Source of the DNA: Cohnella panacarvi Gsoil 349 | GTDB taxonomy: Bacteria > Bacillota > Bacilli > Paenibacillales > Paenibacillaceae | Assembly (NCBI RefSeq): GCF_000515335.1 | Contig: NZ_KI911563.1 | Location: forward strand, 263,735 to 327,734 | Reading direction: 5' to 3' | Length of the DNA stretch: 64,000 bases | Part shown: one piece after another, positions 1-64,000 of the stretch | Layout: each line of letters begins with the position of its first letter | How positions within the stretch are numbered: the first letter of the stretch is position 1 | Notes under the pieces: generated by a model | Databases searched by the model: none | Told to the model about the DNA's origin: nothing | What the model saw: only the letters and a program-made list of their open reading frames with translations | Made by a program: the position numbers and the translations under genes

Positions 1-243
1 ATCGATATCGGCGCCGAGCAAGATATCGTTCAGAAGAGCGGCGCATGGTTCTCCTTCGAAGGCGAACGTCTCGGTCAAGGCCGCGAGAACGCCAAGCAAT
101 ATTTGAAGGATCATTCGGAAATCAGCTCGAAGATCGAGAAGAACATCCGCGACTTATTGCTCAGTTCATCTGCTACGGCTAAAGCGGCTTCCGCGGCGAG
201 CAGCGCGGACGACGACGATGACACGGAGTTTGGCGAAGAATAA
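1..243 (+). CDS. recA: RecA recombinase, C-terminal fragment
   Basis: Frame 1 is open from the window edge to a TAA at 241-243. It encodes the conserved RecA C-terminal segment ([20 protein letters not shown], then [12 protein letters not shown]) followed by an acidic tail ending [11 protein letters not shown]. RecA forms filaments on single-stranded DNA, catalyses strand exchange and triggers LexA cleavage. The ATPase core lies outside the window. An acidic, Ser/Ala-rich tail is usual for the family. recX follows after 87 bp, the standard pairing. Confidence 0.95.
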
Positions 244-330
244 TGCAGAACCGACATATATAAACAGCTAGCGGCCTAACGTGCCGCTATTTGTTTTTTT
301 ATCGATTTTCGGACAAAAGGGGGCGGCATA

Positions 331-1269
331 ATGAACGGGAAGCGGACGGGAAGAAGCTACGACTATCGGAAAGCGGTAGAAGAGCAACAGGAAGCCGCGA
401 CTGATCCGCGTACGGTCATTGGGGCGACTGTCGTTTCGGTTGAAGCGCATTTGCGGCGGTCGATGATGTATCGAATTACGTTGAAGCTCGAATACGAAGA
501 GGATACCGATCCTGACCTGACGGGATATTGGCCCAAGGATGCAGAGGATACGTACTCGAAGCCCATAATAGAAAAGTCGTTCGAGTCGTGGACGGACGAG
601 GTGGACGCGCTGATCGCCAGCGCGCAGACAGCAACGGAACCGGGAGAAGCGGTACTGACGATCCACGAAGATACGCTTGTCGGATGGCGGTTGCTCAAGG
701 GCAAGCAATTGACGGCGGGGGAGTACGCCAAGCTGCTCGAAGAAGAGCAGAAGGAGGAGGCGTACCGCGCCGCGCTTGGAATGCTCGAACGGAAAGCGCG
801 TACGACGGCGGAGCTGTCACGTGCGTTAAAGCGCAAAGGCTTCGCGCAAGAGGCGATCGCCGGCTGCATGGAACGGCTTCGAACGAATCGCATGGTCGAC
901 GATTCCGCGTTCGCGCGCAGATTCGCGGAGCAGCGTGCGGCTAACCAGCGCAAAGGGCGGATGCTCATTCGCCAGGAGTTGCTGCAGCGCGGCGTCGCGA
1001 AGCCTGAGATCGAGCAAGCGATCGGAGCGATCGAGCCGGAAATCGAGCAGCAGTCGGCGCTCGCGCTCGCGCGCAAGAAGTGGCCGTCGGTCAAAGGCAA
1101 CGACCGGGAACGCAAGCAGAAGTTAATGGCGATGCTCATGAGACGAGGCTACACGGGCTCCGTCGCCCGGTCGGCTGCGCAACAGGCCGCCTCGGAAACG
1201 GACGGCGGCAGGCACGGCGACGACGATGCGGAGTGGATCGATAGCGATTACGATGAAACGTTCGAATAG
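331..1269 (+). CDS. recX: RecX, regulator of RecA
   Basis: This 312-residue protein has the RecX three-helix repeats, for example ALGMLERKARTTAELSRALK at about 150-170 followed by MERLRTNRMVDDSAFARRF. RecX binds RecA filaments and modulates their growth. It has an N-terminal extension of about 140 residues before the first repeat, as in Bacillus-type RecX, and a low-complexity acidic C-terminus. Its position directly after recA supports the call. The ATG at 331 is the first in-frame start after recA. The 3' end is imperfectly duplicated downstream. Confidence 0.9.
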   Translation: MNGKRTGRSYDYRKAVEEQQEAATDPRTVIGATVVSVEAHLRRSMMYRITLKLEYEEDTDPDLTGYWPKDAEDTYSKPIIEKSFESWTDEVDALIASAQTATEPGEAVLTIHEDTLVGWRLLKGKQLTAGEYAKLLEEEQKEEAYRAALGMLERKARTTAELSRALKRKGFAQEAIAGCMERLRTNRMVDDSAFARRFAEQRAANQRKGRMLIRQELLQRGVAKPEIEQAIGAIEPEIEQQSALALARKKWPSVKGNDRERKQKLMAMLMRRGYTGSVARSAAQQAASETDGGRHGDDDAEWIDSDYDETFE

Positions 1270-1374
1270 ACGCACCTTCGCCCGATCGGCTGCGCAGGCG
1301 GTGCAGGTTGAATTGGAAGCGGACGACGGCAGGAATAGCGATGACGATGCGGAGCGGAGCGATAGCCGTTGCGA
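1164..1374 (+). repeat. Imperfect tandem duplication of the recX 3' end
   Basis: Copy A (about 1164-1250) is the 3' end of recX. Copy B (about 1279-1374) follows the stop codon and repeats the same order of motifs: cgcccggtcggctgcgca versus cgcccgatcggctgcgca, gacggcggcagg versus gacgacggcagg, then gatgcggag and gcgatag. Copy B is not translated as part of recX. Confidence 0.6.
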
Positions 1375-1489
1375 GGGCTCTCTCGAGCGGATGCAAACCG
1401 CTTAATCCTCTTTCCGCACGATTCGACGTTGGCCGATGGCAATAGGTTTTGCGGTACTCGGGACAGGGGGCAAGCGCCTTTAACGTGGC

Positions 1490-1519
1490 TTGACAATCTA
1501 TTTTGGAGAAAGCTACAAT
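1490..1519 (+). promoter_or_regulatory. Sigma-A promoter upstream of rny
   Basis: TTGACA (1490-1495) and TACAAT (1514-1519) are separated by 18 bp, close to the sigma-A consensus. A leader of about 180 nt follows to the rny start. The rest of the 432-bp gap after recX holds the duplicated recX tail and no gene that I can support. Confidence 0.7.
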
Positions 1520-1701
1520 GATTTTGTATTAAACTACACTATCCGAGTATCGATTTCCTTCCAAAATCGGAGCCGGATCGCGTTTTTTCGACCTTTAATG
1601 CATTGTTCACACGACTACGAAACGGTTTAGAAACCGGCAATCAAACTGAATAAGTGTCCCCAAGCAACTGCCTTGGTGATGCAACGAGGAGGTGAAAGAC
1701 C

Positions 1702-3243
1702 ATGAACCCTTTAATCTGGGTCTTGATCGTTCTCGTTGTTGGCCTTCTTAGCTTTGGGATCGGTTATTTCGTACGCAAATCCATTGCGGAAGCCAAAATT
1801 TCCAGCGCCGAAACGGCTGCCCGTCAAATTGTCGAGTCCGCTAAGAAAGAAGCCGAAGCGCTTCGCAAAGAGACGGTGCTGGAAGCCAAAGACGAGGTGC
1901 ACAAGCTCCGTAACGAAGCGGAACGCGACATTCGCGAACGCCGCAACGAAATTCAACGTCTAGAACGGCGTTTGCTTCAGAAGGAAGAATCGCTGGACCG
2001 CAAACTCGAAGCGTTGGAACGCAAAGAGGAGCAAGTCGCCAACAAAGAGAAACGTATCGAAGAGACGCAAGACCAGATCGAGCTGTTGCATAAACAGCAG
2101 GTAGCGGAATTGGAACGCATTTCGAACCTGTCGACGGAAGACGCGAAGCAAATGATTCTGACGACGGTCGAACAGGAAGTGCGCCACGAAACCGCCCAAA
2201 TGATCAAGGAAATCGAACAGCAAGCGAAGGAAGAGGGCGACAAGAAAGCCCGCGACATTATCTCTCTCGCCATTCAACGCTGCGCCGCGGACCACGTGGC
2301 GGAGACGACGGTATCCGTCGTATCGTTGCCTAACGAAGAGATGAAGGGACGGATTATCGGTCGCGAAGGCCGCAACATTCGCGCGCTTGAGACGTTGACG
2401 GGGATCGACCTCATCATCGACGATACGCCGGAAGCGGTTATTCTATCCGGCTTCGACCCGATTCGCCGCGAAATCGCGAGAACCTCGCTCGAGAAATTGG
2501 TTGCGGACGGACGTATTCACCCGGCCCGCATCGAGGAAATGGTCGAGAAGTCTCGCAAGGAAGTGGACGAAAGAATCCGGGAATACGGGGAGCAAGCGAC
2601 GTTCGAAGTCGGCGTGCATGGCCTTCATCCGGATTTGATCAAAATTCTCGGTCGTCTGAAATTCCGGACAAGCTACGGCCAGAACGTGCTGAAGCACTCG
2701 ATGGAAGTCGCATACTTGACCGGGCTGATGGCTGCAGAGTTGGGCGAGGACGTTACGCTTGCGAAACGCGCCGGATTGCTGCACGATATCGGGAAAGCGC
2801 TCGACCACGAAGTGGAAGGCTCGCATGTCGAGATCGGCGTGGAATTGGGCAAGAAGTACAAGGAACATCCGGTCGTTGTCAACAGTATCGCTTCCCACCA
2901 TGGCGACGTCGAAGCGACTTCGGTTATCGCTATGCTGGTCGGAGCGGCTGACGCGCTTAGCGCGGCACGGCCTGGCGCGCGTCGCGAGACGCTCGAGACG
3001 TACATCAAGCGACTGGAGAAGCTGGAAGAGATCTCCGAATCGTTCGACGGCGTCGAGAAGTCTTACGCGATCCAAGCCGGACGCGAAGTTCGCGTCATGG
3101 TACAACCCGAGAAAATCGACGATACCGAAGCGTTCCGTCTGGCACGCGATATCACGAAGAAGATCGAGGGCGAACTGGACTACCCAGGTCACATCAAAGT
3201 AACGGTCATTCGCGAGACTCGCGCAGTCGAGTACGCGAAATAG
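1702..3243 (+). CDS. rny: Ribonuclease Y, membrane-anchored endoribonuclease
   Basis: This 513-residue protein has the full RNase Y architecture: an N-terminal membrane helix (about 4-25), a long charged coiled coil (about 30-190), a KH RNA-binding domain with the GREGRNIR loop (about 221-228) and an HD domain with [12 protein letters not shown] (about 360-371) holding the metal-binding HD pair. It starts bulk mRNA decay in Bacillota and scaffolds degradosome partners at the membrane. AGGAGGTG lies upstream of the ATG. It also partners RicA/YmcA-type proteins in B. subtilis, and a ymcA homologue lies at 11970. Confidence 0.97.
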
Positions 3244-3269
3244 TGAGCGGAAATGCAGGGAAGGCTGAG

Positions 3270-3301
3270 AAGTGGCTGCGACAATTGCAGCCACTTTTCT
3301 T
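3270..3301 (+). terminator. Intrinsic terminator after rny
   Basis: The stem AAGTGGCTGC / GCAGCCACTT has a 7-nt loop and is followed by TTCTT. It lies 27 bp after the rny stop and 30 bp before ymdB, so it probably attenuates rather than fully separates the two. Confidence 0.75.
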
Positions 3302-3330
3302 ATTGGCCGCACCGGAAGGATGAGGAACGA

Positions 3331-4125
3331 ATGAAAGTCGTATTTATCGGAGATATCGTCGGCAACATCGGAAGAGATACCGTGAAGCGACTGCTTCCAT
3401 GGTTAAAAGATAAATACCAGCCGCATATCATTATCGCCAACGGAGAGAACGCGGCGGGAGGGCGAGGCATCAATGCGGCCATTACGCGCGAGCTGTTCGA
3501 GTGGGGCGTCCACGGCATTACGATGGGCAACCACACTTGGGACAACCGCGAAATTTTCGAATTTATCGATGACGAATCGAGAATGGTTCGCCCTTCGAAT
3601 TTGCCTGCGGGCACGCCGGGCAGAGGCAGCATGATCGTCAAGGCGAACGGCAAGGAGCTGGGCATCGTTAATCTGATCGGCCGCACGTTCCTGCCACCGG
3701 CGGAATGCCCTTTCCGAGTGGCCGACGAGGAGATCGAGGAGCTTCGCAAGAGAACCAAATGCATTCTCGTCGATTTCCACGCGGAAGCGACGAGCGAGAA
3801 AATCGCCATGGGCTGGCATCTGGACGGGTACGCTTCGCTCGTCGTCGGTACGCATACGCACGTGCAGACGAACGATGCGCGCATTCTCCCTCACGGAACG
3901 GCTTATCTGACCGATGCCGGCATGACAGGACCGAGGGACGGCGTGCTGGGGATGGATAAAGACATCGTCGTGCGCCGTTTCATTACCGGAATGCCCGCAA
4001 GATTCACGGTTGCCGAGGGCAAATGGACGCTCGGCGGCGTGTTCGTCGACATCGATGAAGCGACGGGCAGAGCGAACAAAGTGCAATTGATTTCCGTGGA
4101 CGAGGATAGTTGGATCGCCGTCTAG
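3331..4125 (+). CDS. ymdB: YmdB family metallophosphoesterase (2',3'-cyclic nucleotide phosphodiesterase)
   Basis: The 264-residue calcineurin-like phosphoesterase begins MKVVFIGDIVGNIGR and carries the metal-site motifs GENAAGG, GNHTWDNRE, DFHAEATSEK and GTHTHVQT. In B. subtilis YmdB influences the choice between biofilm and motility and acts on cyclic nucleotides. The rny-ymdB-spoVS order is conserved in spore formers. The ATG at 3331 is preferred over an upstream in-frame start at 3253, because that extension is read through the terminator hairpin. Confidence 0.93.
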   Translation: MKVVFIGDIVGNIGRDTVKRLLPWLKDKYQPHIIIANGENAAGGRGINAAITRELFEWGVHGITMGNHTWDNREIFEFIDDESRMVRPSNLPAGTPGRGSMIVKANGKELGIVNLIGRTFLPPAECPFRVADEEIEELRKRTKCILVDFHAEATSEKIAMGWHLDGYASLVVGTHTHVQTNDARILPHGTAYLTDAGMTGPRDGVLGMDKDIVVRRFITGMPARFTVAEGKWTLGGVFVDIDEATGRANKVQLISVDEDSWIAV

Positions 4126-4174
4126 GAATATTCAGATTATAATGACAATTTCATGATCATCCCCCGCGGGAAAA

Positions 4175-4202
4175 GAAGGAATTTTCGGAGCGGCCAACGA
4201 AT
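4175..4202 (+). promoter_or_regulatory. Sigma-H promoter of spoVS
   Basis: GAAGGAATT (4175-4183) matches the sigma-H -35 consensus RnAGGAwWW. After a 12-bp spacer, AACGAAT (4196-4202) matches the -10 consensus RnnGAAT. It lies 139 bp before spoVS, whose B. subtilis homologue is sigma-H dependent. Confidence 0.8.
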
Positions 4203-4341
4203 ATGTATGCCTTAGTGGGCCCATCCTTTGATTCCTATTGCAGCCGAAGCACGCGCATATGTTGCTAATGTTGCTTGCTAGCCGCAACTGCTTTTCTCGC
4301 ATACAGCCTAGCGTTGGTTGTCATAAGAGGAGGTAATGGTC

Positions 4342-4602
4342 ATGGAAGTATTAAAGGTATCCGCCAAATCGAATCCAAATTCCGTAGCCGGCGCACTGGC
4401 AGGCGTGCTTCGCGAACGCGGGGCCGCCGAGCTGCAAGCGATCGGCGCGGGGGCTCTCAATCAAGCGGTGAAAGCCGTAGCGATCGCGCGCGGATTCGTC
4501 GCGCCGAGCGGAGTCGATCTGATCTGTATTCCGGCATTCACGGATATCGTCATCGACGGAGAAGATCGCACGGCGATTAAACTGATCGTCGAGCCTAGGT
4601 AA
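4342..4602 (+). CDS. spoVS: Stage V sporulation protein S
   Basis: The 86-residue SpoVS/Alba-like protein starts MEVLKVSAKSNPNSVAGA and ends AIKLIVEPR, matching the family along its whole length. It affects septation and coat assembly during sporulation. The AGGAGG at about 4327 is spaced well for the ATG at 4342, while an ATG at 4336 lies too close to it. A sigma-H promoter lies upstream. Confidence 0.97.
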   Translation: MEVLKVSAKSNPNSVAGALAGVLRERGAAELQAIGAGALNQAVKAVAIARGFVAPSGVDLICIPAFTDIVIDGEDRTAIKLIVEPR

Positions 4603-4751
4603 ACCACAAGACATAGCGTCAAACCCGTTAACCTGTTACTCAGATGCTATTCCCGAAGCGGCGCGCGTGCGCGACCGATGCGATGGCATCTTTGCGGCAG
4701 GTTTTTTTGTATGCGTGGAGCGGGTTTATTCCATTCCGGGAGGGAATAACT

Positions 4752-5687
4752 GTGAAGGTAACGGATTTGCACGTCGACGTCATCAGCAAGCTGCTTGAGC
4801 ATCCTGATGTCCGATGGGGGGACGATGCCCCCGGGGACGTATTCGATACGACGCCTAATCGGCTTGAAGAGGGCGGGGTCGGGCTTCAGGTGTTCGCGCT
4901 GTATCTGCCTAGTCAGGTTGCGCGAGACACCGAGACGCTATTCCGAGCCGCCGAGTTGTTCTGGAGCGAAGTGCTGACGGCGCCGCGCATGAAGCTGATT
5001 CGCAAAGCGGACGACATCGCCGATGCGCATCGAGAAGGGAAAATCGGGGCGATCTTGTCTCTCGAAGGCGCGGACGGATTACAGGGAAACCTGTGGGCGC
5101 TTCGGCTGATGCATCTGCTCGGACTTCGATTGCTCGGACCGACTTGGAATCATGCCAACTGGGCGTGCGACGGCGCGATGGAGCCGAGAGGCGGCGGGTT
5201 AACCCGCGAAGGGAAGCAGCTCGTGGCGGAATGCGGCAGGTTTGGCGTTCTGCTCGATGTGTCGCACTTGTCCGAGCGCGGGTTCTGGGATGTCGCCGGG
5301 CTTTCGTCCAAACCGATTTTTGCATCCCATTCGAACGTTTATGCGTATATAGATCATCCGAGGAATTTGCGCGACGATCAACTCAAGGCCATTATCCGCC
5401 AAGACGGCATGATCGGCATTACGTTCGTGCCATGGTTCCTGACGCGGAGAGAGCCGGCTTCCATCGACGACGTCCTGCGGCATGTCGAGTACATATGCGC
5501 GTTAGGCGGGGAGGCGAACGTGGCGTTCGGTTCCGACTTCGACGGCATCGAGCGTCATCCGGTCGGTCTCCGGCACCCGGGCCAGTACCCCCATTTGATC
5601 GAAGCTTTGCTCAAGCGGTACCCGGAACCGCTCGTCCGCGGGTTCGCTTCGGACAATGCCGAACGGTATTTTACGAAAAATCTCTGA
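4752..5687 (+). CDS. Membrane-dipeptidase family metallopeptidase (peptidase M19)
   Basis: The protein begins with the M19 metal motif DLHVDV (HxD). It carries SLEGADGL (the bridging Glu), LLDVSHLSERGFWDV and FASHSNVYAYIDHPRNL (metal ligand His) and FGSDFDGIE. These are zinc dipeptidases of the renal-dipeptidase family, about 311 residues here, and no signal peptide is seen. The GTG at 4752 has GGGAGG in front. An upstream extension to 4644 crosses non-coding-looking sequence. Confidence 0.9.
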   Translation: MKVTDLHVDVISKLLEHPDVRWGDDAPGDVFDTTPNRLEEGGVGLQVFALYLPSQVARDTETLFRAAELFWSEVLTAPRMKLIRKADDIADAHREGKIGAILSLEGADGLQGNLWALRLMHLLGLRLLGPTWNHANWACDGAMEPRGGGLTREGKQLVAECGRFGVLLDVSHLSERGFWDVAGLSSKPIFASHSNVYAYIDHPRNLRDDQLKAIIRQDGMIGITFVPWFLTRREPASIDDVLRHVEYICALGGEANVAFGSDFDGIERHPVGLRHPGQYPHLIEALLKRYPEPLVRGFASDNAERYFTKNL

Positions 5688-5770
5688 AACCGAATCGTAG
5701 AGCTTACATCGATCTAATCTGGATATGTATACCATCGAAAACAGCTATCATTCGTTTACGCGAATAGGTC

Positions 5771-5799
5771 TTGCATTTTATACTTGCTGAACATAAGAT
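5771..5799 (+). promoter_or_regulatory. Probable sigma-A promoter of the korAB operon
   Basis: TTGCAT (5771-5776), a 17-bp spacer and TAAGAT (5794-5799) lie about 80 bp before korA. No other signal is evident in the 190-bp gap. Confidence 0.5.
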
Positions 5800-5877
5800 T
5801 TAACTGTTTGAACATTTAAATTAAATTGGGGATAGTGTCGAAATTCGACGAACCGAAGCTTAGAGGAGATGGGCACT

Positions 5878-7614
5878 GTGATCAGTCAACTGTCATGGAA
5901 AATCGGCGGTCAGCAAGGCGAAGGCGTGGAAAGTACGGACCGTATTTTCTCGACAGCGCTTAACCGTTTGGGTTACTACCTGTACGGGTACCGCCATTTT
6001 TCCTCACGGATCAAGGGCGGGCACACGAACAACAAAATCCGCATTAGCACGAAGCCGATTCGAGCGATTTCCGACGACCTAGACATCTTAGTTGCGTTCG
6101 ACCAAGAGAGCATCGATTTGAACGCGCACGAGCTTCGCCCAGGCGGAGTCGTCGTCGCGGACGCCAAGTTCTCTCCAACGATCCCGGAAGGCGTGCAAGC
6201 GCGACTGTTCGCGGTGCCGATCACGTCGATCGCCGAAGAACTAGGTACATCCCTGATGAAAAATATGGTGGCGTCCGGCGCATCCTGGGCTTTGCTCGGG
6301 CTGTCGATGGACGTATTCAACAAAGCGGTAGAAGAAGAGTTCGGGCGCAAAGGTCCGGCGATCGTCGAGAAGAATATCGAAGCGGTGCGCCGCGGCGCGG
6401 AGTTCGTGCTTGAACAAGCCGGCGGCCCGCTCGAAGAATTCAAGCTCGCGGACGCCGACGGCAAGCAGAAGCTGTTCATGATCGGCAACGAGGCGATGGC
6501 TCTCGGCACGCTCGCCGCAGGCTGTCGTCTGATGTCGGCATATCCAATCACGCCTGCTTCCGAGATTATGGAGTGGCTGATCAAGAAACTGCCTAAATTC
6601 GGCGGTACCGTCGTGCAGACGGAAGACGAGATTGCTGCCGTTACGATGGCGATCGGCGCGAACTATGCGGGCGTCCGCACGATGACGGCTTCGGCGGGTC
6701 CCGGCTTATCGCTCATGATGGAAGCCATCGGCCTGTCCGGTATGACCGAGACGCCGCTCGTCATCGTCGATACGCAGCGCGGCGGTCCCTCCACGGGCTT
6801 GCCGACGAAGCAAGAGCAATCCGATATTAACGCGCTCATCAACGGCACGCACGGCGAAATTCCGAAAGTCGTCATCGCGCCGAGCACGATCGAAGAATGC
6901 TTCTACGATATGATCGAAGGCTTTAATATCTCCGAGCAATACCAAGTGCCGGTCATTATCGCGACCGACCTTCAGCTGTCGCTCGGCAAGCAGACATGCG
7001 AAGCTCTCGAATACGATAAGATCGTGATCGATCGCGGGAAGCTCGTAACGGGCGAACTGCCGCCTACGGAAGAGAATAGGCTGTTCAAGCGCTACGAGTT
7101 CACGGAGGACGGCGTCTCGCCTCGCGTGATCCCGGGCGTGAAGCACGGCATCCACCACGTGACCGGCGTCGAGCACGATCAAGAAGGCCGCCCTTCGGAG
7201 AGCGCGATCAACCGGAAGAAAATGATGGACAAACGCCTGAACAAGCTGAACGACTTGCGCATTACCGACGCGGTCAAGGTCGACGCTCCGAACGCGAACC
7301 CGGATCTGCTCGTCATCGCGATGGGTTCGACCGGCGGCACGATCGAGGAAGCGCGCGAGCGCCTCTCGGCGGAAGGCATCTCGACGAACCGCATCATGGT
7401 TCGCCAGATGCACCCGTTCCCGAGCGAGCTGCTGAAGCCGCATCTTGACGCGGCGAAGAAAGTCATCGTGCTCGAGAATAACGCGACGGGCCAATTGGCG
7501 AACCTCATCAAGCTGAACGTCGGTTCGCACGATAAAATCCGCAACCTTCTGAAATACGACGGAACGCCGTTCTTGCCTTCGGAAATTCACAATGCGTGCA
7601 AGGAGCTGAACTAA
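5878..7614 (+). CDS. korA: 2-oxoacid:ferredoxin oxidoreductase, alpha subunit with fused gamma domain
   Basis: The N-terminal gamma domain (about 1-190) begins ISQLSWKIGGQQGEGVES and carries FSSRIKGGHTN. It is fused to the alpha pyrimidine-binding domain (MIGNEAMALG, AYPITPASEIMEWL, QTEDEIAAVTMAIGANYAG, TASAGPGLSLM). With KorB it decarboxylates 2-oxoacids such as 2-oxoglutarate to acyl-CoA, reducing ferredoxin. The GTG at 5878 is spaced correctly from AGGAGA, whereas the ATG at 5869 lies only 1-2 nt from it. korB starts 1 nt after the stop. Confidence 0.93.
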   Translation: MISQLSWKIGGQQGEGVESTDRIFSTALNRLGYYLYGYRHFSSRIKGGHTNNKIRISTKPIRAISDDLDILVAFDQESIDLNAHELRPGGVVVADAKFSPTIPEGVQARLFAVPITSIAEELGTSLMKNMVASGASWALLGLSMDVFNKAVEEEFGRKGPAIVEKNIEAVRRGAEFVLEQAGGPLEEFKLADADGKQKLFMIGNEAMALGTLAAGCRLMSAYPITPASEIMEWLIKKLPKFGGTVVQTEDEIAAVTMAIGANYAGVRTMTASAGPGLSLMMEAIGLSGMTETPLVIVDTQRGGPSTGLPTKQEQSDINALINGTHGEIPKVVIAPSTIEECFYDMIEGFNISEQYQVPVIIATDLQLSLGKQTCEALEYDKIVIDRGKLVTGELPPTEENRLFKRYEFTEDGVSPRVIPGVKHGIHHVTGVEHDQEGRPSESAINRKKMMDKRLNKLNDLRITDAVKVDAPNANPDLLVIAMGSTGGTIEEARERLSAEGISTNRIMVRQMHPFPSELLKPHLDAAKKVIVLENNATGQLANLIKLNVGSHDKIRNLLKYDGTPFLPSEIHNACKELN

Positions 7615-7615
7615 G

Positions 7616-8482
7616 ATGGCTACATTCAAAGAGTTTCGCAACAATGTGAAGCCGAACTGGTGCCCGGGCTGCGGCGACTTCTCCGTGCAAGCGGCGATCC
7701 AGCGCGCGGCGGCGAACGTGGGGCTTGAGCCGGAGCAGCTCGCGGTGATTTCCGGTATCGGTTGTTCGGGACGGATTTCCGGTTACATTAACGCATACGG
7801 CTTGCACGGGATTCACGGACGCGCGCTGCCGATCGCCCAAGGCGTCAAGCTCGCCAACCGCGAGTTGACCGTAATCGCTTCCGGCGGCGACGGAGACGGC
7901 TTCGCGATCGGAATGGGCCACACGGTTCACGCGATTCGCCGTAACCTGGACATTACGTACATCGTTATGGACAACCAGATCTACGGTCTGACGAAGGGGC
8001 AGACGTCGCCGCGTTCCGCGGAAGGCTTCAAGACGAAGTCGACGCCGGAAGGCTCGATCGAATCGACGTTGTCTCCGCTGGAGATCGCGTTGTCAGCCGG
8101 CGCCACCTTCGTCGCCCAATCGTTCTCGAGCGACTTGAAACAGCTTACGTCGTTGATCGAACAAGGACTGCAGCATAAAGGCTTCTCCTTGATCAACGTA
8201 TTCAGCCCGTGCGTGACGTTCAATAAGATCAACACGTACGATTGGTTCAAGGAACACATCGTGAATCTGGATCAATTCCCGGATTACGATCCGACCAACC
8301 GCGTTGCGGCCATGAACAAGATCATGGAAACCGGCGGCATGCTCACCGGCCTGATCTATCAGAACAAGGAGCGCAAGTCGTACGAGGATCTCGCGGTCGG
8401 CTTCAAGCCGGAAGGGATCGCGAAGCAAGATATTAAACTTTCTCGCGACGAATTTGAGAAGTTGCTCACAGAATTCAAATAA
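7616..8482 (+). CDS. korB: 2-oxoacid:ferredoxin oxidoreductase, beta subunit
   Basis: The 288-residue thiamine-diphosphate subunit has NWCPGCGDFSV near the N-terminus, the ThDP/Mg motif GGDGDGFAIGMGH and NQIYGLTKGQTSPR. It pairs with the gamma-alpha fusion immediately upstream and is translationally linked to it. Substrate choice (2-oxoglutarate or pyruvate) cannot be read from sequence alone. The size and the gamma-alpha/beta layout match KorAB of Bacillota. Confidence 0.93.
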   Translation: MATFKEFRNNVKPNWCPGCGDFSVQAAIQRAAANVGLEPEQLAVISGIGCSGRISGYINAYGLHGIHGRALPIAQGVKLANRELTVIASGGDGDGFAIGMGHTVHAIRRNLDITYIVMDNQIYGLTKGQTSPRSAEGFKTKSTPEGSIESTLSPLEIALSAGATFVAQSFSSDLKQLTSLIEQGLQHKGFSLINVFSPCVTFNKINTYDWFKEHIVNLDQFPDYDPTNRVAAMNKIMETGGMLTGLIYQNKERKSYEDLAVGFKPEGIAKQDIKLSRDEFEKLLTEFK

Positions 8483-8493
8483 GATTCATGATT

Positions 8494-8529
8494 CAATAGG
8501 CGTGCGGGGTTTGTCCCGCGCGCCTATTG
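8494..8529 (+). terminator. Strong GC-rich hairpin after korB
   Basis: CAATAGGCGTGCGGG pairs with CCCGCGCGCCTATTG around a short GTTTGT loop. No T-run follows, so it may stabilise the mRNA 3' end or terminate inefficiently. A possible -10 (TATACT, 8532-8537) for pduL lies just after it. Confidence 0.45.
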
Positions 8530-8589
8530 CGCTATACTGAGGGCATATAGGATCAATCTACCATCCAGATCAAGGAGTCGTGATTGTAC

Positions 8590-9168
8590 ATGACAGAAGC
8601 CAAACGAGTGCCGATCGGAATTTCCGCGCGTCATATCCATCTATCCAGAGAGCACGTGTCTATTCTGTTCGGCGAGGGCGCTGAGCTGACCGAATTCAAA
8701 CCGCTGTCTCAACCGGGACAATACGCGGCGAACGAGACGGTAGCCGTCCACGGCCCGAAAGGTTCTTTTCCGAAAGTGCGCATTCTTGGCCCCGCGCGCA
8801 AAGAGACGCAACTGGAAGTGTCGCGTACGGATGCGTTCGCGCTCGGCCTCCATCCGCCTGTTCGCGAATCCGGCAAGATCGAAGGCACGCCGGGCATTCG
8901 CATCGTCGGCCCAGCGGGAGAGGTAACGGTAGATAAAGGCGTGATCGTTGCGGCGCGCCATATCCATTTCCATACGTCGGATGCCGAGCGGTGGGGGATC
9001 AAGGATAAGCAAATCCTTCGCGTCCGCGCGGGCGGAGAACGCGGCGTCGTGTTCGAGCAGGTGCTCGCGCGCGTGTCGGATCAATACGCGCTCGACATGC
9101 ACATCGACACGGACGAGGGCAACGCGGCAGGCCTCGCGACGGGAGACATGGGCGAGATACTAGACTAG
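8590..9168 (+). CDS. pduL: PduL-type phosphate acyltransferase
   Basis: The protein begins VPIGISARHIHLSREHVSIL and has a second VIVAARHIHFHTSDAERWGI. These are the two PduL half-domains that carry the zinc-binding histidines. The family interconverts acyl-CoA and acyl phosphate. No microcompartment shell genes are nearby, so here it is probably a housekeeping phosphotransacetylase. AAGGAG at 8572 also allows the TTG at 8584, two codons earlier. Confidence 0.9.
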   Translation: MTEAKRVPIGISARHIHLSREHVSILFGEGAELTEFKPLSQPGQYAANETVAVHGPKGSFPKVRILGPARKETQLEVSRTDAFALGLHPPVRESGKIEGTPGIRIVGPAGEVTVDKGVIVAARHIHFHTSDAERWGIKDKQILRVRAGGERGVVFEQVLARVSDQYALDMHIDTDEGNAAGLATGDMGEILD

Positions 9169-9212
9169 GAAGCGCACGTGCGGCATAGGATGTACGAACT
9201 TGGAGGTGTTGC

Positions 9213-10283
9213 ATGGTGTTGGTACAGGCAAGGCGGATCATCGCAAGCCTCGTCCTAGCGTTAGGCATAGTGTCGTCATCCGGCAATCCGGCAGCGTATG
9301 ACGGCACTACCGGAGTAGCGGCCGCGAGCGCGTCCACTGTCGTACAGCAAGTCGCGAGGCAGCTGTCCGCTCAGAATCCTTCATTTACGCTATCGGTTCC
9401 CGACGTGAAGAAAGCGGAAGCGATCATCAAAGAAGCGATGCAAGCGGACGAGTATATCGCAATGCTCATCAAGAGCTATTCGATCCGAACGACAAGCGCG
9501 CCGGGCAAGTCCAAAGGGACGGCCGTCTATAAGGTCGACTACTTGGAGACGAAAAAGCAGACCGACTACGTTAAAGCGGAAGCGAAGCGGATCGTCGCCA
9601 AGCTGACGACGAACAAGATGAGCGACATTCAGAAGGAGAAGGTCCTTCACGACTATATCGCCTCTCATGTGACCTACGACAAGTCGTTACGCAAATATAC
9701 GGCATACGAAGCGTTGACGACGGGAGAGGCAGTGTGCCAAGGCTATGCGCTGCTCACCTATCGGCTCATGCAGGAAGCGGGCATTCCCGTGCATATCGTA
9801 TCGGGAACCGTCAGCACCGGCTTGCACGCTTGGAATAAGGTGAAGCTGGACGGGAAGTGGTATAACGTCGATACGACATGGGATTCGCAGAAGGAAGTCT
9901 CGTACAGTTACTTCAACGTGACGGACGCGGCGCTGAAGCGGGATCATTCCTGGAAGCAGGGAAGCTTGCCGGCGGCGAATACGGACTACCGCGAAATGCT
10001 GAAGACGAAGATCAAAGCGAAAGACAAGTATGCGATCGCTTATCAAGCGATTATGAAGGACATCGGCGAGCAGGCGGCGACGGTGGACGAAGCGATTAAC
10101 GTCATTAATCGTGCGATCGAGAGCCGAAAGCCTTCGGTGAAGTTTACCTACCTATACGGCAGAAGAAAGCTGTCCGGTGATATCGATACGATGCTGAAGA
10201 AGCACGCGGACGTGAAATCGATGTCGATCTCCTACAGCTATTCGAACGGAATCGCGACAATCGAAGCAAAGCTAGGCTATTGA
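9213..10283 (+). CDS. Secreted transglutaminase-like protein
   Basis: This 356-residue protein has a Sec-type signal sequence (about 1-40). Its transglutaminase-like core has Cys in GEAVCQGYALL, His in GLHAWNKV and Asp in VDTTWDS, the papain-like catalytic triad. After the core (NVTDAALKRDHSW) comes a C-terminal region of about 100 residues that I do not recognise. Such proteins are usually extracytoplasmic peptidases or cross-linkers, and the substrate is unknown. GGAGGTG precedes the ATG. Confidence 0.8.
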   Translation: MVLVQARRIIASLVLALGIVSSSGNPAAYDGTTGVAAASASTVVQQVARQLSAQNPSFTLSVPDVKKAEAIIKEAMQADEYIAMLIKSYSIRTTSAPGKSKGTAVYKVDYLETKKQTDYVKAEAKRIVAKLTTNKMSDIQKEKVLHDYIASHVTYDKSLRKYTAYEALTTGEAVCQGYALLTYRLMQEAGIPVHIVSGTVSTGLHAWNKVKLDGKWYNVDTTWDSQKEVSYSYFNVTDAALKRDHSWKQGSLPAANTDYREMLKTKIKAKDKYAIAYQAIMKDIGEQAATVDEAINVINRAIESRKPSVKFTYLYGRRKLSGDIDTMLKKHADVKSMSISYSYSNGIATIEAKLGY

Positions 10284-10370
10284 TGCGGTTAACGATGGAT
10301 ATCTACGAACCCGAATGATATAATTTTAGGATGGAATCTGGCATATCTAAGAGGAGGAGTGAATCCTGAT

Positions 10371-11933
10371 ATGGCATCCGAGAAGGGGAATAAGGATTAC
10401 GCTCAATATTTCGATTTCTCCTCGGCTAAAGTCATTAAGCAAGAGGATGGGAAAACGACCTATCGGATTAACGGCCGAGATATAACGATGCTCTCCGCCC
10501 CGAGCTATTCCGACGAGAAGAAGCGCGGCAAGGAAGAGATTAAGGTCCATTACGAGAACGGCGTTCCGGCGGAACTGAGCGGGCTCGGACGCGGCAAAAA
10601 GTACTTGATATACACGTACGGCTGCCAGATGAACGAGCACGATACGGAGATCATGCGCGGACTGTTCGAGGCAATGGGATATGAAGCGACGGAAGAGCGC
10701 AAGGATGCGGACGTCATTCTGCTGAATACGTGTGCGGTTCGCGAGAACGCGGAAGACAAAGTGTTCGGCGAGCTCGGCCATATGAAGCTGCTGAAGCAGC
10801 AACGTCCGGAGCTCATTCTCGGCGTATGCGGCTGCATGTCGCAGGAAGCGTCGGTCGTGAACCGGATCATGCACAAGCACCCTCACGTGGATTTGATTTT
10901 CGGAACGCATAATATCCATCGTCTGCCTCATCTGCTGCAGGACGCGTACTTCGGCAAAGAGATGGTCGTCGAGGTTTGGTCCAAGGAAGGCGACATCATC
11001 GAGAATTTGCCGAAGAAGCGGGCCGAAGGGCTGCGGGCGTGGGTCAACATTATGTACGGATGCGATAAGTTCTGCACGTACTGCATCGTGCCGTACACTC
11101 GCGGCAAGGAAAGAAGCCGCTTGCCGGAGGACGTTATCGCGGAAGTTCGCGATTTGGCGCGCCAAGGGTATAAGGAGATTACGCTGCTCGGCCAGAACGT
11201 GAACGCGTACGGCAAAGATTTCGAAGACCGGAACTATCGGTTCGGAGATCTGATGGACGATATACGCAAAATCGATATTCCGCGCGTACGCTTCACGACG
11301 AGCCATCCGCGAGACTTCGACGACCATCTGATCGAAGTGCTCGCCAAAGGCGGCAACCTGGTCGAGCATATCCATTTGCCGGTGCAATCCGGCAGCACGG
11401 ACATTCTGAAACGGATGAGCCGCAAATACACGCGCGAACGGTTCCTCGAACTCGTAGGTCGCATTCGGAAGGCGATTCCGAACGTCGTGCTGACGACGGA
11501 CATCATCGTCGGTTTCCCGGGCGAGACGGAGGAGCAATTCGAGGAGACGATGTCGATCGTGCGCGAGGCGAATTTCTCGTCGGCGTTCACGTTCATCTAC
11601 TCGCCGCGCGAGGGCACGCCGGCCGCGGAGATGGCCGACGACGTGCTTTACGAAGTGAAGCAGAAGCGTCTGCAGCGGCTGAACGAGCTGATCGGGGAGC
11701 TGTCGCTGGCTAACCACCTTGAGCTCAAAGGCCAAATCGTCGAAGTGCTCGTCGAGGGCGAGAGCAAGAACAACCCCGACGTGCTGTCCGGCAGAACGCG
11801 TACGAACAAGCTCATTCATTTTCAGGGGAAGAAGGAATGGATCGGGCAATTCGTGCAAGTGCGGGTCACGGAGCCGCAGACATGGTATATTAAAGCAGAA
11901 GTCGTAACGGAGCCGGAAGCGGCCGCTATATAA
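10371..11933 (+). CDS. miaB: tRNA-2-methylthio-N6-dimethylallyladenosine synthase
   Basis: The protein has the full methylthiotransferase layout: an N-terminal UPF0004 domain with cluster cysteines ([29 protein letters not shown]), a radical-SAM domain with [16 protein letters not shown] (CxxxCxxC) and a C-terminal TRAM domain. MiaB adds the methylthio group to i6A37 of tRNAs. The N-terminal extension of about 65 residues before the first domain is typical of Bacillota. GAGGAGG at 10351 fits the ATG at 10371 better than the GTG at 10359. ymcA follows, as in B. subtilis. Confidence 0.96.
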
Positions 11934-11969
11934 TGACGGGACGTCCACCTCAAGTTAGGAGAGAGACAG

Positions 11970-12440
11970 ATGACAGCACATGCACACGATCATGATCATC
12001 ATGACCACGATCATAGCTGCGTACCTTCGTTCAGCAGCATCGACCTTGTCGTTCGAGAGGATATTCTGGCGCGGGCGAAGGAGCTCGCGGATTTGATCGC
12101 AACGGCGGAAGAAGTCGAGCTGTACCAGAAAGCGGAGAAAGTGATTCAATCGCATACCCGCGTTCAGGAATTGATCGCGCTCATCAAGAAGAAACAAAAA
12201 GAGCTCGTCGCGTTCCAGCACACGTTCAACAATCCGCAGATGGTGGAGAAGATCGAAACCGAGATTTCGGTAATCCAGGACGAGCTCGACAATATGCCGG
12301 TCGTACAGCAATTCCAGCAAAGCCAGGTCGACGTGAACTATTTGCTTCAGAACGTCGTGTCGGTCATTCGAGACTCCGTCGCGGAGAAGCTCGACATCGA
12401 AGCCGCCAAGCCGGCCGAAGCGCCGGAGCAGTGCGACTAA
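11970..12440 (+). CDS. ymcA: YmcA/RicA-like YlbF family regulator
   Basis: This 156-residue helical protein starts with a histidine-rich stretch (HAHDHDHHDHDHSC), then a YlbF/YmcA helical domain (VREDILARAKELADLIATAE onward). In B. subtilis RicA (YmcA) works with YlbF and YaaT as an Fe-S complex that guides RNase Y and affects development. The miaB-ymcA neighbourhood is conserved. The His-rich N-terminus and a penultimate Cys (EQCD) could bind metal, which is inference. Confidence 0.85.
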   Translation: MTAHAHDHDHHDHDHSCVPSFSSIDLVVREDILARAKELADLIATAEEVELYQKAEKVIQSHTRVQELIALIKKKQKELVAFQHTFNNPQMVEKIETEISVIQDELDNMPVVQQFQQSQVDVNYLLQNVVSVIRDSVAEKLDIEAAKPAEAPEQCD

Positions 12441-12525
12441 GCATAGCGAATAAAGCGGCGGCTAGACTGCCAACCTACTGTCGCCGGGGTATTCGAACCC
12501 CGCGATAGGAAGGAGGCTGCCAGAC

Positions 12526-12621
12526 GTGACCGAGGGCATCCCGAATTCGCAGACGCGCGCGCCGAAGAGCGATGATCCGAAGAAGCAAGGCCGCTCAGCC
12601 GCCAAGAAAAAATCCAAATAA
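12526..12621 (+). CDS. Small basic hypothetical protein, 31 residues
   Basis: The GTG at 12526 is preceded by AAGGAGG at proper spacing. It opens a 31-codon frame starting MTEGIPNSQTRAPKSD and ending in a Lys-rich tail (AAKKKSK). It is followed at once by a strong hairpin, which supports a real small gene. I do not recognise it. Confidence 0.5.
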   Translation: MTEGIPNSQTRAPKSDDPKKQGRSAAKKKSK

Positions 12622-12623
12622 CC

Positions 12624-12660
12624 AAGAGGGCCGCGCAGCTTCGAGTTGCGCGGCCCTCTT
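12624..12660. terminator. Hairpin between convergent genes
   Basis: AAGAGGGCCGCGCA pairs perfectly with TGCGCGGCCCTCTT around a 9-nt loop. It lies between the small gene ending at 12621 and the convergent gene ending at 12698. There is no long T-run on either side. Confidence 0.6.
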
Positions 12661-12697
12661 CATGAGGCGAGAACGTTCGTCGGTGCTTGCATATGAA

Positions 12698-13375
12698 TTA
12701 CAGAGGAGAAATGCTCAGAATCGAGTAGCGTTGATCGTAGTGCAGCATGTAGCTCGCGTTCGGGGCCAAACGCCATTTGTTCATCCAATAGGAAGGCAGG
12801 CGCAGCCGGTCGTCCGATAGGTTCGCGGGCACCTGAAGCCGCATCCCCGCGAGAAATTTGCCGTTGCGAACGCGGATCGGAAGTCCTTGCCGGTCGGGAA
12901 TGCCTAGCTTGGAGACGAGCTCGTATCCGATCGAGAGGTTGTTCACGCTCTGCGAATGGATGACGGCCTTCGCTTCACTGATCGGAGACGGCTGAATCGA
13001 GAGGGTTCTGTTCGCGGACGAATACGTTAACGCGTAGCGTCGGAGCGCTTGCAACTGGAGGCGCTGAGCGAGAGAGAAGTTCATCTCGATGAAATCCGCG
13101 AAGCATTCGCGTCCCTCGAGAAACTGTACGTTAACGTTGCTCGCCTTGACCGCGCCGCGGCTAAGATTGATCGGCGTATTCCGCGGGATGGCAAGCAATT
13201 CCGAGGAATCGCCGCAGCCTAGCGTCAAGACGATCGTATTGTCCGGTACTTTGGCGATATACAGGTCTAACCGGCCGGTTGCCATCGGGTAGGTACACGC
13301 TCCTTCTAGACAGTCGCATGAATCGAATCGAGAAGCTGGATCGGCCGCGATAGCCGCGCCTAACATCCGGTTCAT
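12698..13375 (-). CDS. Conserved-looking hypothetical protein
   Basis: The protein is about 225 residues. It has a cysteine-containing N-terminal part (SCDCLEGACTYP) and no membrane segment. The C-terminal half contains GIPDRQGLPIRVRNGKFLAG. I do not recognise a family. The start is uncertain: ATG at 13375 or TTG at 13387, neither with a good ribosome-binding site. It is convergent with the small gene at 12526 and lies downstream of bioY, but the bioY terminator separates them. Confidence 0.6.
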   Translation of the reverse strand: MNRMLGAAIAADPASRFDSCDCLEGACTYPMATGRLDLYIAKVPDNTIVLTLGCGDSSELLAIPRNTPINLSRGAVKASNVNVQFLEGRECFADFIEMNFSLAQRLQLQALRRYALTYSSANRTLSIQPSPISEAKAVIHSQSVNNLSIGYELVSKLGIPDRQGLPIRVRNGKFLAGMRLQVPANLSDDRLRLPSYWMNKWRLAPNASYMLHYDQRYSILSISPL

Positions 13376-13472
13376 GACGCCACACAATCTTGTTAATTGT
13401 ATGTACTCTGCGGCTTTCTTGCTTGTACCTGTGTCCCGATCGGCAGTGCCTCGGTTCGTGATTGCAGGGACT

Positions 13473-13496
13473 AAAAAAGCTCCCTTGCGGGAGCTT
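13473..13496 (-). terminator. Terminator of bioY
   Basis: On the minus strand AAGCTCCC-GCAA-GGGAGCTT is followed by TTTT. It lies 24 bp after the bioY stop. Confidence 0.85.
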
Positions 13497-13519
13497 GGAG
13501 GCCGGATCGGCGAAGCAAC

Positions 13520-14134
13520 TCACTTGCTTGGGCGGATCTTCGGCAGCACCGGGCGCAGCGCGGCGATGACGATGGCGCCGGCAACGGATTTCAATACGTC
13601 GCCTGGGAGGTAAACGTATATCCCTTTGCGAAGCGTCGTGTCAAGGTCCCAATGCAAGTAGTGCGCAAGCCAAGGAGCGCCGGTTACATAAAGCAATAGG
13701 GAACCGATCAGGAACGTGGAAAGGAAGAGAACGATCAGTCGAACGATCGTGAGCCGCGAGCGCCCTGCGAACAGCTTATCGCATATCCAGCCGAGCAAGA
13801 AGGCGGCGATCGGGAACATCCAGATGAAGCCCGCCGATGCGCCGGTCATCTTGGAAAGTCCGCTGCCTTCGCCCATGAGCGGAAGGCCGAGGGCCGTTAA
13901 TAGAATGACGATGAAAATACTCATAAACCCGTATGTAGCGCCCAGCAGCCCTCCTGCAAGGATGACGGCGAACGTCTGCAGCGTAATCGGTACGGTTGAG
14001 AAGCCGATCCTGAATTTGATATAGCTCCCTGCGATGAACAGGGCGCCGAATAAAGCAGTGAAGACGATTCCTCGGATCCATTCGCTCGTATTGGCTCGGC
14101 TGTTGACGTTAGTCGTGGTAATCGGATTAGACAC
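13520..14134 (-). CDS. bioY: Biotin transporter substrate-binding component BioY
   Basis: This membrane protein of about 205 residues is the S-component of an ECF transporter. It has FTALFGALFIAGSYIKFRIG, VPITLQTFAVILAGGLLGA (a BioY hallmark) and six predicted helices. GTG at 14134 has AAAGGAG ten bases upstream. A longer frame to 14284 runs across the operator and is not the gene. The BirA-type operator just upstream and the divergent Ecf genes support biotin uptake. Confidence 0.93.
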   Translation of the reverse strand: MSNPITTTNVNSRANTSEWIRGIVFTALFGALFIAGSYIKFRIGFSTVPITLQTFAVILAGGLLGATYGFMSIFIVILLTALGLPLMGEGSGLSKMTGASAGFIWMFPIAAFLLGWICDKLFAGRSRLTIVRLIVLFLSTFLIGSLLLYVTGAPWLAHYLHWDLDTTLRKGIYVYLPGDVLKSVAGAIVIAALRPVLPKIRPSK

Positions 14135-14153
14135 GTTGTCAAATCTCCTTTCG

Positions 14154-14189
14154 AATGTTAACCTTATTGTGTGGACGTGGTTAACAATT
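14154..14189. promoter_or_regulatory. BirA (biotin repressor) operator
   Basis: AATGTTAACC and GGTTAACAATT form an inverted repeat separated by 15 bp, matching the Bacillota BirA operator (AATGTTAACC-N15-GGTTAACATT). It sits in the intergenic region between bioY and the divergent ecfA, so it could repress both when biotin is plentiful. Confidence 0.85.
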
Positions 14190-14234
14190 CGGATTGTAGC
14201 ATGAGATCGCTGGATTGGGAAGAGGGAAAATGAA

Positions 14235-15122
14235 ATGAGAGAATCGGCGGCTAAGCCGATAGAGCTGCACGGGGTATCCGTCATCGGCAGCGATGAACGC
14301 GGAGACGCGGTGACTCGTCTGGAAGATGTACGATTAAGCGTTGCGCCGGGCGAATGGCTCTATATCGTCGGCGTGAACGGCAGCGGAAAATCGACGCTGG
14401 CCCGCGTGTTGGCCGGTTTATATACAGAAGGGATGATCGGCGATTATCGCCGAGGCTTCGCCGGGTCGAACGTGAGCCCGATCGTGTTGCAGCATCCTCA
14501 AGCGCAGTTGTTCGGGGAAACGCCTCGCGAGGAAATTCAGTTCGCGCTCGAGTGGCAAAGGAAGCCGGCGGACGAGATCGGGGTTGCCGCGGAGCGGGTG
14601 CTGGATCGAGTAGGCCTGCTAGCACTGGCCGATGAGCCGTGGCACAGGCTATCCGGCGGGCAGTTGCAACTGACGGCGTTCGCTGCCGCGATCGCAGGCG
14701 AAGCCCCATTGATCGTGCTGGACGAAGCTACCTCCATGCTGGACGAACGGACTCGGGTGACGATCGTGAAGGAATCGAGGCGGCTGCAGCGCCAAGGAAC
14801 CTCGATCGTGTGGGTGACGCAGCGGCTGGACGAGCTCGAGCCGGAATCGCGCGTTATCACGGTTAGCGAAGGACGGATCGTCTTCGACGGCGACGTACGG
14901 CAGATGTTGTACGGGGAAGATGAAGAGGCGATAACCCCTTGCGAGCAAGCGGGATTGCGTATGCCATATTTGCCGGCGATGGCGTTGCAATTAAGAAGGC
15001 AAGATCAGCTTAAGGATCCGCTTCCGGTGACGGCGGAGGAATGGCGAAGGGTGTTGGGAGACGTTGCGGACGGCGAGTGGGCAGGAACGGGAGGAAAATC
15101 GACCGGTAGAGCTATGCATTGA
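14235..15122 (+). CDS. ecfA: ECF transporter ATPase EcfA
   Basis: This 295-residue ABC ATPase has Walker A GVNGSGKST (about 45-53), a Q-loop LQHPQAQLFGE typical of EcfA, signature RLSGGQLQL and Walker B LIVLDEATSML. It energises an ECF vitamin transporter. It is divergent from bioY and shares the BirA operator region. It overlaps the next gene by 59 bp, suggesting coupled translation. Confidence 0.9.
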   Translation: MRESAAKPIELHGVSVIGSDERGDAVTRLEDVRLSVAPGEWLYIVGVNGSGKSTLARVLAGLYTEGMIGDYRRGFAGSNVSPIVLQHPQAQLFGETPREEIQFALEWQRKPADEIGVAAERVLDRVGLLALADEPWHRLSGGQLQLTAFAAAIAGEAPLIVLDEATSMLDERTRVTIVKESRRLQRQGTSIVWVTQRLDELEPESRVITVSEGRIVFDGDVRQMLYGEDEEAITPCEQAGLRMPYLPAMALQLRRQDQLKDPLPVTAEEWRRVLGDVADGEWAGTGGKSTGRAMH

Positions 15123-16749
15123 AGGGATCGGTTGGCGTACGGGCACGTCCGGCGACATGTCTGGAGCCGCGCTGACGCTGTATCCCGGCCAAGTCATTGT
15201 GCTCGCGGGAGGCAACGGCGTCGGCAAGACGACGTGGCTTGAGAAGCTGGCCGGGTTGCGTGCGCCCGAGGGCATGCGGATTCGTTACGGGATGGAGCCG
15301 CTATGGCAGGAGAACCGATGGGGCAAGAAGCGGCTGAATGCTAGCGCGCTCTTGCGTTATAGCTATGCCCCGCAGTCTCCCGAGAACGGCTTATTCTCCC
15401 GGACGCTATCGGAAGAGTTGAAGTACTCCGCCCGGCCCTATCGGTTAAGTAACGAGAAGCTGGATGAACGCGTGTCGGAGGCGCTGGAAGCGGTAGGGTG
15501 GCATGCGGATTGGCTTGCGCGCGATCCGTACCGGATGAGCGGAGGGGAACGCCGTCGCGCGGCATTGGCCGCATCGTTCGTGCCCCCGGCTTCTTGGCTG
15601 TTACTAGACGAGCCGAGCGCGGGGGTGGATGGCGACGGGCATGCGCGGTTAGGCGAATATTTAATGGGGTTAAAGAAACGCGGGATCGGCATAGTGCTCG
15701 TCTCCCACGAACTGGACTGGGCGATGCCGCTCGCGGATTCCGTGCTCCTGCTCGATTATGAGGGAACGGTGAGGAGATGCAATCCGGCCGAGCTGCTGGC
15801 GCATTCGGAATGGCTTGCGGAGGCGGGAATGTCCGTGCCATTATGGTTGGAAATCGCGCATAAGCTGCACCTGCGAGGAATTCCCGCGGAGCAGCTATGG
15901 TCGCCGGATTCCGCTGCGGGAGCCGTCGCGGTCGCCCGCGAGGTTCAAGCGGCGCCGGAGGACGCAAGACGGCTTACAGCCGAGGCACCCGCTCGCCGCC
16001 TTCGCAACGCTGCCGAGACGGCCAAGCATCGATTAGGAGCGTTCGATCCGCGCACGATCTGGTTCTCTTATATCTTATTGTCGCTAGGGATATTCGCACA
16101 GAATCAATGGGGCGGCATCGCCGTTGCCGGAGCGCTTACTCTATCGTTGCTTGCTGCGGGGCGTATTTCCTTGTGGCGGTGGCGAGCGCTGCTTCGTACT
16201 TACGCGTTGTTATCGGTGTTCGTTTCGGCTTTTTTCGCGTTGGGTTGGTTCACGTTCGATACGGACGCTTTCATCGGCACGCTGCTTCCTTTTACAAGGA
16301 CGTACCTCGTGTTACTGCTCGGACTATGCATTCCGTTAGTGATGACGCCGCTGTCCTTGCGCAATGCGCTACAGAAGCTGTTGACGATTCGAGGGAGGAC
16401 GCCGGCGTTCGCGCATCGGCTCATCCTGACGGTTACGATCATGATTCGATTCGTTCCCGTGCTCGTGGAGGAATGGGGAAGGTTCGCTAGAATCGATCTG
16501 TCGCGTGGAAAAATGAGGCCCGGGCGACCTTGGGCGTTCGCCTCGAAGCTGAAGGATATGGCGCTGCCGTTCCTGTTATCGATATTCCGGCTTGGCGACG
16601 AGATCGCCATCGCGCTCGAAAGCCGCGGTGTCGCGAGGGACGTGCGCCCGACCCGCGCGGCGAAGCTGCGAATGGCAGCTCGAGACTACGGAGCTGTGGT
16701 TGGTTCGGCGTTACTCATGTTCGGAATGTGGGCGTTCGCGAATCGTTAA
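15064..16749 (+). CDS. Fused EcfA ATPase - EcfT transmembrane protein
   Basis: This 561-residue protein joins two ECF components. Residues about 10-240 are an ABC ATPase (Walker A GGNGVGKTT, signature MSGGERRRAAL, Walker B WLLLDEPSAGVD). After a linker of about 90 residues, residues about 330-561 are an EcfT-like membrane domain with several helices and the coupling motif ALESRGVARDVRPTR. With the upstream EcfA and BioY it would complete a biotin ECF transporter. EcfA and EcfT are normally separate. The TTG start at 15064 is uncertain, and the stop overlaps the convergent MFS stop. Confidence 0.85.
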   Translation: MRTASGQEREENRPVELCIEGIGWRTGTSGDMSGAALTLYPGQVIVLAGGNGVGKTTWLEKLAGLRAPEGMRIRYGMEPLWQENRWGKKRLNASALLRYSYAPQSPENGLFSRTLSEELKYSARPYRLSNEKLDERVSEALEAVGWHADWLARDPYRMSGGERRRAALAASFVPPASWLLLDEPSAGVDGDGHARLGEYLMGLKKRGIGIVLVSHELDWAMPLADSVLLLDYEGTVRRCNPAELLAHSEWLAEAGMSVPLWLEIAHKLHLRGIPAEQLWSPDSAAGAVAVAREVQAAPEDARRLTAEAPARRLRNAAETAKHRLGAFDPRTIWFSYILLSLGIFAQNQWGGIAVAGALTLSLLAAGRISLWRWRALLRTYALLSVFVSAFFALGWFTFDTDAFIGTLLPFTRTYLVLLLGLCIPLVMTPLSLRNALQKLLTIRGRTPAFAHRLILTVTIMIRFVPVLVEEWGRFARIDLSRGKMRPGRPWAFASKLKDMALPFLLSIFRLGDEIAIALESRGVARDVRPTRAAKLRMAARDYGAVVGSALLMFGMWAFANR

Positions 16750-17969
16750 TCCTCGTCGCTCAATTGCTTGCTCCACGACAGGATGGCGGCGATCAGGCCA
16801 AGCGACGAACCGAACAAGAATCCTGCTCTCAAACCGCCCATCGAATTGAGTCCCCCGGCGACGTAAGGCCCGATGAACATGCCGATCGAGTAGACGGACT
16901 GGTAGAATCCCATCGCGGTCGCTCGCTGGATCGCGGGAAACGGTCGAATCGCGAAGCTGAGCAGAAGCGGGAAGTACATCGCCTGCGCCATTCCGTTGCC
17001 GGCTTGCGTGAGCGCGAGCCAGGTCAGGTTGTCGCTGTAAGGGATCGCGGCGGTGAAAATCGCGGCCAGCAGAAAACCGGCGACGATCACGTTGCGGCTG
17101 CCCAGACGAGGGGCCAACAGTCGGCCGGATATAAACGAGACGATCGCATGAGGCACCATGAACGCGATGACGATGAGCGTAAGCTGCGATTTCGAGGCGC
17201 CGAGCTCGGACGCTTGCAGCGGTGTGAAGCCGAACATCGTAATGAACAGAATACCATGCGCGAGCAAGGAGAGAATCGACACTCTCCATAGAAGCTTGGA
17301 ACGAAATATGCCGGCTAGCGACGCTAGTCGGTTATGCGTCGTGCCTTCGGTCGGAGCTGGCGCCTTCGCTTGCGCGAGCGCCGTCTTAGGCTCGTAGACG
17401 AACAACGCCACGATGGCCCCGATCCCCGCTACGATTATTCCGCATGCGAACGCGTAGTTCCAGCCGCCCCATGCGGCTAAGCTTCCGCTTGCGCTCATGC
17501 CCACGAGTTGACCGAATACGGTGAGAAAGCTCAGCGTCCCCATCGCTTGATGCGTTTGGTTAGCGGGGTAGTAGGAGGCATAGAGGACGCTGAACGGAAC
17601 CCAAGCCGCAGCGCATATGCCTGCCATGAGTCGCCCGGCAAGCGGCCCTCCCCAAGTTCCGGGCAGCATGAACAGGGCGCAGCTGATTAATCCGGCTAGC
17701 ATGCCGATAATCAGGAACGGCTTCCGGCGAGACATGACGTCGGAATACATGCCGAGCGGAAGCCGGGTGACGACTTGCGTCAGTCCGTAACTGCCAAGGA
17801 TAAAGCCGATGAGGCCTATGGAAATCCCGCGGTCCTCGAGATAAGGACTGAGGATCGGGACGTAAATGTACAGCGTAGACCAATAAAGCACGGTGGCGAT
17901 CGCAAAAATAAGATGTTGGCGTCTGCTCGCGGTTGGGGTTGCGGCGATATTTTCCGAACGGGATGGCAT
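16746..17969 (-). CDS. MFS transporter
   Basis: This 407-residue major facilitator protein has about 12 hydrophobic helices. It has the loop 2-3 signature region GSYGLTQVVTRLPLGMYSD with downstream basic SRRKP. Such proteins are usually drug or metabolite exporters, and the substrate is unknown. The ATG at 17969 is chosen because AGGAGGT lies correctly in front, while a TTG at 18002 lies before that site. It is convergent with the EcfA-EcfT fusion. Confidence 0.85.
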   Translation of the reverse strand: MPSRSENIAATPTASRRQHLIFAIATVLYWSTLYIYVPILSPYLEDRGISIGLIGFILGSYGLTQVVTRLPLGMYSDVMSRRKPFLIIGMLAGLISCALFMLPGTWGGPLAGRLMAGICAAAWVPFSVLYASYYPANQTHQAMGTLSFLTVFGQLVGMSASGSLAAWGGWNYAFACGIIVAGIGAIVALFVYEPKTALAQAKAPAPTEGTTHNRLASLAGIFRSKLLWRVSILSLLAHGILFITMFGFTPLQASELGASKSQLTLIVIAFMVPHAIVSFISGRLLAPRLGSRNVIVAGFLLAAIFTAAIPYSDNLTWLALTQAGNGMAQAMYFPLLLSFAIRPFPAIQRATAMGFYQSVYSIGMFIGPYVAGGLNSMGGLRAGFLFGSSLGLIAAILSWSKQLSDED

Positions 17970-18092
17970 CTGGGGTGGACCTCCTGACGGTGACTGATTC
18001 AAGCGTACTTTCTACTTTAACGGATGGATCGGAGATTGGCTAGACGGAGTTGCTCGTTAGATGATAAGATCAACCTATACTCCGAAAGCATC

Positions 18093-18131
18093 GAGAGGCT
18101 ATTCCCGCCCGGCGGGAACGGTCTCTTTTTT
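18093..18131 (+). terminator. Terminator-like hairpin before the recombinase
   Basis: GAGAGGCTATTCCCGCC pairs imperfectly with GGCGGGAACGGTCTC and is followed by six T. No + strand gene ends just upstream. It may insulate the recombinase and array from read-through. The rest of 17970-18233 shows nothing else clear. Confidence 0.6.
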
Positions 18132-18233
18132 GTCGTTGTGCGGGCAGTAGTTTCCAAATAATAGGATGATTGATAAAATGAGAGGGTGGTGCGCAGGATG
18201 AAGGTTAGGCTCAGTTAACGTAGCGGCAATGAG

Positions 18234-18542
18234 TTGTCGGTGAAGGGGCCGTACCATGCGGATTGGGTCGCTCGGGTGAAGCGGATGTGCTTTCGCAGGT
18301 GGAATCCGGAGGAACAGGCGTGGATCATTCCTTATACGTCGGGGGTTTTGGCGGAATTGCTTCAGCTGTTCGATGGGATTGCCTTGAGCGTTGACGATGC
18401 GCTGCTGGAGGAAAGCGAGCTGCTTGCGGACTATGAGTGGAAGGTAGCTACCTGTCGAGTTATCAACGATCGAATTCGAGCGTTCCAGTTGAGATGGGGT
18501 GAAGCGTCAGTACGCGATCAGGCTAAGGCTAGGCGGTTATAG
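18234..18542 (+). CDS. HARP-like N-terminal module of the recombinase, separate overlapping ORF
   Basis: This 102-residue ORF contains RRWNPEEQAWIIPYTSGVLA, resembling the small HARP-like domain I know at the N-terminus of some tyrosine recombinases. It reads from TTG 18234. An in-frame ATG lies at 18198, but a TAA at 18216 interrupts it (MKVRLS-stop-RSGNELSVKG), which looks like a nonsense change in an originally longer gene. Its 3' end overlaps the recombinase by 44 bp in another frame. Either the two were one protein broken by a frameshift, or they are translationally coupled. Confidence 0.55.
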   Translation: MSVKGPYHADWVARVKRMCFRRWNPEEQAWIIPYTSGVLAELLQLFDGIALSVDDALLEESELLADYEWKVATCRVINDRIRAFQLRWGEASVRDQAKARRL

Positions 18543-19323
18543 CAAGCAGACGATACGAACGTATGTCAGCCATGTCGAGCGGTTCTATCGGTATTATGAG
18601 AGGAATAGGGAACTGCGTGTCCATGACCTGCTTCCTGCTTACAGTAACAAGCTGCTTCGCGAGAATCGGTCGCATGCGTACGTCAATCAAGCGATCAGCG
18701 CCATCAAGTTCCACCTGGAGAACGTGTGCGGGATGATCGAGGGCAGCTTCTCCTCTATCCGTCCGAAGAAACAACGCAAGCTGCCGAACGTGCTGTCTGT
18801 CGCAGAGGTTAGACGGTTGCTCGACCGCGTCTTGAATCTGAAGCATCGGGCGATCTTGCTGCTGACGTACTCGTCAGGCTTGCGGGTGAGCGAGGTCGTA
18901 AAGCTTCAACTTGGCGACCTCGATCAGGATAGGCGAACTTTGCATGTGCGTCAAGGCAAGGGGAGAAAGGACAGGATGACCGTTCTGTCTGAGCATGCTT
19001 GCGCTGCGGTATTGGTCTATGTTGAACGTTATAAGCCCGATAGGTGGATTTTCCCCGGACAATACCCGAGACGCCATATCTCGGAGCGAACCGTTCAGAA
19101 GGTGTTCGAGAAAGCACTCGCCGATGCTGGAATTGCGAAGGACGTTAGCCTCCACTGCTTGCGCCATTCGTTCGCGACGCATTTGCTCGAAGGCGGCATC
19201 GACATCCGTTATATCCAAGAGCTCCTCGGCCATCGCAACGTGCAAACGACGGAAATCTACACTCACTTGGCCGTGAAGAGTATAAAGAATATTAAGAGCC
19301 CTCTGGACTCGATGATGGAGTGA
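18499..19323 (+). CDS. Tyrosine recombinase of the cassette array
   Basis: This 274-residue protein has a SAM-like core-binding domain (about 10-90) and a complete catalytic domain: R129 (SSGLRVSEV), K154 (QGKGRKDR), H219/R222 (LHCLRHSFATHL), H245 (LLGHRNVQTT) and Tyr254 (EIYTH). It ends SIKNIKSPLDSM, like IntI and relatives. The segment between the catalytic Lys region and the H-x-x-R box is short (ERYKPDRWIFPGQYPRRHIS), so the extra patch that defines integron integrases is absent. The start is a GTG inside the preceding ORF. It is the obvious candidate for moving the cassettes that begin 69 bp after its stop. Confidence 0.9.
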   Translation: MKRQYAIRLRLGGYSKQTIRTYVSHVERFYRYYERNRELRVHDLLPAYSNKLLRENRSHAYVNQAISAIKFHLENVCGMIEGSFSSIRPKKQRKLPNVLSVAEVRRLLDRVLNLKHRAILLLTYSSGLRVSEVVKLQLGDLDQDRRTLHVRQGKGRKDRMTVLSEHACAAVLVYVERYKPDRWIFPGQYPRRHISERTVQKVFEKALADAGIAKDVSLHCLRHSFATHLLEGGIDIRYIQELLGHRNVQTTEIYTHLAVKSIKNIKSPLDSMME

Positions 19324-19391
19324 GTGAGGGCATGGATTGGGGCGTAGATTCCTACTGGCCGGATGGATATGGGAAATGCGTAGATTAGAGA

Positions 19392-19398
19392 GTTAGGT
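19392..19398 (+). other. attI-like primary insertion core site
   Basis: GTTAGGT starts the arm GTTAGGTGAAATCACTGC. The reverse complement of the end of the same cassette (19970-19987) reads GTTAGGTGATGTCACTGC, 16 of 18 identical. The array therefore begins here, with no repeat on the left. It is the counterpart of an integron attI, although the sequence between 19324 and 19391 resembles no attI that I know. Confidence 0.7.
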
Positions 19399-19443
19399 GA
19401 AATCACTGCAATTACATAAAACACTTTATTGGAGGAATATACA

Positions 19444-19986
19444 ATGAAGAATCTAGCTAAAGAAATTTATGATATTTCGCATCTGACAGGCGAATTTCTA
19501 TTAAGATCAGGAAAAATCTCAAATGAATATTTTGATAAATATTTGTTTGAATCTCAACCTCAACTACTAACTAGAATTGCAGAAGAACTAAACAAACTAA
19601 TACCTCCTGGTACCGAAGTGCTTGCAGGACTTGAATTAGGTGGTGTGCCTGTTGCAACAGCACTCTCATTGAAATCAAATATCCCAGTGGCCTTTGTAAG
19701 AAAAAAGGCAAAGGAATATGGCACTTGCAAATTAGCAGAAGGCATTGATGTAAAGGGCAAAAGAGTTTGCATTATTGAAGACGTCGTAACGACTGGTGGA
19801 CAAGTGATACTAAGTGCAAATGACCTGAGAGAAGCTGGAGCAATCGTAACAGATGTACTCATAGTAATAGAAAGAAATATTGAAGGCAGAATGAAGATAG
19901 AAGAAGTTGGACTCAATTTACATTCATTATTTAAGATGGAAGAGCTGATTGAGGCAGCAATTCAGGAAGGCAGTGACATCACCTAA
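19444..19986 (+). CDS. Cassette 1: orotate phosphoribosyltransferase-like protein
   Basis: This 180-residue PRTase carries the PRPP motif VCIIEDVVTTGGQ (about 109-121) and LEGGV-like ELGGVPVATALSLK, the layout of PyrE. PyrE joins orotate to PRPP in pyrimidine synthesis. As a lone, AT-rich cassette gene it is probably a paralogue, and its true base is unknown. GGAGG precedes the ATG at 19444. The stop TAA (19984-19986) lies in the inverse core of the attC site. Confidence 0.85.
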   Translation: MKNLAKEIYDISHLTGEFLLRSGKISNEYFDKYLFESQPQLLTRIAEELNKLIPPGTEVLAGLELGGVPVATALSLKSNIPVAFVRKKAKEYGTCKLAEGIDVKGKRVCIIEDVVTTGGQVILSANDLREAGAIVTDVLIVIERNIEGRMKIEEVGLNLHSLFKMEELIEAAIQEGSDIT

Positions 19987-20153
19987 CACCATATTCACGC
20001 ATCGGGCATTCGCCCTCGGTCCGGACTGGAGTCAGAAGTGATTCGATGAGGCAATTCAGTATGCGGGGAAGCAGTTTCAGCCGGACACATCGATCCCCCT
20101 AAGATAGGAGCTATCTAAGGGGGATCGACGTCGTGAATACAACAACGTTATGC
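19981..20153 (+). repeat. attC-like site 1
   Basis: The inverse core ACCTAAC is followed by ACCATATTCACG, hairpin GGGCATTCGCCC and GTCCGG...CCGGAC. The 3' stem is ATCCCCCT/AGGGGGAT, then CGTGAATACAACAAC and core GTTATGC (20147-20153). Confidence 0.85.
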
Positions 20154-20194
20154 GAAAGTCTGTAAGAGCTATAAGTTCAAATTAATAGAAAGAT

Positions 20195-20782
20195 GTGATA
20201 CAAATTCACTCATCAAATCATCAAGTTGAAAAGTTAACTCAAATTGTACAGAAACATAAGGCCATATATGAATTTCTTGTTGGAGTGCAGGAATTGAAAA
20301 TAACTAATTACTACATTGGAGCAGGATGCATCACTCAGACGGTATGGAATTATTTAAGTAATATGCCTCTTGAGCATGGAATTAAGGATGTAGATTTTGT
20401 CTATTTCGATGAGAGTGATCTATCTGAGGAGAAAGAAGATCGATTGAAAGTACAACTTGAAAGCTTTTTTCCGGACTATCCATATAAGATTGATGTAACG
20501 AATGAAGCTAGAGTTTATTTATGGTATAAGAGCCAGTTTGGATATGAGATTGAACCATATCACTCAGTAGAAGATGCAATAGACACATGGCCGACTACTG
20601 CTACTTCATTTGGCATAAGAATTACTTCCAATAAGTGGAATGTTTATGCACCTTTCGGATTGGATGATGTGTTTAATAAAGTCGTAAGACCAAACAAGCG
20701 TCAAATTACTAAAGAGATTTATGATATGAAAGTAAACCGTTGGAAAGCGCTATGGAATGATTTAAGTATTGAGCAATGGTAG
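20195..20782 (+). CDS. Cassette 2: nucleotidyltransferase family protein (DUF925-like)
   Basis: This 195-residue protein has YIGAGCITQTVWNYL, KDVDFVYFDE (acidic nucleotidyltransferase-fold pair) and DTWPTTATSFGIRI, the pattern of the DUF925 group in the nucleotidyltransferase superfamily. The biochemical role of that group is not established. The GTG at 20195 is the first plausible start after the attC arm, with AGA-rich sequence in front. It is about 36% GC, unlike the flanking chromosome. Confidence 0.8.
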   Translation: MIQIHSSNHQVEKLTQIVQKHKAIYEFLVGVQELKITNYYIGAGCITQTVWNYLSNMPLEHGIKDVDFVYFDESDLSEEKEDRLKVQLESFFPDYPYKIDVTNEARVYLWYKSQFGYEIEPYHSVEDAIDTWPTTATSFGIRITSNKWNVYAPFGLDDVFNKVVRPNKRQITKEIYDMKVNRWKALWNDLSIEQW

Positions 20783-20806
20783 TTGATCAAAGAAGAACAG
20801 ACCTTC

Positions 20807-20998
20807 GCATAACACCATATTCACGCATCGGGTCGACTCCGTCGCCCCTTGGTCCGGCAGAAGGACGATGAGTTTCGAAGAAGCATTTCAGTGTGCAGTG
20901 AAGCGGGATCAACCGGACACATCCGTACCACCTAACCGCATCGCGGCCGCCCTTAGGGCTTTAGGTGGTGGGACGTCGTGAATACAATAACGTTATCG
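20807..20998 (+). repeat. attC-like site 2
   Basis: It runs from inverse core GCATAAC to core GTTATCG. The hairpin at position 1 is GTCGACTCCGTCG-type, and the 3' stem is CCACCT/AGGTGG. The end of cassette 2 pairs with its start (GTTATGCGAAAGTCTG versus GTTATGCGAAGGTCTG). Confidence 0.85.
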
Positions 20999-21025
20999 GA
21001 AATCGTCATAAAGGAATGAGGTCAA

Positions 21026-21763
21026 GTGGAAAAATCAAATCATAAAGAGTTTAGATTAGATGAGAAGAAAGACTATATTGTTTACTTGCACTACTTAATA
21101 ATGGTGGGTCATAAGCAACTCTATTATAGAAAGAAATATTTAAAAGAAGCTGAAGATAAGCTATATACTATGACTCTTGCTGACGATAATTCGATGGATG
21201 GAATCGTCTATGAAAATCTACGCAATAAGATTAATTTTTTGGATGTATTCCTTTTCAATCTATTTGCTGATGAATCGAAATATGCAATGTCTTATCGAAA
21301 GCTTAGAAAATATATTGATCGAAGAGTAGATGTAGAGGATTGGGGTTTACAGAGACTGCCCAAAGAGATATTGGATCTATTACAGGAACTTAATAATCTA
21401 AGAAACTGGGCAGCACACATTCCAGAGTCTATGCTCAATGCAGAATTTGAAGTTGCAAAGAAGCATAATAAGCAGTTAACCAAGGAGCTAATCTTTCATT
21501 TTTCAACCCCAATAAACGTAAATATATATAGTCGATACAATAGAGAGTGGCTAGAAGAATTATTACAAGAAAGTATGTTATTACAAGAAAGTTACAGTAA
21601 GATTTTTCAACAAATGAAAAAAGATTATTCTAAATTGATTGGAAAAAGTGTAGAAATTCAAACAAAGCATCATACTCTACCAAGATCAAATGAAGAAAGC
21701 AGAGAAATTCCCGGAATATCTTTTGAAATGCAAAATAAATCGTATAGAAAATTTGATAGCTAA
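21026..21763 (+). CDS. Cassette 3: hypothetical protein
   Basis: This 245-residue, Lys/Glu-rich protein is largely helical and has no membrane segment. Features include LPKEILDLLQELNNLRNWAA, reminiscent of HEPN-like or AbiV-like helical proteins because of the RNWAAH sequence (RxxxxH-like). That resemblance is weak. It starts at GTG 21026 after AGG. Nothing else allows a function to be proposed. Confidence 0.65.
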   Translation: MEKSNHKEFRLDEKKDYIVYLHYLIMVGHKQLYYRKKYLKEAEDKLYTMTLADDNSMDGIVYENLRNKINFLDVFLFNLFADESKYAMSYRKLRKYIDRRVDVEDWGLQRLPKEILDLLQELNNLRNWAAHIPESMLNAEFEVAKKHNKQLTKELIFHFSTPINVNIYSRYNREWLEELLQESMLLQESYSKIFQQMKKDYSKLIGKSVEIQTKHHTLPRSNEESREIPGISFEMQNKSYRKFDS

Positions 21764-21784
21764 ATCAAAGAAGATGACGACATC

Positions 21785-21975
21785 CGATAACACCATATTC
21801 ACGCATCGGGCATTCGCCCTCGGTCCGGCACGAAGTTAGAAGTGATTCGGTGAGGCATTTCAGTATACGAGGAAGCAGATGCAGCCGGACACATCCGCAC
21901 CGACTAACCGCATCGCGGCCGGCTATTGGCGCAGCCTTAAGTCGGTGGGACGTCGTGAATACAACAACGTTATGT
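21785..21975 (+). repeat. attC-like site 3
   Basis: It runs from CGATAAC to GTTATGT. It carries hairpin GGGCATTCGCCC and 3' stem CACCGACT/AGTCGGTG with inner CCGCATCGCGG. Cassette 3 arms: GTTATCGGAAATCGTCAT versus GTTATCGGATGTCGTCAT. Confidence 0.85.
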
Positions 21976-22021
21976 GAAATTCCCCAAGAGCTATAAAGAC
22001 AAAAAATCAGAAGGTGATTGA

Positions 22022-22447
22022 TTGAGCCATTTATCTGTTCGAATTTGCTCAGTAGTGGATGAAGATCTAGAGATACTTGCCTTATTTAATAAACAACTGA
22101 TTGAAGACGAGCAGCATGATAATAAGATGAATTTAGTTCAGCTCAAAGAGAGAATGAGATCTTTTATAACAACAGATTACAATGCATATTTGTTCTTTGA
22201 GGAGAATGAGATCGTCGGATATGCCTTGGTAAATCATGAGCGAAGTCCATTGTACTTAAGACAATTCTTCATTTGCAGAGATCACAGAGGCAAGAGTATA
22301 GGGAAATTGGCGTTCGAGAGATTAACTGAAGAGCTTAAAACTAAAGAGATAGATATAGAAGTCATGTATTGGAATGAAAGGGGATATGGATTTTGGAAAG
22401 CAATAGGATTTAAAGAAAGAAGTATCTATATGAGATTATCGAATTAA
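22022..22447 (+). CDS. Cassette 4: GNAT acetyltransferase
   Basis: This 141-residue protein has the GNAT fold: FFEENEIVGYALV (beta strands), LRQFFICRDHRGKSIGKLAF (acetyl-CoA loop, R-x-x-G-x-S/G) and YWNERGYGFWKAIGFKERS. It would transfer an acetyl group to an unknown substrate. The start is TTG 22022 after AAGGTGATTG. GNATs are frequent integron cargo. Confidence 0.85.
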   Translation: MSHLSVRICSVVDEDLEILALFNKQLIEDEQHDNKMNLVQLKERMRSFITTDYNAYLFFEENEIVGYALVNHERSPLYLRQFFICRDHRGKSIGKLAFERLTEELKTKEIDIEVMYWNERGYGFWKAIGFKERSIYMRLSN

Positions 22448-22485
22448 TGCAGTTTTGTAAGCTGACTCAGGTTGCGGGGAACTTC

Positions 22486-22673
22486 ACATAACACCATATT
22501 CACGCATCGGGCATTCGCCCTCGGTCCGGCAGGAGTTAGTTGTGGATTCAGGGAAGCATGTCAGCGACGAGGAAGTAGATTCAGCCGGACACATCCGCAC
22601 CGACTAACCGCATCGCGGCCGCCCCTGGCGGGGCTTAAGTCGGTGGGACGTCGTGAATACAATAACGTTATCC
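22486..22673 (+). repeat. attC-like site 4
   Basis: It runs from ACATAAC to GTTATCC. It carries hairpin GGGCATTCGCCC and 3' stem CACCGACT/AGTCGGTG. Cassette 4 arms: GTTATGTGAAATTCCCC versus GTTATGTGAAGTTCCCC, one mismatch. Confidence 0.85.
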
Positions 22674-22694
22674 GAAATACCTGAGAGGAATAAT

Positions 22695-23117
22695 ATGAAA
22701 ACAAAAATCAAAACCAAATGGAAATCGTTATTTGTGGTATGTTCAATATTCATTATTTTATACATAGGTTTCTATGTATGGATTTTAAGTAGTGTGAAAC
22801 AAACAGTGACATCAATTTACTTATATAAGGCAAACAGAGGCCCGGTAAGTAATGTATCAGAAGATATTAGGGATGAGTTTTTAAAGTTTCAAACATATCC
22901 TAATAGAGGACCCGATGACAGAATCCATATTGAATTAAGTACAGGTAAAGTTTTTCATACATTTCTATATGGAACGGTCTGGATAAAGTACACATATGAA
23001 GGGATTGATACAAACACAAACGAAGTCAAATATGGATTCTCGAAAGTTCCAATAAAAATTAAAGTAAAATTAGATAACTGGGAATGGAAGTTAGTTGAGA
23101 AAGATGAAGAGCCATAA
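22695..23117 (+). CDS. Cassette 5: small membrane-anchored hypothetical protein
   Basis: This 140-residue protein has a basic N-terminus (KTKIKTKWK) and one membrane helix (about 11-30, SLFVVCSIFIILYIGFYVW). An extracytoplasmic domain follows that I do not recognise. GAGGAA precedes the ATG at 22695. An upstream start at 22653 would translate the repeat and is rejected. Confidence 0.65.
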   Translation: MKTKIKTKWKSLFVVCSIFIILYIGFYVWILSSVKQTVTSIYLYKANRGPVSNVSEDIRDEFLKFQTYPNRGPDDRIHIELSTGKVFHTFLYGTVWIKYTYEGIDTNTNEVKYGFSKVPIKIKVKLDNWEWKLVEKDEEP

Positions 23118-23149
23118 ATAGCATGTATCTCAATGAAGTCAGGTACTTC

Positions 23150-23343
23150 GGATAACACCATATTCACGCATCGGGTCGACTCCGTCGCCCCTTGGTCCGG
23201 CAACTGGTTGAAGCATTTTCGATGAGGCATTTCAGTAGACGAGGAAGCAGGATCAGCCGGACACATCTCACCACCTAACCGCATCGCAGCCGCCCCGTTG
23301 GGACTTAAGGTGGTAGGACGTCGTGAATACAACAACGTTATGC
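23150..23343 (+). repeat. attC-like site 5
   Basis: It runs from GGATAAC to GTTATGC. It carries a GTCGACTCCGTCG-type hairpin and 3' stem CCACCT/AGGTGG. Cassette 5 arms pair over 18 nt with one mismatch: GTTATCCGAAATACCTGA versus GTTATCCGAAGTACCTGA. Confidence 0.85.
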
Positions 23344-23366
23344 GTAATAGGTCAAAAACATTAATT

Positions 23367-23738
23367 ATGTGTGAGGTTTCCAAGATGGTTGATAGCAAAA
23401 CACAAATTGAAATATTACTTGCAGGAGATCCACTACGTTTCGCATGTAACAAATTGGGTGTTAAGGATATGACCCAAAATAGTTACAAAGAAGTATTTAC
23501 TGTAAGTAAAGAAGAGATTTTTCAATATGTCTTAGCGAATGGCATCCCGCAAAACTATTCAAATAGCAGACATTCAGTCGTCGATGGTTTCCATTTCTTT
23601 GAAGATGAAGGGAAATGGTATACGTGTTTCAGAGAAAGAGGCTTTATTTTTGATGACCATGAATTTATTGATTATGAAGAAGGAGCTAAATATATAGTTG
23701 AGATCTTATTAAAGATGACAGGAACGGGACTTTATTAG
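23367..23738 (+). CDS. Cassette 6: hypothetical protein, immunity-like appearance
   Basis: This soluble acidic protein of about 123 residues has HSVVDGFHFFEDEGKWYTCF and FIFDDHEFIDYEEGAKYIVE. Small acidic proteins of this kind are often immunity proteins, but I cannot name a family. The start is ATG 23367 or ATG 23385. The open frame extends upstream into the repeat, which I exclude. Confidence 0.55.
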   Translation: MCEVSKMVDSKTQIEILLAGDPLRFACNKLGVKDMTQNSYKEVFTVSKEEIFQYVLANGIPQNYSNSRHSVVDGFHFFEDEGKWYTCFRERGFIFDDHEFIDYEEGAKYIVEILLKMTGTGLY

Positions 23739-23763
23739 GCTTCTCTGAGAAGCGACCTACTAC

Positions 23764-23955
23764 GCATAACACCATATCACGCATCGGGTCGACCCTGTCG
23801 CCCCTCGGTCTGGACCGGAGCTCGATGAGTATCAGTGAGGCATTTCAGTATACAGGGAAGTATTTTCAGCCGGACACATCCGCACCACCTAACCGCATCG
23901 CGGCCGCCCTTCGGGCTTAAGGTGGTGGGACGTCGTGAATACAAGAACGTTATCG
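23764..23955 (+). repeat. attC-like site 6
   Basis: It runs from GCATAAC to GTTATCG, with 3' stem CCACCT/AGGTGG. Cassette 6 arms pair over 17 nt with one mismatch: GTTATGCGTAATAGGTC versus GTTATGCGTAGTAGGTC. Here arm position 9 is T on both sides, a compensated change. Confidence 0.85.
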
Positions 23956-23971
23956 GAAATTACCCTAAAGC

Positions 23972-24253
23972 TTAAAAATCATGAAACATGTACTTTGACA
24001 AACATATCCCATCTTTCATACCTTGTTCATACATATAGACCTCAGAGAGACAATGAAGGTAGTTGATGCTCTCCTCGAACTCCAATAGTAATCCAATATG
24101 TTCTTCCGGAAGCTGATGTTTAATATTTTCAAGTAGTTGGTTAACTGCATGATTTACTTCTTGATAGTTCTTATACAAATTTTTGATGTGGGGGCTATGA
24201 TCGATGGTGCGTTGAAAGATGAATTTCTCAAAAGCCTCATTGAAATTAGTCAT
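23972..24253 (-). CDS. Cassette 7: DUF6809-like helical protein, reverse orientation
   Basis: The 93-residue helical protein includes INYLHCLSEVYMYEQGMKDG near its C-terminus, a pattern like the DUF6809 proteins of Bacillota (assignment by eye, tentative). It is the only supported gene in the well-preserved part of the array that faces the recombinase. It is divergent from the Cro/C1-type gene of the same cassette, with 176 bp between them that probably hold both promoters. Confidence 0.55.
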   Translation of the reverse strand: MTNFNEAFEKFIFQRTIDHSPHIKNLYKNYQEVNHAVNQLLENIKHQLPEEHIGLLLEFEESINYLHCLSEVYMYEQGMKDGICLSKYMFHDF

Positions 24254-24429
24254 AATTCAACATCACTCCACCATCTATATTTTTAATTTCGCGTAAATAA
24301 ATTTGATAAGTTAAATATAACTTAACCAATGCAAAGAATCTTGTCAAGCGTCAATTCGAAAATTTCTTTGATTAAGCAAAGATAACTAGTTATAATTAAA
24401 GGAAAGTTTAGGTCGAAGGGAACAAGAAC

Positions 24430-24630
24430 ATGATAAGTTATAAGCCATTGCTTAAAATGCTTATAGATCGGGATATTAAAAAACAAGAGTTAATGAAGTT
24501 AGCCGGGATCTCTTCAGCGACCATGGCGAAGTTAAATACAAATCAATATGTATCACTGGAGGTAATCGATAAGATTTGCAAATCATTAAATTGCCAACCC
24601 GGTGACATTTTAGAGTACATACCTGAATGA
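24430..24630 (+). CDS. Cassette 7: Cro/C1-type helix-turn-helix regulator
   Basis: This 66-residue single-domain HTH protein has KQELMKLAGISSATMAKLN (the helix-turn-helix) followed by SLEVIDKICKSLNCQPGDIL, the XRE/YozG pattern. AAGGGAACAAG lies before the ATG. It probably binds its own divergent promoter region. The pair with the reverse gene resembles a small regulatory or stabilising module. Confidence 0.8.
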   Translation: MISYKPLLKMLIDRDIKKQELMKLAGISSATMAKLNTNQYVSLEVIDKICKSLNCQPGDILEYIPE

Positions 24631-24690
24631 TCAGGTATGTTTTATTTTAAGGACGGACTTTGTAAGCTGGAACTGAAAGAGGGTAACTTC

Positions 24691-24860
24691 CGATAACACC
24701 GTATTCACGCGGCGGGTCGACATTCGTCAACCCTTGGTTCGCCAGCAGAATGTTCGAGGAAGCGAAATCAGGCAGACAACCCTGCGAGGCTAAGTGGCGA
24801 AGCCACCCGGCGACTCTGTCGCCATAAGCCTCTCGGGTTCGTAAATACAAAACGTTAGCT
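24691..24860 (+). repeat. attC-like site 7, divergent version
   Basis: It runs from CGATAAC to GTTAGCT (170 bp). Its 3' domain has a different sequence but the same shape: GAGGCTTA-like outer stem with AAGCCTC, inner GTGGC-GAA-GCCAC and GGCGAC-TCT-GTCGCC. Cassette 7 arms: GTTATCGGAAATTACCC versus GTTATCGGAAGTTACCC. Confidence 0.8.
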
Positions 24861-24885
24861 GAAATTGCTTGAAGGATGTGAATAA

Positions 24886-25347
24886 ATGAAACTGATCAAA
24901 ACTATTATAGTTACTATATTAGTTTGGTCCTTATTAATATTATTAAGCGCTTGTTCAAGTCCAAACAAAACAATAGAATCACGTAAACCAGATAACATTC
25001 TAATCAATTATGATAAAGAAGATTTTTCTCGAATAGAGGAATTTGTAGCACGGTTCAACAAACATCAAGCAGACTATTTACTTGTAATACCCCCAATAAT
25101 TGACGGTGGTTATTGGATTTATGATTTTATATCAGACGGTAAACAAGTGAAAATTACGATTGATACATCAAGAGACGGATACTCGGATGGAAGTATCTCG
25201 AAATACTCTTGTCAAGGATTATCTATTAATAGAGACAGAGGGGAAGATGGCAAGTCAAGAAAAGTCCTACAAGCTAAAAATTGTGATGGAAGTAGTACAA
25301 TTGAAACATATGATCTACTTGTCTTAGAAGATCCCAGAAACATGTGA
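24886..25347 (+). CDS. Cassette 8: lipoprotein of unknown function
   Basis: This 153-residue protein has a lipoprotein signal (MKLIKTIIVTILVWSLLIL then LSACSS; predicted lipidated Cys23). The outer domain is hydrophilic (GGYWIYDFISDGKQVKI) and not recognised. GAAGGATG precedes the ATG. Confidence 0.7.
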   Translation: MKLIKTIIVTILVWSLLILLSACSSPNKTIESRKPDNILINYDKEDFSRIEEFVARFNKHQADYLLVIPPIIDGGYWIYDFISDGKQVKITIDTSRDGYSDGSISKYSCQGLSINRDRGEDGKSRKVLQAKNCDGSSTIETYDLLVLEDPRNM

Positions 25348-25372
25348 GCACGTCAATGAAGCAAGCAACTTC

Positions 25373-25563
25373 ATCTAACACCATATTCACGCATCGGGTC
25401 GACTATGTCGCCCCTCGGTCCGGCAGGAGTCAGATGTGAATCTATGAAGCATTTCAGATTCGGGGAAGCGGATTCAGCCGGACATATCCGCACCACCTAA
25501 CCGCATCGCGGCCGCTCTACGGGCTTAAGGTGGTGGGGCGTCGTGAACACAACAACGATATCG
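25373..25563 (+). repeat. attC-like site 8 (core altered)
   Basis: It runs from ATCTAAC to GATATCG, where the core GTT reads GAT. From TCGGGTCGAC to GAACACAAC it is identical to site 14 (29478-29666). Cassette 8 arms: GTTAGCTGAAATTGCTTG versus GTTAGATGAAGTTGCTTG. Confidence 0.8.
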
Positions 25564-25813
25564 GAAATTCTTGAGTGCTATAAGAGCGTCCAAGAACCGT
25601 TAAAGAGCATAAAACATATCAAACTAATTAGTCGCGTGATCCTTTCGAGGAATGATTAACTTCGGAGCCGCGGCTTTTATTTATGCGGATTTAAAGTGCG
25701 GAATTAGAAGTGCTGGGTTATAATTCCATTAAGAATTCTGTAGAAGAATGTAGAAGATCAAGAACAGTAGAAGATCAAAACATTTGTGAGCAATTCAAAA
25801 GGACGAGAACTTC
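25564..25813 (+). other. Cassette 9: no protein gene
   Basis: No convincing ORF is present in about 250 bp on either strand. It contains the GC palindrome AGCCGCGGCT followed by TTTTATTT, and TTATAATTCCATTAAG, related to the hairpin tails of cassettes 12 and 17. Arms are intact (GATATCGGAAATTCT versus GTTATCGGAAGTTCT). It could encode a small RNA or be an eroded gene. Confidence 0.5.
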
Positions 25814-25965
25814 CGATAACACTATATTCACGCATCGGGTTGACGTTGTCGCCCCTCGGTCCGGCAGGAGTTAGAAGTGAATTCGATGAGGCATTTCAGT
25901 ATACGATGAAGTGAATTCATCCGGACACATCCCAGTAACTAACTGCATCGCGGCTGCACAATATA
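25814..25965 (+). repeat. attC-like site 9, truncated at the right
   Basis: The inverse core CGATAAC and left two-thirds are present to ACTGCATCGCGGCTGCAC. The CGTGAATAC...GTTA end is missing, so cassettes 9 and 10 are probably locked together. Confidence 0.75.
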
Positions 25966-26004
25966 GAAATAATCAACTTCTTAAAAAACTTTGAAGGAGA
26001 TTAC

Positions 26005-26457
26005 ATGAGAAGATTAATAATGTTTCAACTCATTATTATGTTATTAATTGCTACTGTGGGCTGTAACAATCGAATTTCACATGACAACCTAAATACCTTT
26101 GATCTAAAGGACATATATTCCGTCGAGTATAACTCTATCGAAACAGAGCACATTGAGATAATTACAAATTGGTTAACCGAGGCAAGACAAGATGAAACTT
26201 ATATAAATATGCATACGATATCAAATGATCAAGAACAATACGGATATGAATACGTAATTGCAAAAGGTGTTAAAGAATTTGAAGTTACTTTTGTTTACTC
26301 TGCAGGTAACATGAATTCAAAAGGAAAATTGCATATTATAGGTATCAAAGGTGAGGTTAATGATGAAACATTTATTAAGATAAAGTTCAATACCGAATAC
26401 GTTCTCGGATCGATAATTTCTGATAAAAGTATAAATCTCAAAGATAAGATAATGTAA
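26005..26457 (+). CDS. Cassette 10: lipoprotein of unknown function
   Basis: This 150-residue protein has a lipoprotein signal (MFQLIIMLLIATVGCNN, Cys20). The outer domain includes IEIITNWLTEARQDETYIN and is not recognised. GAAGGAG precedes the ATG at 26005. It lacks its own left boundary because site 9 is truncated. Confidence 0.7.
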   Translation: MRRLIMFQLIIMLLIATVGCNNRISHDNLNTFDLKDIYSVEYNSIETEHIEIITNWLTEARQDETYINMHTISNDQEQYGYEYVIAKGVKEFEVTFVYSAGNMNSKGKLHIIGIKGEVNDETFIKIKFNTEYVLGSIISDKSINLKDKIM

Positions 26458-26489
26458 GGTGAAAGTATCACAAGTTAGTGCTGGGCATC

Positions 26490-26679
26490 GTATAACAACA
26501 TATTTACGCATCAGACATTCGCCCTCGGTCCGGCAGTAGTAAGAAGTGAATTCGGAGAGGCAATTCAGTTTCGGGGTAGTAATAGCAACCGGACACATCC
26601 GCACCGACTAACCGCATCGCGACCGGCTCCTTTCGGAGCCTTAATTCGGTGGGACGTCGTGAATATAAGAACGTTAGAC
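26490..26679 (+). repeat. attC-like site 10
   Basis: It runs from GTATAAC to GTTAGAC. The 3' domain has GGCTCCTTTCGGAGCC inside CACCGACT/ATTCGGTG. The left box is slightly changed (ACAACATATTTACGCATCAG). Confidence 0.8.
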
Positions 26680-26722
26680 GAAACTCTTGAAAGTCGGGTA
26701 AATACAAATATTAGGAGGACTT

Positions 26723-27304
26723 ATGAATAAAACAAAGCCCTATATTGTATCAATCTCAGCTGTTGCAGGAGGCGGGAAGTCAACAATAACAAATAGATTG
26801 AAAGAAAGATTGCCAGGTAGCAAAGCTTTATTCTTCGATGAATACGATTTTGAGGAATATCCTAAAGATATCTGTGATTGGGTAGAGAAAGGATCGGATT
26901 ATTCTGAATGGAATCTAGATCCATTAATTAATGATATAAATAAATTGCTGTTGAGCAATGAGAATTTTGAATACATATTGCTTGACTATCCATTTTCGAG
27001 ATTACACGGTGACATAAATAATTATATAGATTGTTCGATCTTCATAGACACTCCTCTTGACGTAGCAATGGCAAGAAGAATTCTAAGAGATTTTAATAAA
27101 AGCTCAACAGAAGAAGTGTTAAATGATATGAGAAATTATCTTTCTCGTGGAAGACATGCTTATTTAGCAATGCTTAAAGATGAGAAAAGTAGTAGCGACG
27201 TTATAGTGGACGGTACAAAACCAGTAGAAACAATTGTAAATGAAATTTATGAGATAATAAGAAGAGAATCGCAGCATTTCGATGAAGTCAAGAGCTTCGT
27301 CTAA
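26723..27304 (+). CDS. Cassette 11: P-loop kinase, uridine kinase-like
   Basis: This 193-residue P-loop NTPase has Walker A SAVAGGGKSTI (about 12-22), KALFFDEYDFEEYP and a lid-like region MARRILRDF. It would phosphorylate a small molecule, and the substrate is unknown. AGGAGG precedes the ATG. The stop TAA (27302-27304) lies in the inverse core. The cassette arms pair over 18 nt with one mismatch. Confidence 0.8.
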   Translation: MNKTKPYIVSISAVAGGGKSTITNRLKERLPGSKALFFDEYDFEEYPKDICDWVEKGSDYSEWNLDPLINDINKLLLSNENFEYILLDYPFSRLHGDINNYIDCSIFIDTPLDVAMARRILRDFNKSSTEEVLNDMRNYLSRGRHAYLAMLKDEKSSSDVIVDGTKPVETIVNEIYEIIRRESQHFDEVKSFV

Positions 27305-27486
27305 CACCATATTCAATCGGGTCGACTCCGTCGCCCCTCGGTCGGCAGAAGACTGATGTGATCCAATGAGGTTTTTCAGTATACGAGGAAGCTGGATCAG
27401 CCGGACACATCCGCACCATCTAACCGCATCGCGGCCGCCCTCCGGGCTTAAGGTGGTGGGAGGTCGTGAATACAATAACTTTATAG
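27299..27486 (+). repeat. attC-like site 11 (core altered)
   Basis: The inverse core is GTCTAAC. The right core reads TTTATAG where GTTA is expected. The left box is shortened (ATATTCAATCGGG). Cassette 11 arms: GTTAGACGAAACTCTTGA versus GTTAGACGAAGCTCTTGA. Confidence 0.8.
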
Positions 27487-27546
27487 GATATCAGCGCGAG
27501 TCCCAATGTTCTGAAGGAGCAATTTCAATGCTGCATTACATATGGC

Positions 27547-27762
27547 TTGATGATTGCAAACTATTTATTGATGTTGGAAACACAAGAGGGAGTTGAGTCA
27601 GTGGAGACTTTCGGTAGAGGTTGTTTATGGCTAATTCTTGGAACGGTGGGCTTGCTAATCATTGCCATCATCACACAGAGTTCAATTCATATTCCATGGT
27701 TCATCTTTATCCCGGTCGTAATAATGGTGTTCTGGATGGCATCAAAGAAAAGTAAAAAATAA
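27547..27762 (+). CDS. Cassette 12: small membrane protein
   Basis: This 71-residue protein has two hydrophobic helices (CLWLILGTVGLLIIAIITQ and IPWFIFIPVVIMVFWMA) and a basic tail. The family is not recognised. The start is uncertain: ATG 27547, with no strong ribosome-binding site. About 260 bp of non-coding tail follows, including the hairpin at 27833-27871. Confidence 0.5.
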   Translation: MMIANYLLMLETQEGVESVETFGRGCLWLILGTVGLLIIAIITQSSIHIPWFIFIPVVIMVFWMASKKSKK

Positions 27763-27832
27763 ATCTATTAGTAATATTCTGTTTGAGATTATTAAGAGTA
27801 ATTATAAGGAAGTAAATATTTGGTGATATCTG

Positions 27833-27871
27833 CCAGCGGATGGATTACAATTCCATTTAAGGGCTGTTTTT
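27833..27871 (+). terminator. Hairpin in the tail of cassette 12
   Basis: CCAGC...GGGCTG encloses ATGGATTACAATTCCATT and is followed by TTTTT. The 24-nt core matches the hairpin in cassette 17 (31269-31309). Confidence 0.55.
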
Positions 27872-28025
27872 ATATCTAAAGAAAGTGCAATTGAAGAGCA
27901 TATGTCATGAAGGATGTAGAATCATGACGAATTAACTTTAAGAACCGAATATAAAGACAGAAGAAGAACTAAGAAAAGTGGAGCGCAAGTGCGATTTATA
28001 AGTTGATCGAGAGGCTGGGGGCATC

Positions 28026-28204
28026 GGATAACACTATATTCACGTATCGTGTCGACTCCGTCGCTCCTCGGACCGGCAGGAGTCTGAAGTGGATTCGATG
28101 AGGCATTTCAGAATACAGGGAAGCAAATGCAGCCGGAAACATCGAACCCCCAAAGATTGGAGCTATCTAAGGGGATCGACGTCGTGAATACAAGGATGTT
28201 ATCG
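28026..28204 (+). repeat. attC-like site 12
   Basis: It runs from GGATAAC to GTTATCG. Its 3' stem is of the site 1 type (AACCCCC...AAGGGGATCGAC). Cassette 12 arms match only weakly. Confidence 0.75.
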
Positions 28205-28254
28205 GAAATCAGCGCTAGAAATAAAGATCAAAGTCAATTTTAGAAGGTGATCTT

Positions 28255-28662
28255 TTGAAGTTCTCTTGGAAGAACACGCTGGTTGTCATTTCTGTTATAG
28301 CTGTAGTTTTATTCAGTCTTTCATACATACCTCAACGGCTGATAAATATTAACAATGCTGATGTCTCCAAACTTATTATTTTTGATGGTAATACTGGGGA
28401 AGAAACAGAAATAACAACCAAATCGGAAGTTGATCATATTATTGACAATCTCAGAGAAATCACTTTTCAAAAAGGAAAACCGACATTCGGATTTATGGGG
28501 TATAGCTATAAAACGACGATATATAATAAAAAGGGAAAATCAATTATAAAGTTCATAATAAATTCAGAAGATACAATAAGATATAATGGTTTTTTCTTTA
28601 AAGCTAAGGGAGATTTAATTGATTACAGCTATATTAAAAAAATCATTGAGAAAGGTAAATAA
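28255..28662 (+). CDS. Cassette 13: membrane-anchored hypothetical protein
   Basis: This 135-residue protein has one N-terminal helix (about 8-26, TLVVISVIAVVLFSLSYI). An outer domain follows with LIIFDGNTGEETEITTKSE, similar in layout to small DUF5301-like proteins (weak resemblance). The start is TTG 28255 after AAGGTGAT. Confidence 0.6.
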   Translation: MKFSWKNTLVVISVIAVVLFSLSYIPQRLININNADVSKLIIFDGNTGEETEITTKSEVDHIIDNLREITFQKGKPTFGFMGYSYKTTIYNKKGKSIIKFIINSEDTIRYNGFFFKAKGDLIDYSYIKKIIEKGK

Positions 28663-28699
28663 GATTTCTTGTAATTGTCTCGAAGAAGGCGCTGACTTC

Positions 28700-28889
28700 C
28701 TATTACACCATATTCACGCATCGGGTCGACTCCGTCGTTCCTCGGTCCGGCAGGGGGTTATGTGATTCGATGAGGCATTTCAGTTTCGAGGAAGCAAAGT
28801 CAGCCGGACACATCCGCACCACCTAACCGCACTGCGGCCGTCCTTTGGGCTTAAGGTGGTGGGACGTCGTGAATACAATAACGTTATCA
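28700..28889 (+). repeat. attC-like site 13
   Basis: The inverse core is altered to CTATTAC and the core is GTTATCA. The 3' stem is CCACCT/AGGTGG. Cassette 13 arms: GTTATCGGAAATCAGCGC versus GTAATAGGAAGTCAGCGC. Confidence 0.8.
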
Positions 28890-28922
28890 GAGATCGCTTA
28901 AGAGCGAAAGGAGCGAAAACCA

Positions 28923-29450
28923 TTGAAGGAGATATTGAAAGAACTTTCAAAAAATCATTTCGACCCTAAATCTGATGACCCCCAGACTATACCTAAAGAA
29001 ACAGGTATATATTGTATAACAGCCAATTCAGTCGCTCAGTTACCTACTCAAATGAGATCGTTAACCTATTCTTACCTTAATAATCGCCCTGTAATCTATG
29101 TAGGAATCTCAAATAAGAGTCTAAGGACTAGAGACTATAGTAGTCATTTTAAAGGAAATGCAAGAGGCTCAACACTTCGTAAGAGCTTAGGTTCTTTATT
29201 GGGTTTGGAAAGAATTCAATCTCAGAATGACATGGGTAAGTCTAGATATAAATTTACAAAGTCAGACGAAATGAGATTGTCTAATTGGATGGTTGAGAAC
29301 ATTCAACTACATTTTTATACTCATCCAGAGCCAGATCTAATTGAACAAGAATTAATTAATTTTTTTAAACCCCCACTAAATTTAAAGGACAATAAGAACA
29401 AGGAAAACATTGATTTCCGAAGTTATTTAATCACATTAAGGAGATTCTGA
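28923..29450 (+). CDS. Cassette 14: GIY-YIG nuclease family protein
   Basis: This 175-residue protein has the GIY-YIG layout: TGIYCITAN (GIY), PVIYVGISNKSLRTRDYSSH (YVG with catalytic-type Arg) and a Glu/His-containing C-terminal half (EQELINFF). Members cut DNA in repair, restriction or mobile elements. Whether this one is a nuclease is unknown. The start is TTG 28923 after AGGAGCG. Confidence 0.75.
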   Translation: MKEILKELSKNHFDPKSDDPQTIPKETGIYCITANSVAQLPTQMRSLTYSYLNNRPVIYVGISNKSLRTRDYSSHFKGNARGSTLRKSLGSLLGLERIQSQNDMGKSRYKFTKSDEMRLSNWMVENIQLHFYTHPEPDLIEQELINFFKPPLNLKDNKNKENIDFRSYLITLRRF

Positions 29451-29477
29451 ATGTAACTCAAAGATGTAAGCGACTTC

Positions 29478-29666
29478 TGATAACACCATATTCACATATC
29501 GGGTCGACTATGTCGCCCCTCGGTCCGGCAGGAGTCAGATGTGAATCTATGAAGCATTTCAGATTCGGGGAAGCGGATTCAGCCGGACATATCCGCACCA
29601 CCTAACCGCATCGCGGCCGCTCTACGGGCTTAAGGTGGTGGGGCGTCGTGAACACAACAGTTAGAC
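29478..29666 (+). repeat. attC-like site 14
   Basis: It runs from TGATAAC to GTTAGAC, identical to site 8 over about 155 bp of interior. Cassette 14 arms: GTTATCAGAGATCGCTTA versus GTTATCAGAAGTCGCTTA. Confidence 0.85.
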
Positions 29667-29694
29667 GAAACCAGCGCGAGAAAGGAACATCAAC

Positions 29695-30189
29695 ATGCTT
29701 ACATTAAAACTTACTAAAGATTTACTGAAAGACATGAAAACTACACCAATTGAAGACGTCAATGCAGCTCCATTTTTAAGTTGGCATGTACATATATATA
29801 ACTTGAATAAAAGGAAACACATTGTCTTTGTGAACGATCAAACTAGATTAGCTGTTATCATTGATGGAATAAGAACAGGGCAAACAGAGCGATTGAAAGA
29901 GAGATTCATGCTAACCCTTCGGGAATATTTACTCCGAGAGGGAGTTGTTGAAAGTTTGATCAATAGATATTTGGCGTATGGCTCAGAAGTAGTTATTTCT
30001 AAGACAAACAACAGAAGTGTATTAGGAACAATGAAAGAAGTTACTTGGTTTATTGAAGATGATTTTCACGATAATATTGAACGTTTGATGTGGCTGAATA
30101 GAATGATTCATAAACCAATAGATTACATGAAACCGATCGAATACTTTAAAGAATCATTATGGGATCATAAAAACTACAACACCGTTTGA
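29695..30189 (+). CDS. Cassette 15: DUF6933 domain protein
   Basis: This 164-residue protein begins MLTLKLTKDLLKDMK and has FLSWHVHIYNLNKRKHIVF and VIIDGIRTG, the DUF6933 pattern as I remember it. No biochemical function is known for the family. AAAGGAAC precedes the ATG. Confidence 0.7.
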   Translation: MLTLKLTKDLLKDMKTTPIEDVNAAPFLSWHVHIYNLNKRKHIVFVNDQTRLAVIIDGIRTGQTERLKERFMLTLREYLLREGVVESLINRYLAYGSEVVISKTNNRSVLGTMKEVTWFIEDDFHDNIERLMWLNRMIHKPIDYMKPIEYFKESLWDHKNYNTV

Positions 30190-30216
30190 AAGATGAATCA
30201 AGGTGGCACTGGCATC

Positions 30217-30408
30217 GCCTAACACCATACTCACGTATCGGGTCGACTCCGTCGCTCCTCGGACCTGCAGAAGTTAGATGTGAATTCGATGAGGCATTTC
30301 AGTAACGGAGAAGCTTATTTAGCCGGACACATCCGCACCACCTAACCGCATCGTGGCCGCCCTTCGGGCTTAAGGTGGTGGGACGTCGTGAATACAAGAA
30401 CGTTATGC
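30217..30408 (+). repeat. attC-like site 15
   Basis: It runs from GCCTAAC to GTTATGC, with 3' stem CCACCT/AGGTGG. Cassette 15 arms: GTTAGACGAAACCAGCGC versus GTTAGGCGATGCCAGTGC. Confidence 0.85.
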
Positions 30409-30446
30409 GAAACCGTCTAATAATTATTAAGAGATGGAGTTGAACC

Positions 30447-30926
30447 ATGTATATCTCTAGGGCATTAAACACGGATGACTTATTAAAGATATGTTCATTT
30501 CCACAATCAGCTGAGGAATTATTTTATGTGAGTCCAAGATTTAAGTATCCTTTAACACTTGATCAAATTTTAGAATTGCTTATTGATAGATTTGAACCAA
30601 CGGTGATCATCGAAGAAGCTACAGGCGATATTGCTGCATATGCAAATCTATATGACTTTAATGACGAGACATGTTGGCTAGGGAATGTGATAGTCTCTCC
30701 GAGTCACAGAGGAAGAGGTGCTTCCGAGGTCTTGATAAATTCCATTATTGAGAAGATCAAAGATAAGTATAAAATCAATAAGTTACTACTGAGTTGTCAT
30801 AGTACAAATTCAAGAGGACTAGCATTTTATTCGAAACATCATTTTAGACCTTTTGATTTAAAAGTCATTAAATTCGAAGATGCAAGGAAAGTCATTACAA
30901 TTCAAATGGAAAGAGAACTGAATTGA
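30447..30926 (+). CDS. Cassette 16: GNAT acetyltransferase
   Basis: This 159-residue protein has the GNAT acetyl-CoA loop VSPSHRGRGASEVLIN (about 90-105), the upstream strand DETCWLGNVI and the downstream LLLSCHSTNSRGLAFYSKH. The substrate is unknown. GATGGAG precedes the ATG. It is unrelated in detail to the GNAT of cassette 4. Confidence 0.85.
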   Translation: MYISRALNTDDLLKICSFPQSAEELFYVSPRFKYPLTLDQILELLIDRFEPTVIIEEATGDIAAYANLYDFNDETCWLGNVIVSPSHRGRGASEVLINSIIEKIKDKYKINKLLLSCHSTNSRGLAFYSKHHFRPFDLKVIKFEDARKVITIQMERELN

Positions 30927-30951
30927 AAGTGACTCAAGTAGTGACGGCAAC

Positions 30952-31142
30952 GCATAACACCATATTCACGCATCGCAGCCTTTCGGCTGTTCGGTCCGGT
31001 AGATGTCTGAAGTGATTCGATGAGGTATTTCAGTGTTCAGGGAAGCTTAATCAGCCGGACACATCCGCACCGACTAACCGCATCGCGGCCGGCTCCTGAC
31101 GGAGCCTTAAGTCGGTGGGACGTCATGAATACAACAACACCG
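30952..31142 (+). repeat. attC-like site 16 (core lost)
   Basis: The inverse core is GCATAAC. Its first hairpin is CAGCCTTTCGGCTG, a third sequence version at this position. The right end reads AACAACACCGGAAAT, so the GTTA core is deleted. Cassette 16 arms: GTTATGCGAAACCGTC versus GTTATGCGTTGCCGTC. Confidence 0.8.
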
Positions 31143-31330
31143 GAAATCCCCGAGTGCTAAAAAAGAAGAGAGGAAAAGCATTCATTTAAGAACGGGTTAC
31201 TCGCGACGACATGTATATGGGATTTATAATACGTTGTCGCGATCAAGATCATAATGATTAATGATGATAAAAGCCCGTGAATGGATTACAATTCCATTTA
31301 AGGGCTTTTATAAATTTCTGACTATTAGAA
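31143..31330 (+). other. Cassette 17: no protein gene
   Basis: No ORF is supportable. It contains TCGCGACGACATG...ACGTTGTCGCGATC, an inverted repeat (about 31201-31246), and the strong hairpin at 31269-31309. It may hold a small RNA or be a remnant. Confidence 0.5.
31269..31309 (+). terminator. Hairpin in cassette 17
   Basis: AAAAGCCC pairs with GGGCTTTT around AATGGATTACAATTCCATT, itself an inverted repeat. It is nearly perfect and symmetric, so it could stop transcription on either strand. Confidence 0.65.
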
Positions 31331-31417
31331 CGCACCAGCAACACGCCTAACTGCATCGCGGCCAGCTCCTAAGGGACCTTAAGTCGGTGGGACGTCGTGA
31401 ATACAACAATGTTAGAT
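31331..31417 (+). repeat. attC-like site 17, right half only
   Basis: It starts at CGCACCAGCAACACGCCTAAC, continues through AGTCGGTGGGACGTCGTGAATACAAC in shortened context and ends at GTTAGAT (31411-31417). The left half is absent. Confidence 0.75.
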
Positions 31418-31888
31418 GACATTCTCGTAAAGTCTCAAATAGAAAGAGGGATCAATATACAAAGGCGAAAATTTGTGCCGATTGTAATTATATTAATCAT
31501 TTGTACAGGGTTCATTGGATACTGGCTCTTAGAAGAATCGAATATTAATTCAAAGTATGTTAAAGAAGTCTTACTAGAATGCATCCAAATTTGCTTAGAA
31601 CAGAAGAATGCACCGTTCCCTCAAAAACAATTCAATGATAAACAATCGATCGATCTATTTCTCGATGCCATAAATAAAGCTAAACCAATAAGTGGATCTC
31701 TTGACTATGGTGTTGATTTCATGATGACAATCACCATGAATGAAGGGGAACAAAAAAAATATTACTTAAATATCGGTAATACGGAGAGACCGCAAAATGG
31801 TCTTTTGATAAAATTACCAAATACTGAACAAGGATATTCAATTTCACAAAAAACAAGTAAAAAGTTACAACAATTAATATACAAATGA
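31409..31888 (+). CDS. Cassette 18: membrane-anchored hypothetical protein
   Basis: This protein of about 159 residues has one membrane helix (FVPIVIILIICTGFIGYWLL). The outer domain contains YYLNIGNTERPQNGLLIKLP and is not recognised. The best start, ATG 31409-31411, straddles the core site, so the initiator AT comes from the preceding cassette. No clear ribosome-binding site is seen, so the start is uncertain. Confidence 0.55.
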   Translation: MLDDILVKSQIERGINIQRRKFVPIVIILIICTGFIGYWLLEESNINSKYVKEVLLECIQICLEQKNAPFPQKQFNDKQSIDLFLDAINKAKPISGSLDYGVDFMMTITMNEGEQKKYYLNIGNTERPQNGLLIKLPNTEQGYSISQKTSKKLQQLIYK

Positions 31889-31925
31889 GGATTCGGAGAG
31901 GCATTCCAGCAGCGAAGCTGGCGAC
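31877..31925 (+). repeat. attC-like fragment inside cassette 18
   Basis: ATTCGGAGAGGCATTCCAG matches the middle loop of the repeats (ATTCGATGAGGCATTTCAG). Both ends are missing. It suggests a former boundary between the two genes of this unit. Confidence 0.5.
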
Positions 31926-31988
31926 ATAGAACCAAATGAGAGTTTGGTCCGATCAATAAAAGAAAATAGAAAGGGATGAGACCAAACA

Positions 31989-32351
31989 ATGATATCGTTT
32001 TCTGAGATTCGAAAATATATTATGAAATTGCCTGAATCCCAGGAAGTAGAACATTGGGGCAAACCTTCGTTCCGATTAAAGAATAAGATTTTTGCTGTGC
32101 TCCAAGAAGATGGAGTTACATTAACAGTTAAAACGTCAGCGGAAGAACGCGAAATTCTTACTCAATTAGAGCCCAATATCTTTCGAATACCAGAGACATT
32201 TGCAAAATTGAATTATATGAATGTAAATACGAAATTAGTTAAATCAGATGAAGCAAAGTTATTACTCTTAAGGGCATGGAGAAGCGTAGCTTCAAAGATA
32301 CTCATAAATCAATTTGAGGGTAATTCCGAAGAAGACCGAGGTATCACCTAA
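31989..32351 (+). CDS. Cassette 18: MmcQ/YjbR family protein
   Basis: This 120-residue protein has the family pattern EVEHWGKPSFRLKNKIFAVL (about 20-39) and a C-terminal LLLLRAWRSVASK. The fold is a double-wing-like domain, sometimes annotated as DNA binding, and the role is unknown. The stop TAA lies in the inverse core of site 18. Confidence 0.8.
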   Translation: MISFSEIRKYIMKLPESQEVEHWGKPSFRLKNKIFAVLQEDGVTLTVKTSAEEREILTQLEPNIFRIPETFAKLNYMNVNTKLVKSDEAKLLLLRAWRSVASKILINQFEGNSEEDRGIT

Positions 32352-32510
32352 CACCATATTCACGCATCAGGTCGACTGTGTCGTCTTCGGTCTGGCAGAA
32401 GTAAGATGTGAATCGATCGATGGTTATGAAGTGAATAAGAGCGCTTTTAGAAGGAGGAATAAATAGATGGATGCAGGTGGTGGGCGTTCGTGAATACCAC
32501 AGCGTTAAGT
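32346..32510 (+). repeat. attC-like site 18, degenerate
   Basis: The inverse core ACCTAAC and left box are intact. The middle is rearranged, and the right end GTGGTGGGCGTTCGTGAATA reaches core GTTAAGT (32504-32510). Cassette 18 arms match partly. Confidence 0.65.
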
Positions 32511-32535
32511 GACATACACCAAAGGGCGGAGAACG

Positions 32536-33198
32536 ATGATAAAAGGCATATTATTTGATTTAGATGGGACATTACTTGATCGAGATCAGTCATTGATCGC
32601 TTTTCTTGAATATCAATACAATCATATTCATGCTCTTCATGTTGTTGAAAAGCATGTTTTCATTAAAAGGTTTATTCAACTGGATCAGAAGGGATATGTA
32701 TGGAAAGATAAAGTTTATCAAAGTCTCATTGAAGAATTGAATCTAAATTTAACCTGGGAAGAATTATTGGAAGACTATGTTGAGTCGTTTCAGAGTCATT
32801 GTATTGGGTTCACTGGCGTGATTGAAACACTAGATTACATCAAGAGAATGAACTTAAAGCTAGGTATCATAACAAACGGATTTGGTCGATTCCAAATGAA
32901 TAATATAAAAGGTCTTATGATTGATCGTTATTTTGATTTGATCTTGATTTCAGAAATTGAAGGCGTAAGAAAGCCCAATATTGAGATATTTGCGAGAGCA
33001 TTAAATCGCTTAGGAATAGAACCACACGAAGCGGTATTTGTAGGAGATCATCCAGTTAATGATGTTGAAGCGAGTATAAAGGCTGGAATGATAGGAATAT
33101 GGAAGGAAGATGAGTTTTTTGAAAAACCTTCAAATGTAAATGGATCGATTAAGAACCTAATAGAAATTATAGATATCCTTGAGAGTATTTCAAAGTAG
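32536..33198 (+). CDS. Cassette 19: HAD family hydrolase
   Basis: This 220-residue HAD phosphatase has motif I LFDLDGTLLD (about 5-14), motif II IITNGFG, motif III Lys in GVRKPNIEIF and motif IV FVGDHPVNDVEA. It resembles YjjG-like small-molecule phosphatases. The substrate is unknown. The ATG at 32536 gives the family's usual start, just before motif I. Confidence 0.85.
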   Translation: MIKGILFDLDGTLLDRDQSLIAFLEYQYNHIHALHVVEKHVFIKRFIQLDQKGYVWKDKVYQSLIEELNLNLTWEELLEDYVESFQSHCIGFTGVIETLDYIKRMNLKLGIITNGFGRFQMNNIKGLMIDRYFDLILISEIEGVRKPNIEIFARALNRLGIEPHEAVFVGDHPVNDVEASIKAGMIGIWKEDEFFEKPSNVNGSIKNLIEIIDILESISK

Positions 33199-33199
33199 T

Positions 33200-33238
33200 G
33201 GTGTACGTCGTACAACACCCTATACAACAACGTTATCG
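33200..33238 (+). repeat. attC-like site 19 with its interior deleted
   Basis: The arm GGTGTACGTCGTACAAC (pairs partly with GTTAAGTGACATACACC at 32504) is followed directly by ACCCTATACAACAAC and core GTTATCG. About 150 bp of hairpins are missing. Confidence 0.6.
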
Positions 33239-33267
33239 GAAATTCATGTCATACGGGAGGGACAAAA

Positions 33268-33834
33268 ATGAAAAAAGTTCTTTCAATCTTACTTAGTTTC
33301 TCAATTATTATAGTTGGACTGATGTTATTTCCTGAAAGCAAAGCCTATGCATGCAGTTGTGCAGGTGCTGATGCTAAGGGAAAGCTAGAAAGATCTCATG
33401 TGGTCTTTTTGGGGAAGGTAACCGATAAAGGCGGAACAAAAAAATTCGATCATGGACGATTAAGGAAATATTCTTTTGAAGTCGATCAGGCATGGAAAGG
33501 TACAAATGAAAAACATATAACAATTTATAGCTATGATGGACCAGGGGCATCCTGTGGATTTGAGTTCGAAAAAAATCAGGTTTATTTAGTTTACTCATAT
33601 AAAGGCGATAATAATTTGTTTCAAACAAATCTTTGTAGTGGAAATTTAAATTTATCTCAAGCAAGTGATGATCTCCAACAATTAGGGGATGGAACTATAA
33701 TTACTGAAAGTGAAGATGATAACTTAAATAATGGAATCCGCAATCAATCAGTAAATCCAGTAGTTACGGGAACCATATTAGTGATGGCAATTATATTTAT
33801 AACTATTTATAAGGTGAAGAAGAGGAACAATTGA
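33268..33834 (+). CDS. Secreted, membrane-anchored NTR-like protein
   Basis: This 188-residue protein has a signal peptide (about 1-27). The mature part begins with a CSCAG motif, like tissue-inhibitor/NTR-fold proteins, with HVVFLGKVTDKG and conserved cysteines (ASCGFEF, TNLCSGN). A C-terminal membrane helix (VVTGTILVMAIIFITIY) precedes a basic tail. The role is unknown. GGGAGG precedes the ATG. Confidence 0.7.
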   Translation: MKKVLSILLSFSIIIVGLMLFPESKAYACSCAGADAKGKLERSHVVFLGKVTDKGGTKKFDHGRLRKYSFEVDQAWKGTNEKHITIYSYDGPGASCGFEFEKNQVYLVYSYKGDNNLFQTNLCSGNLNLSQASDDLQQLGDGTIITESEDDNLNNGIRNQSVNPVVTGTILVMAIIFITIYKVKKRNN

Positions 33835-33993
33835 ATGTAAGTTAACCAGGAAGACATGATTAATGCAGTCGGACGCATCGATCAACTGGTGATTCCATAT
33901 GAATGTAGTTTCGGATTTCTTTATGATTTTTGTTATTTTGGGGTTTATAAGAATCGAACGTAAACTACAAAGCAAGTTAAAGAATGATGAAAG

Positions 33994-34055
33994 AATAAAC
34001 TCCATATTCACGCATCGGGCATTCGCCTTCGGTCTGGCAGGAGTCTGAAGTGACT
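33994..34055 (+). repeat. attC-like fragment, left part
   Basis: AATAAACTCCATATTCACG is followed by CATCGGGCATTCGCCTTCGG in shortened form and the loop start. No right half is attached. Confidence 0.65.
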
Positions 34056-34168
34056 CGATGAGTACGTAAGATGAAATACCGGTAAATGATACACAACCTT
34101 CAAGATCAAATGTTAAACCGCAGATCTTGTTGGTGTATAATGTAAAGAAAGGAAACGGAGGTATTCCA

Positions 34169-34342
34169 ATGAGCCTAGAGGAGAAGTTACTCCAGGAGTT
34201 TGTAACTCTACCCGAAGACAAGAAGATTGAAGTAATTGATTTTGTTGAGTTTTTAAAATCAAAGACGCAGCCATCGGTTGAATCACTGATGGATTCCATA
34301 ATTAAAGAGAACCAAGAAGCGTTTAAGGAGTTGGCTAAGTGA
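34169..34342 (+). CDS. DUF2281-like small protein, possible antitoxin
   Basis: The protein has 57 residues. MSLEEKLLQEFVTLPEDKK and VIDFVEFLKSK match the DUF2281/VapB-like helical pattern common in antitoxins. No toxin gene is adjacent. GGAGG precedes the ATG at 34169. The terminator-like hairpin at 34454 follows. Confidence 0.65.
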   Translation: MSLEEKLLQEFVTLPEDKKIEVIDFVEFLKSKTQPSVESLMDSIIKENQEAFKELAK

Positions 34343-34351
34343 ACAACATTT

Positions 34352-34400
34352 CGCTTGCATCGCAGCCGGGTGGGACGACGTGAATACAACAACACGTATC
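34352..34400 (+). repeat. attC-like fragment, right part
   Basis: TGCATCGCAGCCGGGTGGGACGACGTG-like sequence, in shortened form, leads to GAATACAACAACACGTATC. The core GTT is disrupted. Confidence 0.6.
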
Positions 34401-34453
34401 AGAAATTTCGCCAATCCTAACAAACGATAAGAGGAAAACCCAAATATTTGTAG

Positions 34454-34480
34454 AATAGTGCAGATGAGCACTATTTTATT
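34454..34480 (+). terminator. Intrinsic terminator
   Basis: AATAGTGC-AGATGA-GCACTATT is followed by TTATT. It separates the DUF2281-like gene from the secreted protein gene. Confidence 0.65.
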
Positions 34481-34503
34481 AGTTGTGGGAGGCACTCTCA
34501 AAT

Positions 34504-34926
34504 ATGTTTAAAGCATTTGCTAAAATGATTCTTTCATTTACATTGGTATCCGCGCTAACGATTAGTTCGGTTTCTGCAGCAAGTAAATCTGTAAAGATCA
34601 AAATTACTTATGTTAATGCAGAGCTAGTTGAGAATAATCATGTAGGCAACGAATGGGCGACTAGTGGTATCATAAATAATAAAGAAATCCTCGAAGGAGA
34701 TTCAATAATTCTTGATATGAAGTCAACAGATTCTATCAAGATAAAGGCAAAAGCATCTGAACTTGATAAGATCCCTGACTCAGGTTCAGGAAGCACATCA
34801 ATTAAGGTTTCAGCAATTACAAAGAAAACTACAAAAACATTAAAAGTAACAGTAAAGGAAAATCGAGGTAGATACTCAGGCAATACAGCGGAATGGAAAT
34901 TTATATTCGAAATTTCGAAGCTATAG
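34504..34926 (+). CDS. Secreted hypothetical protein
   Basis: This 140-residue protein has a signal peptide (MFKAFAKMILSFTLVSALT...SVSA). The mature domain has a beta-rich look (KIKITYVNAELVENNHVGNE) and ends in a Lys/Thr-rich strand region. No family is recognised. GGGAGG lies 12 nt before the ATG. Confidence 0.6.
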   Translation: MFKAFAKMILSFTLVSALTISSVSAASKSVKIKITYVNAELVENNHVGNEWATSGIINNKEILEGDSIILDMKSTDSIKIKAKASELDKIPDSGSGSTSIKVSAITKKTTKTLKVTVKENRGRYSGNTAEWKFIFEISKL

Positions 34927-34934
34927 TTTCATTA

Positions 34935-34969
34935 AGCCAAATTCAAACTCGAAATTGGCTTTGTTGTTG
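34935..34969 (+). terminator. Intrinsic terminator
   Basis: AGCCAAATT pairs with AAATTGGCT with one offset, followed by TTGTTGTT. It is 9 bp after the preceding stop. Confidence 0.65.
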
Positions 34970-35001
34970 AAAATGTTTGAGGGGCACGAATGACTCTTTA
35001 A

Positions 35002-35289
35002 CTATTTTTGTTGTTTGCGTTTCCAATAATACAGATACCCAAATAGCCCTATAAAAATTAATGCGAACCCTGGAAAACCAATTAGATTATACGACCATCT
35101 GATGAATCTAAAGATCCAATATAACGCAAATAGAGTAATTAAGAAGATAACTGCGTACATCGTATCATTGCTTGAGCCCCCTGATGCCGGACGACTTCTA
35201 TTATTTCTGCGACTTTGTTGACGATTATATCGTGTAACAGTATGTCTAACAGCATTTCTAACATTATTTCGAAAGCTCCATCGACGCAC
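35002..35289 (-). CDS. Small membrane protein of unknown function
   Basis: The protein has 95 residues. An Arg/Asn-rich N-terminus (RRWSFRNNVRNAVRHTVTRY) is followed by two membrane helices (YAVIFLITLFALYWIFRF and GFALIFIGLFGYLYYW) and a basic tail. It faces the recombinase, unlike most cassette genes. No family is recognised. Confidence 0.55.
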   Translation of the reverse strand: MRRWSFRNNVRNAVRHTVTRYNRQQSRRNNRSRPASGGSSNDTMYAVIFLITLFALYWIFRFIRWSYNLIGFPGFALIFIGLFGYLYYWKRKQQK

Positions 35290-35406
35290 TTAATAACCCC
35301 CAAGCAATGATGTTGTACAGTAATGGTTAGCTTAAAGAAATAGGACACAACATAGTATATACTCTTAAACAATTAACTAACAACATTGTATGAGGTCAAG
35401 ACCTTC

Positions 35407-35455
35407 ATCTAACACCATATTCACGCATCGAGACATTCGGCCCTCGGTTCAGCAG
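35407..35455 (+). repeat. attC-like fragment, left part
   Basis: The inverse core ATCTAAC, then ACCATATTCACGCATCG and a partial first hairpin, runs into the terminator of the next minus-strand gene. Confidence 0.65.
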
Positions 35456-35457
35456 AA

Positions 35458-35480
35458 CAAAAAATCCCCGTTTCCGGGGA
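35458..35480 (-). terminator. Terminator of the DUF898-like gene
   Basis: On the minus strand TCCCCG-GAAA-CGGGGA is followed by TTTTTTG. Confidence 0.8.
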
Positions 35481-35488
35481 AAGTTGAA

Positions 35489-35836
35489 TTACTCGAATGT
35501 AGTGTGTTTTGCTTTCCATTTCTCTAGGGCAATAAATAACCAAAAACTATAAATACCGATCGTAATGATACATAATAGAAACCACTTAATCCAGTTACCG
35601 AAAAGTCCGATTGCAGTGCCATGGAATTTGAGTCTGCGTCCTTCAACAACAGTGTGATTTATTTTCCAGCCATAAATCATGCACAATGCCCACGGATAGC
35701 ATATTCCTAAAGTGAAGACTGTAACAAAAAAGCCTAAAATTGACCAACCGATGTAAGAGAGCAATCCACCGTCAAAGTAAGATTTGCCCCCGCCGAGTTG
35801 ATTGTTTGAAATATGTACATTTACTACAGGCTCCAC
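35489..35836 (-). CDS. DUF898-like membrane protein
   Basis: The 115-residue protein has YFDGGLLSYIGWSILGFF, TLGICYPWALCMIYGWKI and WLFIALEKWKAKHT, the pattern of DUF898 (YjgN-like) membrane proteins. It has about three helices. The function is unknown. Confidence 0.7.
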   Translation of the reverse strand: MEPVVNVHISNNQLGGGKSYFDGGLLSYIGWSILGFFVTVFTLGICYPWALCMIYGWKINHTVVEGRRLKFHGTAIGLFGNWIKWFLLCIITIGIYSFWLFIALEKWKAKHTTFE

Positions 35837-36067
35837 TAACTCAACCGCCTCTCAAAAAAATAACTTCTAAATACATTATTCTACATTTTCAGTCATATAC
35901 CTTCATTTAATGATAAAATATCCCATATGAATGGCTCTAGCACCTTTTCAATCTTTGATGAGATAAAGGCATTAAAGAAATCTTTCCCGAACGACAATGG
36001 AGTCGTCAATTCAAGTTGGCGGGAACAATCTTAGAATACTTCCGTATGGGAAGAGGTGAAAGTATTA

Positions 36068-36361
36068 ATGGCAACTGCTAATAGAAATCAAAGAATTTGT
36101 GAGAAAGGTCATCATTACTTAAAAAGTAGCGATTGTCCAACTTGCCCGATCTGTGAACAAGAGCGTAAACATACAAATGGTTTTCTTTCTCTTCTCTCTG
36201 CACCCGCAAGACGAGCATTGGAACACAATGGAATTAACTCTCTGCAAAAACTGTCGATGTACTCTGAGAAAGAGATCTTACAATTACACGGTATGGGAGC
36301 TGCATCAATACCTAAACTTAGGACTGCATTGCAAGAAGTAGGACTGTTATTTAAGAACTGA
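36068..36361 (+). CDS. RpoA C-terminal-domain-like helix-hairpin-helix protein
   Basis: The protein has 97 residues. The N-terminal half has Cys/His pairs (ICEKGHHYLKSSDCPTCPIC), a likely zinc ribbon. The C-terminal half (LEHNGINSLQKLSMYSEKEI then LHGMGAASIPKLRTALQEVG) is the helix-hairpin-helix fold of the RNA polymerase alpha C-terminal domain. It could bind DNA, which is inference. AGGTG precedes the ATG. Confidence 0.7.
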   Translation: MATANRNQRICEKGHHYLKSSDCPTCPICEQERKHTNGFLSLLSAPARRALEHNGINSLQKLSMYSEKEILQLHGMGAASIPKLRTALQEVGLLFKN

Positions 36362-36372
36362 ATCTAATTTAC

Positions 36373-36413
36373 GGGACTTAAGGTAGTGGGGCGTCGTGAA
36401 TATAACGAATGGT
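36373..36413 (+). repeat. attC-like fragment, right part; last trace of the array
   Basis: GACTTAAGGTAGTGGGGCG then TCGTGAATATAACGAATGG resembles the 3' end of the repeats, with a damaged core. No further copies were seen downstream. Confidence 0.6.
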
Positions 36414-36439
36414 TGCCGGTGACAAAGGAGAGCGAAACA

Positions 36440-37081
36440 TTGAAAAAGTACATACTCTTCGATCATGATGGTGTTCTGGTTGATACTGAATTCTGGTATT
36501 ACAAAGCGGGAGAACGCGCGTTGGCTGACATTGGATTTGCTTTGGATAAAGATCAATACCTCCGTGACATGACTCAGTCATGGGGCACTTGGTCCCAAGC
36601 TAGGGCGGCAGGTATTGATGAACAGACCATCAATAAGCAGCGTGAGGTCCGCAATGTCTATTATCAGGAATATCTAAGAACAGAAGCCATAGAGATTGAA
36701 GGCGTAGTTGAAACGCTAGCTGAATTATCAAAGTACGTCCGAATGGCCATTGTGACGACCGCAAAACGTGCGGATTTTCAGCTTATTCATGAGAAGCGCC
36801 AAATTACACAATTCATGGAATTCGACCTTGTCCGCGAAGACTACGAGCTCGCCAAGCCGCATCCGGAGCCATACTTGACCGGCCTGAAGCGCTTCGGAGC
36901 TACCAAAGAAGAGACCCTGATTGTAGAGGATTCAAACAGAGGGTTGAACTCGGCTGTAGCCGCTGGTATCGATTGCGCTATTGTCCATAACGAATTCACA
37001 AAAACGCACGACTTCTCACAAGCAAGCTATAGAATCAAGAGTCTGATTGAACTAAAGGACATTATCCTGAATGAAACCTGA
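36440..37081 (+). CDS. HAD family hydrolase, beta-phosphoglucomutase-like
   Basis: This 213-residue protein has motif I LFDHDGVLVDTE, motif II IVTTAKR, motif III KPHPEPYLTGL and motif IV IVEDSNRGLNSAVAAG. The subgroup includes phosphoglucomutases and sugar phosphatases. TTG 36440 has AAGGAG upstream. A GTG at 36386 would translate the repeat fragment. Its composition is nearer the chromosome than that of the earlier cassettes. Confidence 0.85.
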   Translation: MKKYILFDHDGVLVDTEFWYYKAGERALADIGFALDKDQYLRDMTQSWGTWSQARAAGIDEQTINKQREVRNVYYQEYLRTEAIEIEGVVETLAELSKYVRMAIVTTAKRADFQLIHEKRQITQFMEFDLVREDYELAKPHPEPYLTGLKRFGATKEETLIVEDSNRGLNSAVAAGIDCAIVHNEFTKTHDFSQASYRIKSLIELKDIILNET

Positions 37082-37302
37082 GCCGGATTAATCAGGGGAC
37101 TCATTACGAAATGGATAGTCATTTTGTTTGTATTGATATTCATTGGAGTGATTGTAAGGCAAGTGCTAAACATACTTGAGTATCTTTAAGTCAGAATGAC
37201 AGCTCGAAGCGCAACGAGTGAGGAGGAGTAACTATTCATAATCGAAGACTCGCCTTAAAGCATTTAATTTACAGACCTCACGAAAGATTGGAGTGAATCG
37301 CA

Positions 37303-37722
37303 TTGTCATTAATGATATTAAATAATGTTGACCCCATAAACAAAGATTACGTAAGCAACAAGATGATAGAGTTCAATTTACAGCATTTTCCGGAGAATTT
37401 GAGAGGTCGATATCAGGAATTAAACTTGCAACTAGTTACTGAAGGTGGCCCGATAATCGGCGGGATAGTCGGAGAGTTTTGTTGGAATTGGTTGGAGATT
37501 CATTATCTATTCGTTGAGCCGGAGCATCGTAAGTTAGGTTATGGAAGAGCACTTCTGAGAGAAGCAGAGACAATGGCGCAAGAGAAAGAGTGCGACTTTA
37601 TTAAGCTGGATACATTGAGTTTTCAAGCATTGGATTTTTATCTGAAAGAAGGATTTCAGATTTATGGAACAATCGAGAATGCTGGAAGACATACACATTA
37701 TTATTTAAAGAAAGATATATAG
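37303..37722 (+). CDS. GNAT acetyltransferase
   Basis: The 139-residue GNAT has IHYLFVEPEHRKLGYGRALL (acetyl-CoA loop) and LDFYLKEGFQIYGTIENAG. The start is TTG 37303 with GGAG upstream. The substrate is unknown. No attC-like sequence borders it. The 220-bp gap before it holds only short, unsupported frames. Confidence 0.8.
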   Translation: MSLMILNNVDPINKDYVSNKMIEFNLQHFPENLRGRYQELNLQLVTEGGPIIGGIVGEFCWNWLEIHYLFVEPEHRKLGYGRALLREAETMAQEKECDFIKLDTLSFQALDFYLKEGFQIYGTIENAGRHTHYYLKKDI

Positions 37723-37910
37723 AAACTAAACTGTGTAGGAACTAAGAAGAGAGGGAGAACGATGAACAACGCTCCATTCATTCAAGGTTAGAAATACCCG
37801 GACGACAATATAGACCAATAGAAGTTCCGCCATTGACACCTCATCAAGTATTCAATAAATCGGAAGAGTAATTAATGAATGCAGGAACATGCGGAGGGGT
37901 TAACATATAG

Positions 37911-38396
37911 GTGTCAAAAAAAAGAACAATAGTAGTCACCTTGAGGATCATAATCGTAGGAATCATTGTTTCGGTGTATTACTTGCTGAATCAGAACCCA
38001 CTATCTACAACAGGCTTTTCGTGGAATGATCAAAGGACAAAAGTAACTCTAGATTTGGTCAATAACGGAAAATTCAATATTAAAATGGTTGAAATAAGCG
38101 TAAACGGAAAAGACCCTACAACAGCCCAGTTAGTTCTTATCTATTCGGGACAATTAGCCTCGAGCGCTTTGATCCAGGAAGACCCAATGGCGAAGTTTAT
38201 CGACATTGACAAGGGGACAATACATCCCAAACTACGTGCAAAACAAGTACAAAAGGCATTATTGGAAGGGACCAAGCCGATTCATTATGGACTCGACCTG
38301 ATGAATAATGAGAAAATAACAGAAATAACTGTCAGGTATAAGTATCTCGGAATTCGATATGAAAGAAAAATAAATTTAGATACTTGGCCTGAGTGA
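37911..38396 (+). CDS. Membrane-anchored hypothetical protein
   Basis: This 161-residue protein has one N-terminal helix (VTLRIIIVGIIVSVYYLL). The outer domain includes TKVTLDLVNNGKFNIKMVEI and ends in KYLGIRYERKINLDTWPE. No family is recognised. GTG 37911 follows GGAGGGGTTAACATATAG at a rather long spacing. Confidence 0.6.
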   Translation: MSKKRTIVVTLRIIIVGIIVSVYYLLNQNPLSTTGFSWNDQRTKVTLDLVNNGKFNIKMVEISVNGKDPTTAQLVLIYSGQLASSALIQEDPMAKFIDIDKGTIHPKLRAKQVQKALLEGTKPIHYGLDLMNNEKITEITVRYKYLGIRYERKINLDTWPE

Positions 38397-38501
38397 GGAT
38401 ACCGTTCAAGACATTGACGAAATGGTTCAAATCGGTCTTGCTGAACAACACGGTAACCAATAACTTTACCTAGACAGGAATAAGCTTTACGGAGGAATTT
38501 C

Positions 38502-39269
38502 ATGTTTCTACGTGAGATCATCAAGCTGAATGATAAGATACACAATCATGATCAACATCCATTCAACATTCCAACGGTCAGAGGTTTGAGCAGAATTTCT
38601 TTGAAACGAAATGTTACTTTCTTCGTCGGAGAGAATGGATCAGGCAAATCTACTCTTTTAGAAGCCATTGCTTATCAATGCGGTTTTCATACAGCTGGCG
38701 GAAGCCGGAACAATCAGTATGAAGTGGAGTCTTCAGACGCCCAGTTAGGCGACTATATCAGACTGTCATGGATGCCTAAGGTGAGTAACGGCTTCTTCCT
38801 AAGAGCAGAGACTTATTATAACTTCGCATCGCACATCGATCAGCTAGCTATGGATCATCCTTCAACATACGACTCATACGGCGGGAAATCTTTGCACAAG
38901 CAATCACACGGGGAATCTTTCCTCGCATTGTTTAATAATCGATTCGGTAAGCGGGGAATTTACCTCCTGGATGAGCCGGAAGCGGCATTATCTCCGCAAA
39001 GACAGATTCAATTTCTGAGTATCATTCACGAACTACAGAAAAATGCCCAGTTCATCATTGCTACCCATTCACCGATCTTAATGGGGTATCCAATGGCCGA
39101 TATTTATAATTTTGACGCGAGTCCGCTTTCAATCATTGAATATAAGGAAACCGATCAATATCAAGTAACGCGAAGGTTTTTAGAGAATAGGGATTTTTAT
39201 CTGAAAGAAATCATTGAAGATCAAGAGTCAGACATGCGTAATGAATCCAATTCGTCACACGACAATTGA
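38502..39269 (+). CDS. AAA/ABC-type ATPase with a C-terminal tail
   Basis: This 255-residue protein has Walker A FVGENGSGKSTLLEA (about 42-56), a signature-like SHGESFLALF, Walker B GIYLLDEPEAAL and H-loop FIIATHSPILM. It is a stand-alone SMC/ABC-type ATPase, the kind annotated as AAA family ATPase. The partner is unknown. GGAGG precedes the ATG. It overlaps the next frame slightly. Confidence 0.8.
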   Translation: MFLREIIKLNDKIHNHDQHPFNIPTVRGLSRISLKRNVTFFVGENGSGKSTLLEAIAYQCGFHTAGGSRNNQYEVESSDAQLGDYIRLSWMPKVSNGFFLRAETYYNFASHIDQLAMDHPSTYDSYGGKSLHKQSHGESFLALFNNRFGKRGIYLLDEPEAALSPQRQIQFLSIIHELQKNAQFIIATHSPILMGYPMADIYNFDASPLSIIEYKETDQYQVTRRFLENRDFYLKEIIEDQESDMRNESNSSHDN

Positions 39270-39286
39270 TGATGGGAAGGTGTACA

Positions 39287-39484
39287 ATGCCTTATATTAA
39301 TCTTCAAATAACGAAGGGTGCGAGTCGTGATGACAAAGCACGAATCGTTAAAGAATTTACGGAAACGTTGGTAAACGTACTCGGAAAGAAACCAGAACAT
39401 ATCCATATCGTCATCCAGGAAATCGAAGAAGAGGATTGGGGCTTCTCAGGAATGCTTACGGATGAATATAGGAAGTCAAGGTGA
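39287..39484 (+). CDS. 4-oxalocrotonate tautomerase family protein
   Basis: This 65-residue tautomerase starts MPYINLQITKGAS. After Met removal, Pro1 is the catalytic base of the family. KARIVKEFTETLVNVLGK and HIHIVIQEIEEEDWG match the usual pattern. The natural substrate is not evident. AAGGTG precedes this ATG, which places Pro at position 2 and fixes the start. Confidence 0.88.
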   Translation: MPYINLQITKGASRDDKARIVKEFTETLVNVLGKKPEHIHIVIQEIEEEDWGFSGMLTDEYRKSR

Positions 39485-39630
39485 TTAAAAAGGTTTAGCC
39501 GCGCGGATGGATGAACGAGGAACGGGTATTCGTCTCTAATCGCGGGATTAAAATTAATTCTACTCTACCCCCTCAATTTTCCAACCGCTTACGAATAATT
39601 ATGATTATTCAAAGCTGGGGAGTGGAGCTT

Positions 39631-39867
39631 ATGTCCGATCAAGTTTCGAAGTACCGATTCGTTAACGAGCAAGAGTACCTTAACCTGAAAGCATCTTATC
39701 GTTCCCAAGTCCAGGAGAACCAAAGGCTGAACGCCGAAGTTCAGCGATTAAATACGTTGATTCAACAATTATCCGAAGATGCAGTTGCTGCGAGAGAAGA
39801 AGCGGCGAATTATCGCGAGATGTATCTATCGCTAAGAGAAGGCAAGTACTTGCTGATCCCGAAGTGA
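39631..39867 (+). CDS. Small coiled-coil hypothetical protein
   Basis: The protein has 78 residues. Heptad-like YRSQVQENQRLNAEVQRLN indicates a coiled coil, followed by Ala/Glu-rich helix. GGGGAGTGGAG precedes ATG 39631, while longer frames to 39511 lack a site. A strong terminator follows at 39883. Confidence 0.6.
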   Translation: MSDQVSKYRFVNEQEYLNLKASYRSQVQENQRLNAEVQRLNTLIQQLSEDAVAAREEAANYREMYLSLREGKYLLIPK

Positions 39868-39882
39868 CTTCTTCCTCTATCG

Positions 39883-39917
39883 AACCCTTGAATGGAGTGT
39901 CCATTCGGGGGTTTTTG
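39883..39917 (+). terminator. Intrinsic terminator
   Basis: AACCCTTGAATGGA pairs with TCCATTCGGGGGTT around GTG and is followed by TTT. Confidence 0.8.
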
Positions 39918-40005
39918 TTGTTATTTACCTCGGTTTGTCTACATACCCATAATAGAAGCGAATAGTCGAACGGGTTAAGAGAATGATGCCGGAGTTGACC
40001 TAAGA

Positions 40006-40797
40006 ATGAGCACGAATCTAATCATCGTTTTCATCATGACCATGATTATACATACTGCCGAGACATTGTCATACTCCATACGATTCGCCGGCGTAAGACT
40101 AAATAAGATTGCGGTGGCGCTATCTCTGACCGGTATTATCGTACTCGTCTCAAGGACCGCCAACCTCATACAAGCCCCGCTGTCCGCCAAGTTTGTCGAC
40201 TATGCGAAGCATCATGCTTCTTTTCCGTTATTGAATCATTTGAGAATCATTATTCTGGCTTCTTCGGTAGGGACGTTATTGGCGATCATCCTTTTTCCTA
40301 CGTTCGTAACAATATCCGGTCGAATCATTACTCGCCTAGAAATCGCCGGGTCAATCCCCAAGTTGATCTCTAGCGTCTCCATCAGCCAACTGATGAATAC
40401 GAAGCATTATATTAGAATTCCAAGATTGAAGCTGAGTCAGTATCGTTATCTAGGCATATCGAAAAAGTTTATCCTGCTCAATATCTTTGTCACCTCGTTC
40501 TACACGGTCGGTGTCCTGTCGTCGCTGTACGCGGCTCATTTGTTTCCGGAGCACAGTATGACTGCATCGCAGGCGTCGGGAATCATTAACGGCATCGCGA
40601 CGATTGTGTTGACCATATTTATCGATCCCCAGTTAGGCCTGATCACGGATAAAGCTTTGAATAATGAAGAACATCGCAACCAATTAGGCAGAATCTATGT
40701 ATTATTAATGACGACCCGATTCATGGGAACGATGATTGCTCAATTCGTGCTGCTTCCCGCTGCATATTTCATCAGTTATTTCGTAACCATGATTTGA
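40006..40797 (+). CDS. amj: Lipid II flippase Amj family protein
   Basis: This 263-residue polytopic membrane protein has THETAE-like IHTAETLSYSIRFAGVRLNK, SRTANLIQAPLSAKFVDYA and GIINGIATIVLTIFIDPQLG, the DUF2837/Amj pattern. Amj is the alternative to MurJ for moving lipid II across the membrane in Bacillota. ATG 40006 is the natural start, although its ribosome-binding site is weak. It is probably cotranscribed with the next gene. Confidence 0.88.
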   Translation: MSTNLIIVFIMTMIIHTAETLSYSIRFAGVRLNKIAVALSLTGIIVLVSRTANLIQAPLSAKFVDYAKHHASFPLLNHLRIIILASSVGTLLAIILFPTFVTISGRIITRLEIAGSIPKLISSVSISQLMNTKHYIRIPRLKLSQYRYLGISKKFILLNIFVTSFYTVGVLSSLYAAHLFPEHSMTASQASGIINGIATIVLTIFIDPQLGLITDKALNNEEHRNQLGRIYVLLMTTRFMGTMIAQFVLLPAAYFISYFVTMI

Positions 40798-40812
40798 GAG
40801 CAGGAGGACGAT

Positions 40813-41130
40813 ATGAAACAACAGAGTATGAAACTGATCTTATCCGGGATCTTCGTAGTGGTGTTCAGCGGACTGGAGAAAATACTGATTTTCATGGCTT
40901 ACCAAGGGCAAGGAGTCCGCACCAATACCATTCTCAAAGATTTGACTCCTAGCGAAATTTGGAGGATCCCGCATTTCACGTTCGCATTAGGGTTATTGAT
41001 TCTCGCATGCGGGATTATTCCTATGATGAGCAGGATTGGATTTATTAGGACGCAGATTGAACTCATTAGAATGAGGAACGAAGAGTTCGATAAACGCCAT
41101 AATCACCACAACCAAGAAGACAATGCTTGA
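40813..41130 (+). CDS. Two-helix membrane protein of unknown function
   Basis: This 105-residue protein has hydrophobic helices LILSGIFVVVFSGLEKILIF and FTFALGLLILACGIIPMM. A charged His/Asn-rich tail (KRHNHHNQEDN) follows. AGGAGG precedes the ATG, 15 bp after amj. No family is recognised. Confidence 0.7.
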   Translation: MKQQSMKLILSGIFVVVFSGLEKILIFMAYQGQGVRTNTILKDLTPSEIWRIPHFTFALGLLILACGIIPMMSRIGFIRTQIELIRMRNEEFDKRHNHHNQEDNA

Positions 41131-41202
41131 GCGGCAAAGTACCGTATAAAGCGCACCGGGAAGCCAATAATGGATGGAATAAAGTTGCAGGGGAGAAGTC
41201 GC

Positions 41203-41748
41203 GTGTTTAATCATAAGGTGAATGAGCAAATTCAATTGAAGTTGCTAGAGCCGCGTCATGCAGACGAGCTTTATCGACTTTCCGATAACAATCGGAAACA
41301 TCTGAGGCAGTGGTTGCCGTGGGTCGACCGCACGCAAAGCGTCGAGCATACGAGGGAATATATCCAGTTTGCGATGAATCAATACGCGAGCAATAACGGC
41401 TTTCAAGCGGGAATTTTCTATCAAGATCAACTCGTCGGATGTATCGGACTGCACCAGATCGATTGGACGAACAACAAATCCTCCATCGGATACTGGCTTG
41501 CTGAAGCTTATCAAGGCAAAGGCATCATGTCCAAAGCTTGCGCGACCGTGATCCATTACTTGTTCGACGAGCTCCGACTGAATCGAGTAGAGATTAGAGC
41601 AGCCGTGCAGAACAGCAAGAGCAGGGCAATCCCGGAGAGATTGAATTTCACCAATGAAGGCTTGATTAGACAGGCAGAATGGTTGTACGACCATTACGTT
41701 GACCATGTCGTATACGGCATGCTAAGAGATGAATGGATGAAGCATTAG
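41203..41748 (+). CDS. RimJ/RimL-type GNAT acetyltransferase
   Basis: The 181-residue protein has the RimL signatures LRQWLPWVDRTQSVEHTREY, LVGCIGLHQIDWTNNKSSIG and YWLAEAYQGKGIMSKACATV. RimJ/RimL proteins acetylate ribosomal-protein or small-molecule amines. GTG 41203 has GGGGAGAAG in front. Confidence 0.87.
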   Translation: MFNHKVNEQIQLKLLEPRHADELYRLSDNNRKHLRQWLPWVDRTQSVEHTREYIQFAMNQYASNNGFQAGIFYQDQLVGCIGLHQIDWTNNKSSIGYWLAEAYQGKGIMSKACATVIHYLFDELRLNRVEIRAAVQNSKSRAIPERLNFTNEGLIRQAEWLYDHYVDHVVYGMLRDEWMKH

Positions 41749-41846
41749 ACCATAATCGAGCGACTTTGGGTTATAAAGGATTTTGCGGTTCATGCAACGA
41801 ATAAGTAAGAGATTCAATCGTTGGTTCTTAGCCTAGGTGAGGAGCG

Positions 41847-42011
41847 ATGAATATGGAAACGTTGTACGTCGTGAAAGACAACAAGATTACGCAGTATAAT
41901 GGTCAGACCAAGGAGAAGAACGTCTTGAGCGAAGCTGCGGTTATCGAAGCGTATGGGCAAAAGGCAATCGAGGAGATCAATCGGTTCGGATTCTACAACA
42001 TTAAAAAATAG
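41847..42011 (+). CDS. Small hypothetical protein, 54 residues
   Basis: ATG 41847 follows AGGTGAGGAG. It opens a 54-codon frame (MNMETLYVVKDNKITQYNGQ ... NRFGFYNIKK). A terminator hairpin follows at 42042. The coding composition matches the chromosome. No family is recognised. Confidence 0.65.
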   Translation: MNMETLYVVKDNKITQYNGQTKEKNVLSEAAVIEAYGQKAIEEINRFGFYNIKK

Positions 42012-42041
42012 CGCGCGATGACGTGTTCGTTCGCCAATCCT

Positions 42042-42075
42042 AAGGCTGCCGAAGTATCGGCAGCTTATTTGTTTG
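42042..42075 (+). terminator. Intrinsic terminator
   Basis: GCTGCCGA-AGTA-TCGGCAGC is followed by TTATTTGTTT. Confidence 0.75.
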
Positions 42076-42187
42076 GGCTTAAGTTTCTCTAAAGCGCCTT
42101 TACGCGCGATCAGGCATTCGATAGAATCAAGATGCGTGGCAATGGACGATCAAGAGAAGATGGTACGATGAAGCGGAGGGTGAACGG

Positions 42188-42826
42188 TTGAGGAGAGAAG
42201 CGTGCTTTCCTATTGCGATCCTACTCGCATTATTCATCTTAACAGGCAATCACGTTGGTCGTTCGGTAGGCGAAGCGATTTTCGAGATGTTAGGATTATC
42301 TCCTTGGTCTAATGCAGATGGAACCGGTTTTCATTGGCCCGCGCTGCTTGGATTGCCCATGCTAATCGTCGGATTCGTCGGAACCGTGAAGTATTATAAA
42401 CCGAGATACCCGAGAATCGTAAGCCGAATCGTCATCGGTTACTTGCTGTTTATCTTCTTGTACCCGCAAGCTGCGGAGAGAGCAACGTTCCTGCTGTTGC
42501 ATAACGCGGACGGATTCCGTTCTATCGATTACGTAAAGGAAGATAGCCACTGTACCTTCCAATCGGACGAATATAAGGTAATGGCTAGCTGTTCGTTCAC
42601 GATTTACAATTACGGCAACGTCGATGAAATGACGATCAAACCGATCCTAAGCGACGAGTACGGCATACGATTCGAGGCGAAGACGCTCCCCCTCCGCGAA
42701 CACGAGAAAAATAGTTTCGGCACGCAGTTCGAGGGAACACAGAACGAGATGACGGGTTTTCGCGGGTCCGATCGACAGATCGGGGCAGAAATCGAGCTGA
42801 ACGGGATGACTAAACGATTCGAGTAG
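42188..42826 (+). CDS. Membrane hypothetical protein
   Basis: The protein has 212 residues. An N-terminal helix (FPIAILLALFILTGNHVGRS) and two more (ALLGLPMLIVGFVGTVKY, IVIGYLLFIFLYPQAA) precede an outer domain with CTFQSDEYKVMASCSFTIY. No family is recognised. The start is TTG 42188 with GGAGGGTG. The phosphoesterase gene follows after 8 bp. Confidence 0.65.
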   Translation: MRREACFPIAILLALFILTGNHVGRSVGEAIFEMLGLSPWSNADGTGFHWPALLGLPMLIVGFVGTVKYYKPRYPRIVSRIVIGYLLFIFLYPQAAERATFLLLHNADGFRSIDYVKEDSHCTFQSDEYKVMASCSFTIYNYGNVDEMTIKPILSDEYGIRFEAKTLPLREHEKNSFGTQFEGTQNEMTGFRGSDRQIGAEIELNGMTKRFE

Positions 42827-42834
42827 GTGCGACA

Positions 42835-43557
42835 ATGAACAGGACGATCATCATAAGCGACATACACGGCTGCATCGATGAATTTAATGAGTTGTTGGAT
42901 AACGTACGATTTAATAGGAATAGCGATCAATTAATTTTGCTCGGAGATTACGTAGATCGAGGCCCGGCTAGCAAGGATGTCGTCGAGCGAACGATGGAAC
43001 TGGTCCTGCAGGATAACGCCATCGCGCTGCGAGGCAACCACGATCAAAGACTCGTCGATCTTGTACTCGGCGACGAAGCGGCGGTTAAAGCCAAGTTTCG
43101 CGAGCATGGGGGTTTGCAAACTTTACAGAGTTATATCGGGTTTACGGGTACGGAGATAACGGACGAAGCCATCCATCAGGCACGCGAGAGAATCGGTCAC
43201 GCCTATGGCCGTCATATCGAATTTTTACGCCGTCTGCCTCTCTATTATGAGGATGACGCGCATATATATGTTCATGCAGGGTTAAATCCGAATTACCCGA
43301 ATTGGAAGGAACAGCCGGAACGCGACTTCATGTATATTAAAGGAGATTTTTATCTTCATCGGACGCATGTCGACAAGAAGGTCGTATTCGGTCACTCGAG
43401 AGCGGAAGAAATTCACCGGAAGTCCGATGTGTGGTTTGCAGAGGATAAAATCGGCATCGACGGCGGATGCGCATACGGGCAGCAGTTGAATGCGTTGATC
43501 GTGGAGAACGGGTCCTATCTCACTGAGCGAGTGTCGAGTAAACAAATTCGAAGGTGA
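42835..43557 (+). CDS. Calcineurin-like metallophosphoesterase, PrpE/Ser-Thr phosphatase type
   Basis: The 240-residue protein has the metal motifs SDIHGCIDEF, LGDYVDRGP, RGNHDQRL and HAGLNPNYPN. It belongs to the bacterial PP1-like or diadenosine-tetraphosphatase-like group. The substrate cannot be told from sequence. The stop is 3 bp before the putative immunity gene. Confidence 0.88.
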   Translation: MNRTIIISDIHGCIDEFNELLDNVRFNRNSDQLILLGDYVDRGPASKDVVERTMELVLQDNAIALRGNHDQRLVDLVLGDEAAVKAKFREHGGLQTLQSYIGFTGTEITDEAIHQARERIGHAYGRHIEFLRRLPLYYEDDAHIYVHAGLNPNYPNWKEQPERDFMYIKGDFYLHRTHVDKKVVFGHSRAEEIHRKSDVWFAEDKIGIDGGCAYGQQLNALIVENGSYLTERVSSKQIRR

Positions 43558-43560
43558 CCG

Positions 43561-44025
43561 ATGGATAAAATAAAGTTCGTAGATTCGCCCATAAGCAAGC
43601 AAATAACGGAACTTATCAAAGACTGCGGTCATCGAAGAGCGGCGATCTGGGCTGCGGAGTGCGCCGAGCATGTACTTGTATGCTTCGAACATCATCATCC
43701 GGACGATACGCGGCCGAGGAAAGCGATTGAAGCGGGGCGAGCGTGGGCGCGCGGAGAACTGTCCATGAGCGCCGCGCGCGCGTCGGCGTTCGCCGCTCAT
43801 GCCGCGGCTCGGGACGCCGGCAGCTCGGCCGCTTCAGCCGCGGCCAGGGCAGCCGGTCATGCGGCGGCCACCGCTCATGTTATCGGCCATGCGGCGCATG
43901 CCGCGACTTATGCCGCTAAAGCAGTGTCTAGCGCTTCGCATCCCGCCGAAGCGCTAGACAACACGGCCGCCGAACGCCGGTGGCAATGGCAGCAACTTGT
44001 TCACGCTCCTTCGTCTCGCTCTTGA
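43561..44025 (+). CDS. Putative immunity protein (Imm5-like), orphan
   Basis: This 154-residue protein has ELIKDCGHRRAAIWAAECAE and LVCFEHHHPDDTRPRKAIEA. A long Ala/His-rich helical repeat region follows (AARDAGSSAASAAARAAGHA), the pattern of proteins annotated as putative immunity proteins. No polymorphic toxin lies nearby. The gene is 3 bp after the phosphoesterase and has a strong terminator. Confidence 0.75.
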   Translation: MDKIKFVDSPISKQITELIKDCGHRRAAIWAAECAEHVLVCFEHHHPDDTRPRKAIEAGRAWARGELSMSAARASAFAAHAAARDAGSSAASAAARAAGHAAATAHVIGHAAHAATYAAKAVSSASHPAEALDNTAAERRWQWQQLVHAPSSRS

Positions 44026-44040
44026 GACGAAGGCTTTTTT
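44008..44040 (+). terminator. Intrinsic terminator
   Basis: CCTTCGTCTC-GCTCTT-GAGACGAAGG is followed by CTTTTTT. The stem begins inside the last codons of the immunity-like gene. Confidence 0.85.
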
Positions 44041-44195
44041 GTATAAAGTTTGTCCAAATTAATGATCGGAGTAGCGGTTGTGTAGTAGAATTAGTCGTAA
44101 ATTCAGCAGTTCGGAAGGATAGGAGGGGACGGAAGCGGGAAAGAGACGAGTGCCGAATAATCATTTATGACATGAAATAAAGAGGATGATTAGCC

Positions 44196-44672
44196 ATGTT
44201 TCGATTAGACCGCGTATCTCCGGATCACGAAGATTTTCAGTATCTGATCGGGTTGCTGGATCAAGATTTATGGAATCGGTACCCGGAGACGCAGCAGTTT
44301 TTCGCTCCGTTCAACCGAATCAAGCTGGACGCCAACGCGATCGTCGCCTATTCCGAGGACTCGCCGGTCGGTTGCGGTTGCTACCGAACGACGGAAGATG
44401 GCAATGTCATAGAGATTAAGCGGATGTTCGTCAAGCCGGAGGCGAGAGGCCAAGGGATCGCCAAAGAGGTGCTTTCTGCGCTCGAGCAGTGGGCAAGAGA
44501 CGAAGGGAAGCGCAGAGCGATTCTGGAGACGGGAACGAATCAGCCCGAAGCGATCTCTTTATACAAGAAGCTAGGTTACGAGGTAATTGATCTCTATGAG
44601 CCGTATGTCGATAGCGAAGAGAGCGTCTGTATGGGCAAAGATCTTCAAGGGGATGAACGCAATTATCTATAG
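44196..44672 (+). CDS. GNAT acetyltransferase
   Basis: This 158-residue protein has IKRMFVKPEARGQGIAKEVL (acetyl-CoA loop) and TNQPEAISLYKKLGYEVIDL. It resembles small cytosolic GNATs of the YjdJ/ElaA kind. AGAGGATG precedes the ATG. The substrate is unknown. Confidence 0.87.
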   Translation: MFRLDRVSPDHEDFQYLIGLLDQDLWNRYPETQQFFAPFNRIKLDANAIVAYSEDSPVGCGCYRTTEDGNVIEIKRMFVKPEARGQGIAKEVLSALEQWARDEGKRRAILETGTNQPEAISLYKKLGYEVIDLYEPYVDSEESVCMGKDLQGDERNYL

Positions 44673-45061
44673 AATGCTCTTCCATCGTGTCATCAATGAA
44701 CCGTTCTCCGACGCAGAAATTTCGGAATTCGATGCGATTGTCGCGGCAGCAGGGGACGACGGACAGTTGCGCTATGACTCGGGTTATCGAAATATCGGTT
44801 TATCGATTACCTCTTGCATCGACAAAGTATGGTGGTTAACGGGACGAATCAGATGAGCATCCAGGAATTCGAGAATCGGAGGCAGACATCGCTTACGAAG
44901 TCTACGCTTGAGAATCATCCTTGGACTTCGCGGTAACTCCGGACGACTTCGGGATGTTCGATCCGATCGCGATCCATAAGCAGGACGAATCCGTCGTGAA
45001 GACGTGGCTGCTGTACAAGCTTAGAACGGCTTTTCTCCGCAAAACCAATTACGGGACATAA
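44653..45061 (+). pseudogene. Remnant of one or two small genes
   Basis: A short frame from ATG 44653 to 44856 (FSDAEISEFDAIVAAAGDDG) overlaps the GNAT end. In the next frame, 44920-45061 reads LDFAVTPDDFGMFDPIAIHK and ends LRKTNYGT, which looks like the C-terminus of a real protein with no start. The stretch looks frameshifted or truncated. No family is recognised. Confidence 0.4.
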
Positions 45062-45105
45062 CGATTTCGAACGTTCCTACAACGGAAGGGATGGGCTTGA
45101 TTCAT

Positions 45106-45501
45106 ATGATCACGATTACGCACGAAGCCAAAGTCGAAGCAGCGGACGTAGCGGAAGTATTCAAAAACTCGGGCATTAAACGCCCTTACGAGGACATCGC
45201 GAGAATCCAGCAAATGATCGACCACGCCGACGTTATCGTCAGCGCATGGAGCGAAGGCAAGCTGATCGGCATGGCCAGGGCGATTACGGACTACGTCTAC
45301 TGCTGCTACCTGTCCGACCTTGCGGTTGACAAGAGCTTCCAAGGACAGCATGTCGGCAAGCAACTTGTCGCCTACTTGCAGAATCAATTGGGAAACGAAG
45401 TCAGCATGGTGCTGATCTCGGCCCCGGGGGCAGTCGACTTCTATCCGAAGATCGGATTCGAGAAATCGGATAGAGCTTTCATCATCCCAAGGAAGCGGTA
45501 G
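45106..45501 (+). CDS. GNAT acetyltransferase
   Basis: This protein of about 131 residues has LSDLAVDKSFQGQHVGKQLV (acetyl-CoA loop) and LISAPGAVDFYPKIGFEKSD. The start is uncertain: ATG 45106, TTG 45097 or ATG 45091, because GGAAGGG sits at 45084-45090. The hydrolase gene follows after 7 bp, suggesting an operon. Confidence 0.85.
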   Translation: MITITHEAKVEAADVAEVFKNSGIKRPYEDIARIQQMIDHADVIVSAWSEGKLIGMARAITDYVYCCYLSDLAVDKSFQGQHVGKQLVAYLQNQLGNEVSMVLISAPGAVDFYPKIGFEKSDRAFIIPRKR

Positions 45502-45508
45502 GTACGAT

Positions 45509-46384
45509 ATGGTAAAACAAACGCATGTTTATAAAAGGACGGCTCATTGCTCCATTGAAGCCGACGTGTACGATAACGGGCCGGGTACGCCGGTGATCAT
45601 GTACTTGCATAGCGGCGCTTTGATATTCGGCACGCGCGAATGGCTTGCCCAAGAACAAATCGACTTTTTCGGGCGCGCGGGTTTCAGCATCGTCAATATC
45701 GACTATCGTTTGGCGCCCGAGACGACGATAGAAAGGATCGTCGAAGATGTTAAGGATGCCATCCACTGGGTGAAGCACGAAGCGTCTGGCATGTACGGCT
45801 TCGATTCCGATGCGATGGCGTTGATGGGAAGCTCCGTCGGCGGATATCTAAGCTTATTGATGGGGACGATGCCTGACAACGTAAGGCCGAAAGCTATCGT
45901 ATCGCTGTACGGGTATGGTAACATTATCGGGAGTTGGTTATCGGAACCAAGCGCTTATTATTGCTCGAAGCAAGCGGTGAGCGAGAAAGAAGCTGCAAAA
46001 ACCGTAGGCGACCGCGAATTGACAAGCGGAGCTTGGGCGCGGTTCGACTACTATGTACGGTGCCGCCAGCAAGGGGATTGGCTGACTAAAGTGTGCGGCT
46101 TCGACGCGACAAGGAACCAAGGGCGAATTCTCCCGTATAATCCGATTAGCCATGTCGCGCCGCATTATCCGCCGACGATATTCCTTCATGGGGATCAAGA
46201 CACGGACGTTCCGTACGAGCAATCGGTGCTCATGCACGACGAGCTGCGGATACACGGCGTCATCTCGAAGCTGGTCACGATCGAAGGCGCGGATCACGTG
46301 TTCGACCAGCATTTCGATAAGCCGGACGTTCGTTCGGCTTTCGAGGATATCGTAGCCTTCCTGAACAAGCACGTACGCGCTTAA
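45509..46384 (+). CDS. Alpha/beta hydrolase, esterase/carboxylesterase type
   Basis: This 291-residue protein has MYLHSGALIFGTREW (oxyanion-hole region, HSG in place of HGG), NIDYRLAPETT, nucleophile elbow GSSVGGYL, acid HGDQDTDVPY and base GADHVF. It belongs to the hormone-sensitive-lipase-like group. The substrate is unknown. The HSG variant is a small departure from the usual HGG. Confidence 0.85.
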   Translation: MVKQTHVYKRTAHCSIEADVYDNGPGTPVIMYLHSGALIFGTREWLAQEQIDFFGRAGFSIVNIDYRLAPETTIERIVEDVKDAIHWVKHEASGMYGFDSDAMALMGSSVGGYLSLLMGTMPDNVRPKAIVSLYGYGNIIGSWLSEPSAYYCSKQAVSEKEAAKTVGDRELTSGAWARFDYYVRCRQQGDWLTKVCGFDATRNQGRILPYNPISHVAPHYPPTIFLHGDQDTDVPYEQSVLMHDELRIHGVISKLVTIEGADHVFDQHFDKPDVRSAFEDIVAFLNKHVRA

Positions 46385-46414
46385 CGATAGCATAAAGCAT
46401 AAGGAGACGAGCGA

Positions 46415-46633
46415 ATGAATCCCAAGAAGCCTCAAACGTTCCTGTTGATCGGAATCTTATACATTGTCGCCGCGTTGGCATTTTTAATTAATATTATTGT
46501 GGATGACCAGCGGATCATGTGGATCGTCCTAACCGTCGTCTTCCTCTTCTCGGGCGTAACGAACTTCATCCTTTACCGCAAACGCAAAAATCAGCAACTA
46601 AGCAACGGAGCTGAACCGCATGATACCGATTAA
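46415..46633 (+). CDS. Small two-helix membrane protein
   Basis: The 72-residue protein has LLIGILYIVAALAFLINIIV and MWIVLTVVFLFSGVTNFILY, then a basic Arg/Lys tail. This is the layout of YdiK-like proteins. AAGGAGACG precedes the ATG. It overlaps the next gene by 14 bp. Confidence 0.7.
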   Translation: MNPKKPQTFLLIGILYIVAALAFLINIIVDDQRIMWIVLTVVFLFSGVTNFILYRKRKNQQLSNGAEPHDTD

Positions 46634-46877
46634 GCTGCCGAGGGAAGAGAAGCTCCAGCTCGTTCAACGTCTGCAGCATTATTACGAGACGGAGCGGGGA
46701 GAGAGCATCGGCGAACTAGGCGCAGAGCAACTGGTCGACTTCATGATCGGCGCCATTGGACCTTATGTCTACAATGCGGCGATAACGGATGCACGGAGCG
46801 TATTCCAGGAGACAACGAACCGATTGGACGACGAGTTGTACGCGTTGGAGAAAAAACCTTCCGGACGCTCTCGTTAA
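46620..46877 (+). CDS. DUF2164 family protein
   Basis: This 85-residue protein has PREEKLQLVQRLQHYYETER and FMIGAIGPYVYNAAITDARS, matching DUF2164. No function has been established for the family. It is translationally coupled to the small membrane protein upstream. Confidence 0.82.
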   Translation: MIPIKLPREEKLQLVQRLQHYYETERGESIGELGAEQLVDFMIGAIGPYVYNAAITDARSVFQETTNRLDDELYALEKKPSGRSR

Positions 46878-46915
46878 TTTCATGAATTGTGACCCTTTTG
46901 TGGCAACTGGATTAA

Positions 46916-46958
46916 TGTGAGATCCATCACAATTTCTTCATCCGATTCCTCTTATGAT
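46916..46958 (+). promoter_or_regulatory. FNR/CRP-type box and promoter of the CuA lipoprotein gene
   Basis: TGTGA-GATCCA-TCACA (46916-46931) is a perfect FNR/CRP-type palindrome. TATGAT (46953-46958) starts 29.5 bp after its centre, the class II arrangement. Confidence 0.75.
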
Positions 46959-46987
46959 TGGGGCATACCAGTCAAGGAGGGCTCTTC

Positions 46988-47380
46988 ATGAACAAATGGA
47001 TGTACACGGCGGTTTTATTGCTCTTGGCGGCGTTCGTCGCAACGGGATGCGGAGGCGGCAACAAAGACAACGACAAGGCCGCATCGTCACCGGCGGCAAG
47101 CGAAGCTCCTGCAGGAGATGCCAAAGCGATTACGATCAACGCGAAGAACTTCGAGTTCGATCAACAGGAAATCAAGGTCAAGAAGGGCGACACGATCAGC
47201 ATTACCCTCAAAAACACGCAAGGCCTGCACACGATCAAGATCAACGGCTATGATAAAGTCATTAAAGCGAATAAGCCCGTAACGTTTACGGCGGATCAAG
47301 CCGGCACGTTCGAATTCATCTGCGACACGATGTGCGGCAGCGGGCATGCCGACATGATTGGCAAATTGATCGTGGAATAA
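46988..47380 (+). CDS. Cupredoxin lipoprotein with a CuA-type motif
   Basis: This 130-residue protein has a lipoprotein signal (lipobox VATGCGGG, Cys21) and a Ser/Ala-rich linker. A cupredoxin domain follows (KVKKGDTISITLKNTQGLHT) with CDTMCGSGHADM. The C-x3-C-x3-H-x2-M spacing is that of the CuA centre of oxidase subunit II. It lacks the membrane helices of a normal subunit II. AAGGAGGG precedes ATG 46988. The neighbouring ba3 oxidase suggests a copper or electron carrier. Confidence 0.8.
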   Translation: MNKWMYTAVLLLLAAFVATGCGGGNKDNDKAASSPAASEAPAGDAKAITINAKNFEFDQQEIKVKKGDTISITLKNTQGLHTIKINGYDKVIKANKPVTFTADQAGTFEFICDTMCGSGHADMIGKLIVE

Positions 47381-47468
47381 GATTAACGGACAACCTTCCG
47401 GCTTAACGGCCGGGAGGTTTTTTGTATGTCCGGGCATGTAATCGCATTCACATAACGTTCAAACGTTT

Positions 47469-47511
47469 AGTGACGAATGTCACAGGAAGCCGCCTGCGGC
47501 TCATGCACAAT
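47469..47511 (+). promoter_or_regulatory. FNR/CRP-type box and promoter of the oxidase operon
   Basis: AGTGA-CGAATG-TCACA (47469-47484) is a near-perfect FNR/CRP-type box. CACAAT (47506-47511) starts 29.5 bp after its centre, exactly as in the box upstream of the CuA lipoprotein. Confidence 0.7.
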
Positions 47512-47566
47512 GAATACGTAGAGATCGCGAACATCCCGATATGAGCGGAAAGGGGGTTCTGGAGCT

Positions 47567-48052
47567 ATGCAACGTCCGGAATCGAATCTGTGGGAACTGT
47601 ACGTCACGTACGACGAATGGAAGGAAGAGCATGATTCTTTGTATGAGCGTCTTCTTCACCTCTGCCGGCTGATGAAATGGAATCCTAACAACTACGATCA
47701 ACCAGACTGGACGGCCCATCATCTGGAAGCTAGAAGACTCGTCATTCCTTTCATGCAAGCTTGGAAACGGCACTTGGACAGAGAGCGGGGAACGATCTAT
47801 CCATTCGCCAGAACGTTAGTACCCGGCGGCAGGATGGGGCCGATCGGCGTGCTTGAGCATGATAGCCGGATCGCGGATCAATATTACGACGCTTATCTGC
47901 GCGTAGTAGAAGAAGGCGCTACGCCCGAGGAATCGCTGTCTCATCTGTTGCAAGTGCTTATGATCGTCCATGAACATTTTCGGATCGAAGAAGAAACGAT
48001 CATTCCCGCGACCGAGCAGCTGATGCGCGAGATCGAATACAGCGGCTCCTAA
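47567..48052 (+). CDS. Hemerythrin-like domain protein
   Basis: This 161-residue four-helix protein has histidines and carboxylates at hemerythrin-like positions (WKEEHDSLYERL, WKRHLDRERGTIYPF, GVLEHDS, VHEHFRIEEETIIPA). Such proteins bind a di-iron centre and sense or carry oxygen or nitric oxide. It is the first gene of the oxidase operon. Confidence 0.82.
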   Translation: MQRPESNLWELYVTYDEWKEEHDSLYERLLHLCRLMKWNPNNYDQPDWTAHHLEARRLVIPFMQAWKRHLDRERGTIYPFARTLVPGGRMGPIGVLEHDSRIADQYYDAYLRVVEEGATPEESLSHLLQVLMIVHEHFRIEEETIIPATEQLMREIEYSGS

Positions 48053-48094
48053 GCGGAATCTATATACATTCCCATTCGACAGGAGGTTCATCGC

Positions 48095-48223
48095 ATGCCT
48101 AAACCGGAAGACAAGAAAGAAGAGCCGGCGCTTAAAGGGACGTTCGCGTCCGTCATGCTGCTCGGAGCTTTCATCATACTGACTTGGATAGGCGTATTCG
48201 CCTTGTTCATGGCCCGAAACTAA
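48095..48223 (+). CDS. Small oxidase subunit (subunit IIa-like)
   Basis: This 42-residue protein (MPKPEDKKEEPALKGTFASV, then one membrane helix) has the form of the ba3-oxidase subunit IIa. AGGAGG precedes ATG 48095, and the oxidase subunit II gene follows. The position and single helix support the assignment. Confidence 0.8.
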   Translation: MPKPEDKKEEPALKGTFASVMLLGAFIILTWIGVFALFMARN

Positions 48224-48241
48224 CGGAGGAGTGGGACATTC

Positions 48242-48715
48242 ATGCATCTTCATCGTCTTGAGAAAACTTGGCTTAAATTCGGGATATCGATGCTTGCGGT
48301 ATTCCTGATCGTACTCGGCGTTATGGCGTTCTCGATGGGGATGAAGCCGCCGAGCGAGCACCACCACACGGTCGACCCGACGAAGGTCGCCGAGACGGCG
48401 CCATTCGACAATCCCGGCTTGAATCAGATCGGCAAAAATCATTACGAAGCGGTTATGACGGCCTATGCGTTCGGATTCGAGCCGGCGGTACCGCTCGAAG
48501 TGCCGGTCGGATCCAAGGTCGATTTCATCGTTACGTCTTCCGACGTCGTTCACGGATTCGCGATCGTCGGCACGAACGTCAACATGATGATCGTGCCGGG
48601 CGAGGTGAGCCACGTCACCCATACGTTCGACAAACCGGGCGAATATTTAATTCTTTGCAACGAGTATTGCGGCACGGGACACGAATTCATGGCCATTACG
48701 ATCGTCGTACAATAG
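48242..48715 (+). CDS. Cytochrome c oxidase subunit II, ba3 type
   Basis: The 157-residue protein has one N-terminal membrane helix (WLKFGISMLAVFLIVLGVMA) and a periplasm-facing cupredoxin domain. The domain has CuA ligands in VHGFAIVG and CNEYCGTGHEFM (C-x3-C-x3-H-x2-M). It accepts electrons from cytochrome c for subunit I. One helix is typical of ba3 (B-type) oxidases. Confidence 0.93.
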   Translation: MHLHRLEKTWLKFGISMLAVFLIVLGVMAFSMGMKPPSEHHHTVDPTKVAETAPFDNPGLNQIGKNHYEAVMTAYAFGFEPAVPLEVPVGSKVDFIVTSSDVVHGFAIVGTNVNMMIVPGEVSHVTHTFDKPGEYLILCNEYCGTGHEFMAITIVVQ

Positions 48716-48727
48716 GAGGTTTAGCGG

Positions 48728-50362
48728 ATGAAGTCATTTGACAGAAGCGACAGCAAGCTCGTTCTTGCTCACGTCTTGTTCGCTTTCGCCGCGCTGTTCA
48801 TCGGCGGCGTCGCGGGTTTGCTGCAGAGCATGGTGAAGAGCGGGTCGATCGAGCTGCCCGCGAATATCGGTTACTATGAGCTATTGACCGCTCACGGCGT
48901 GCTGATGGCGCTTATATTCACGACCTATTTTATCGTCGGCTTCCTCTATTCGGGAGTATCGCATACGCTAGGAGGCAAGCTGCTGCCCGTTTCCCGCAAG
49001 CTAGGGTGGTACGGATACGCGCTGATGTCCGTCGGCACGGTTATGGGCGTCATCGTCATTCTGCTCGGCAAAGCAAGCGTGCTCTACACGTTCTATGCGC
49101 CGATGAAGGCTTCGCCTTGGTTCTACATCGCGCTAGCGCTTGTCGTTGTCGGCAGTTGGTTAAGCGGCTTCGGTATTTTCTATCAATATATTCGTTGGAA
49201 AAAAGGGAACAAAGGCAAGCTATCGCCGCTGTTCGCGTACATGTCCGTCGTCACGATGCTGCTCTGGCAAATTTGTACGATCGGCGTCGCGATCGAAGTC
49301 GTCGTGCAGCTCATTCCTTGGTCGTTCGGGTGGGTCGACACGGTTAATGTGGTCTTGAGCCGCACGCTGTTCTGGTACTTCGGGCATCCGCTCGTCTACT
49401 TCTGGCTGCTGCCGGCGTACATCTGCTGGTACGTCGTTATTCCGAAAGTGATCGGGGGCAAGATTTTCAGCGATTCGCTGGCTAGACTCTCGTTCATGCT
49501 GTTCCTGCTGTTCTCGATTCCGGTCGGTTTTCACCATCAGTTGATGGAACCCGGGATCTCGCCGTTCTGGAAATACCTGCAGGTCGTTCTTACGTTCATG
49601 GTCATTATCCCGTCGCTCATGACGGCGTTCTCGATGTTCGCCACGTTCGAGCTTTACGGTCGCTCCAAAGGCGCGAAAGGCACGTTCGGATGGGTGAAGA
49701 AGCTGCCGTGGAAAGACGTTCGTTTCTTCGCTCCTTTCATGGGCATGTTAATCTTCATTCCTGCGGGGGCAGGGGGAATCATCAACGCGAGTAACCAGAT
49801 GAACGCCGTCGTGCATAATACGCTTTGGGTAACGGGACACTTCCACATTACGGTCGCGACCAGCGTCGCGCTAACGTTCTTCGGCATTCTGTACTGGCTG
49901 ATACCCGCGATTACCGGACGCGTGTTGACGCCGAGAATGAATAAGCTCGGGATGATTCAGACGATTATTTGGTGCGTCGGGATGTTCTTCATGTCAGGCG
50001 CGATGCATATCGTCGGCTTGTTCGGTTCCCCGCGACGCACGGCGTATAACACGTATAACGATCATCCGGACGCCGTGCTGTGGATGCCTTACCACGTCGC
50101 CATGGCGATCGGCGGTTCGATTCTGTTCATCGGCGTCATCCTGATCGTCTACAACATCATCGGTCTGCTGCGCGCTCCGAGAGGCGAGACCGAGTATCCG
50201 ATCGGGGAAGTATCGGAAGCATCCGAGAAGACGCCGGCGTTCCTCGAACGCTGGGGCTTATGGATCGGCATCGCGGTCGCGCTCATCGTGTTCGCTTATA
50301 CGCTTCCGCTGGTCGATATGATCATGAACAACGTTCCTTCGCCGGGCTATGTCACTTGGTAA
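48728..50362 (+). CDS. Cytochrome c oxidase subunit I, ba3 type
   Basis: This 544-residue polytopic protein carries LTAHGVLMALIFTTYFIVG (heme-ligand His), FGHPLVYFWLLPAYICWY (CuB His and Tyr region) and VTGHFHITVATSVAL (heme ligand His pair). It is the catalytic heme-copper subunit reducing oxygen and pumping protons. The sequence resembles B-type oxidases, which have high oxygen affinity. AGGAGG precedes the ATG. Confidence 0.93.
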   Translation: MKSFDRSDSKLVLAHVLFAFAALFIGGVAGLLQSMVKSGSIELPANIGYYELLTAHGVLMALIFTTYFIVGFLYSGVSHTLGGKLLPVSRKLGWYGYALMSVGTVMGVIVILLGKASVLYTFYAPMKASPWFYIALALVVVGSWLSGFGIFYQYIRWKKGNKGKLSPLFAYMSVVTMLLWQICTIGVAIEVVVQLIPWSFGWVDTVNVVLSRTLFWYFGHPLVYFWLLPAYICWYVVIPKVIGGKIFSDSLARLSFMLFLLFSIPVGFHHQLMEPGISPFWKYLQVVLTFMVIIPSLMTAFSMFATFELYGRSKGAKGTFGWVKKLPWKDVRFFAPFMGMLIFIPAGAGGIINASNQMNAVVHNTLWVTGHFHITVATSVALTFFGILYWLIPAITGRVLTPRMNKLGMIQTIIWCVGMFFMSGAMHIVGLFGSPRRTAYNTYNDHPDAVLWMPYHVAMAIGGSILFIGVILIVYNIIGLLRAPRGETEYPIGEVSEASEKTPAFLERWGLWIGIAVALIVFAYTLPLVDMIMNNVPSPGYVTW

Positions 50363-50666
50363 TAGATAGGCAAAACTCGCAAGTTGCTGTAAAATAATAA
50401 CGATACGATCGTCGTTCGCGAATAAGGAAAGAGAGCAGCCATTCTCTCTTCCTTTTTTTGCATTTTATCGAATCGGGAGTTTTACAAGGGAGACTTGAGG
50501 AATTGCGCTACGAGAACATCTTATTCGATGCGGACGATCATGTTCGATCGATTGCGAACGGATCGTTTCGACCGATATTACGCCGACATATGAGATCGGG
50601 GTGCTCGAGGCGCTATTAACCATTGCAGGGAGATTCTCTAACTTTCCGGCGGACAGGTGATCGGAG
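50363..50666. other. Gap with terminator and possible gene remnants
   Basis: After the terminator at 50426, short stretches read like protein fragments in shifting frames, for example LRYENILFDADDHVRSIANG (HAD-like start) and ITPTYEIGVLEALLTIAGR. No intact gene is present. The resemblance is weak and may be chance. Confidence 0.3.
50426..50460 (+). terminator. Terminator of the oxidase operon
   Basis: GGAAAGAGAG-CAGCCATT-CTCTCTTCC is followed by seven T. Confidence 0.85.
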
Positions 50667-51518
50667 TTGGCTTACGCGGCATTCGGATTGGTGCTTATAT
50701 CCGGTTTTGTGCATTCGGTGTGGAATTTATTCGCCAAGAGAAGCATCAACAAGCACGCGTTCCTATGGCTTTGCTGCGGAACGTCATCCATTATGTTTCT
50801 GCCGTTCGTATGGTCCGACCAGGAGGCATTCTCGGACGTAGATCCTCAAGGATGGGTGATAATCGCGGCAAGCGTTATCATCCACGGCGTATATATCTAT
50901 TTGCTTGCAACGGCGTACAAGATCGGCGACCTGTCGCAGGTTTACCCGATCATGAGAGGGACGAGCCCGCTGCTGGTTCCGGTGTTCGGCGTTCTTCTCC
51001 TTAACGAGAGGCTGCAGCTTGTCGGGTGGATCGGAATCGCTTGTATCGTCATCGGTATTGTCCGCGCGGGCAATCTTCGTGTCGGACAACTCGTGAAAAA
51101 AGGGAACCATGCGGTATACGTTGCTCTGATGGTCGGCGCGTTGATTACGGCTTATACGGTCGTCGATAAGGTCGCGATTCGTCACGTTCCGCCTCAGCTC
51201 TTGACGGAGCTGACGAACATCGGCAACTTCGCCGCGCTTACGCTCTTCGCGATACGAGAGAAGGGAATCGCAAGGGAGTGGCGCGTTAATTGGCCGACGA
51301 TCTTGCTTGGCGGAATTCTCTCTCCTGGCGGTTATATTCTGTTCTTGATGGCGCTGGAGATGCTGCCCGTGTCCCAACTTGCTCCTATGAGAGAGATCGG
51401 CACCGTATTCGGCACGCTGATGGGAGTATTCCTGTTACGCGAGCCGCAAGGAAAGCAACGAATCTGGGCATCCGTTCTTATTACGGCAGGAATCGTGCTG
51501 CTCGCGCGGCAATCATAA
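50667..51518 (+). CDS. EamA/DMT family transporter
   Basis: This 283-residue protein has about 10 helices in two EamA halves (LVLISGFVHSVWNLFAKRSI and AGIVLLARQS at the end; YPIMRGTSPLLVPVFGVLLL). It exports a small metabolite, not identifiable here. The start is TTG 50667. Confidence 0.85.
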   Translation: MAYAAFGLVLISGFVHSVWNLFAKRSINKHAFLWLCCGTSSIMFLPFVWSDQEAFSDVDPQGWVIIAASVIIHGVYIYLLATAYKIGDLSQVYPIMRGTSPLLVPVFGVLLLNERLQLVGWIGIACIVIGIVRAGNLRVGQLVKKGNHAVYVALMVGALITAYTVVDKVAIRHVPPQLLTELTNIGNFAALTLFAIREKGIAREWRVNWPTILLGGILSPGGYILFLMALEMLPVSQLAPMREIGTVFGTLMGVFLLREPQGKQRIWASVLITAGIVLLARQS

Positions 51519-51665
51519 TCGCAACGATAGGATAGCAGTCCCCACATTAATTTTTTACCATTTTCATATGTAAGCGCGATCAAGTTTGGAGCGTACATCC
51601 AAGGTAGCGTATAATAAGACCCTAAGATAAAGACGGGCACGAATAGATGAAAGGGGTTGGCAAGG

Positions 51666-52094
51666 GTGTTACAGGATTTGAAATCGCGTCTTCACGAGGA
51701 AGAAGTACGACAATTGATCGAGCTGTCCGTATTCCCGGATCCCGAACACGTCATTCGAACGATCGAGCAATACCGAGCGGTGGACGATCTGAGGATCATG
51801 GGGTATGAATCGGAGGGACAAATCGTCGGCATCGTCGGCTTTCACATCGATTCGAACGACCGGATGACCCTGCGTCATATCGCGGTGCAACCGGAAGCAA
51901 GAGGAGCCGGATTCGGCCGCGGCATGATTCTGGAGCTGCTCCATCAATTCAACCCCGTCTCGATCGAAGCGGAAACCGACGAGGAAGCGGTCGAGTTCTA
52001 CAGAAGCATCGGATTCAGGATCGAGAGCACCGGGGAGAAGACGCCCGGGACGGAAAGATTTACTTGTACCTACGATGCGGTCGAAGTAGAATAA
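51666..52094 (+). CDS. GNAT acetyltransferase
   Basis: This 142-residue protein has RHIAVQPEARGAGFGRGMIL (acetyl-CoA loop) and ETDEEAVEFYRSIGFRIEST. GTG 51666 is spaced well from AAAGGGG, while the TTG at 51657 is too close. The 203-bp gap after it contains no supported feature. Confidence 0.87.
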   Translation: MLQDLKSRLHEEEVRQLIELSVFPDPEHVIRTIEQYRAVDDLRIMGYESEGQIVGIVGFHIDSNDRMTLRHIAVQPEARGAGFGRGMILELLHQFNPVSIEAETDEEAVEFYRSIGFRIESTGEKTPGTERFTCTYDAVEVE

Positions 52095-52297
52095 CGCACC
52101 GAATACGCGTTCAGCCACCATTAAGACACATTTAACTAATCTTTAGTTAACGGTCCAACATCTGCACTTGCCTTTGATTTTTTTCTTTGCTAGATTGAAA
52201 GAATCGAAGATCGGCAGTGAAGATTTGCACCTAGACGACACAGCAGGCTTCGGTTTGTTTACCGGCCTATTTTTGTGTTGCGAAAGGAGTGATAGCG

Positions 52298-54187
52298 TTG
52301 TCTTTATGGTTGAAATTAATAAATCGAAGATTTCTATTGTTCACCGTCATACTAGCGCTGAAGGGCGCGTTGGCTTGGTACGTCGTCTTCGCGGATGGAC
52401 CTTCTTGGGAGACGATCGCGACGGAGGTTCCGTTCTTCTGGGCGATCTTCTGTCTGATCGAATGGTTCGCGACGAAGCGCAAGATCCTCTACTACGTCAT
52501 CGTGAACTTACTCGTCACCGTTCTCTACTTCGCCGTACTCATGTATTACAAGTATTACGGTATTATCGCCACTTATCATGCCCTGAAGCAAGCCGATAAA
52601 GTCACGAAAGTCGGCAACAGCACTTATTCTTTGATGGATCCTTATTATTTGCTCGTGTTCTTCGATGTCATCGTGCTCGCCGTGTTCCTCATCTGGGCTC
52701 ATTACAAATCGAAGTCGGCGCCGAAGCCGATTCGCCCGAGACCTTTCCGCAAGCCGGCAATTTCCGTCATGATTACGTTGTCCGTATCGCTTTGCTTTTT
52801 TAACATCTGGACGAATAAAGCCAGCATGAACGAGAACAAGCAAGCCAAAGAGATGGGCATTCTGAATTACGAGATCTATACCATCTTCGCGGATTCGACC
52901 GAGGAAGAAGATTGGGTCGAGATGGAAGACATTACGCAGTCTACGATCGATCAGCTTAAGGGGATCACCGCCGCGGCAGCTCCGAAATATGCCGGCGTCG
53001 CTAAAGGCAAGAACGTCATTATCATTCAGATGGAATCGTTCCAGAATTTCTTGATCGGACTGACGCTCGACGGCAAAGAGCTGACTCCGAACATGAATAA
53101 GCTCGCGAACGACGAGTTCCACTTCAATCACTTTTATACGATGGTCGGCCAAGGCACGACTTCCGATGCCGAGTTCGTCGTGAACACTTCGCTGTACGTG
53201 CCTAAACACGAGCCGGCGACGGACAATTACGTTAGAAAAGCGTTGCCAAGCTTGCCGAAGCTGCTGAGCGGGCAAGGGTACAATACGGCAACCTTCCACA
53301 CGAACCAAGTGGACTTCTGGAATCGTAAAGAGCTGTATTCCGCGATCGGGTTCGATCGCTACTATGATCGGGACTATTTCGGAGATGACGATCATGTAGC
53401 GTTCGGCGCATCCGACGAAGTATTGTACGACAAATCGTTCGATAAGCTGCAAGAGATGTCCGCAAGCGGCCAACCGTTCTACGCGCAGTTGATTGCGATG
53501 AGCTCTCATCACCCGTACGAAATTCCGAAGGATAAAGTTAGATTCGATCTCCCGGAAGAATTCGACGGAACGCTCGTCGGGCATTATCTCGAGGCGCAGA
53601 ATTACTCGGACTATGCGCTCGGACAATTTATCGATAAGCTGAAGAGCAGCGGGCTTTGGGATAACAGCATCGTTCTGCTATACGGCGACCACCAAGGATT
53701 GCCGCTGTACTCCTTAGATAAACGCGAAAAATCGCTTATGGAGAATATTCTCGGGCACGAATACGGCTATACCGATATGTTCAATGTTCCGCTTATCGCG
53801 CATGTTCCAGGCGTATCTTACCCTGCGAAGCTGGATACGGCAGGCGGCCAAGTCGATATTCTGCCTACGCTCGCGAATTTGATGGGCCTCTCGCTCGATC
53901 AGCAAATTCATTTCGGTCAAGATCTATTCAATCAGACCGTTAATAAGCTTCCGATGCGACACTTCTTGCCTTCGGGATCCGTTTTCACGGAACGCAAGCT
54001 GTTCCTGCCTGGAGAAGCCTATAAAGACGGAGAGAACTATTCGTTGCCGAACGTATCCGATTCGGCACCCGACGTAACGGAAGAGGAGTATAACAATACG
54101 CTGAAGCTCCTCCATCTGTCGGATAGCTATATTCCGCAGTTGCCGGACAAACAGAACGTTGAACAGTCGGAAGACGTAACCCCATAA
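52298..54187 (+). CDS. LTA synthase-like sulfatase, polyglycerolphosphate synthase
   Basis: This protein of about 629 residues has five N-terminal membrane helices (about 1-215). An extracellular sulfatase-fold domain follows, with VIIIQMESFQNFLIG (metal-binding Glu), GQGTTSDAEF (nucleophile Thr) and YGDHQGLPL (metal Asp/His). LtaS-type enzymes polymerise glycerol-phosphate from phosphatidylglycerol. TTG 52298 is preferred, because AAAGGAG abuts the GTG at 52289. Confidence 0.9.
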   Translation: MSLWLKLINRRFLLFTVILALKGALAWYVVFADGPSWETIATEVPFFWAIFCLIEWFATKRKILYYVIVNLLVTVLYFAVLMYYKYYGIIATYHALKQADKVTKVGNSTYSLMDPYYLLVFFDVIVLAVFLIWAHYKSKSAPKPIRPRPFRKPAISVMITLSVSLCFFNIWTNKASMNENKQAKEMGILNYEIYTIFADSTEEEDWVEMEDITQSTIDQLKGITAAAAPKYAGVAKGKNVIIIQMESFQNFLIGLTLDGKELTPNMNKLANDEFHFNHFYTMVGQGTTSDAEFVVNTSLYVPKHEPATDNYVRKALPSLPKLLSGQGYNTATFHTNQVDFWNRKELYSAIGFDRYYDRDYFGDDDHVAFGASDEVLYDKSFDKLQEMSASGQPFYAQLIAMSSHHPYEIPKDKVRFDLPEEFDGTLVGHYLEAQNYSDYALGQFIDKLKSSGLWDNSIVLLYGDHQGLPLYSLDKREKSLMENILGHEYGYTDMFNVPLIAHVPGVSYPAKLDTAGGQVDILPTLANLMGLSLDQQIHFGQDLFNQTVNKLPMRHFLPSGSVFTERKLFLPGEAYKDGENYSLPNVSDSAPDVTEEEYNNTLKLLHLSDSYIPQLPDKQNVEQSEDVTP

Positions 54188-54261
54188 GATTGACTGCAAC
54201 GGCCGCCTCTCTGAACGGGAAGGCGGCTGTTCGCATCTAATACGGCGCCGCGCTTATTCTG

Positions 54262-54729
54262 TTAGGGTTTGGGCTGTACGCTCTGTATGAGGCGATTCGC
54301 ATCGGCTTGTAGCGTGAATACGCGCGGCTTGTGCCCTTTGCTGAAGAATAGCAAGGCGAGCGGGGCGTTATTCGGTTCCAAGAACAAGTAAAGCTCGCTG
54401 ATAGGCTGCGGATAGATCGGATTGGCGAGCGTTAACGGCTCAGGGTATCGGAAGTGCGCGACGATGCCTCCTGTCGGATTCATCGTAACGCCTCCAAAGG
54501 GCTGAGGCGACTGATTAAGGGCATTAATTACCGTATCGCGGAGAGAATCGGTCATCGGGATGATATGGACGACTTTCTCTTGTTTGACGTCGAATATTTC
54601 TACGGGCGGAGGCATAGGTTCCGCGGCGAAGCTTGCCCCGCATGGCAGCATGAAGGTATAAAGCAGGAGAATGGCGCAGCAAACTCCGAGTCGGTTATAC
54701 TTAGATCGGGATTGGATCAGTTCGATCAC
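54262..54729 (-). CDS. Secreted hypothetical protein
   Basis: This 155-residue protein has a signal peptide (about 12-36, GVCCAILLLYTFMLPCGASFA). The mature part includes FDVKQEKVVHIIPMTDSLRD and FLEPNNAPLALLFFSKGHKP. It is exported and has no recognised family. It is convergent with the LTA synthase gene. Confidence 0.7.
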   Translation of the reverse strand: MIELIQSRSKYNRLGVCCAILLLYTFMLPCGASFAAEPMPPPVEIFDVKQEKVVHIIPMTDSLRDTVINALNQSPQPFGGVTMNPTGGIVAHFRYPEPLTLANPIYPQPISELYLFLEPNNAPLALLFFSKGHKPRVFTLQADANRLIQSVQPKP

Positions 54730-54795
54730 CTCGGATGAAGTTTATGTCCATTACGAAAGTTTAGATTATCATTATGACCCGGGAGAGACTGCCGC

Positions 54796-55299
54796 ATGCG
54801 ACCGAATATGACCGTTACGGATGCAACTTTAGACGACCTGGAACGAATCGTCGAAATCTACAACTCCACGATTCCAAGCCGCATGGTTACGGCGGATTTG
54901 GAGCCGGTTACGGTAGAAAGCCGTTACGCATGGTTTCATGAGCATTCGCAGGACCGCCGGCCCATCTGGGTGTTGAAAGAAGACGAGCGAATGATCGCAT
55001 GGCTAAGCTTTCAATCGTTCCACAGCCGGCCAGCATACAACGCCACTGCGGAGCTTAGCATCTATATCGACGCAAGCTATCGCGGCCAAGGGATCGGAAG
55101 TTTGCTGCTTAAGAAGGCGATTGCCGAATGCCCGCGTCTAGGCATCGACAACATCGTCGGCCTCGTATTCGGACATAACGAACCAAGTCTTGCGCTGCTC
55201 AGAAAGTTCGGCTTTCAAGAGTGGGGGAGGCTGCCGCGCATAGCCGTACTGGATGGCGTAGAGAGGGACCTCGTCATGATCGGGATCAACTTAACCTAA
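54796..55299 (+). CDS. Phosphinothricin-type GNAT acetyltransferase
   Basis: This 167-residue protein matches the PAT/Bar-like subgroup: [40 protein letters not shown] (acetyl-CoA loop) and [20 protein letters not shown]. Most such chromosomal proteins act on amino-acid-like compounds, and resistance to phosphinothricin cannot be inferred. It has its own terminator. Confidence 0.88.
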
Positions 55300-55304
55300 C
55301 AGAG

Positions 55305-55357
55305 AGGGGTTATCCCTTCGCCATCAGCGGATGGCGGAGAGATAACCCCTTATTATT
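55305..55357. terminator. Bidirectional terminator
   Basis: AGGGGTTATC pairs with GATAACCCCT, with an inner CGCCATC/GATGGCG stem, followed by TATTATT. It lies between the convergent GNAT and ABC-F genes. Confidence 0.8.
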
Positions 55358-55367
55358 GCTGTGGATC

Positions 55368-56924
55368 TTAGAAAACCTTAGTCGTCCACGATTCGCAATT
55401 CCATACTTCGGTTGCGACTTCGCGATAAAATTCGGGTTCATGGCTAATGAGCAAGATACTGCCCTTATAGGCTTTAAGCGCGCGTTTCAATTCGTCCTTC
55501 GCGTCGACGTCGAGATGGTTCGTCGGTTCGTCGAGCACGAGAAGATTCGTCTCTTTGTTGATCAGATTGCATAGGCGGACCTTCGCTTTCTCGCCGCCGC
55601 TTAGGACGGCGACCTTGCTTTCGATATGCTTCGTCGTAAGTCCGCATTTGGCCAATGCCGCGCGAACCTCGAATTGCGACATCGAAGGGAAGTTTTTCCA
55701 TACGGCTTCGATGCAGGTTTCGTCCGCGGTAGCTTTGATCTCTTGTTCGAAGTAGCCGATATTCAGATGATCGCCTTTCGTCACCGAGCCGGAGAGGGCA
55801 GGAATCTCGCCGAGCAGGCTGCGCAGCAACGTCGTTTTGCCGATTCCGTTCGCGCCGACGATCGCGATTTTCTGTCCGCGTTCCATTAACAAGTCGATCG
55901 GACGGCACAGCGGTTCGTCGTAACCGATGACGAGCGATTTCGCTTCGAAGATGAGGCGCCCGGAAGTACGCGCTTCTTTGAAGTTGAAAGTCGGCTTCGG
56001 CTTCTCCTTGGCGAGCTCGATCACTTCCATGTTGTCGAGCTTCTTCTGGCGGGACATCGCCATATTCCGTGTCGAGACGCGAGCTTTATTGCGGGCGACG
56101 AAGTCTTTCAGCTCTTCGATTTCTTGCTGTTGCCGTTTATAGGCGGATTCGAGCTGCGCTTTCTTCGCCTCGTGCTGCTGCAAGAAGTTGTCGTAATCGC
56201 CGACATACCGGTTCAACTCTTGGTTGCCCATATGATAGATCAGGTTGATGACGCTGTTCAGGAACGGGATATCGTGAGAGACGAGAATAAAGGCGTTCTC
56301 GTATTCCTGCAAGTAACGCTTCAGCCATTCGATATGCTGCTCGTCCAAGTAGTTGGTCGGCTCGTCGAGCAGAAGGATATCCGGCTTCTCGAGCAGCAGC
56401 TTAGCGAGCAGTACTTTGGTCCGTTGGCCGCCGCTTAAATCGTGCACGTCGCGGTCGAGCCCGATATCGCCAAGACCGAGACCGCGGGCGATTTCCTCGA
56501 CCTTCGCATCGATCAGATAGAAGTCGTTATTCGTCAGCATATCCTGGATGTCGCCTACTTCCGCGAGCAACTGCTCAAGCTCTTCGGGCGTAGCCGATCC
56601 CATCCGATCATACATCTCGTTCATTTGTTCTTCCATCTTGATCAGATAGCCGAACGCTCCCTTGAGCACGTCCCGAATCGTCATCCCTTTGTGGAGTACG
56701 GAATGTTGATCGAGATAACCGACCCTTACGTTCTTCGCCCATTCCACTTTGCCGGCGTCAGGCTCAAGGGAGCCCGTAATGATATTCATGAACGTGGATT
56801 TACCTTCTCCGTTCGCACCGACGAGGCCGACATGCTCGCCTTTCAGCAAGCGGAACGATACATCGTTGAATATCGCACGATCGCCGAAGCCGTGCGTTAA
56901 ATTTCTGACGGTTAGAATACTCAT
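55368..56924 (-). CDS. ABC-F type ATPase
   Basis: This 518-residue protein has two ABC ATPase domains with no membrane part. Walker A sequences are GANGEGKSTF (about 36-45) and GANGIGKTTL. Signatures are LSGGQRTKVLLAKLLL and LSGGEKAKVRLCNLI, with Walker B LLLDEPTNYLD and LVLDEPTNHLD. The linker (about 240-310) is charged and helical. This YbiT-like ABC-F protein acts on ribosomes. Resistance activity is not evident. Confidence 0.93.
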   Translation of the reverse strand: MSILTVRNLTHGFGDRAIFNDVSFRLLKGEHVGLVGANGEGKSTFMNIITGSLEPDAGKVEWAKNVRVGYLDQHSVLHKGMTIRDVLKGAFGYLIKMEEQMNEMYDRMGSATPEELEQLLAEVGDIQDMLTNNDFYLIDAKVEEIARGLGLGDIGLDRDVHDLSGGQRTKVLLAKLLLEKPDILLLDEPTNYLDEQHIEWLKRYLQEYENAFILVSHDIPFLNSVINLIYHMGNQELNRYVGDYDNFLQQHEAKKAQLESAYKRQQQEIEELKDFVARNKARVSTRNMAMSRQKKLDNMEVIELAKEKPKPTFNFKEARTSGRLIFEAKSLVIGYDEPLCRPIDLLMERGQKIAIVGANGIGKTTLLRSLLGEIPALSGSVTKGDHLNIGYFEQEIKATADETCIEAVWKNFPSMSQFEVRAALAKCGLTTKHIESKVAVLSGGEKAKVRLCNLINKETNLLVLDEPTNHLDVDAKDELKRALKAYKGSILLISHEPEFYREVATEVWNCESWTTKVF

Positions 56925-57030
56925 GATAAGGCACCTTTTTCATCCGATTTAAGGTTGCAACTTTCCTATTATAAGCTGGTTGCGAGCTTTAACTCAACGG
57001 TAATCGTAGACAAAGAACAGGCGTAACGAT

Positions 57031-57062
57031 AAACGCCTCCTCGGATAAGTCCCGAGAAGGCG
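57031..57062 (-). terminator. Terminator of the regulator gene
   Basis: On the minus strand ACGCCTTCTCGGGA pairs with TCCGAGGAGGCGT and TTTAT follows. It is about 15 bp after the gene at 57077. Confidence 0.7.
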
Positions 57063-57076
57063 TGGAGGAGAAGACG

Positions 57077-57790
57077 TCACTTCATAAACTTATATCCGAC
57101 GCCCCATACCGTCTTAATAAATTGGGGCTCTTTGGGATTCTTCTCGAGCTTGCGCCGCAGATTGGTTACGTGGACATCGATGGCTCTGTCGTTGATGAAG
57201 GAATCGATGCCGCGAACGGCGTTAATGAGTTCTTCTCTAGTGAATACGCGACCGGGATGCTGTACGAATAGCTTCATGATTTCATATTCGGAGAACGTGG
57301 TTTCGATATGTTCGCCGTCGATGACGATCGTCCTTCGTTCCAAATCAAGAGCGATTCCTTGCTGCGACAGGGAGAGGGACTGTTGATCGGGTTTGGCCGA
57401 AGTCCTTGCGGTCGAAAGCACGGGTTGCTGCGAATAGCGTCGAAGCACGGCGTTCATCCTGACCTTCAGTTCCTGCATGCTGAATGGCTTGCATAGATAG
57501 TCGTCCGCGCCGGAGCTAATCGCTTGGATTCTGTCGGCGACGGCCGACTTCATCGATATGACTATAAGAGGCAGATCGGTTATGCCGCGAACTTGCGCGC
57601 ACAACTCGGTCCCGGCCGCATCTGGAAGCATGAGATCTAGCAAAATGATATCGGGTTCGAACGTATGTATCGCCTGTAATCCTTCGCGTGCGGTTTCTAC
57701 CCGATTCACTACGAAATGCTCTTCAGCTAAATATAAAGTCAGCATTTCTCCGATGATCGGATCATCTTCGATTACGAGCGCTTTCGTCAC
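57077..57790 (-). CDS. OmpR/PhoB-type response regulator
   Basis: This 237-residue protein has a receiver domain (ALVIEDDPIIGEML acidic pair; phospho-Asp in ILLDLMLPDAAG; Lys in CKPFSMQEL) and a C-terminal winged helix (HPGRVFTREELINAVRG, VDVHVTNLRRKLEKN). GTG 57790 has AAGGGTG upstream. It lies 98 bp downstream of the large hybrid kinase on the same strand and is its likely final target. Confidence 0.92.
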   Translation of the reverse strand: MTKALVIEDDPIIGEMLTLYLAEEHFVVNRVETAREGLQAIHTFEPDIILLDLMLPDAAGTELCAQVRGITDLPLIVISMKSAVADRIQAISSGADDYLCKPFSMQELKVRMNAVLRRYSQQPVLSTARTSAKPDQQSLSLSQQGIALDLERRTIVIDGEHIETTFSEYEIMKLFVQHPGRVFTREELINAVRGIDSFINDRAIDVHVTNLRRKLEKNPKEPQFIKTVWGVGYKFMK

Positions 57791-57888
57791 AATTTTCACA
57801 CCCTTTAGTAAAGTGTTAGGAAGGCTCATATTTTGCTAACATTTTCATTTATGTGTCTATTATAACTTGCCCCGCAGGGTTCGTCTAA

Positions 57889-60800
57889 TTACTTTTTATG
57901 TCGAATGTATGCACGAACGTGCGGCATCGTCAGGTCTAGAGCTTGTTCTAGGTGGTGCAGTTCAGAATGGCCGGCTTGTCCGTTCCTAAGCGCTTGCTCA
58001 AGCGCCGTGGCCGCATGTTGCAGCATGTCTGCTCCCAAATGTCCGGACGCGCCGCTAAGCGAATGGGCGAGCCTGATCGCCGGTTCGAGGTTCGGATCGG
58101 CGGTTAGGGATTGCAGTTGCTGCGCGACATTCGAATATTGATCGTCGAATTTCTCCAACAACTGAACGTATAGCTGTCGTTTGCCGGATAATCGGTTCAG
58201 CGCGACCGCGGTTTGCAAGTACGGCGTATCCTGGGCGGCTACAGCCGCCTTGGCAAGGTTAGACCCGGTGGCGACGCCTTTTTGAAGATAGCGGGATAGA
58301 GCCGAGATCAGCGCGGGCGGGTTGATCGGTTTCGTAACGATATCGTTCATCCCCGAGGTCAGACACTTCTGATGCTGCTCATCGGTTACGTCCGCGGTAA
58401 GCGCGATGATCGGCAACTGCTCCGGGCTATACAGCTTGCGAAGCCGGAACGTCGTCTCGATTCCGTCCATATCGGGCATGTGCAAATCCATGAGAACCGC
58501 ATGCGGCAATTGTTCGGCTATCGCGTGAATAGCCGATTCGCCGCTGCTCGCGAGAAGAACGTCGAAGCCGTGCTGCTCGAGCAGTTGCTGCGCGACCAGA
58601 CGATTGAGCTCTTGATCGTCAACGACAAGAACACGGTGTACTCCCGCCTTGGATTGTTCGTGCGATTCCGGTTGACCCGACTCGGCGGAGGAGGCTGCTT
58701 CTTTCCTTGATTCCGCGTCCGCGGCGACGACTTGCAGCATGCGACGGACTTGCAGCGTCGATACGGGTTTCGTAAGGACGGCTTCCGGTTTCAGATCGTC
58801 CGCTACGTATTGAAGCGCATCTCTTCCGAGCAGCGACGTAGAAGAGACGACTTTGATGCCGTGGGCACGCAGCGTTCCAACCCACGCCGCCCACGTTTCT
58901 TCGCCATGCATATCTCCGGCTTCCATATCGATAATCGCGATGTCCCATCGCGATTGCGCGAGCAGTTCCAGAACTTCTTCAAAGCAACTGGCGATCGAAC
59001 ATTCGCAGCCCATGGATTCGAGCATCAGACGCCAGTGGTGTCCGACGATCGGCTGGTCCTCCAATACGAGAACACGACTGTTGAAGCTTTCATCCGAACG
59101 GGTGTGCGGCGTCGATTCGGGCAACTCGAATCGCAAGCTGAACGCGAACGTGCTCCCGACATCATGAGTGCTTACCACTTGAATATTCCCGCCCATTCTG
59201 TCGACCAAGGAATGGGAGATGACGAGACCGAGTCCGGTTCCGCCGTATTTGCGGCTCGTCTTGTCGTCGGCTTGCACGAACGGCGTGAACAGCTTGCTTA
59301 GCTGGGCCCGCGTCATACCGATGCCCGTATCGCTGACGGAGAACGATAGCGTCGCCTGATTGTCGGTCATTTCCGTGAGTTTGATTTGCATCTCGATCAA
59401 GCCTTCGTTCGTGAACTTGATCGCGTTGCTCCCTAAGTTCAAGAGCACTTGCTCGAGGCGCGTCGGATCTCCGATCAGTTCGTCCGGGATTCTTGGATCC
59501 ACCTGGATCATAAAGTCGACGGGCTTCGGGCCAAGCAGCACCGAGAACATGCCGCCAAGCCGCACGATCGACTCATCCAGGCGAAAAGGAACGTGCTCCA
59601 ATGATAATTTATCGGCTTCAAGCTTCGAGAAATCAAGTACAGCGTTCAAAATATGCAACAGATTGTGCGATGAATCGGTTATCTGTCTCAGATAATCTTG
59701 CTGGATCGCCGTCAAATCCGATTTTTGCAGGAGATAGGTAAGCCCGATTATACCGTTGAGCGGCGTCCGTATTTCATGACTCATCCGCGCGAGGAACGAG
59801 CTTTTCGCTTCGTTCGCCTCGTCGGCGGCTTCTTTGGCTTGCAGGAGCTGGCGTTCGATCGTCTTCCGGTCGGTAATATCGCGCACGATCGTCGAGTAGA
59901 ACGTCTCGCCTCCGTCGTCCGAACGATGGGGAACGACGATCATGGATACGGTCTGAAGCTCTCCGCTCGCGTGCACGAATTCGGTTTCGCTTTGCCAGTA
60001 GCCTTTGCGTTCCGCCATTTGAAGCCCGTCGGCGAACTGGAGGGCGTTCGATATCGTCAAGTAGTTCTTGAGCTGATTGTTCGAATCGTTAAGCTCGTCG
60101 ATGCCGAGGAACTCAAGACCGGCTTGATTCACGTAGAACATGCGCCCGTGGAGATCGAACGTGCTGATCATATCGTGCGCGCTCTCCATAATCTCGAACA
60201 ATCGCGTGTTCGTCGCGGCCGTCTGTTTGAGCTCGCTAATATCTCGAACAAGAAGTACATAGCCTTTGATCGAGCCGTCAGGATGGCGCATGACGCTCGG
60301 AATGCTCGATACGAGAATTTTGCCGCCGTTCTTCGCGTGCAGGATCCATTCGGAATCCGCTTGGAGTCCGTTCAAAGTAGGGAAGAAAATAACCGATTCG
60401 TCCGCTTCCATCGTCGAACTCATCTGTTCCGAATACTTTTTGGCACGCGTCTGGACTTGAATCGGGTCGTACCAATTAAGAAGCATGCGCTTGCCGATAA
60501 CCTCGGATTCCGAATAGTCTAGCATCTCTTGGGCGCGCGTATTGAAGGCGGTCACGCGGAAGGCGGCGTCCGTAACGATCATCGCGTATTTATAGTGCTT
60601 GATGAACGTCTGGAAAGGCTCGAACAAATACCGAAGCTTCTCGGTCATCGAATTCACGGAGTCGGCGAGCAGGCCGAGCTCGTCCTTGCTCCGCGTCGGA
60701 ATCGACGGCGTGTAGAAGTCGCCTGACGCGACTTGCTGGGTAGCGGCCGCGATGAGCTTCAATCGGCTCAATATGATTCTGCTCGTAAATAAATACAGGA

Positions 60801-61692
60801 ACACGCCGAGAACGATTTCCGCCGCTCCGATGTAGGTCATGTTATTCCATAGGACGGCTCTCAGCGGCGCTTCGAACTCTGTTTTGGAGACGGTGAAGAC
60901 GGCGTACCAATCGTGGCCGGGCACTTTCACGTAGAACATTTTAAGCACACGTCCGAACAAATACACGTCGCCTTTCCCTTGTTCGGTCATCCTGATTTGT
61001 TCCGCGAAAAAGGAGGTCGACGGTTCGTCCCGAATGTAGTTTCGTTTGAGAATGAGGTCGGGACTAGAAGAGTAATGCAGCAAGTCCATATCTCGATCGA
61101 TGAGCGTAATGGAGCTGTCATCGTAGTCGTCGGATTTCACGGAGAGAATGGGATGGAACAACGAGAACGAATCGACAGCGAGCGCGGCCACGTCCGTGAT
61201 TTGCCATTCCGGATTGCCCTGATCGTATAACGGGACGAACAGCCATACGATGGGTTTGCCGTCGGCGTCGAGCACGGGGTCCGAAATGCTGCTTATTCCG
61301 AGCAAGGCTTCTTGAAACGCGGGAAATTGACCGACCAGCATATAACGTCCATCCGTTAACGCTAATGCTCCGGTGCGTTCGGCTATGCCGTAATATTCGT
61401 ATCGAAAGCCGAACTTCTCGATGTTGTTCTTCAGCGAGTTAAGCTTCACTTGCCGCGTGCCGGTGCGGAACTCCTCGGAGTCCGTCAATACTTCGGCTTC
61501 ATGAAGGCGCAAGGAGAGCATCGTATTCAAATTCGCGACCGTGTTGCGCAAGTCGACCATGCTCTGATTCTCGAGCTGGGCGTTCATGCGCTTGTTGGAA
61601 ATTTCGTAACTGATAATGCTCATCGCAACGAACGATAGACCGTTCGCGATGATCAGGAAGACAATAATTTTGAAGCGAAGCGAGCGGAACAT
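57889..61692 (-). CDS. Hybrid sensor histidine kinase with two receivers and HPt
   Basis: The 1267-residue protein has these domains in order: signal helix and extracellular sensor (about 1-300), second helix and HAMP (about 290-350), two PAS domains (about 365-600), HisKA with FLARMSHEIRTPLNG (about 635), HATPase with GLGLVISHSLVDRMGG (about 825), REC1 with IIDMEAGD (about 880-990), REC2 with LMDLHMPDMDG (about 1020-1135) and HPt with LAHSLSGASGHLG (about 1195). The layout implies a His-Asp-His-Asp relay to the downstream OmpR-type regulator. Confidence 0.92.
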   Translation of the reverse strand: MFRSLRFKIIVFLIIANGLSFVAMSIISYEISNKRMNAQLENQSMVDLRNTVANLNTMLSLRLHEAEVLTDSEEFRTGTRQVKLNSLKNNIEKFGFRYEYYGIAERTGALALTDGRYMLVGQFPAFQEALLGISSISDPVLDADGKPIVWLFVPLYDQGNPEWQITDVAALAVDSFSLFHPILSVKSDDYDDSSITLIDRDMDLLHYSSSPDLILKRNYIRDEPSTSFFAEQIRMTEQGKGDVYLFGRVLKMFYVKVPGHDWYAVFTVSKTEFEAPLRAVLWNNMTYIGAAEIVLGVFLYLFTSRIILSRLKLIAAATQQVASGDFYTPSIPTRSKDELGLLADSVNSMTEKLRYLFEPFQTFIKHYKYAMIVTDAAFRVTAFNTRAQEMLDYSESEVIGKRMLLNWYDPIQVQTRAKKYSEQMSSTMEADESVIFFPTLNGLQADSEWILHAKNGGKILVSSIPSVMRHPDGSIKGYVLLVRDISELKQTAATNTRLFEIMESAHDMISTFDLHGRMFYVNQAGLEFLGIDELNDSNNQLKNYLTISNALQFADGLQMAERKGYWQSETEFVHASGELQTVSMIVVPHRSDDGGETFYSTIVRDITDRKTIERQLLQAKEAADEANEAKSSFLARMSHEIRTPLNGIIGLTYLLQKSDLTAIQQDYLRQITDSSHNLLHILNAVLDFSKLEADKLSLEHVPFRLDESIVRLGGMFSVLLGPKPVDFMIQVDPRIPDELIGDPTRLEQVLLNLGSNAIKFTNEGLIEMQIKLTEMTDNQATLSFSVSDTGIGMTRAQLSKLFTPFVQADDKTSRKYGGTGLGLVISHSLVDRMGGNIQVVSTHDVGSTFAFSLRFELPESTPHTRSDESFNSRVLVLEDQPIVGHHWRLMLESMGCECSIASCFEEVLELLAQSRWDIAIIDMEAGDMHGEETWAAWVGTLRAHGIKVVSSTSLLGRDALQYVADDLKPEAVLTKPVSTLQVRRMLQVVAADAESRKEAASSAESGQPESHEQSKAGVHRVLVVDDQELNRLVAQQLLEQHGFDVLLASSGESAIHAIAEQLPHAVLMDLHMPDMDGIETTFRLRKLYSPEQLPIIALTADVTDEQHQKCLTSGMNDIVTKPINPPALISALSRYLQKGVATGSNLAKAAVAAQDTPYLQTAVALNRLSGKRQLYVQLLEKFDDQYSNVAQQLQSLTADPNLEPAIRLAHSLSGASGHLGADMLQHAATALEQALRNGQAGHSELHHLEQALDLTMPHVRAYIRHKK

Positions 61693-61846
61693 GTGCGCAA
61701 CGCACCCCCAACGGACATCTATGAGTTATTTTCATATGAATCTCACAACTAATATAGAAAGTTCCTAACACTTTCTCCTTATCCTAACATGAGACAAAGT
61801 CGGACAATAGTATCGGGAATAGAAAAAAGCGATTCGGAGGAACGCC

Positions 61847-62140
61847 ATGTTGACGAATATGCACCATTGGGAAGTCGCAAGCCTTGCGGACAAAGAGTCG
61901 GGACTCGCGGTAAGCAAGTTCGGGGATCGGTACGGGCTGACGGCACGGGAGACCGAGCTGCTTCGCGCGCTCGTCTTGTTCGGACTCCGGAACGAGGAAA
62001 TGGGAGCGATGTTCCACATTGCCCAGAAGACGGTCAAAAACCACATGGCCTGCATGATGGGAAAGACGAGAACGCGCTCTTCGCGGGAGCTTCAAGCGCT
62101 GTTTCTGCGTTATATCCTCAATCGGCAGACCATGAATTAA
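61847..62140 (+). CDS. Small LuxR-type regulator
   Basis: This 97-residue protein is essentially one LuxR HTH domain (YGLTARETELLRALVLFGLR, MFHIAQKTVKNHMACMMG). The first 35 residues have no recognised domain. CGGAGGA precedes the ATG. It is divergent from the hybrid kinase, and the 154-bp gap between them probably holds both promoters. Confidence 0.8.
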   Translation: MLTNMHHWEVASLADKESGLAVSKFGDRYGLTARETELLRALVLFGLRNEEMGAMFHIAQKTVKNHMACMMGKTRTRSSRELQALFLRYILNRQTMN

Positions 62141-62150
62141 TTCGTTATTG

Positions 62151-63389
62151 TCATCGCGCGGTCGGTTGTGCGAGAACGGGGAGATGGACGGTGAATACGG
62201 CGCCTCCGCCCGCGCGATTGCCGGCGAATACGGTGCCTTCGTGCATTTCGACGATTTTACGGACGATCGACAGGCCAAGTCCGCTGCCGTTGCTTTCGCC
62301 CGTACGGTTGCGCGATTGATCCGCTTTATAGAACCGTTCGAACAGATGAGGAAGATGCTCTTCGGGAATCCCCCTTCCGTTATCGGCGACTTCGATGCGG
62401 TATCCGCCTTCCGTAGCGGTGACGTCAATCGAGATCGTTCCGCCGACGGGAGTGAACTTAATGCTATTATTCAACAAATTGATCCACACTTGGTCCAGCA
62501 ATTCTTCGTCGGCCGTAATCGGCAATGACGGGAAATCGATGTCGATCTCGATGTTCTTCTCCCGCCATAACGGCTCCCAGGCTAGCACGATTCGGCGTAT
62601 TTGCCGATCGAGACGATAAGAGCCAGGCTCGAACGGATGATGCTTCGATTCCAGCGAAGTCAGCTTCAGGAGATTGTCGCTGAGGCGCGATAACCGGACG
62701 CTTTCGAGCTCGATAATGTCCAGATAGTGCTTGCGCGTATCCGGCGGCAGTTGTTCGTTCTGCAAGGCGCGAGCGAACCCGCTGATCGATGTAAGAGGCG
62801 ATTGGAATTCGTGCGAGACGTTCGAGATGAATTCCTGCCGCATTTGTTCCATCTCTCTAAGCGCGGCAACCATTTGATTGAAGTTTTGGACGATGACGCC
62901 CATCTGTCCGGTATACCGGACATCGAAATCCAGCGTCACGTCGAAATCGCCTTTGGACATACGGCGCATCGCGCCCATCCAGGCGACGAACATGCTGATC
63001 TGCGACCGACCGGGGTCGAAGAACAGACGAACGATCATGACGATGATTCCGAAGACGATCATCATCAACAGGACGGCGAACAAGTGGCGGCCCATCGTAT
63101 CGTAATAATCGGGGAACCATTGTTCGTAGATGAGGTTTACGAGCCAGTCGGACAGCAAGTAATCGATCAGCAACGTTCCGTAAAAGCTAGAGAGTCCGAT
63201 GAGTATCCAACTTTTGGGCGCAGGGGGCAACTTGAACTTCACGTCCTGGTTGATGACGCCGCCATGCTTCCGTAAAAGTTCCTCGTAATAGGCCGAGTGC
63301 TCCGCATTCATTCGCTCGTGGCTGCGAATGTGCGCCTCCTGGAGGCGGCGGAGCGGCTTGAACCCCGATGGTTTTCCATGCAGCCTCAT
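62151..63389 (-). CDS. Sensor histidine kinase
   Basis: This 412-residue protein has two membrane helices (about 55-80 and 98-120) and a HAMP (about 120-180). HisKA has FISNVSHEFQSPLTSISG (about 190), with Gln in place of the usual Arg (HEFQSPL). HATPase has EVADNGRGIPEEH and GLGLSIVRKIVEMHEG. The start ATG (63389) abuts the TGA of the regulator, so they are coupled. The stimulus is unknown. Confidence 0.9.
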   Translation of the reverse strand: MRLHGKPSGFKPLRRLQEAHIRSHERMNAEHSAYYEELLRKHGGVINQDVKFKLPPAPKSWILIGLSSFYGTLLIDYLLSDWLVNLIYEQWFPDYYDTMGRHLFAVLLMMIVFGIIVMIVRLFFDPGRSQISMFVAWMGAMRRMSKGDFDVTLDFDVRYTGQMGVIVQNFNQMVAALREMEQMRQEFISNVSHEFQSPLTSISGFARALQNEQLPPDTRKHYLDIIELESVRLSRLSDNLLKLTSLESKHHPFEPGSYRLDRQIRRIVLAWEPLWREKNIEIDIDFPSLPITADEELLDQVWINLLNNSIKFTPVGGTISIDVTATEGGYRIEVADNGRGIPEEHLPHLFERFYKADQSRNRTGESNGSGLGLSIVRKIVEMHEGTVFAGNRAGGGAVFTVHLPVLAQPTAR

Positions 63390-64000
63390 TCAATTCGCCT
63401 CCAGTCGATAGCCGAGTCCGCGAATCGTCGTAATCCGAAATCCGCTTTCTTCCTCCTCGAATCTTTCCCTTAACCGTTTAATGTGAACGTCTACCGTCCG
63501 ATCGTCGCCTTCGTAATCGTAACCCCAGATTTGCTCGATGAGCTGCTCCCGCGAGAACGTTTTGCCTGGATAGCTCGCCATCTTGAATAGCACCTCGAAC
63601 TCTTTAAGCGGCAGCGTAAGATGAATGTCGCCGAGCTTCACCTGGAACGTCGCCCGATCGAGTTGGACTCGTCCGACCGTTACCTGTTGCGAAACCGATA
63701 TTTTGTACCGCTTCAGCAGCGCTTTCACCCGAACGACCAATTCGACGGGTTCGAACGGCTTCACCAAATAATCGTCGGTTCCGAGCGCGAAGCCTTTGAC
63801 CTTCTGGGTCGTCTCGCCCATGGCGGTCAGCATGAGCATCGGCATATCGTATAGCTCACGCAGCTCGCGGCAAAGCTCGAAGCCGTCCATCCGCGGCATC
63901 ATAATGTCAAGCACGACAAGGTCCGCCGGAGACTTCTCCAGCTTCGCGAGCGCATCGAGGCCGTCCGTCGCCTCCGTCACCGTGAAACCTTCTTGTTTAA
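63390..64000 (-). CDS. OmpR/PhoB-type response regulator, N-terminus cut by the window
   Basis: The frame stays open past the window edge (KQEGFTVTEATDGLDAL), so the N-terminus is missing. The receiver has phospho-Asp in VVLDIMMPRMDGFE and the Lys in LVKPFEPVEL. The winged helix has YPGKTFSREQLIEQIWG and VDVHIKRLRERFEE. It forms a two-component pair with the kinase directly after it. Confidence 0.93.
   Translation of the reverse strand, partial: KQEGFTVTEATDGLDALAKLEKSPADLVVLDIMMPRMDGFELCRELRELYDMPMLMLTAMGETTQKVKGFALGTDDYLVKPFEPVELVVRVKALLKRYKISVSQQVTVGRVQLDRATFQVKLGDIHLTLPLKEFEVLFKMASYPGKTFSREQLIEQIWGYDYEGDDRTVDVHIKRLRERFEEEESGFRITTIRGLGYRLEAN

Follow-up and report, generated by a model that had tools for sequence, protein, structure and literature searches.

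The closest described counterparts of the locus presented here are the integrons, and above all the sedentary chromosomal integrons of the Vibrio superintegron type. The terminal stem of a classical integron site is its 7-nt core, and the classical attC core follows the consensus RYYYAAC / GTTRRRY. An unpaired central spacer, a variable terminal structure, and extrahelical bases are listed as features of attC in sections of PMC2727003. Integrons are extremely rare in Firmicutes according to parts of PMC9024848, which report one complete classical integron in Bacillota and call the absence of integrons from such clades intriguing. We analyzed 64,000 nucleotides of the genome of Cohnella panacarvi Gsoil 349 (hereafter the window) and found an array that we interpret, with a probability of about 0.88, as a chromosomal integron-like gene-capture platform with an Xer/XerA-like tyrosine recombinase that lacks the IntI patch.

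The array occupies positions 18198 to 36413 and consists of an interrupted tyrosine recombinase gene and an attI-like core (19392), along with 16 two-ended sites and 6 site remnants, with all sites and remnants on the + strand. The two-ended sites are 159-188 bp long and have a GC content of 0.45-0.57, and the cassette bodies are AT-rich (GC 0.31-0.37 in the 13 measured); in 1-kb steps, GC is 0.34-0.43 over 19-36 kb versus 0.51-0.63 upstream of 18 kb. Repeat families in the window reach 18 copies. The remnants are a left or right half alone, or a 23-bp relic at 33213-33235, and the core is mutated in a few sites (e.g., s8, s11, s13, and s16). The initial annotation had described about 19 units with sites of 165-194 bp; the tandem cassettes stand. 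It had also described nearly all units as lying in one orientation. This holds for the sites and mostly for the genes, since 81 of the 103 cassettes in all arrays examined have their longest ORF on the + strand, but the window also has - strand ORFs at 24253-23972, 35289-35002, and 35836-35489. When the 20-mer at the left end of the site was searched against the 4.77 Mb genome with up to 3 mismatches, all 17 matches were on the + strand and within the array, and the reversed 20-mer gave 0 matches genome-wide. An Rfam RNA family was considered for the repeats and ruled out, as positions 18000-40000 had no match up to an E-value of 0.1.

The cassettes, all on the + strand, each combine a gene with a recombination site, and their predicted functions are diverse. 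Cassette 1 (19392..20146) encodes a phosphoribosyltransferase (ORF 19429-19986) followed by s1 (19984-20150), and a related cassette is found elsewhere in L041. It is followed by a nucleotidyltransferase (NTP_transf_6) with s2 at 20810-20995 (cassette 2, 20147..20991), an ORF of no assigned function at 21026-21763 with s3 at 21788-21972 (cassette 3, 20992..21968), and a GNAT acetyltransferase with s4 at 22489-22670 (cassette 4, 21969..22666). Cassettes 5 (22667..23336; s5 23153-23340) and 6 (23337..23948; s6 23767-23952) each carry an ORF without assigned function, while cassette 7 (23949..24853) carries an HTH_26 regulator (24430-24630), a - strand ORF, and the divergent s7 (24694-24857). Cassette 8 (24854..25556) has a small DUF4362-like ORF that scored under the cut-off, with s8 at 25376-25560. 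Cassettes 9-10 (25557..26672) comprise a gene-poor cassette with a left site half at 25817 and an ORF at 26005-26457 with s10 at 26493-26676. A P-loop kinase-like ORF of the PRK family with s11 at 27302-27483 forms cassette 11 (26673..27479), which has a related cassette in L034. Cassettes 12-14 (27480..29659) contain ORFs without assigned function and a GIY_YIG_2 ORF (28923-29450), with s12 at 28029-28201, s13 at 28703-28886, and s14 at 29481-29663. Cassette 15 (29660..30401) encodes a DUF6933 protein resembling PADLOC PDC-S63, with s15 at 30220-30405 and a related cassette in L071, and cassette 16 (30402..31410) a second GNAT protein with s16 at 30955-31140, followed by a right site half ending at 31414. 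Beyond these, an ORF without assigned function and a YjbR ORF share a cassette (31411..32503) with s18 at 32349-32507, and a HAD hydrolase (ORF 32509-33198) precedes the 23-bp relic (32504..33235). The distal end (33236..36413) is decayed; it contains ORFs without assigned function, a DUF2281 ORF, and a DUF898 ORF on the - strand, with half-sites near 33997-34060, 34357-34397, 35410-35450, and 36373-36407.

The attI-like site (19370..19410, + strand) adjoins the recombinase gene, its GTTA core at 19392 lying 69 bp past the stop codon, and its right half matches the arm of cassette 1 itself. The core is in a similar position in 15 relatives, with a box that by eye appears conserved in most of those from Bacillota, and within the family it usually lies 70-310 bp downstream of the recombinase gene. 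A core near 18198 had been proposed earlier as the attI site, but it falls inside the interrupted recombinase gene, and it is the one at 19392 that pairs with cassette 1; we therefore rejected that proposal.

In each cassette, the first ~18 nt form the reverse complement of the 18 nt that lead up to and include the left core of its own site, a pattern expected of units that close at GTT as a circle or a hairpin. Within the window, 190 of 247 positions were complementary, versus a mean of 109.2 and a maximum of 153 after permutation (0 of 100,000 permutations as high). In this test, cores were placed by motif and three degenerate ones (s7, s14, and s19) were shifted by 1-4 nt after inspection, which favors the match; with one of them (s19, off by 1) unshifted the count was 182/247, again with 0 of 100,000 permutations as high, and tests without core shifts were likewise above every permutation. 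At least 9 of 13 positions matched in 15 of 19 cassettes, including the HAD hydrolase cassette (10/13). The four that pair poorly are the first of cassettes 12-14 and the YjbR cassette (6/13 each) and the decayed distal cassettes, in which pairing is lost (1/13 and 2/13). The left and right flanks of the same integrated site matched at 89 of 208 positions, which is background. At offset 10 of the arm, the mismatch is A/C in all 80 Bacillota pairs selected by our scan and, counted by eye, in 13 of the 14 Bacteroidota pairs located by motif.

Folding predictions are consistent with this arrangement. Sites modeled in their circle form fold better than integrated ones (-46.0 vs -34.5 kcal/mol; bottom strand, 12 cassettes), and the bottom strand folds better than the top in 9 of the 12 (means -46.0 vs -43.3, p = 0.016); wobble pairs in the arms gave no significant bottom-strand preference (10 vs 6). 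The sites show unequal spacers and a branched terminal structure. RNAalifold on 13 sites found 9 of 34 pairs changed on both sides with a covariation term of ~0, so that structural support comes from the arms and not from the site interior.

In this genome the recombinase gene lacks a single continuous reading frame. The ATG at 18198 runs into a stop at the 7th codon, an ORF spans 18234-18542, and homology to intact relatives shifts frame between 18428 and 18499. By tblastn, residues 1-77 of three intact relatives match the N-terminal domain region (18198..18428, + strand) in a frame that differs from that of the remainder. The core-binding and catalytic part (18499..19323, + strand, 274 aa) matches Pfam Phage_integrase (2.4e-42), with R, HxLRH, and Y motifs seen by eye; it was recognized as a tyrosine recombinase in the initial annotation, which had overlooked the interruption, and it lies on the strand of the cassettes, as had been stated. 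The window recombinase is 61% identical to a homolog in Cohnella lupini. Its top NCBIfam match is XerA_Arch (NF040815) at 215.2 bits versus a cut-off of 220, which the C. lupini relative exceeds (222.6 bits). At least four other places in the host genome are related to tyrosine recombinases. Because its recombinase gene is interrupted, this array may be frozen, and it probably represents a stalled version of a system found intact in other genomes.

An alternative, which we regard as unlikely, is that the locus is a classical integron with a divergent IntI and atypical attC sites. The GTT core, the attI-like site beside the recombinase, and the cassette arrays would all fit, and the best Foldseek match of one relative's recombinase is IntI4 of Vibrio cholerae (E = 2.6e-15). 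However, the family profile meets IntI4 in two aligned stretches with a gap between them, and the KGxxxR and HxLRH motifs are separated by 64-65 residues in each of 27 family members and by 65 in the recombinase of the window, compared with 66 in one archaeal XerA and 107 in one Vibrio IntI (the motif did not pick up IntI1). Together with an integrase_gron score of 198.2 bits against a cut-off of 265, this spacing indicates that the IntI-specific patch is missing, as had been proposed from the letters of the sequence. In a phylogeny whose rows did not include the host's own XerD, three IntI rows formed a separate clade (100/99) apart from the array clades; the tree does not order IntI, the two array clades, and other tyrosine recombinases, and it is therefore compatible with both convergence and a shared origin with IntI. 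The TIGR02249 profile had no match in 21 genomes or in 14 controls and, being silent in both, is uninformative. The sites also depart from attC, as they keep the GTT core but fit RYYYAAC in just 6 of 20 left cores and GTTRRRY in 4 of 17 right cores.

The N-terminal domain region had no match in Pfam or NCBIfam. In relatives, the domain has a predicted beta-beta-alpha-beta-beta-alpha fold, and the UvsW N-domain, the XPB DRD, and the SMARCAL1 HARP domain are among its best structural neighbors. These likenesses are weak: the best Foldseek E-value was 0.15, CASTOR1 and eIF1 score equal to XPB by VIA, and a sequence profile against PDB had cyclin B on top (E = 0.002), with HARP (PF07443) at E = 0.87. 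The domain may bind structured DNA.

In Paenibacillales, other Bacillota, and Bacteroidota, as well as on two plasmids, homologous recombinases are immediately followed downstream by the same anatomy. We scanned for an arm signature, which is independent of the repeats, and compared the flanks downstream and upstream of the recombinase; because the signature is self-complementary, we rejected the minus-strand count as a control. At 13 Bacillota loci there were 76 matches in 85,122 bp downstream versus 0 in 130,013 bp upstream, and at 38 further Bacillota loci 176 in 309,875 bp versus 5 in 306,897 bp; these matches include nested and overlapping pairs and are not cassette counts. At least one downstream signature was present at 35 of the 38 loci, with three having none and four a single match. 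For Bacteroidota, a shorter-arm signature drawn from three of the 22 loci gave 48 matches in 91,432 bp downstream versus 1 in 201,263 bp upstream, with no signature in the 10 kb downstream at L056 and L069. Of 392 genomes sampled from the order, 117 have a recombinase homolog (E <= 1e-60), as do 25 of 398 sampled from the phylum, the genome studied here included; these counts refer to recombinases, and arrays and N-terminal domains were looked at in some of these genomes. Phage and viral collections yielded 4 phage records and 80 viral loci.

Comparison of related species points to cassette turnover. Of the 55 pairs compared, 18 have an alignable upstream flank, with 82-92% identity over 43-95% of 8.5 kb and recombinases that are 75-99% identical, and just 4-18% of the 10 kb downstream aligns in these pairs. 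Related genomes have gene and site in common as one unit, and shared cassettes sit elsewhere in relatives, their breakpoints falling at the GTT core or close to it. For example, one cassette (92% identical) occupies the attI position in L099 and lies ~8 kb into the array in L098; the identity starts at the GTT core. Support for cassette mobility by recombination at the core is comparative and comes from related species, not from this strain. A gene order fixed across strains had been named beforehand as an observation that would speak against an integron; at the level of species, the arrays differ. Ordinary homologous recombination between the repeats could in principle change an array, with the recombinase a passenger or a dimer-resolution Xer, and both the broken gene and the XerA_Arch match fit that scenario, but it would neither place breakpoints at GTT nor keep 18-nt arms complementary within each cassette, and the genome has the further places related to tyrosine recombinases noted above; we consider this scenario very improbable. 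Least plausible of all is a dispersed palindromic repeat or transposon family (MITE-like or REP-like) amid ordinary island genes beside an unrelated recombinase, which would account for long palindromic-type elements within an AT-rich island but not for the confinement of all matches to one array and one strand, for unique arms that pair inside a cassette rather than across one repeat copy, for the recurrent co-location with a recombinase on one side only, or for the gene and site shared as one unit.

The integron-like organization with a non-IntI recombinase put forward in the initial annotation is supported by own-arm pairing, downstream signatures, turnover, and the absence of the IntI insertion, and a non-IntI integron lineage, which searches based on IntI would overlook, is our best reading. 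At the sequence level, the case is made by cassette anatomy, own-arm complementarity, the attI position, turnover with breakpoints at or near GTT, and the absence of the IntI insertion. Recombinase activity and cassette circles are inferred, as are a single-stranded (bottom-strand) substrate and an N-terminal domain that recognizes the fold. The recombinase would bind the folded site, whose outer stem would arise from pairing between the complementary ends of a single cassette, and cut at the GTT core; a circular cassette would then be joined to the attI-like core downstream of the recombinase's own gene, and excision would be the reverse. A broader proposal, for which we see even odds, is that this is a second integron lineage separate from IntI, chromosomal and plasmid-borne, in Bacillota, Bacteroidota, and at least one Latescibacterota MAG. 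Here an N-terminal structure-specific DNA-binding domain would serve folded sites in place of the IntI patch, and the private 18-nt cassette ends would complete the hairpin only once the cassette is excised as a circle, favoring integration over excision. If active, it would mean that these bacteria have a gene-capture system of their own, overlooked because searches rest on IntI and the attC model. As had been supposed for Bacillota, none of the papers listed in the literature searches describes this system, with preprints and most subscription journals outside the search. The system would also offer an independent test of the recombinase features needed for recombining folded DNA, would open up a new cassette-gene reservoir, and might yield a gene-shuffling tool for Gram-positive bacteria.

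Several known systems share individual features with this one. The HARP, XPB DRD, and UvsW N-terminal domains have a similar predicted fold but are domains of helicases, and they score weakly against that of the array family. Archaeal XerA and related tyrosine recombinases (Acinetobacter TnpF and a rhizobial IS91-linked enzyme) likewise combine core-binding and catalytic domains without the insertion, but at one Acinetobacter and one Bradyrhizobium locus the frames (221 and 286 aa) are too short for the extra domain and lie beside IS91-family transposases with no array annotated. In Treponema integrons the recombinase is also transcribed towards attI and the cassettes, but portions of PMC3607928 describe them as intI systems, and it is this description that sets them apart. 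An IntI clade of Deltaproteobacteria is credited in PMC2426708 with ~120 extra residues, which may be the same kind of domain as the N-terminal one of the array family. The sedentary chromosomal integron is alike in its tyrosine recombinase, attI-like site, tandem GTT-core cassettes, folding sites, and turnover, and also in the frequent loss of the recombinase frame, as close to a third of intI genes are pseudogenes according to PMC2426708. Unlike it, the array family lacks the IntI patch and carries an extra N-terminal domain, has its recombinase upstream of attI and on the same strand, closes its sites with a ~18-nt terminal stem that is unique to each cassette and bears an A/C mismatch at offset 10, and is found in Bacillota and Flavobacteriia.

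The window spans positions 263735-327734 of a closed genome of 4.77 Mb. Within it, the array and its recombinase gene lie at 18198-36413, with about 20 units downstream of this tyrosine recombinase gene. Its GC content in 1-kb steps is 0.34-0.43 from 19 to 36 kb, compared with 0.51-0.63 upstream of 18 kb. We identified 16 two-ended sites of 159-188 bp with the pattern TAACACCATATTCACG...CGTGAATACAACAACGTTA, and half-sites or a short relic are present at 6 more places in the array. A 20-mer from the left end of the site has 17 matches genome-wide with at most 3 mismatches, every one of them within the array and on the + strand. Two sites in different cassettes, at 25353-25554 and 29458-29659, are 96% identical over 202 bp, possibly as a result of recent duplication or site exchange. 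There is also a 48-nt repeat (83% identity) in two cassettes at 27821-27868 and 31262-31309, with a terminator-like palindrome inside it as judged by eye.

Many cassette ORFs in the window have no recognized family. Those that do encode a phosphoribosyltransferase, a nucleotidyltransferase, two GNATs, a kinase-like protein, and GIY_YIG_2, as well as DUF6933, YjbR, HAD hydrolase, HTH_26, DUF2281, and DUF898 proteins. Among 10 window ORFs analyzed with PADLOC there was one clear match to a candidate defence family, PDC-S63 (E 4e-18), namely the DUF6933 cassette gene at 29695-30189, for which a related cassette occurs at locus L071.

In integrons, a cassette begins at the GTT of the preceding site, and because its start and the left core of the site it carries were neighbours in the circular form, its first bases match that core. 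In the window, cassettes open with an 18-nt arm that is reverse-complementary to an arm of equal length ending in the left core of the cassette's own site; a mismatch interrupts this complementarity at offset 10, and it stops abruptly at offset 18. Across 19 cassettes, these arms pair with their own partner at 190 of 247 informative positions, while over 100,000 permuted pairings the mean was 109.2 and the highest value 153. Cores were placed by motif, with three degenerate cores moved 1-4 nt after inspection, and other placements also beat the permutations (182/247; 78/114 against a mean of 55.7, p ~1e-5). Pairing reaches at least 9 of 13 positions in 15 cassettes; the remaining four pair at 6, 6, 1, and 2, the last two lying in the decayed end. 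In the cassette at 32504-33235, the outer arm half pairs at 7/7 positions and the three variable bases beside the core are unpaired. The left and right flanks of the same integrated site match at background level (89/208). When folding was modelled on the bottom strand, circle junctions were more stable than integrated sites (-46.0 vs -34.5 kcal/mol), and for 9 of 12 junctions the bottom-strand fold was more stable than that of the top strand (means of -46.0 and -43.3, p = 0.016).

We then scanned homologous recombinase loci for GTTR...YAAC pairs with complementary 18-nt arms, a signature that is blind to repeats. At 13 Bacillota loci the sequence downstream of the recombinase (85,122 bp) contained 76 matches and that upstream (130,013 bp) contained 0, with a downstream match at 12 loci and only 129 bp of downstream sequence at the other. 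A further 38 loci (20 from 117 order-level genomes with a match, long contigs being chosen, and 18 of the 25 in a phylum sample) gave 176 matches in 309,875 bp of downstream sequence, compared with 5 in 306,897 bp of upstream sequence. At least one downstream match was found at 35 of these, four of which have just one, and none was found in the 3,398, 209, and 152 bp scanned at the other three. Among loci with a downstream match, the first core lies 84-313 bp past the recombinase match at 11 of 12 in the first set and 26 of 35 in the second.

With a shorter-arm form of the scan, derived from three of the 22 Bacteroidota loci to which it was applied, we found 48 matches in 91,432 bp downstream and 1 in 201,263 bp upstream. 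Fifteen loci were positive; five of the other seven have less than 300 bp downstream, and L056 and L069 had no signature in 10 kb. Homologues also lie on two Bacteroidota plasmids, one from Chryseobacterium and one from Rufibacter, and are followed there by 3 and 6 signatures, respectively. The offset-10 mismatch is A/C in 80/80 Bacillota pairs, which were selected by the scan, and in 13/14 Bacteroidota pairs counted by eye. At three loci whose open frames cannot accommodate the N-terminal domain (L043, L046, and L049), we saw no signature in the 718, 5,479, and 10,000 bp that follow.

Several individual loci are also of note. In L072, a Latescibacterota MAG from another phylum, three signatures follow the homologue, the first 121 bp past the match. 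At L035, cassettes at 11014 and 13568 of one array are 87% identical over 612 bp, representing a duplicated cassette. The open frames of the homologues at L055 and L048 measure 623 and 573 aa, and their N-terminal part seems by eye to carry the small domain twice. On an Acinetobacter baylyi plasmid (L080, 1534-2199), a family-related tyrosine recombinase (45%) named TnpF lies between ISVsa3 and tet(X3); with 221 aa, its frame leaves no room for the N-terminal domain. At six loci (L037, L047, L048, L055, L063, and L065) the contigs stop 78-292 bp past the recombinase match, as they would if repeat arrays came next, and such arrays may therefore go unseen in draft genomes.

Cassette turnover was assessed by pairwise comparison of eleven loci of one genus, in which 18 of 55 pairs passed our filter. 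In these, upstream flanks are 82-92% identical over 43-95% of 8.5 kb and recombinase DNA is 75-99% identical, while just 4-18% of 10 kb downstream can be aligned. Apart from the attI stretch and sites of similar sequence, the longer downstream pieces in common are cassettes at differing places. The initial annotation had named a fixed order across strains as evidence against an integron; in this comparison, made between species, the order is not fixed. For example, a stretch of L099 at the attI position, 139-904 past the recombinase, is 92% identical to 7978-8715 in L098, with identity starting at the GTT core. In the comparisons L095/L099 and L094/L095 identity switches at or just before GTT, and other pieces common to related loci start within a cassette. 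The first cassette of the window has a 74.6% identical protein at a different position in L041, from a more distant species.

The proposal of an integron organization with a non-IntI recombinase is supported, at the level of sequence, by the anatomy, arm complementarity, attI position, and a cassette turnover whose breakpoints fall on or close to GTT. Under the mechanism we propose, cassettes would pass through circles, the bottom-strand fold would be the recombination substrate, and the N-terminal domain would recognize the folded site. Because its recombinase gene is interrupted, the array in the window may have ceased to acquire cassettes; pseudogenes likewise make up nearly a third of intI genes (PMC2426708). 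Among the matches listed in the literature searched, the scope of which excluded preprints and many journals, no description of this system was found. The integron of Limnochorda pilosa is given in PMC9024848 as the only complete classical one in Firmicutes. The array of Cohnella panacarvi is most likely a platform for capturing genes in the manner of an integron, and it is placed outside the IntI integrons because the insertion that defines their integrases, the IntI patch, was tested for and is absent.
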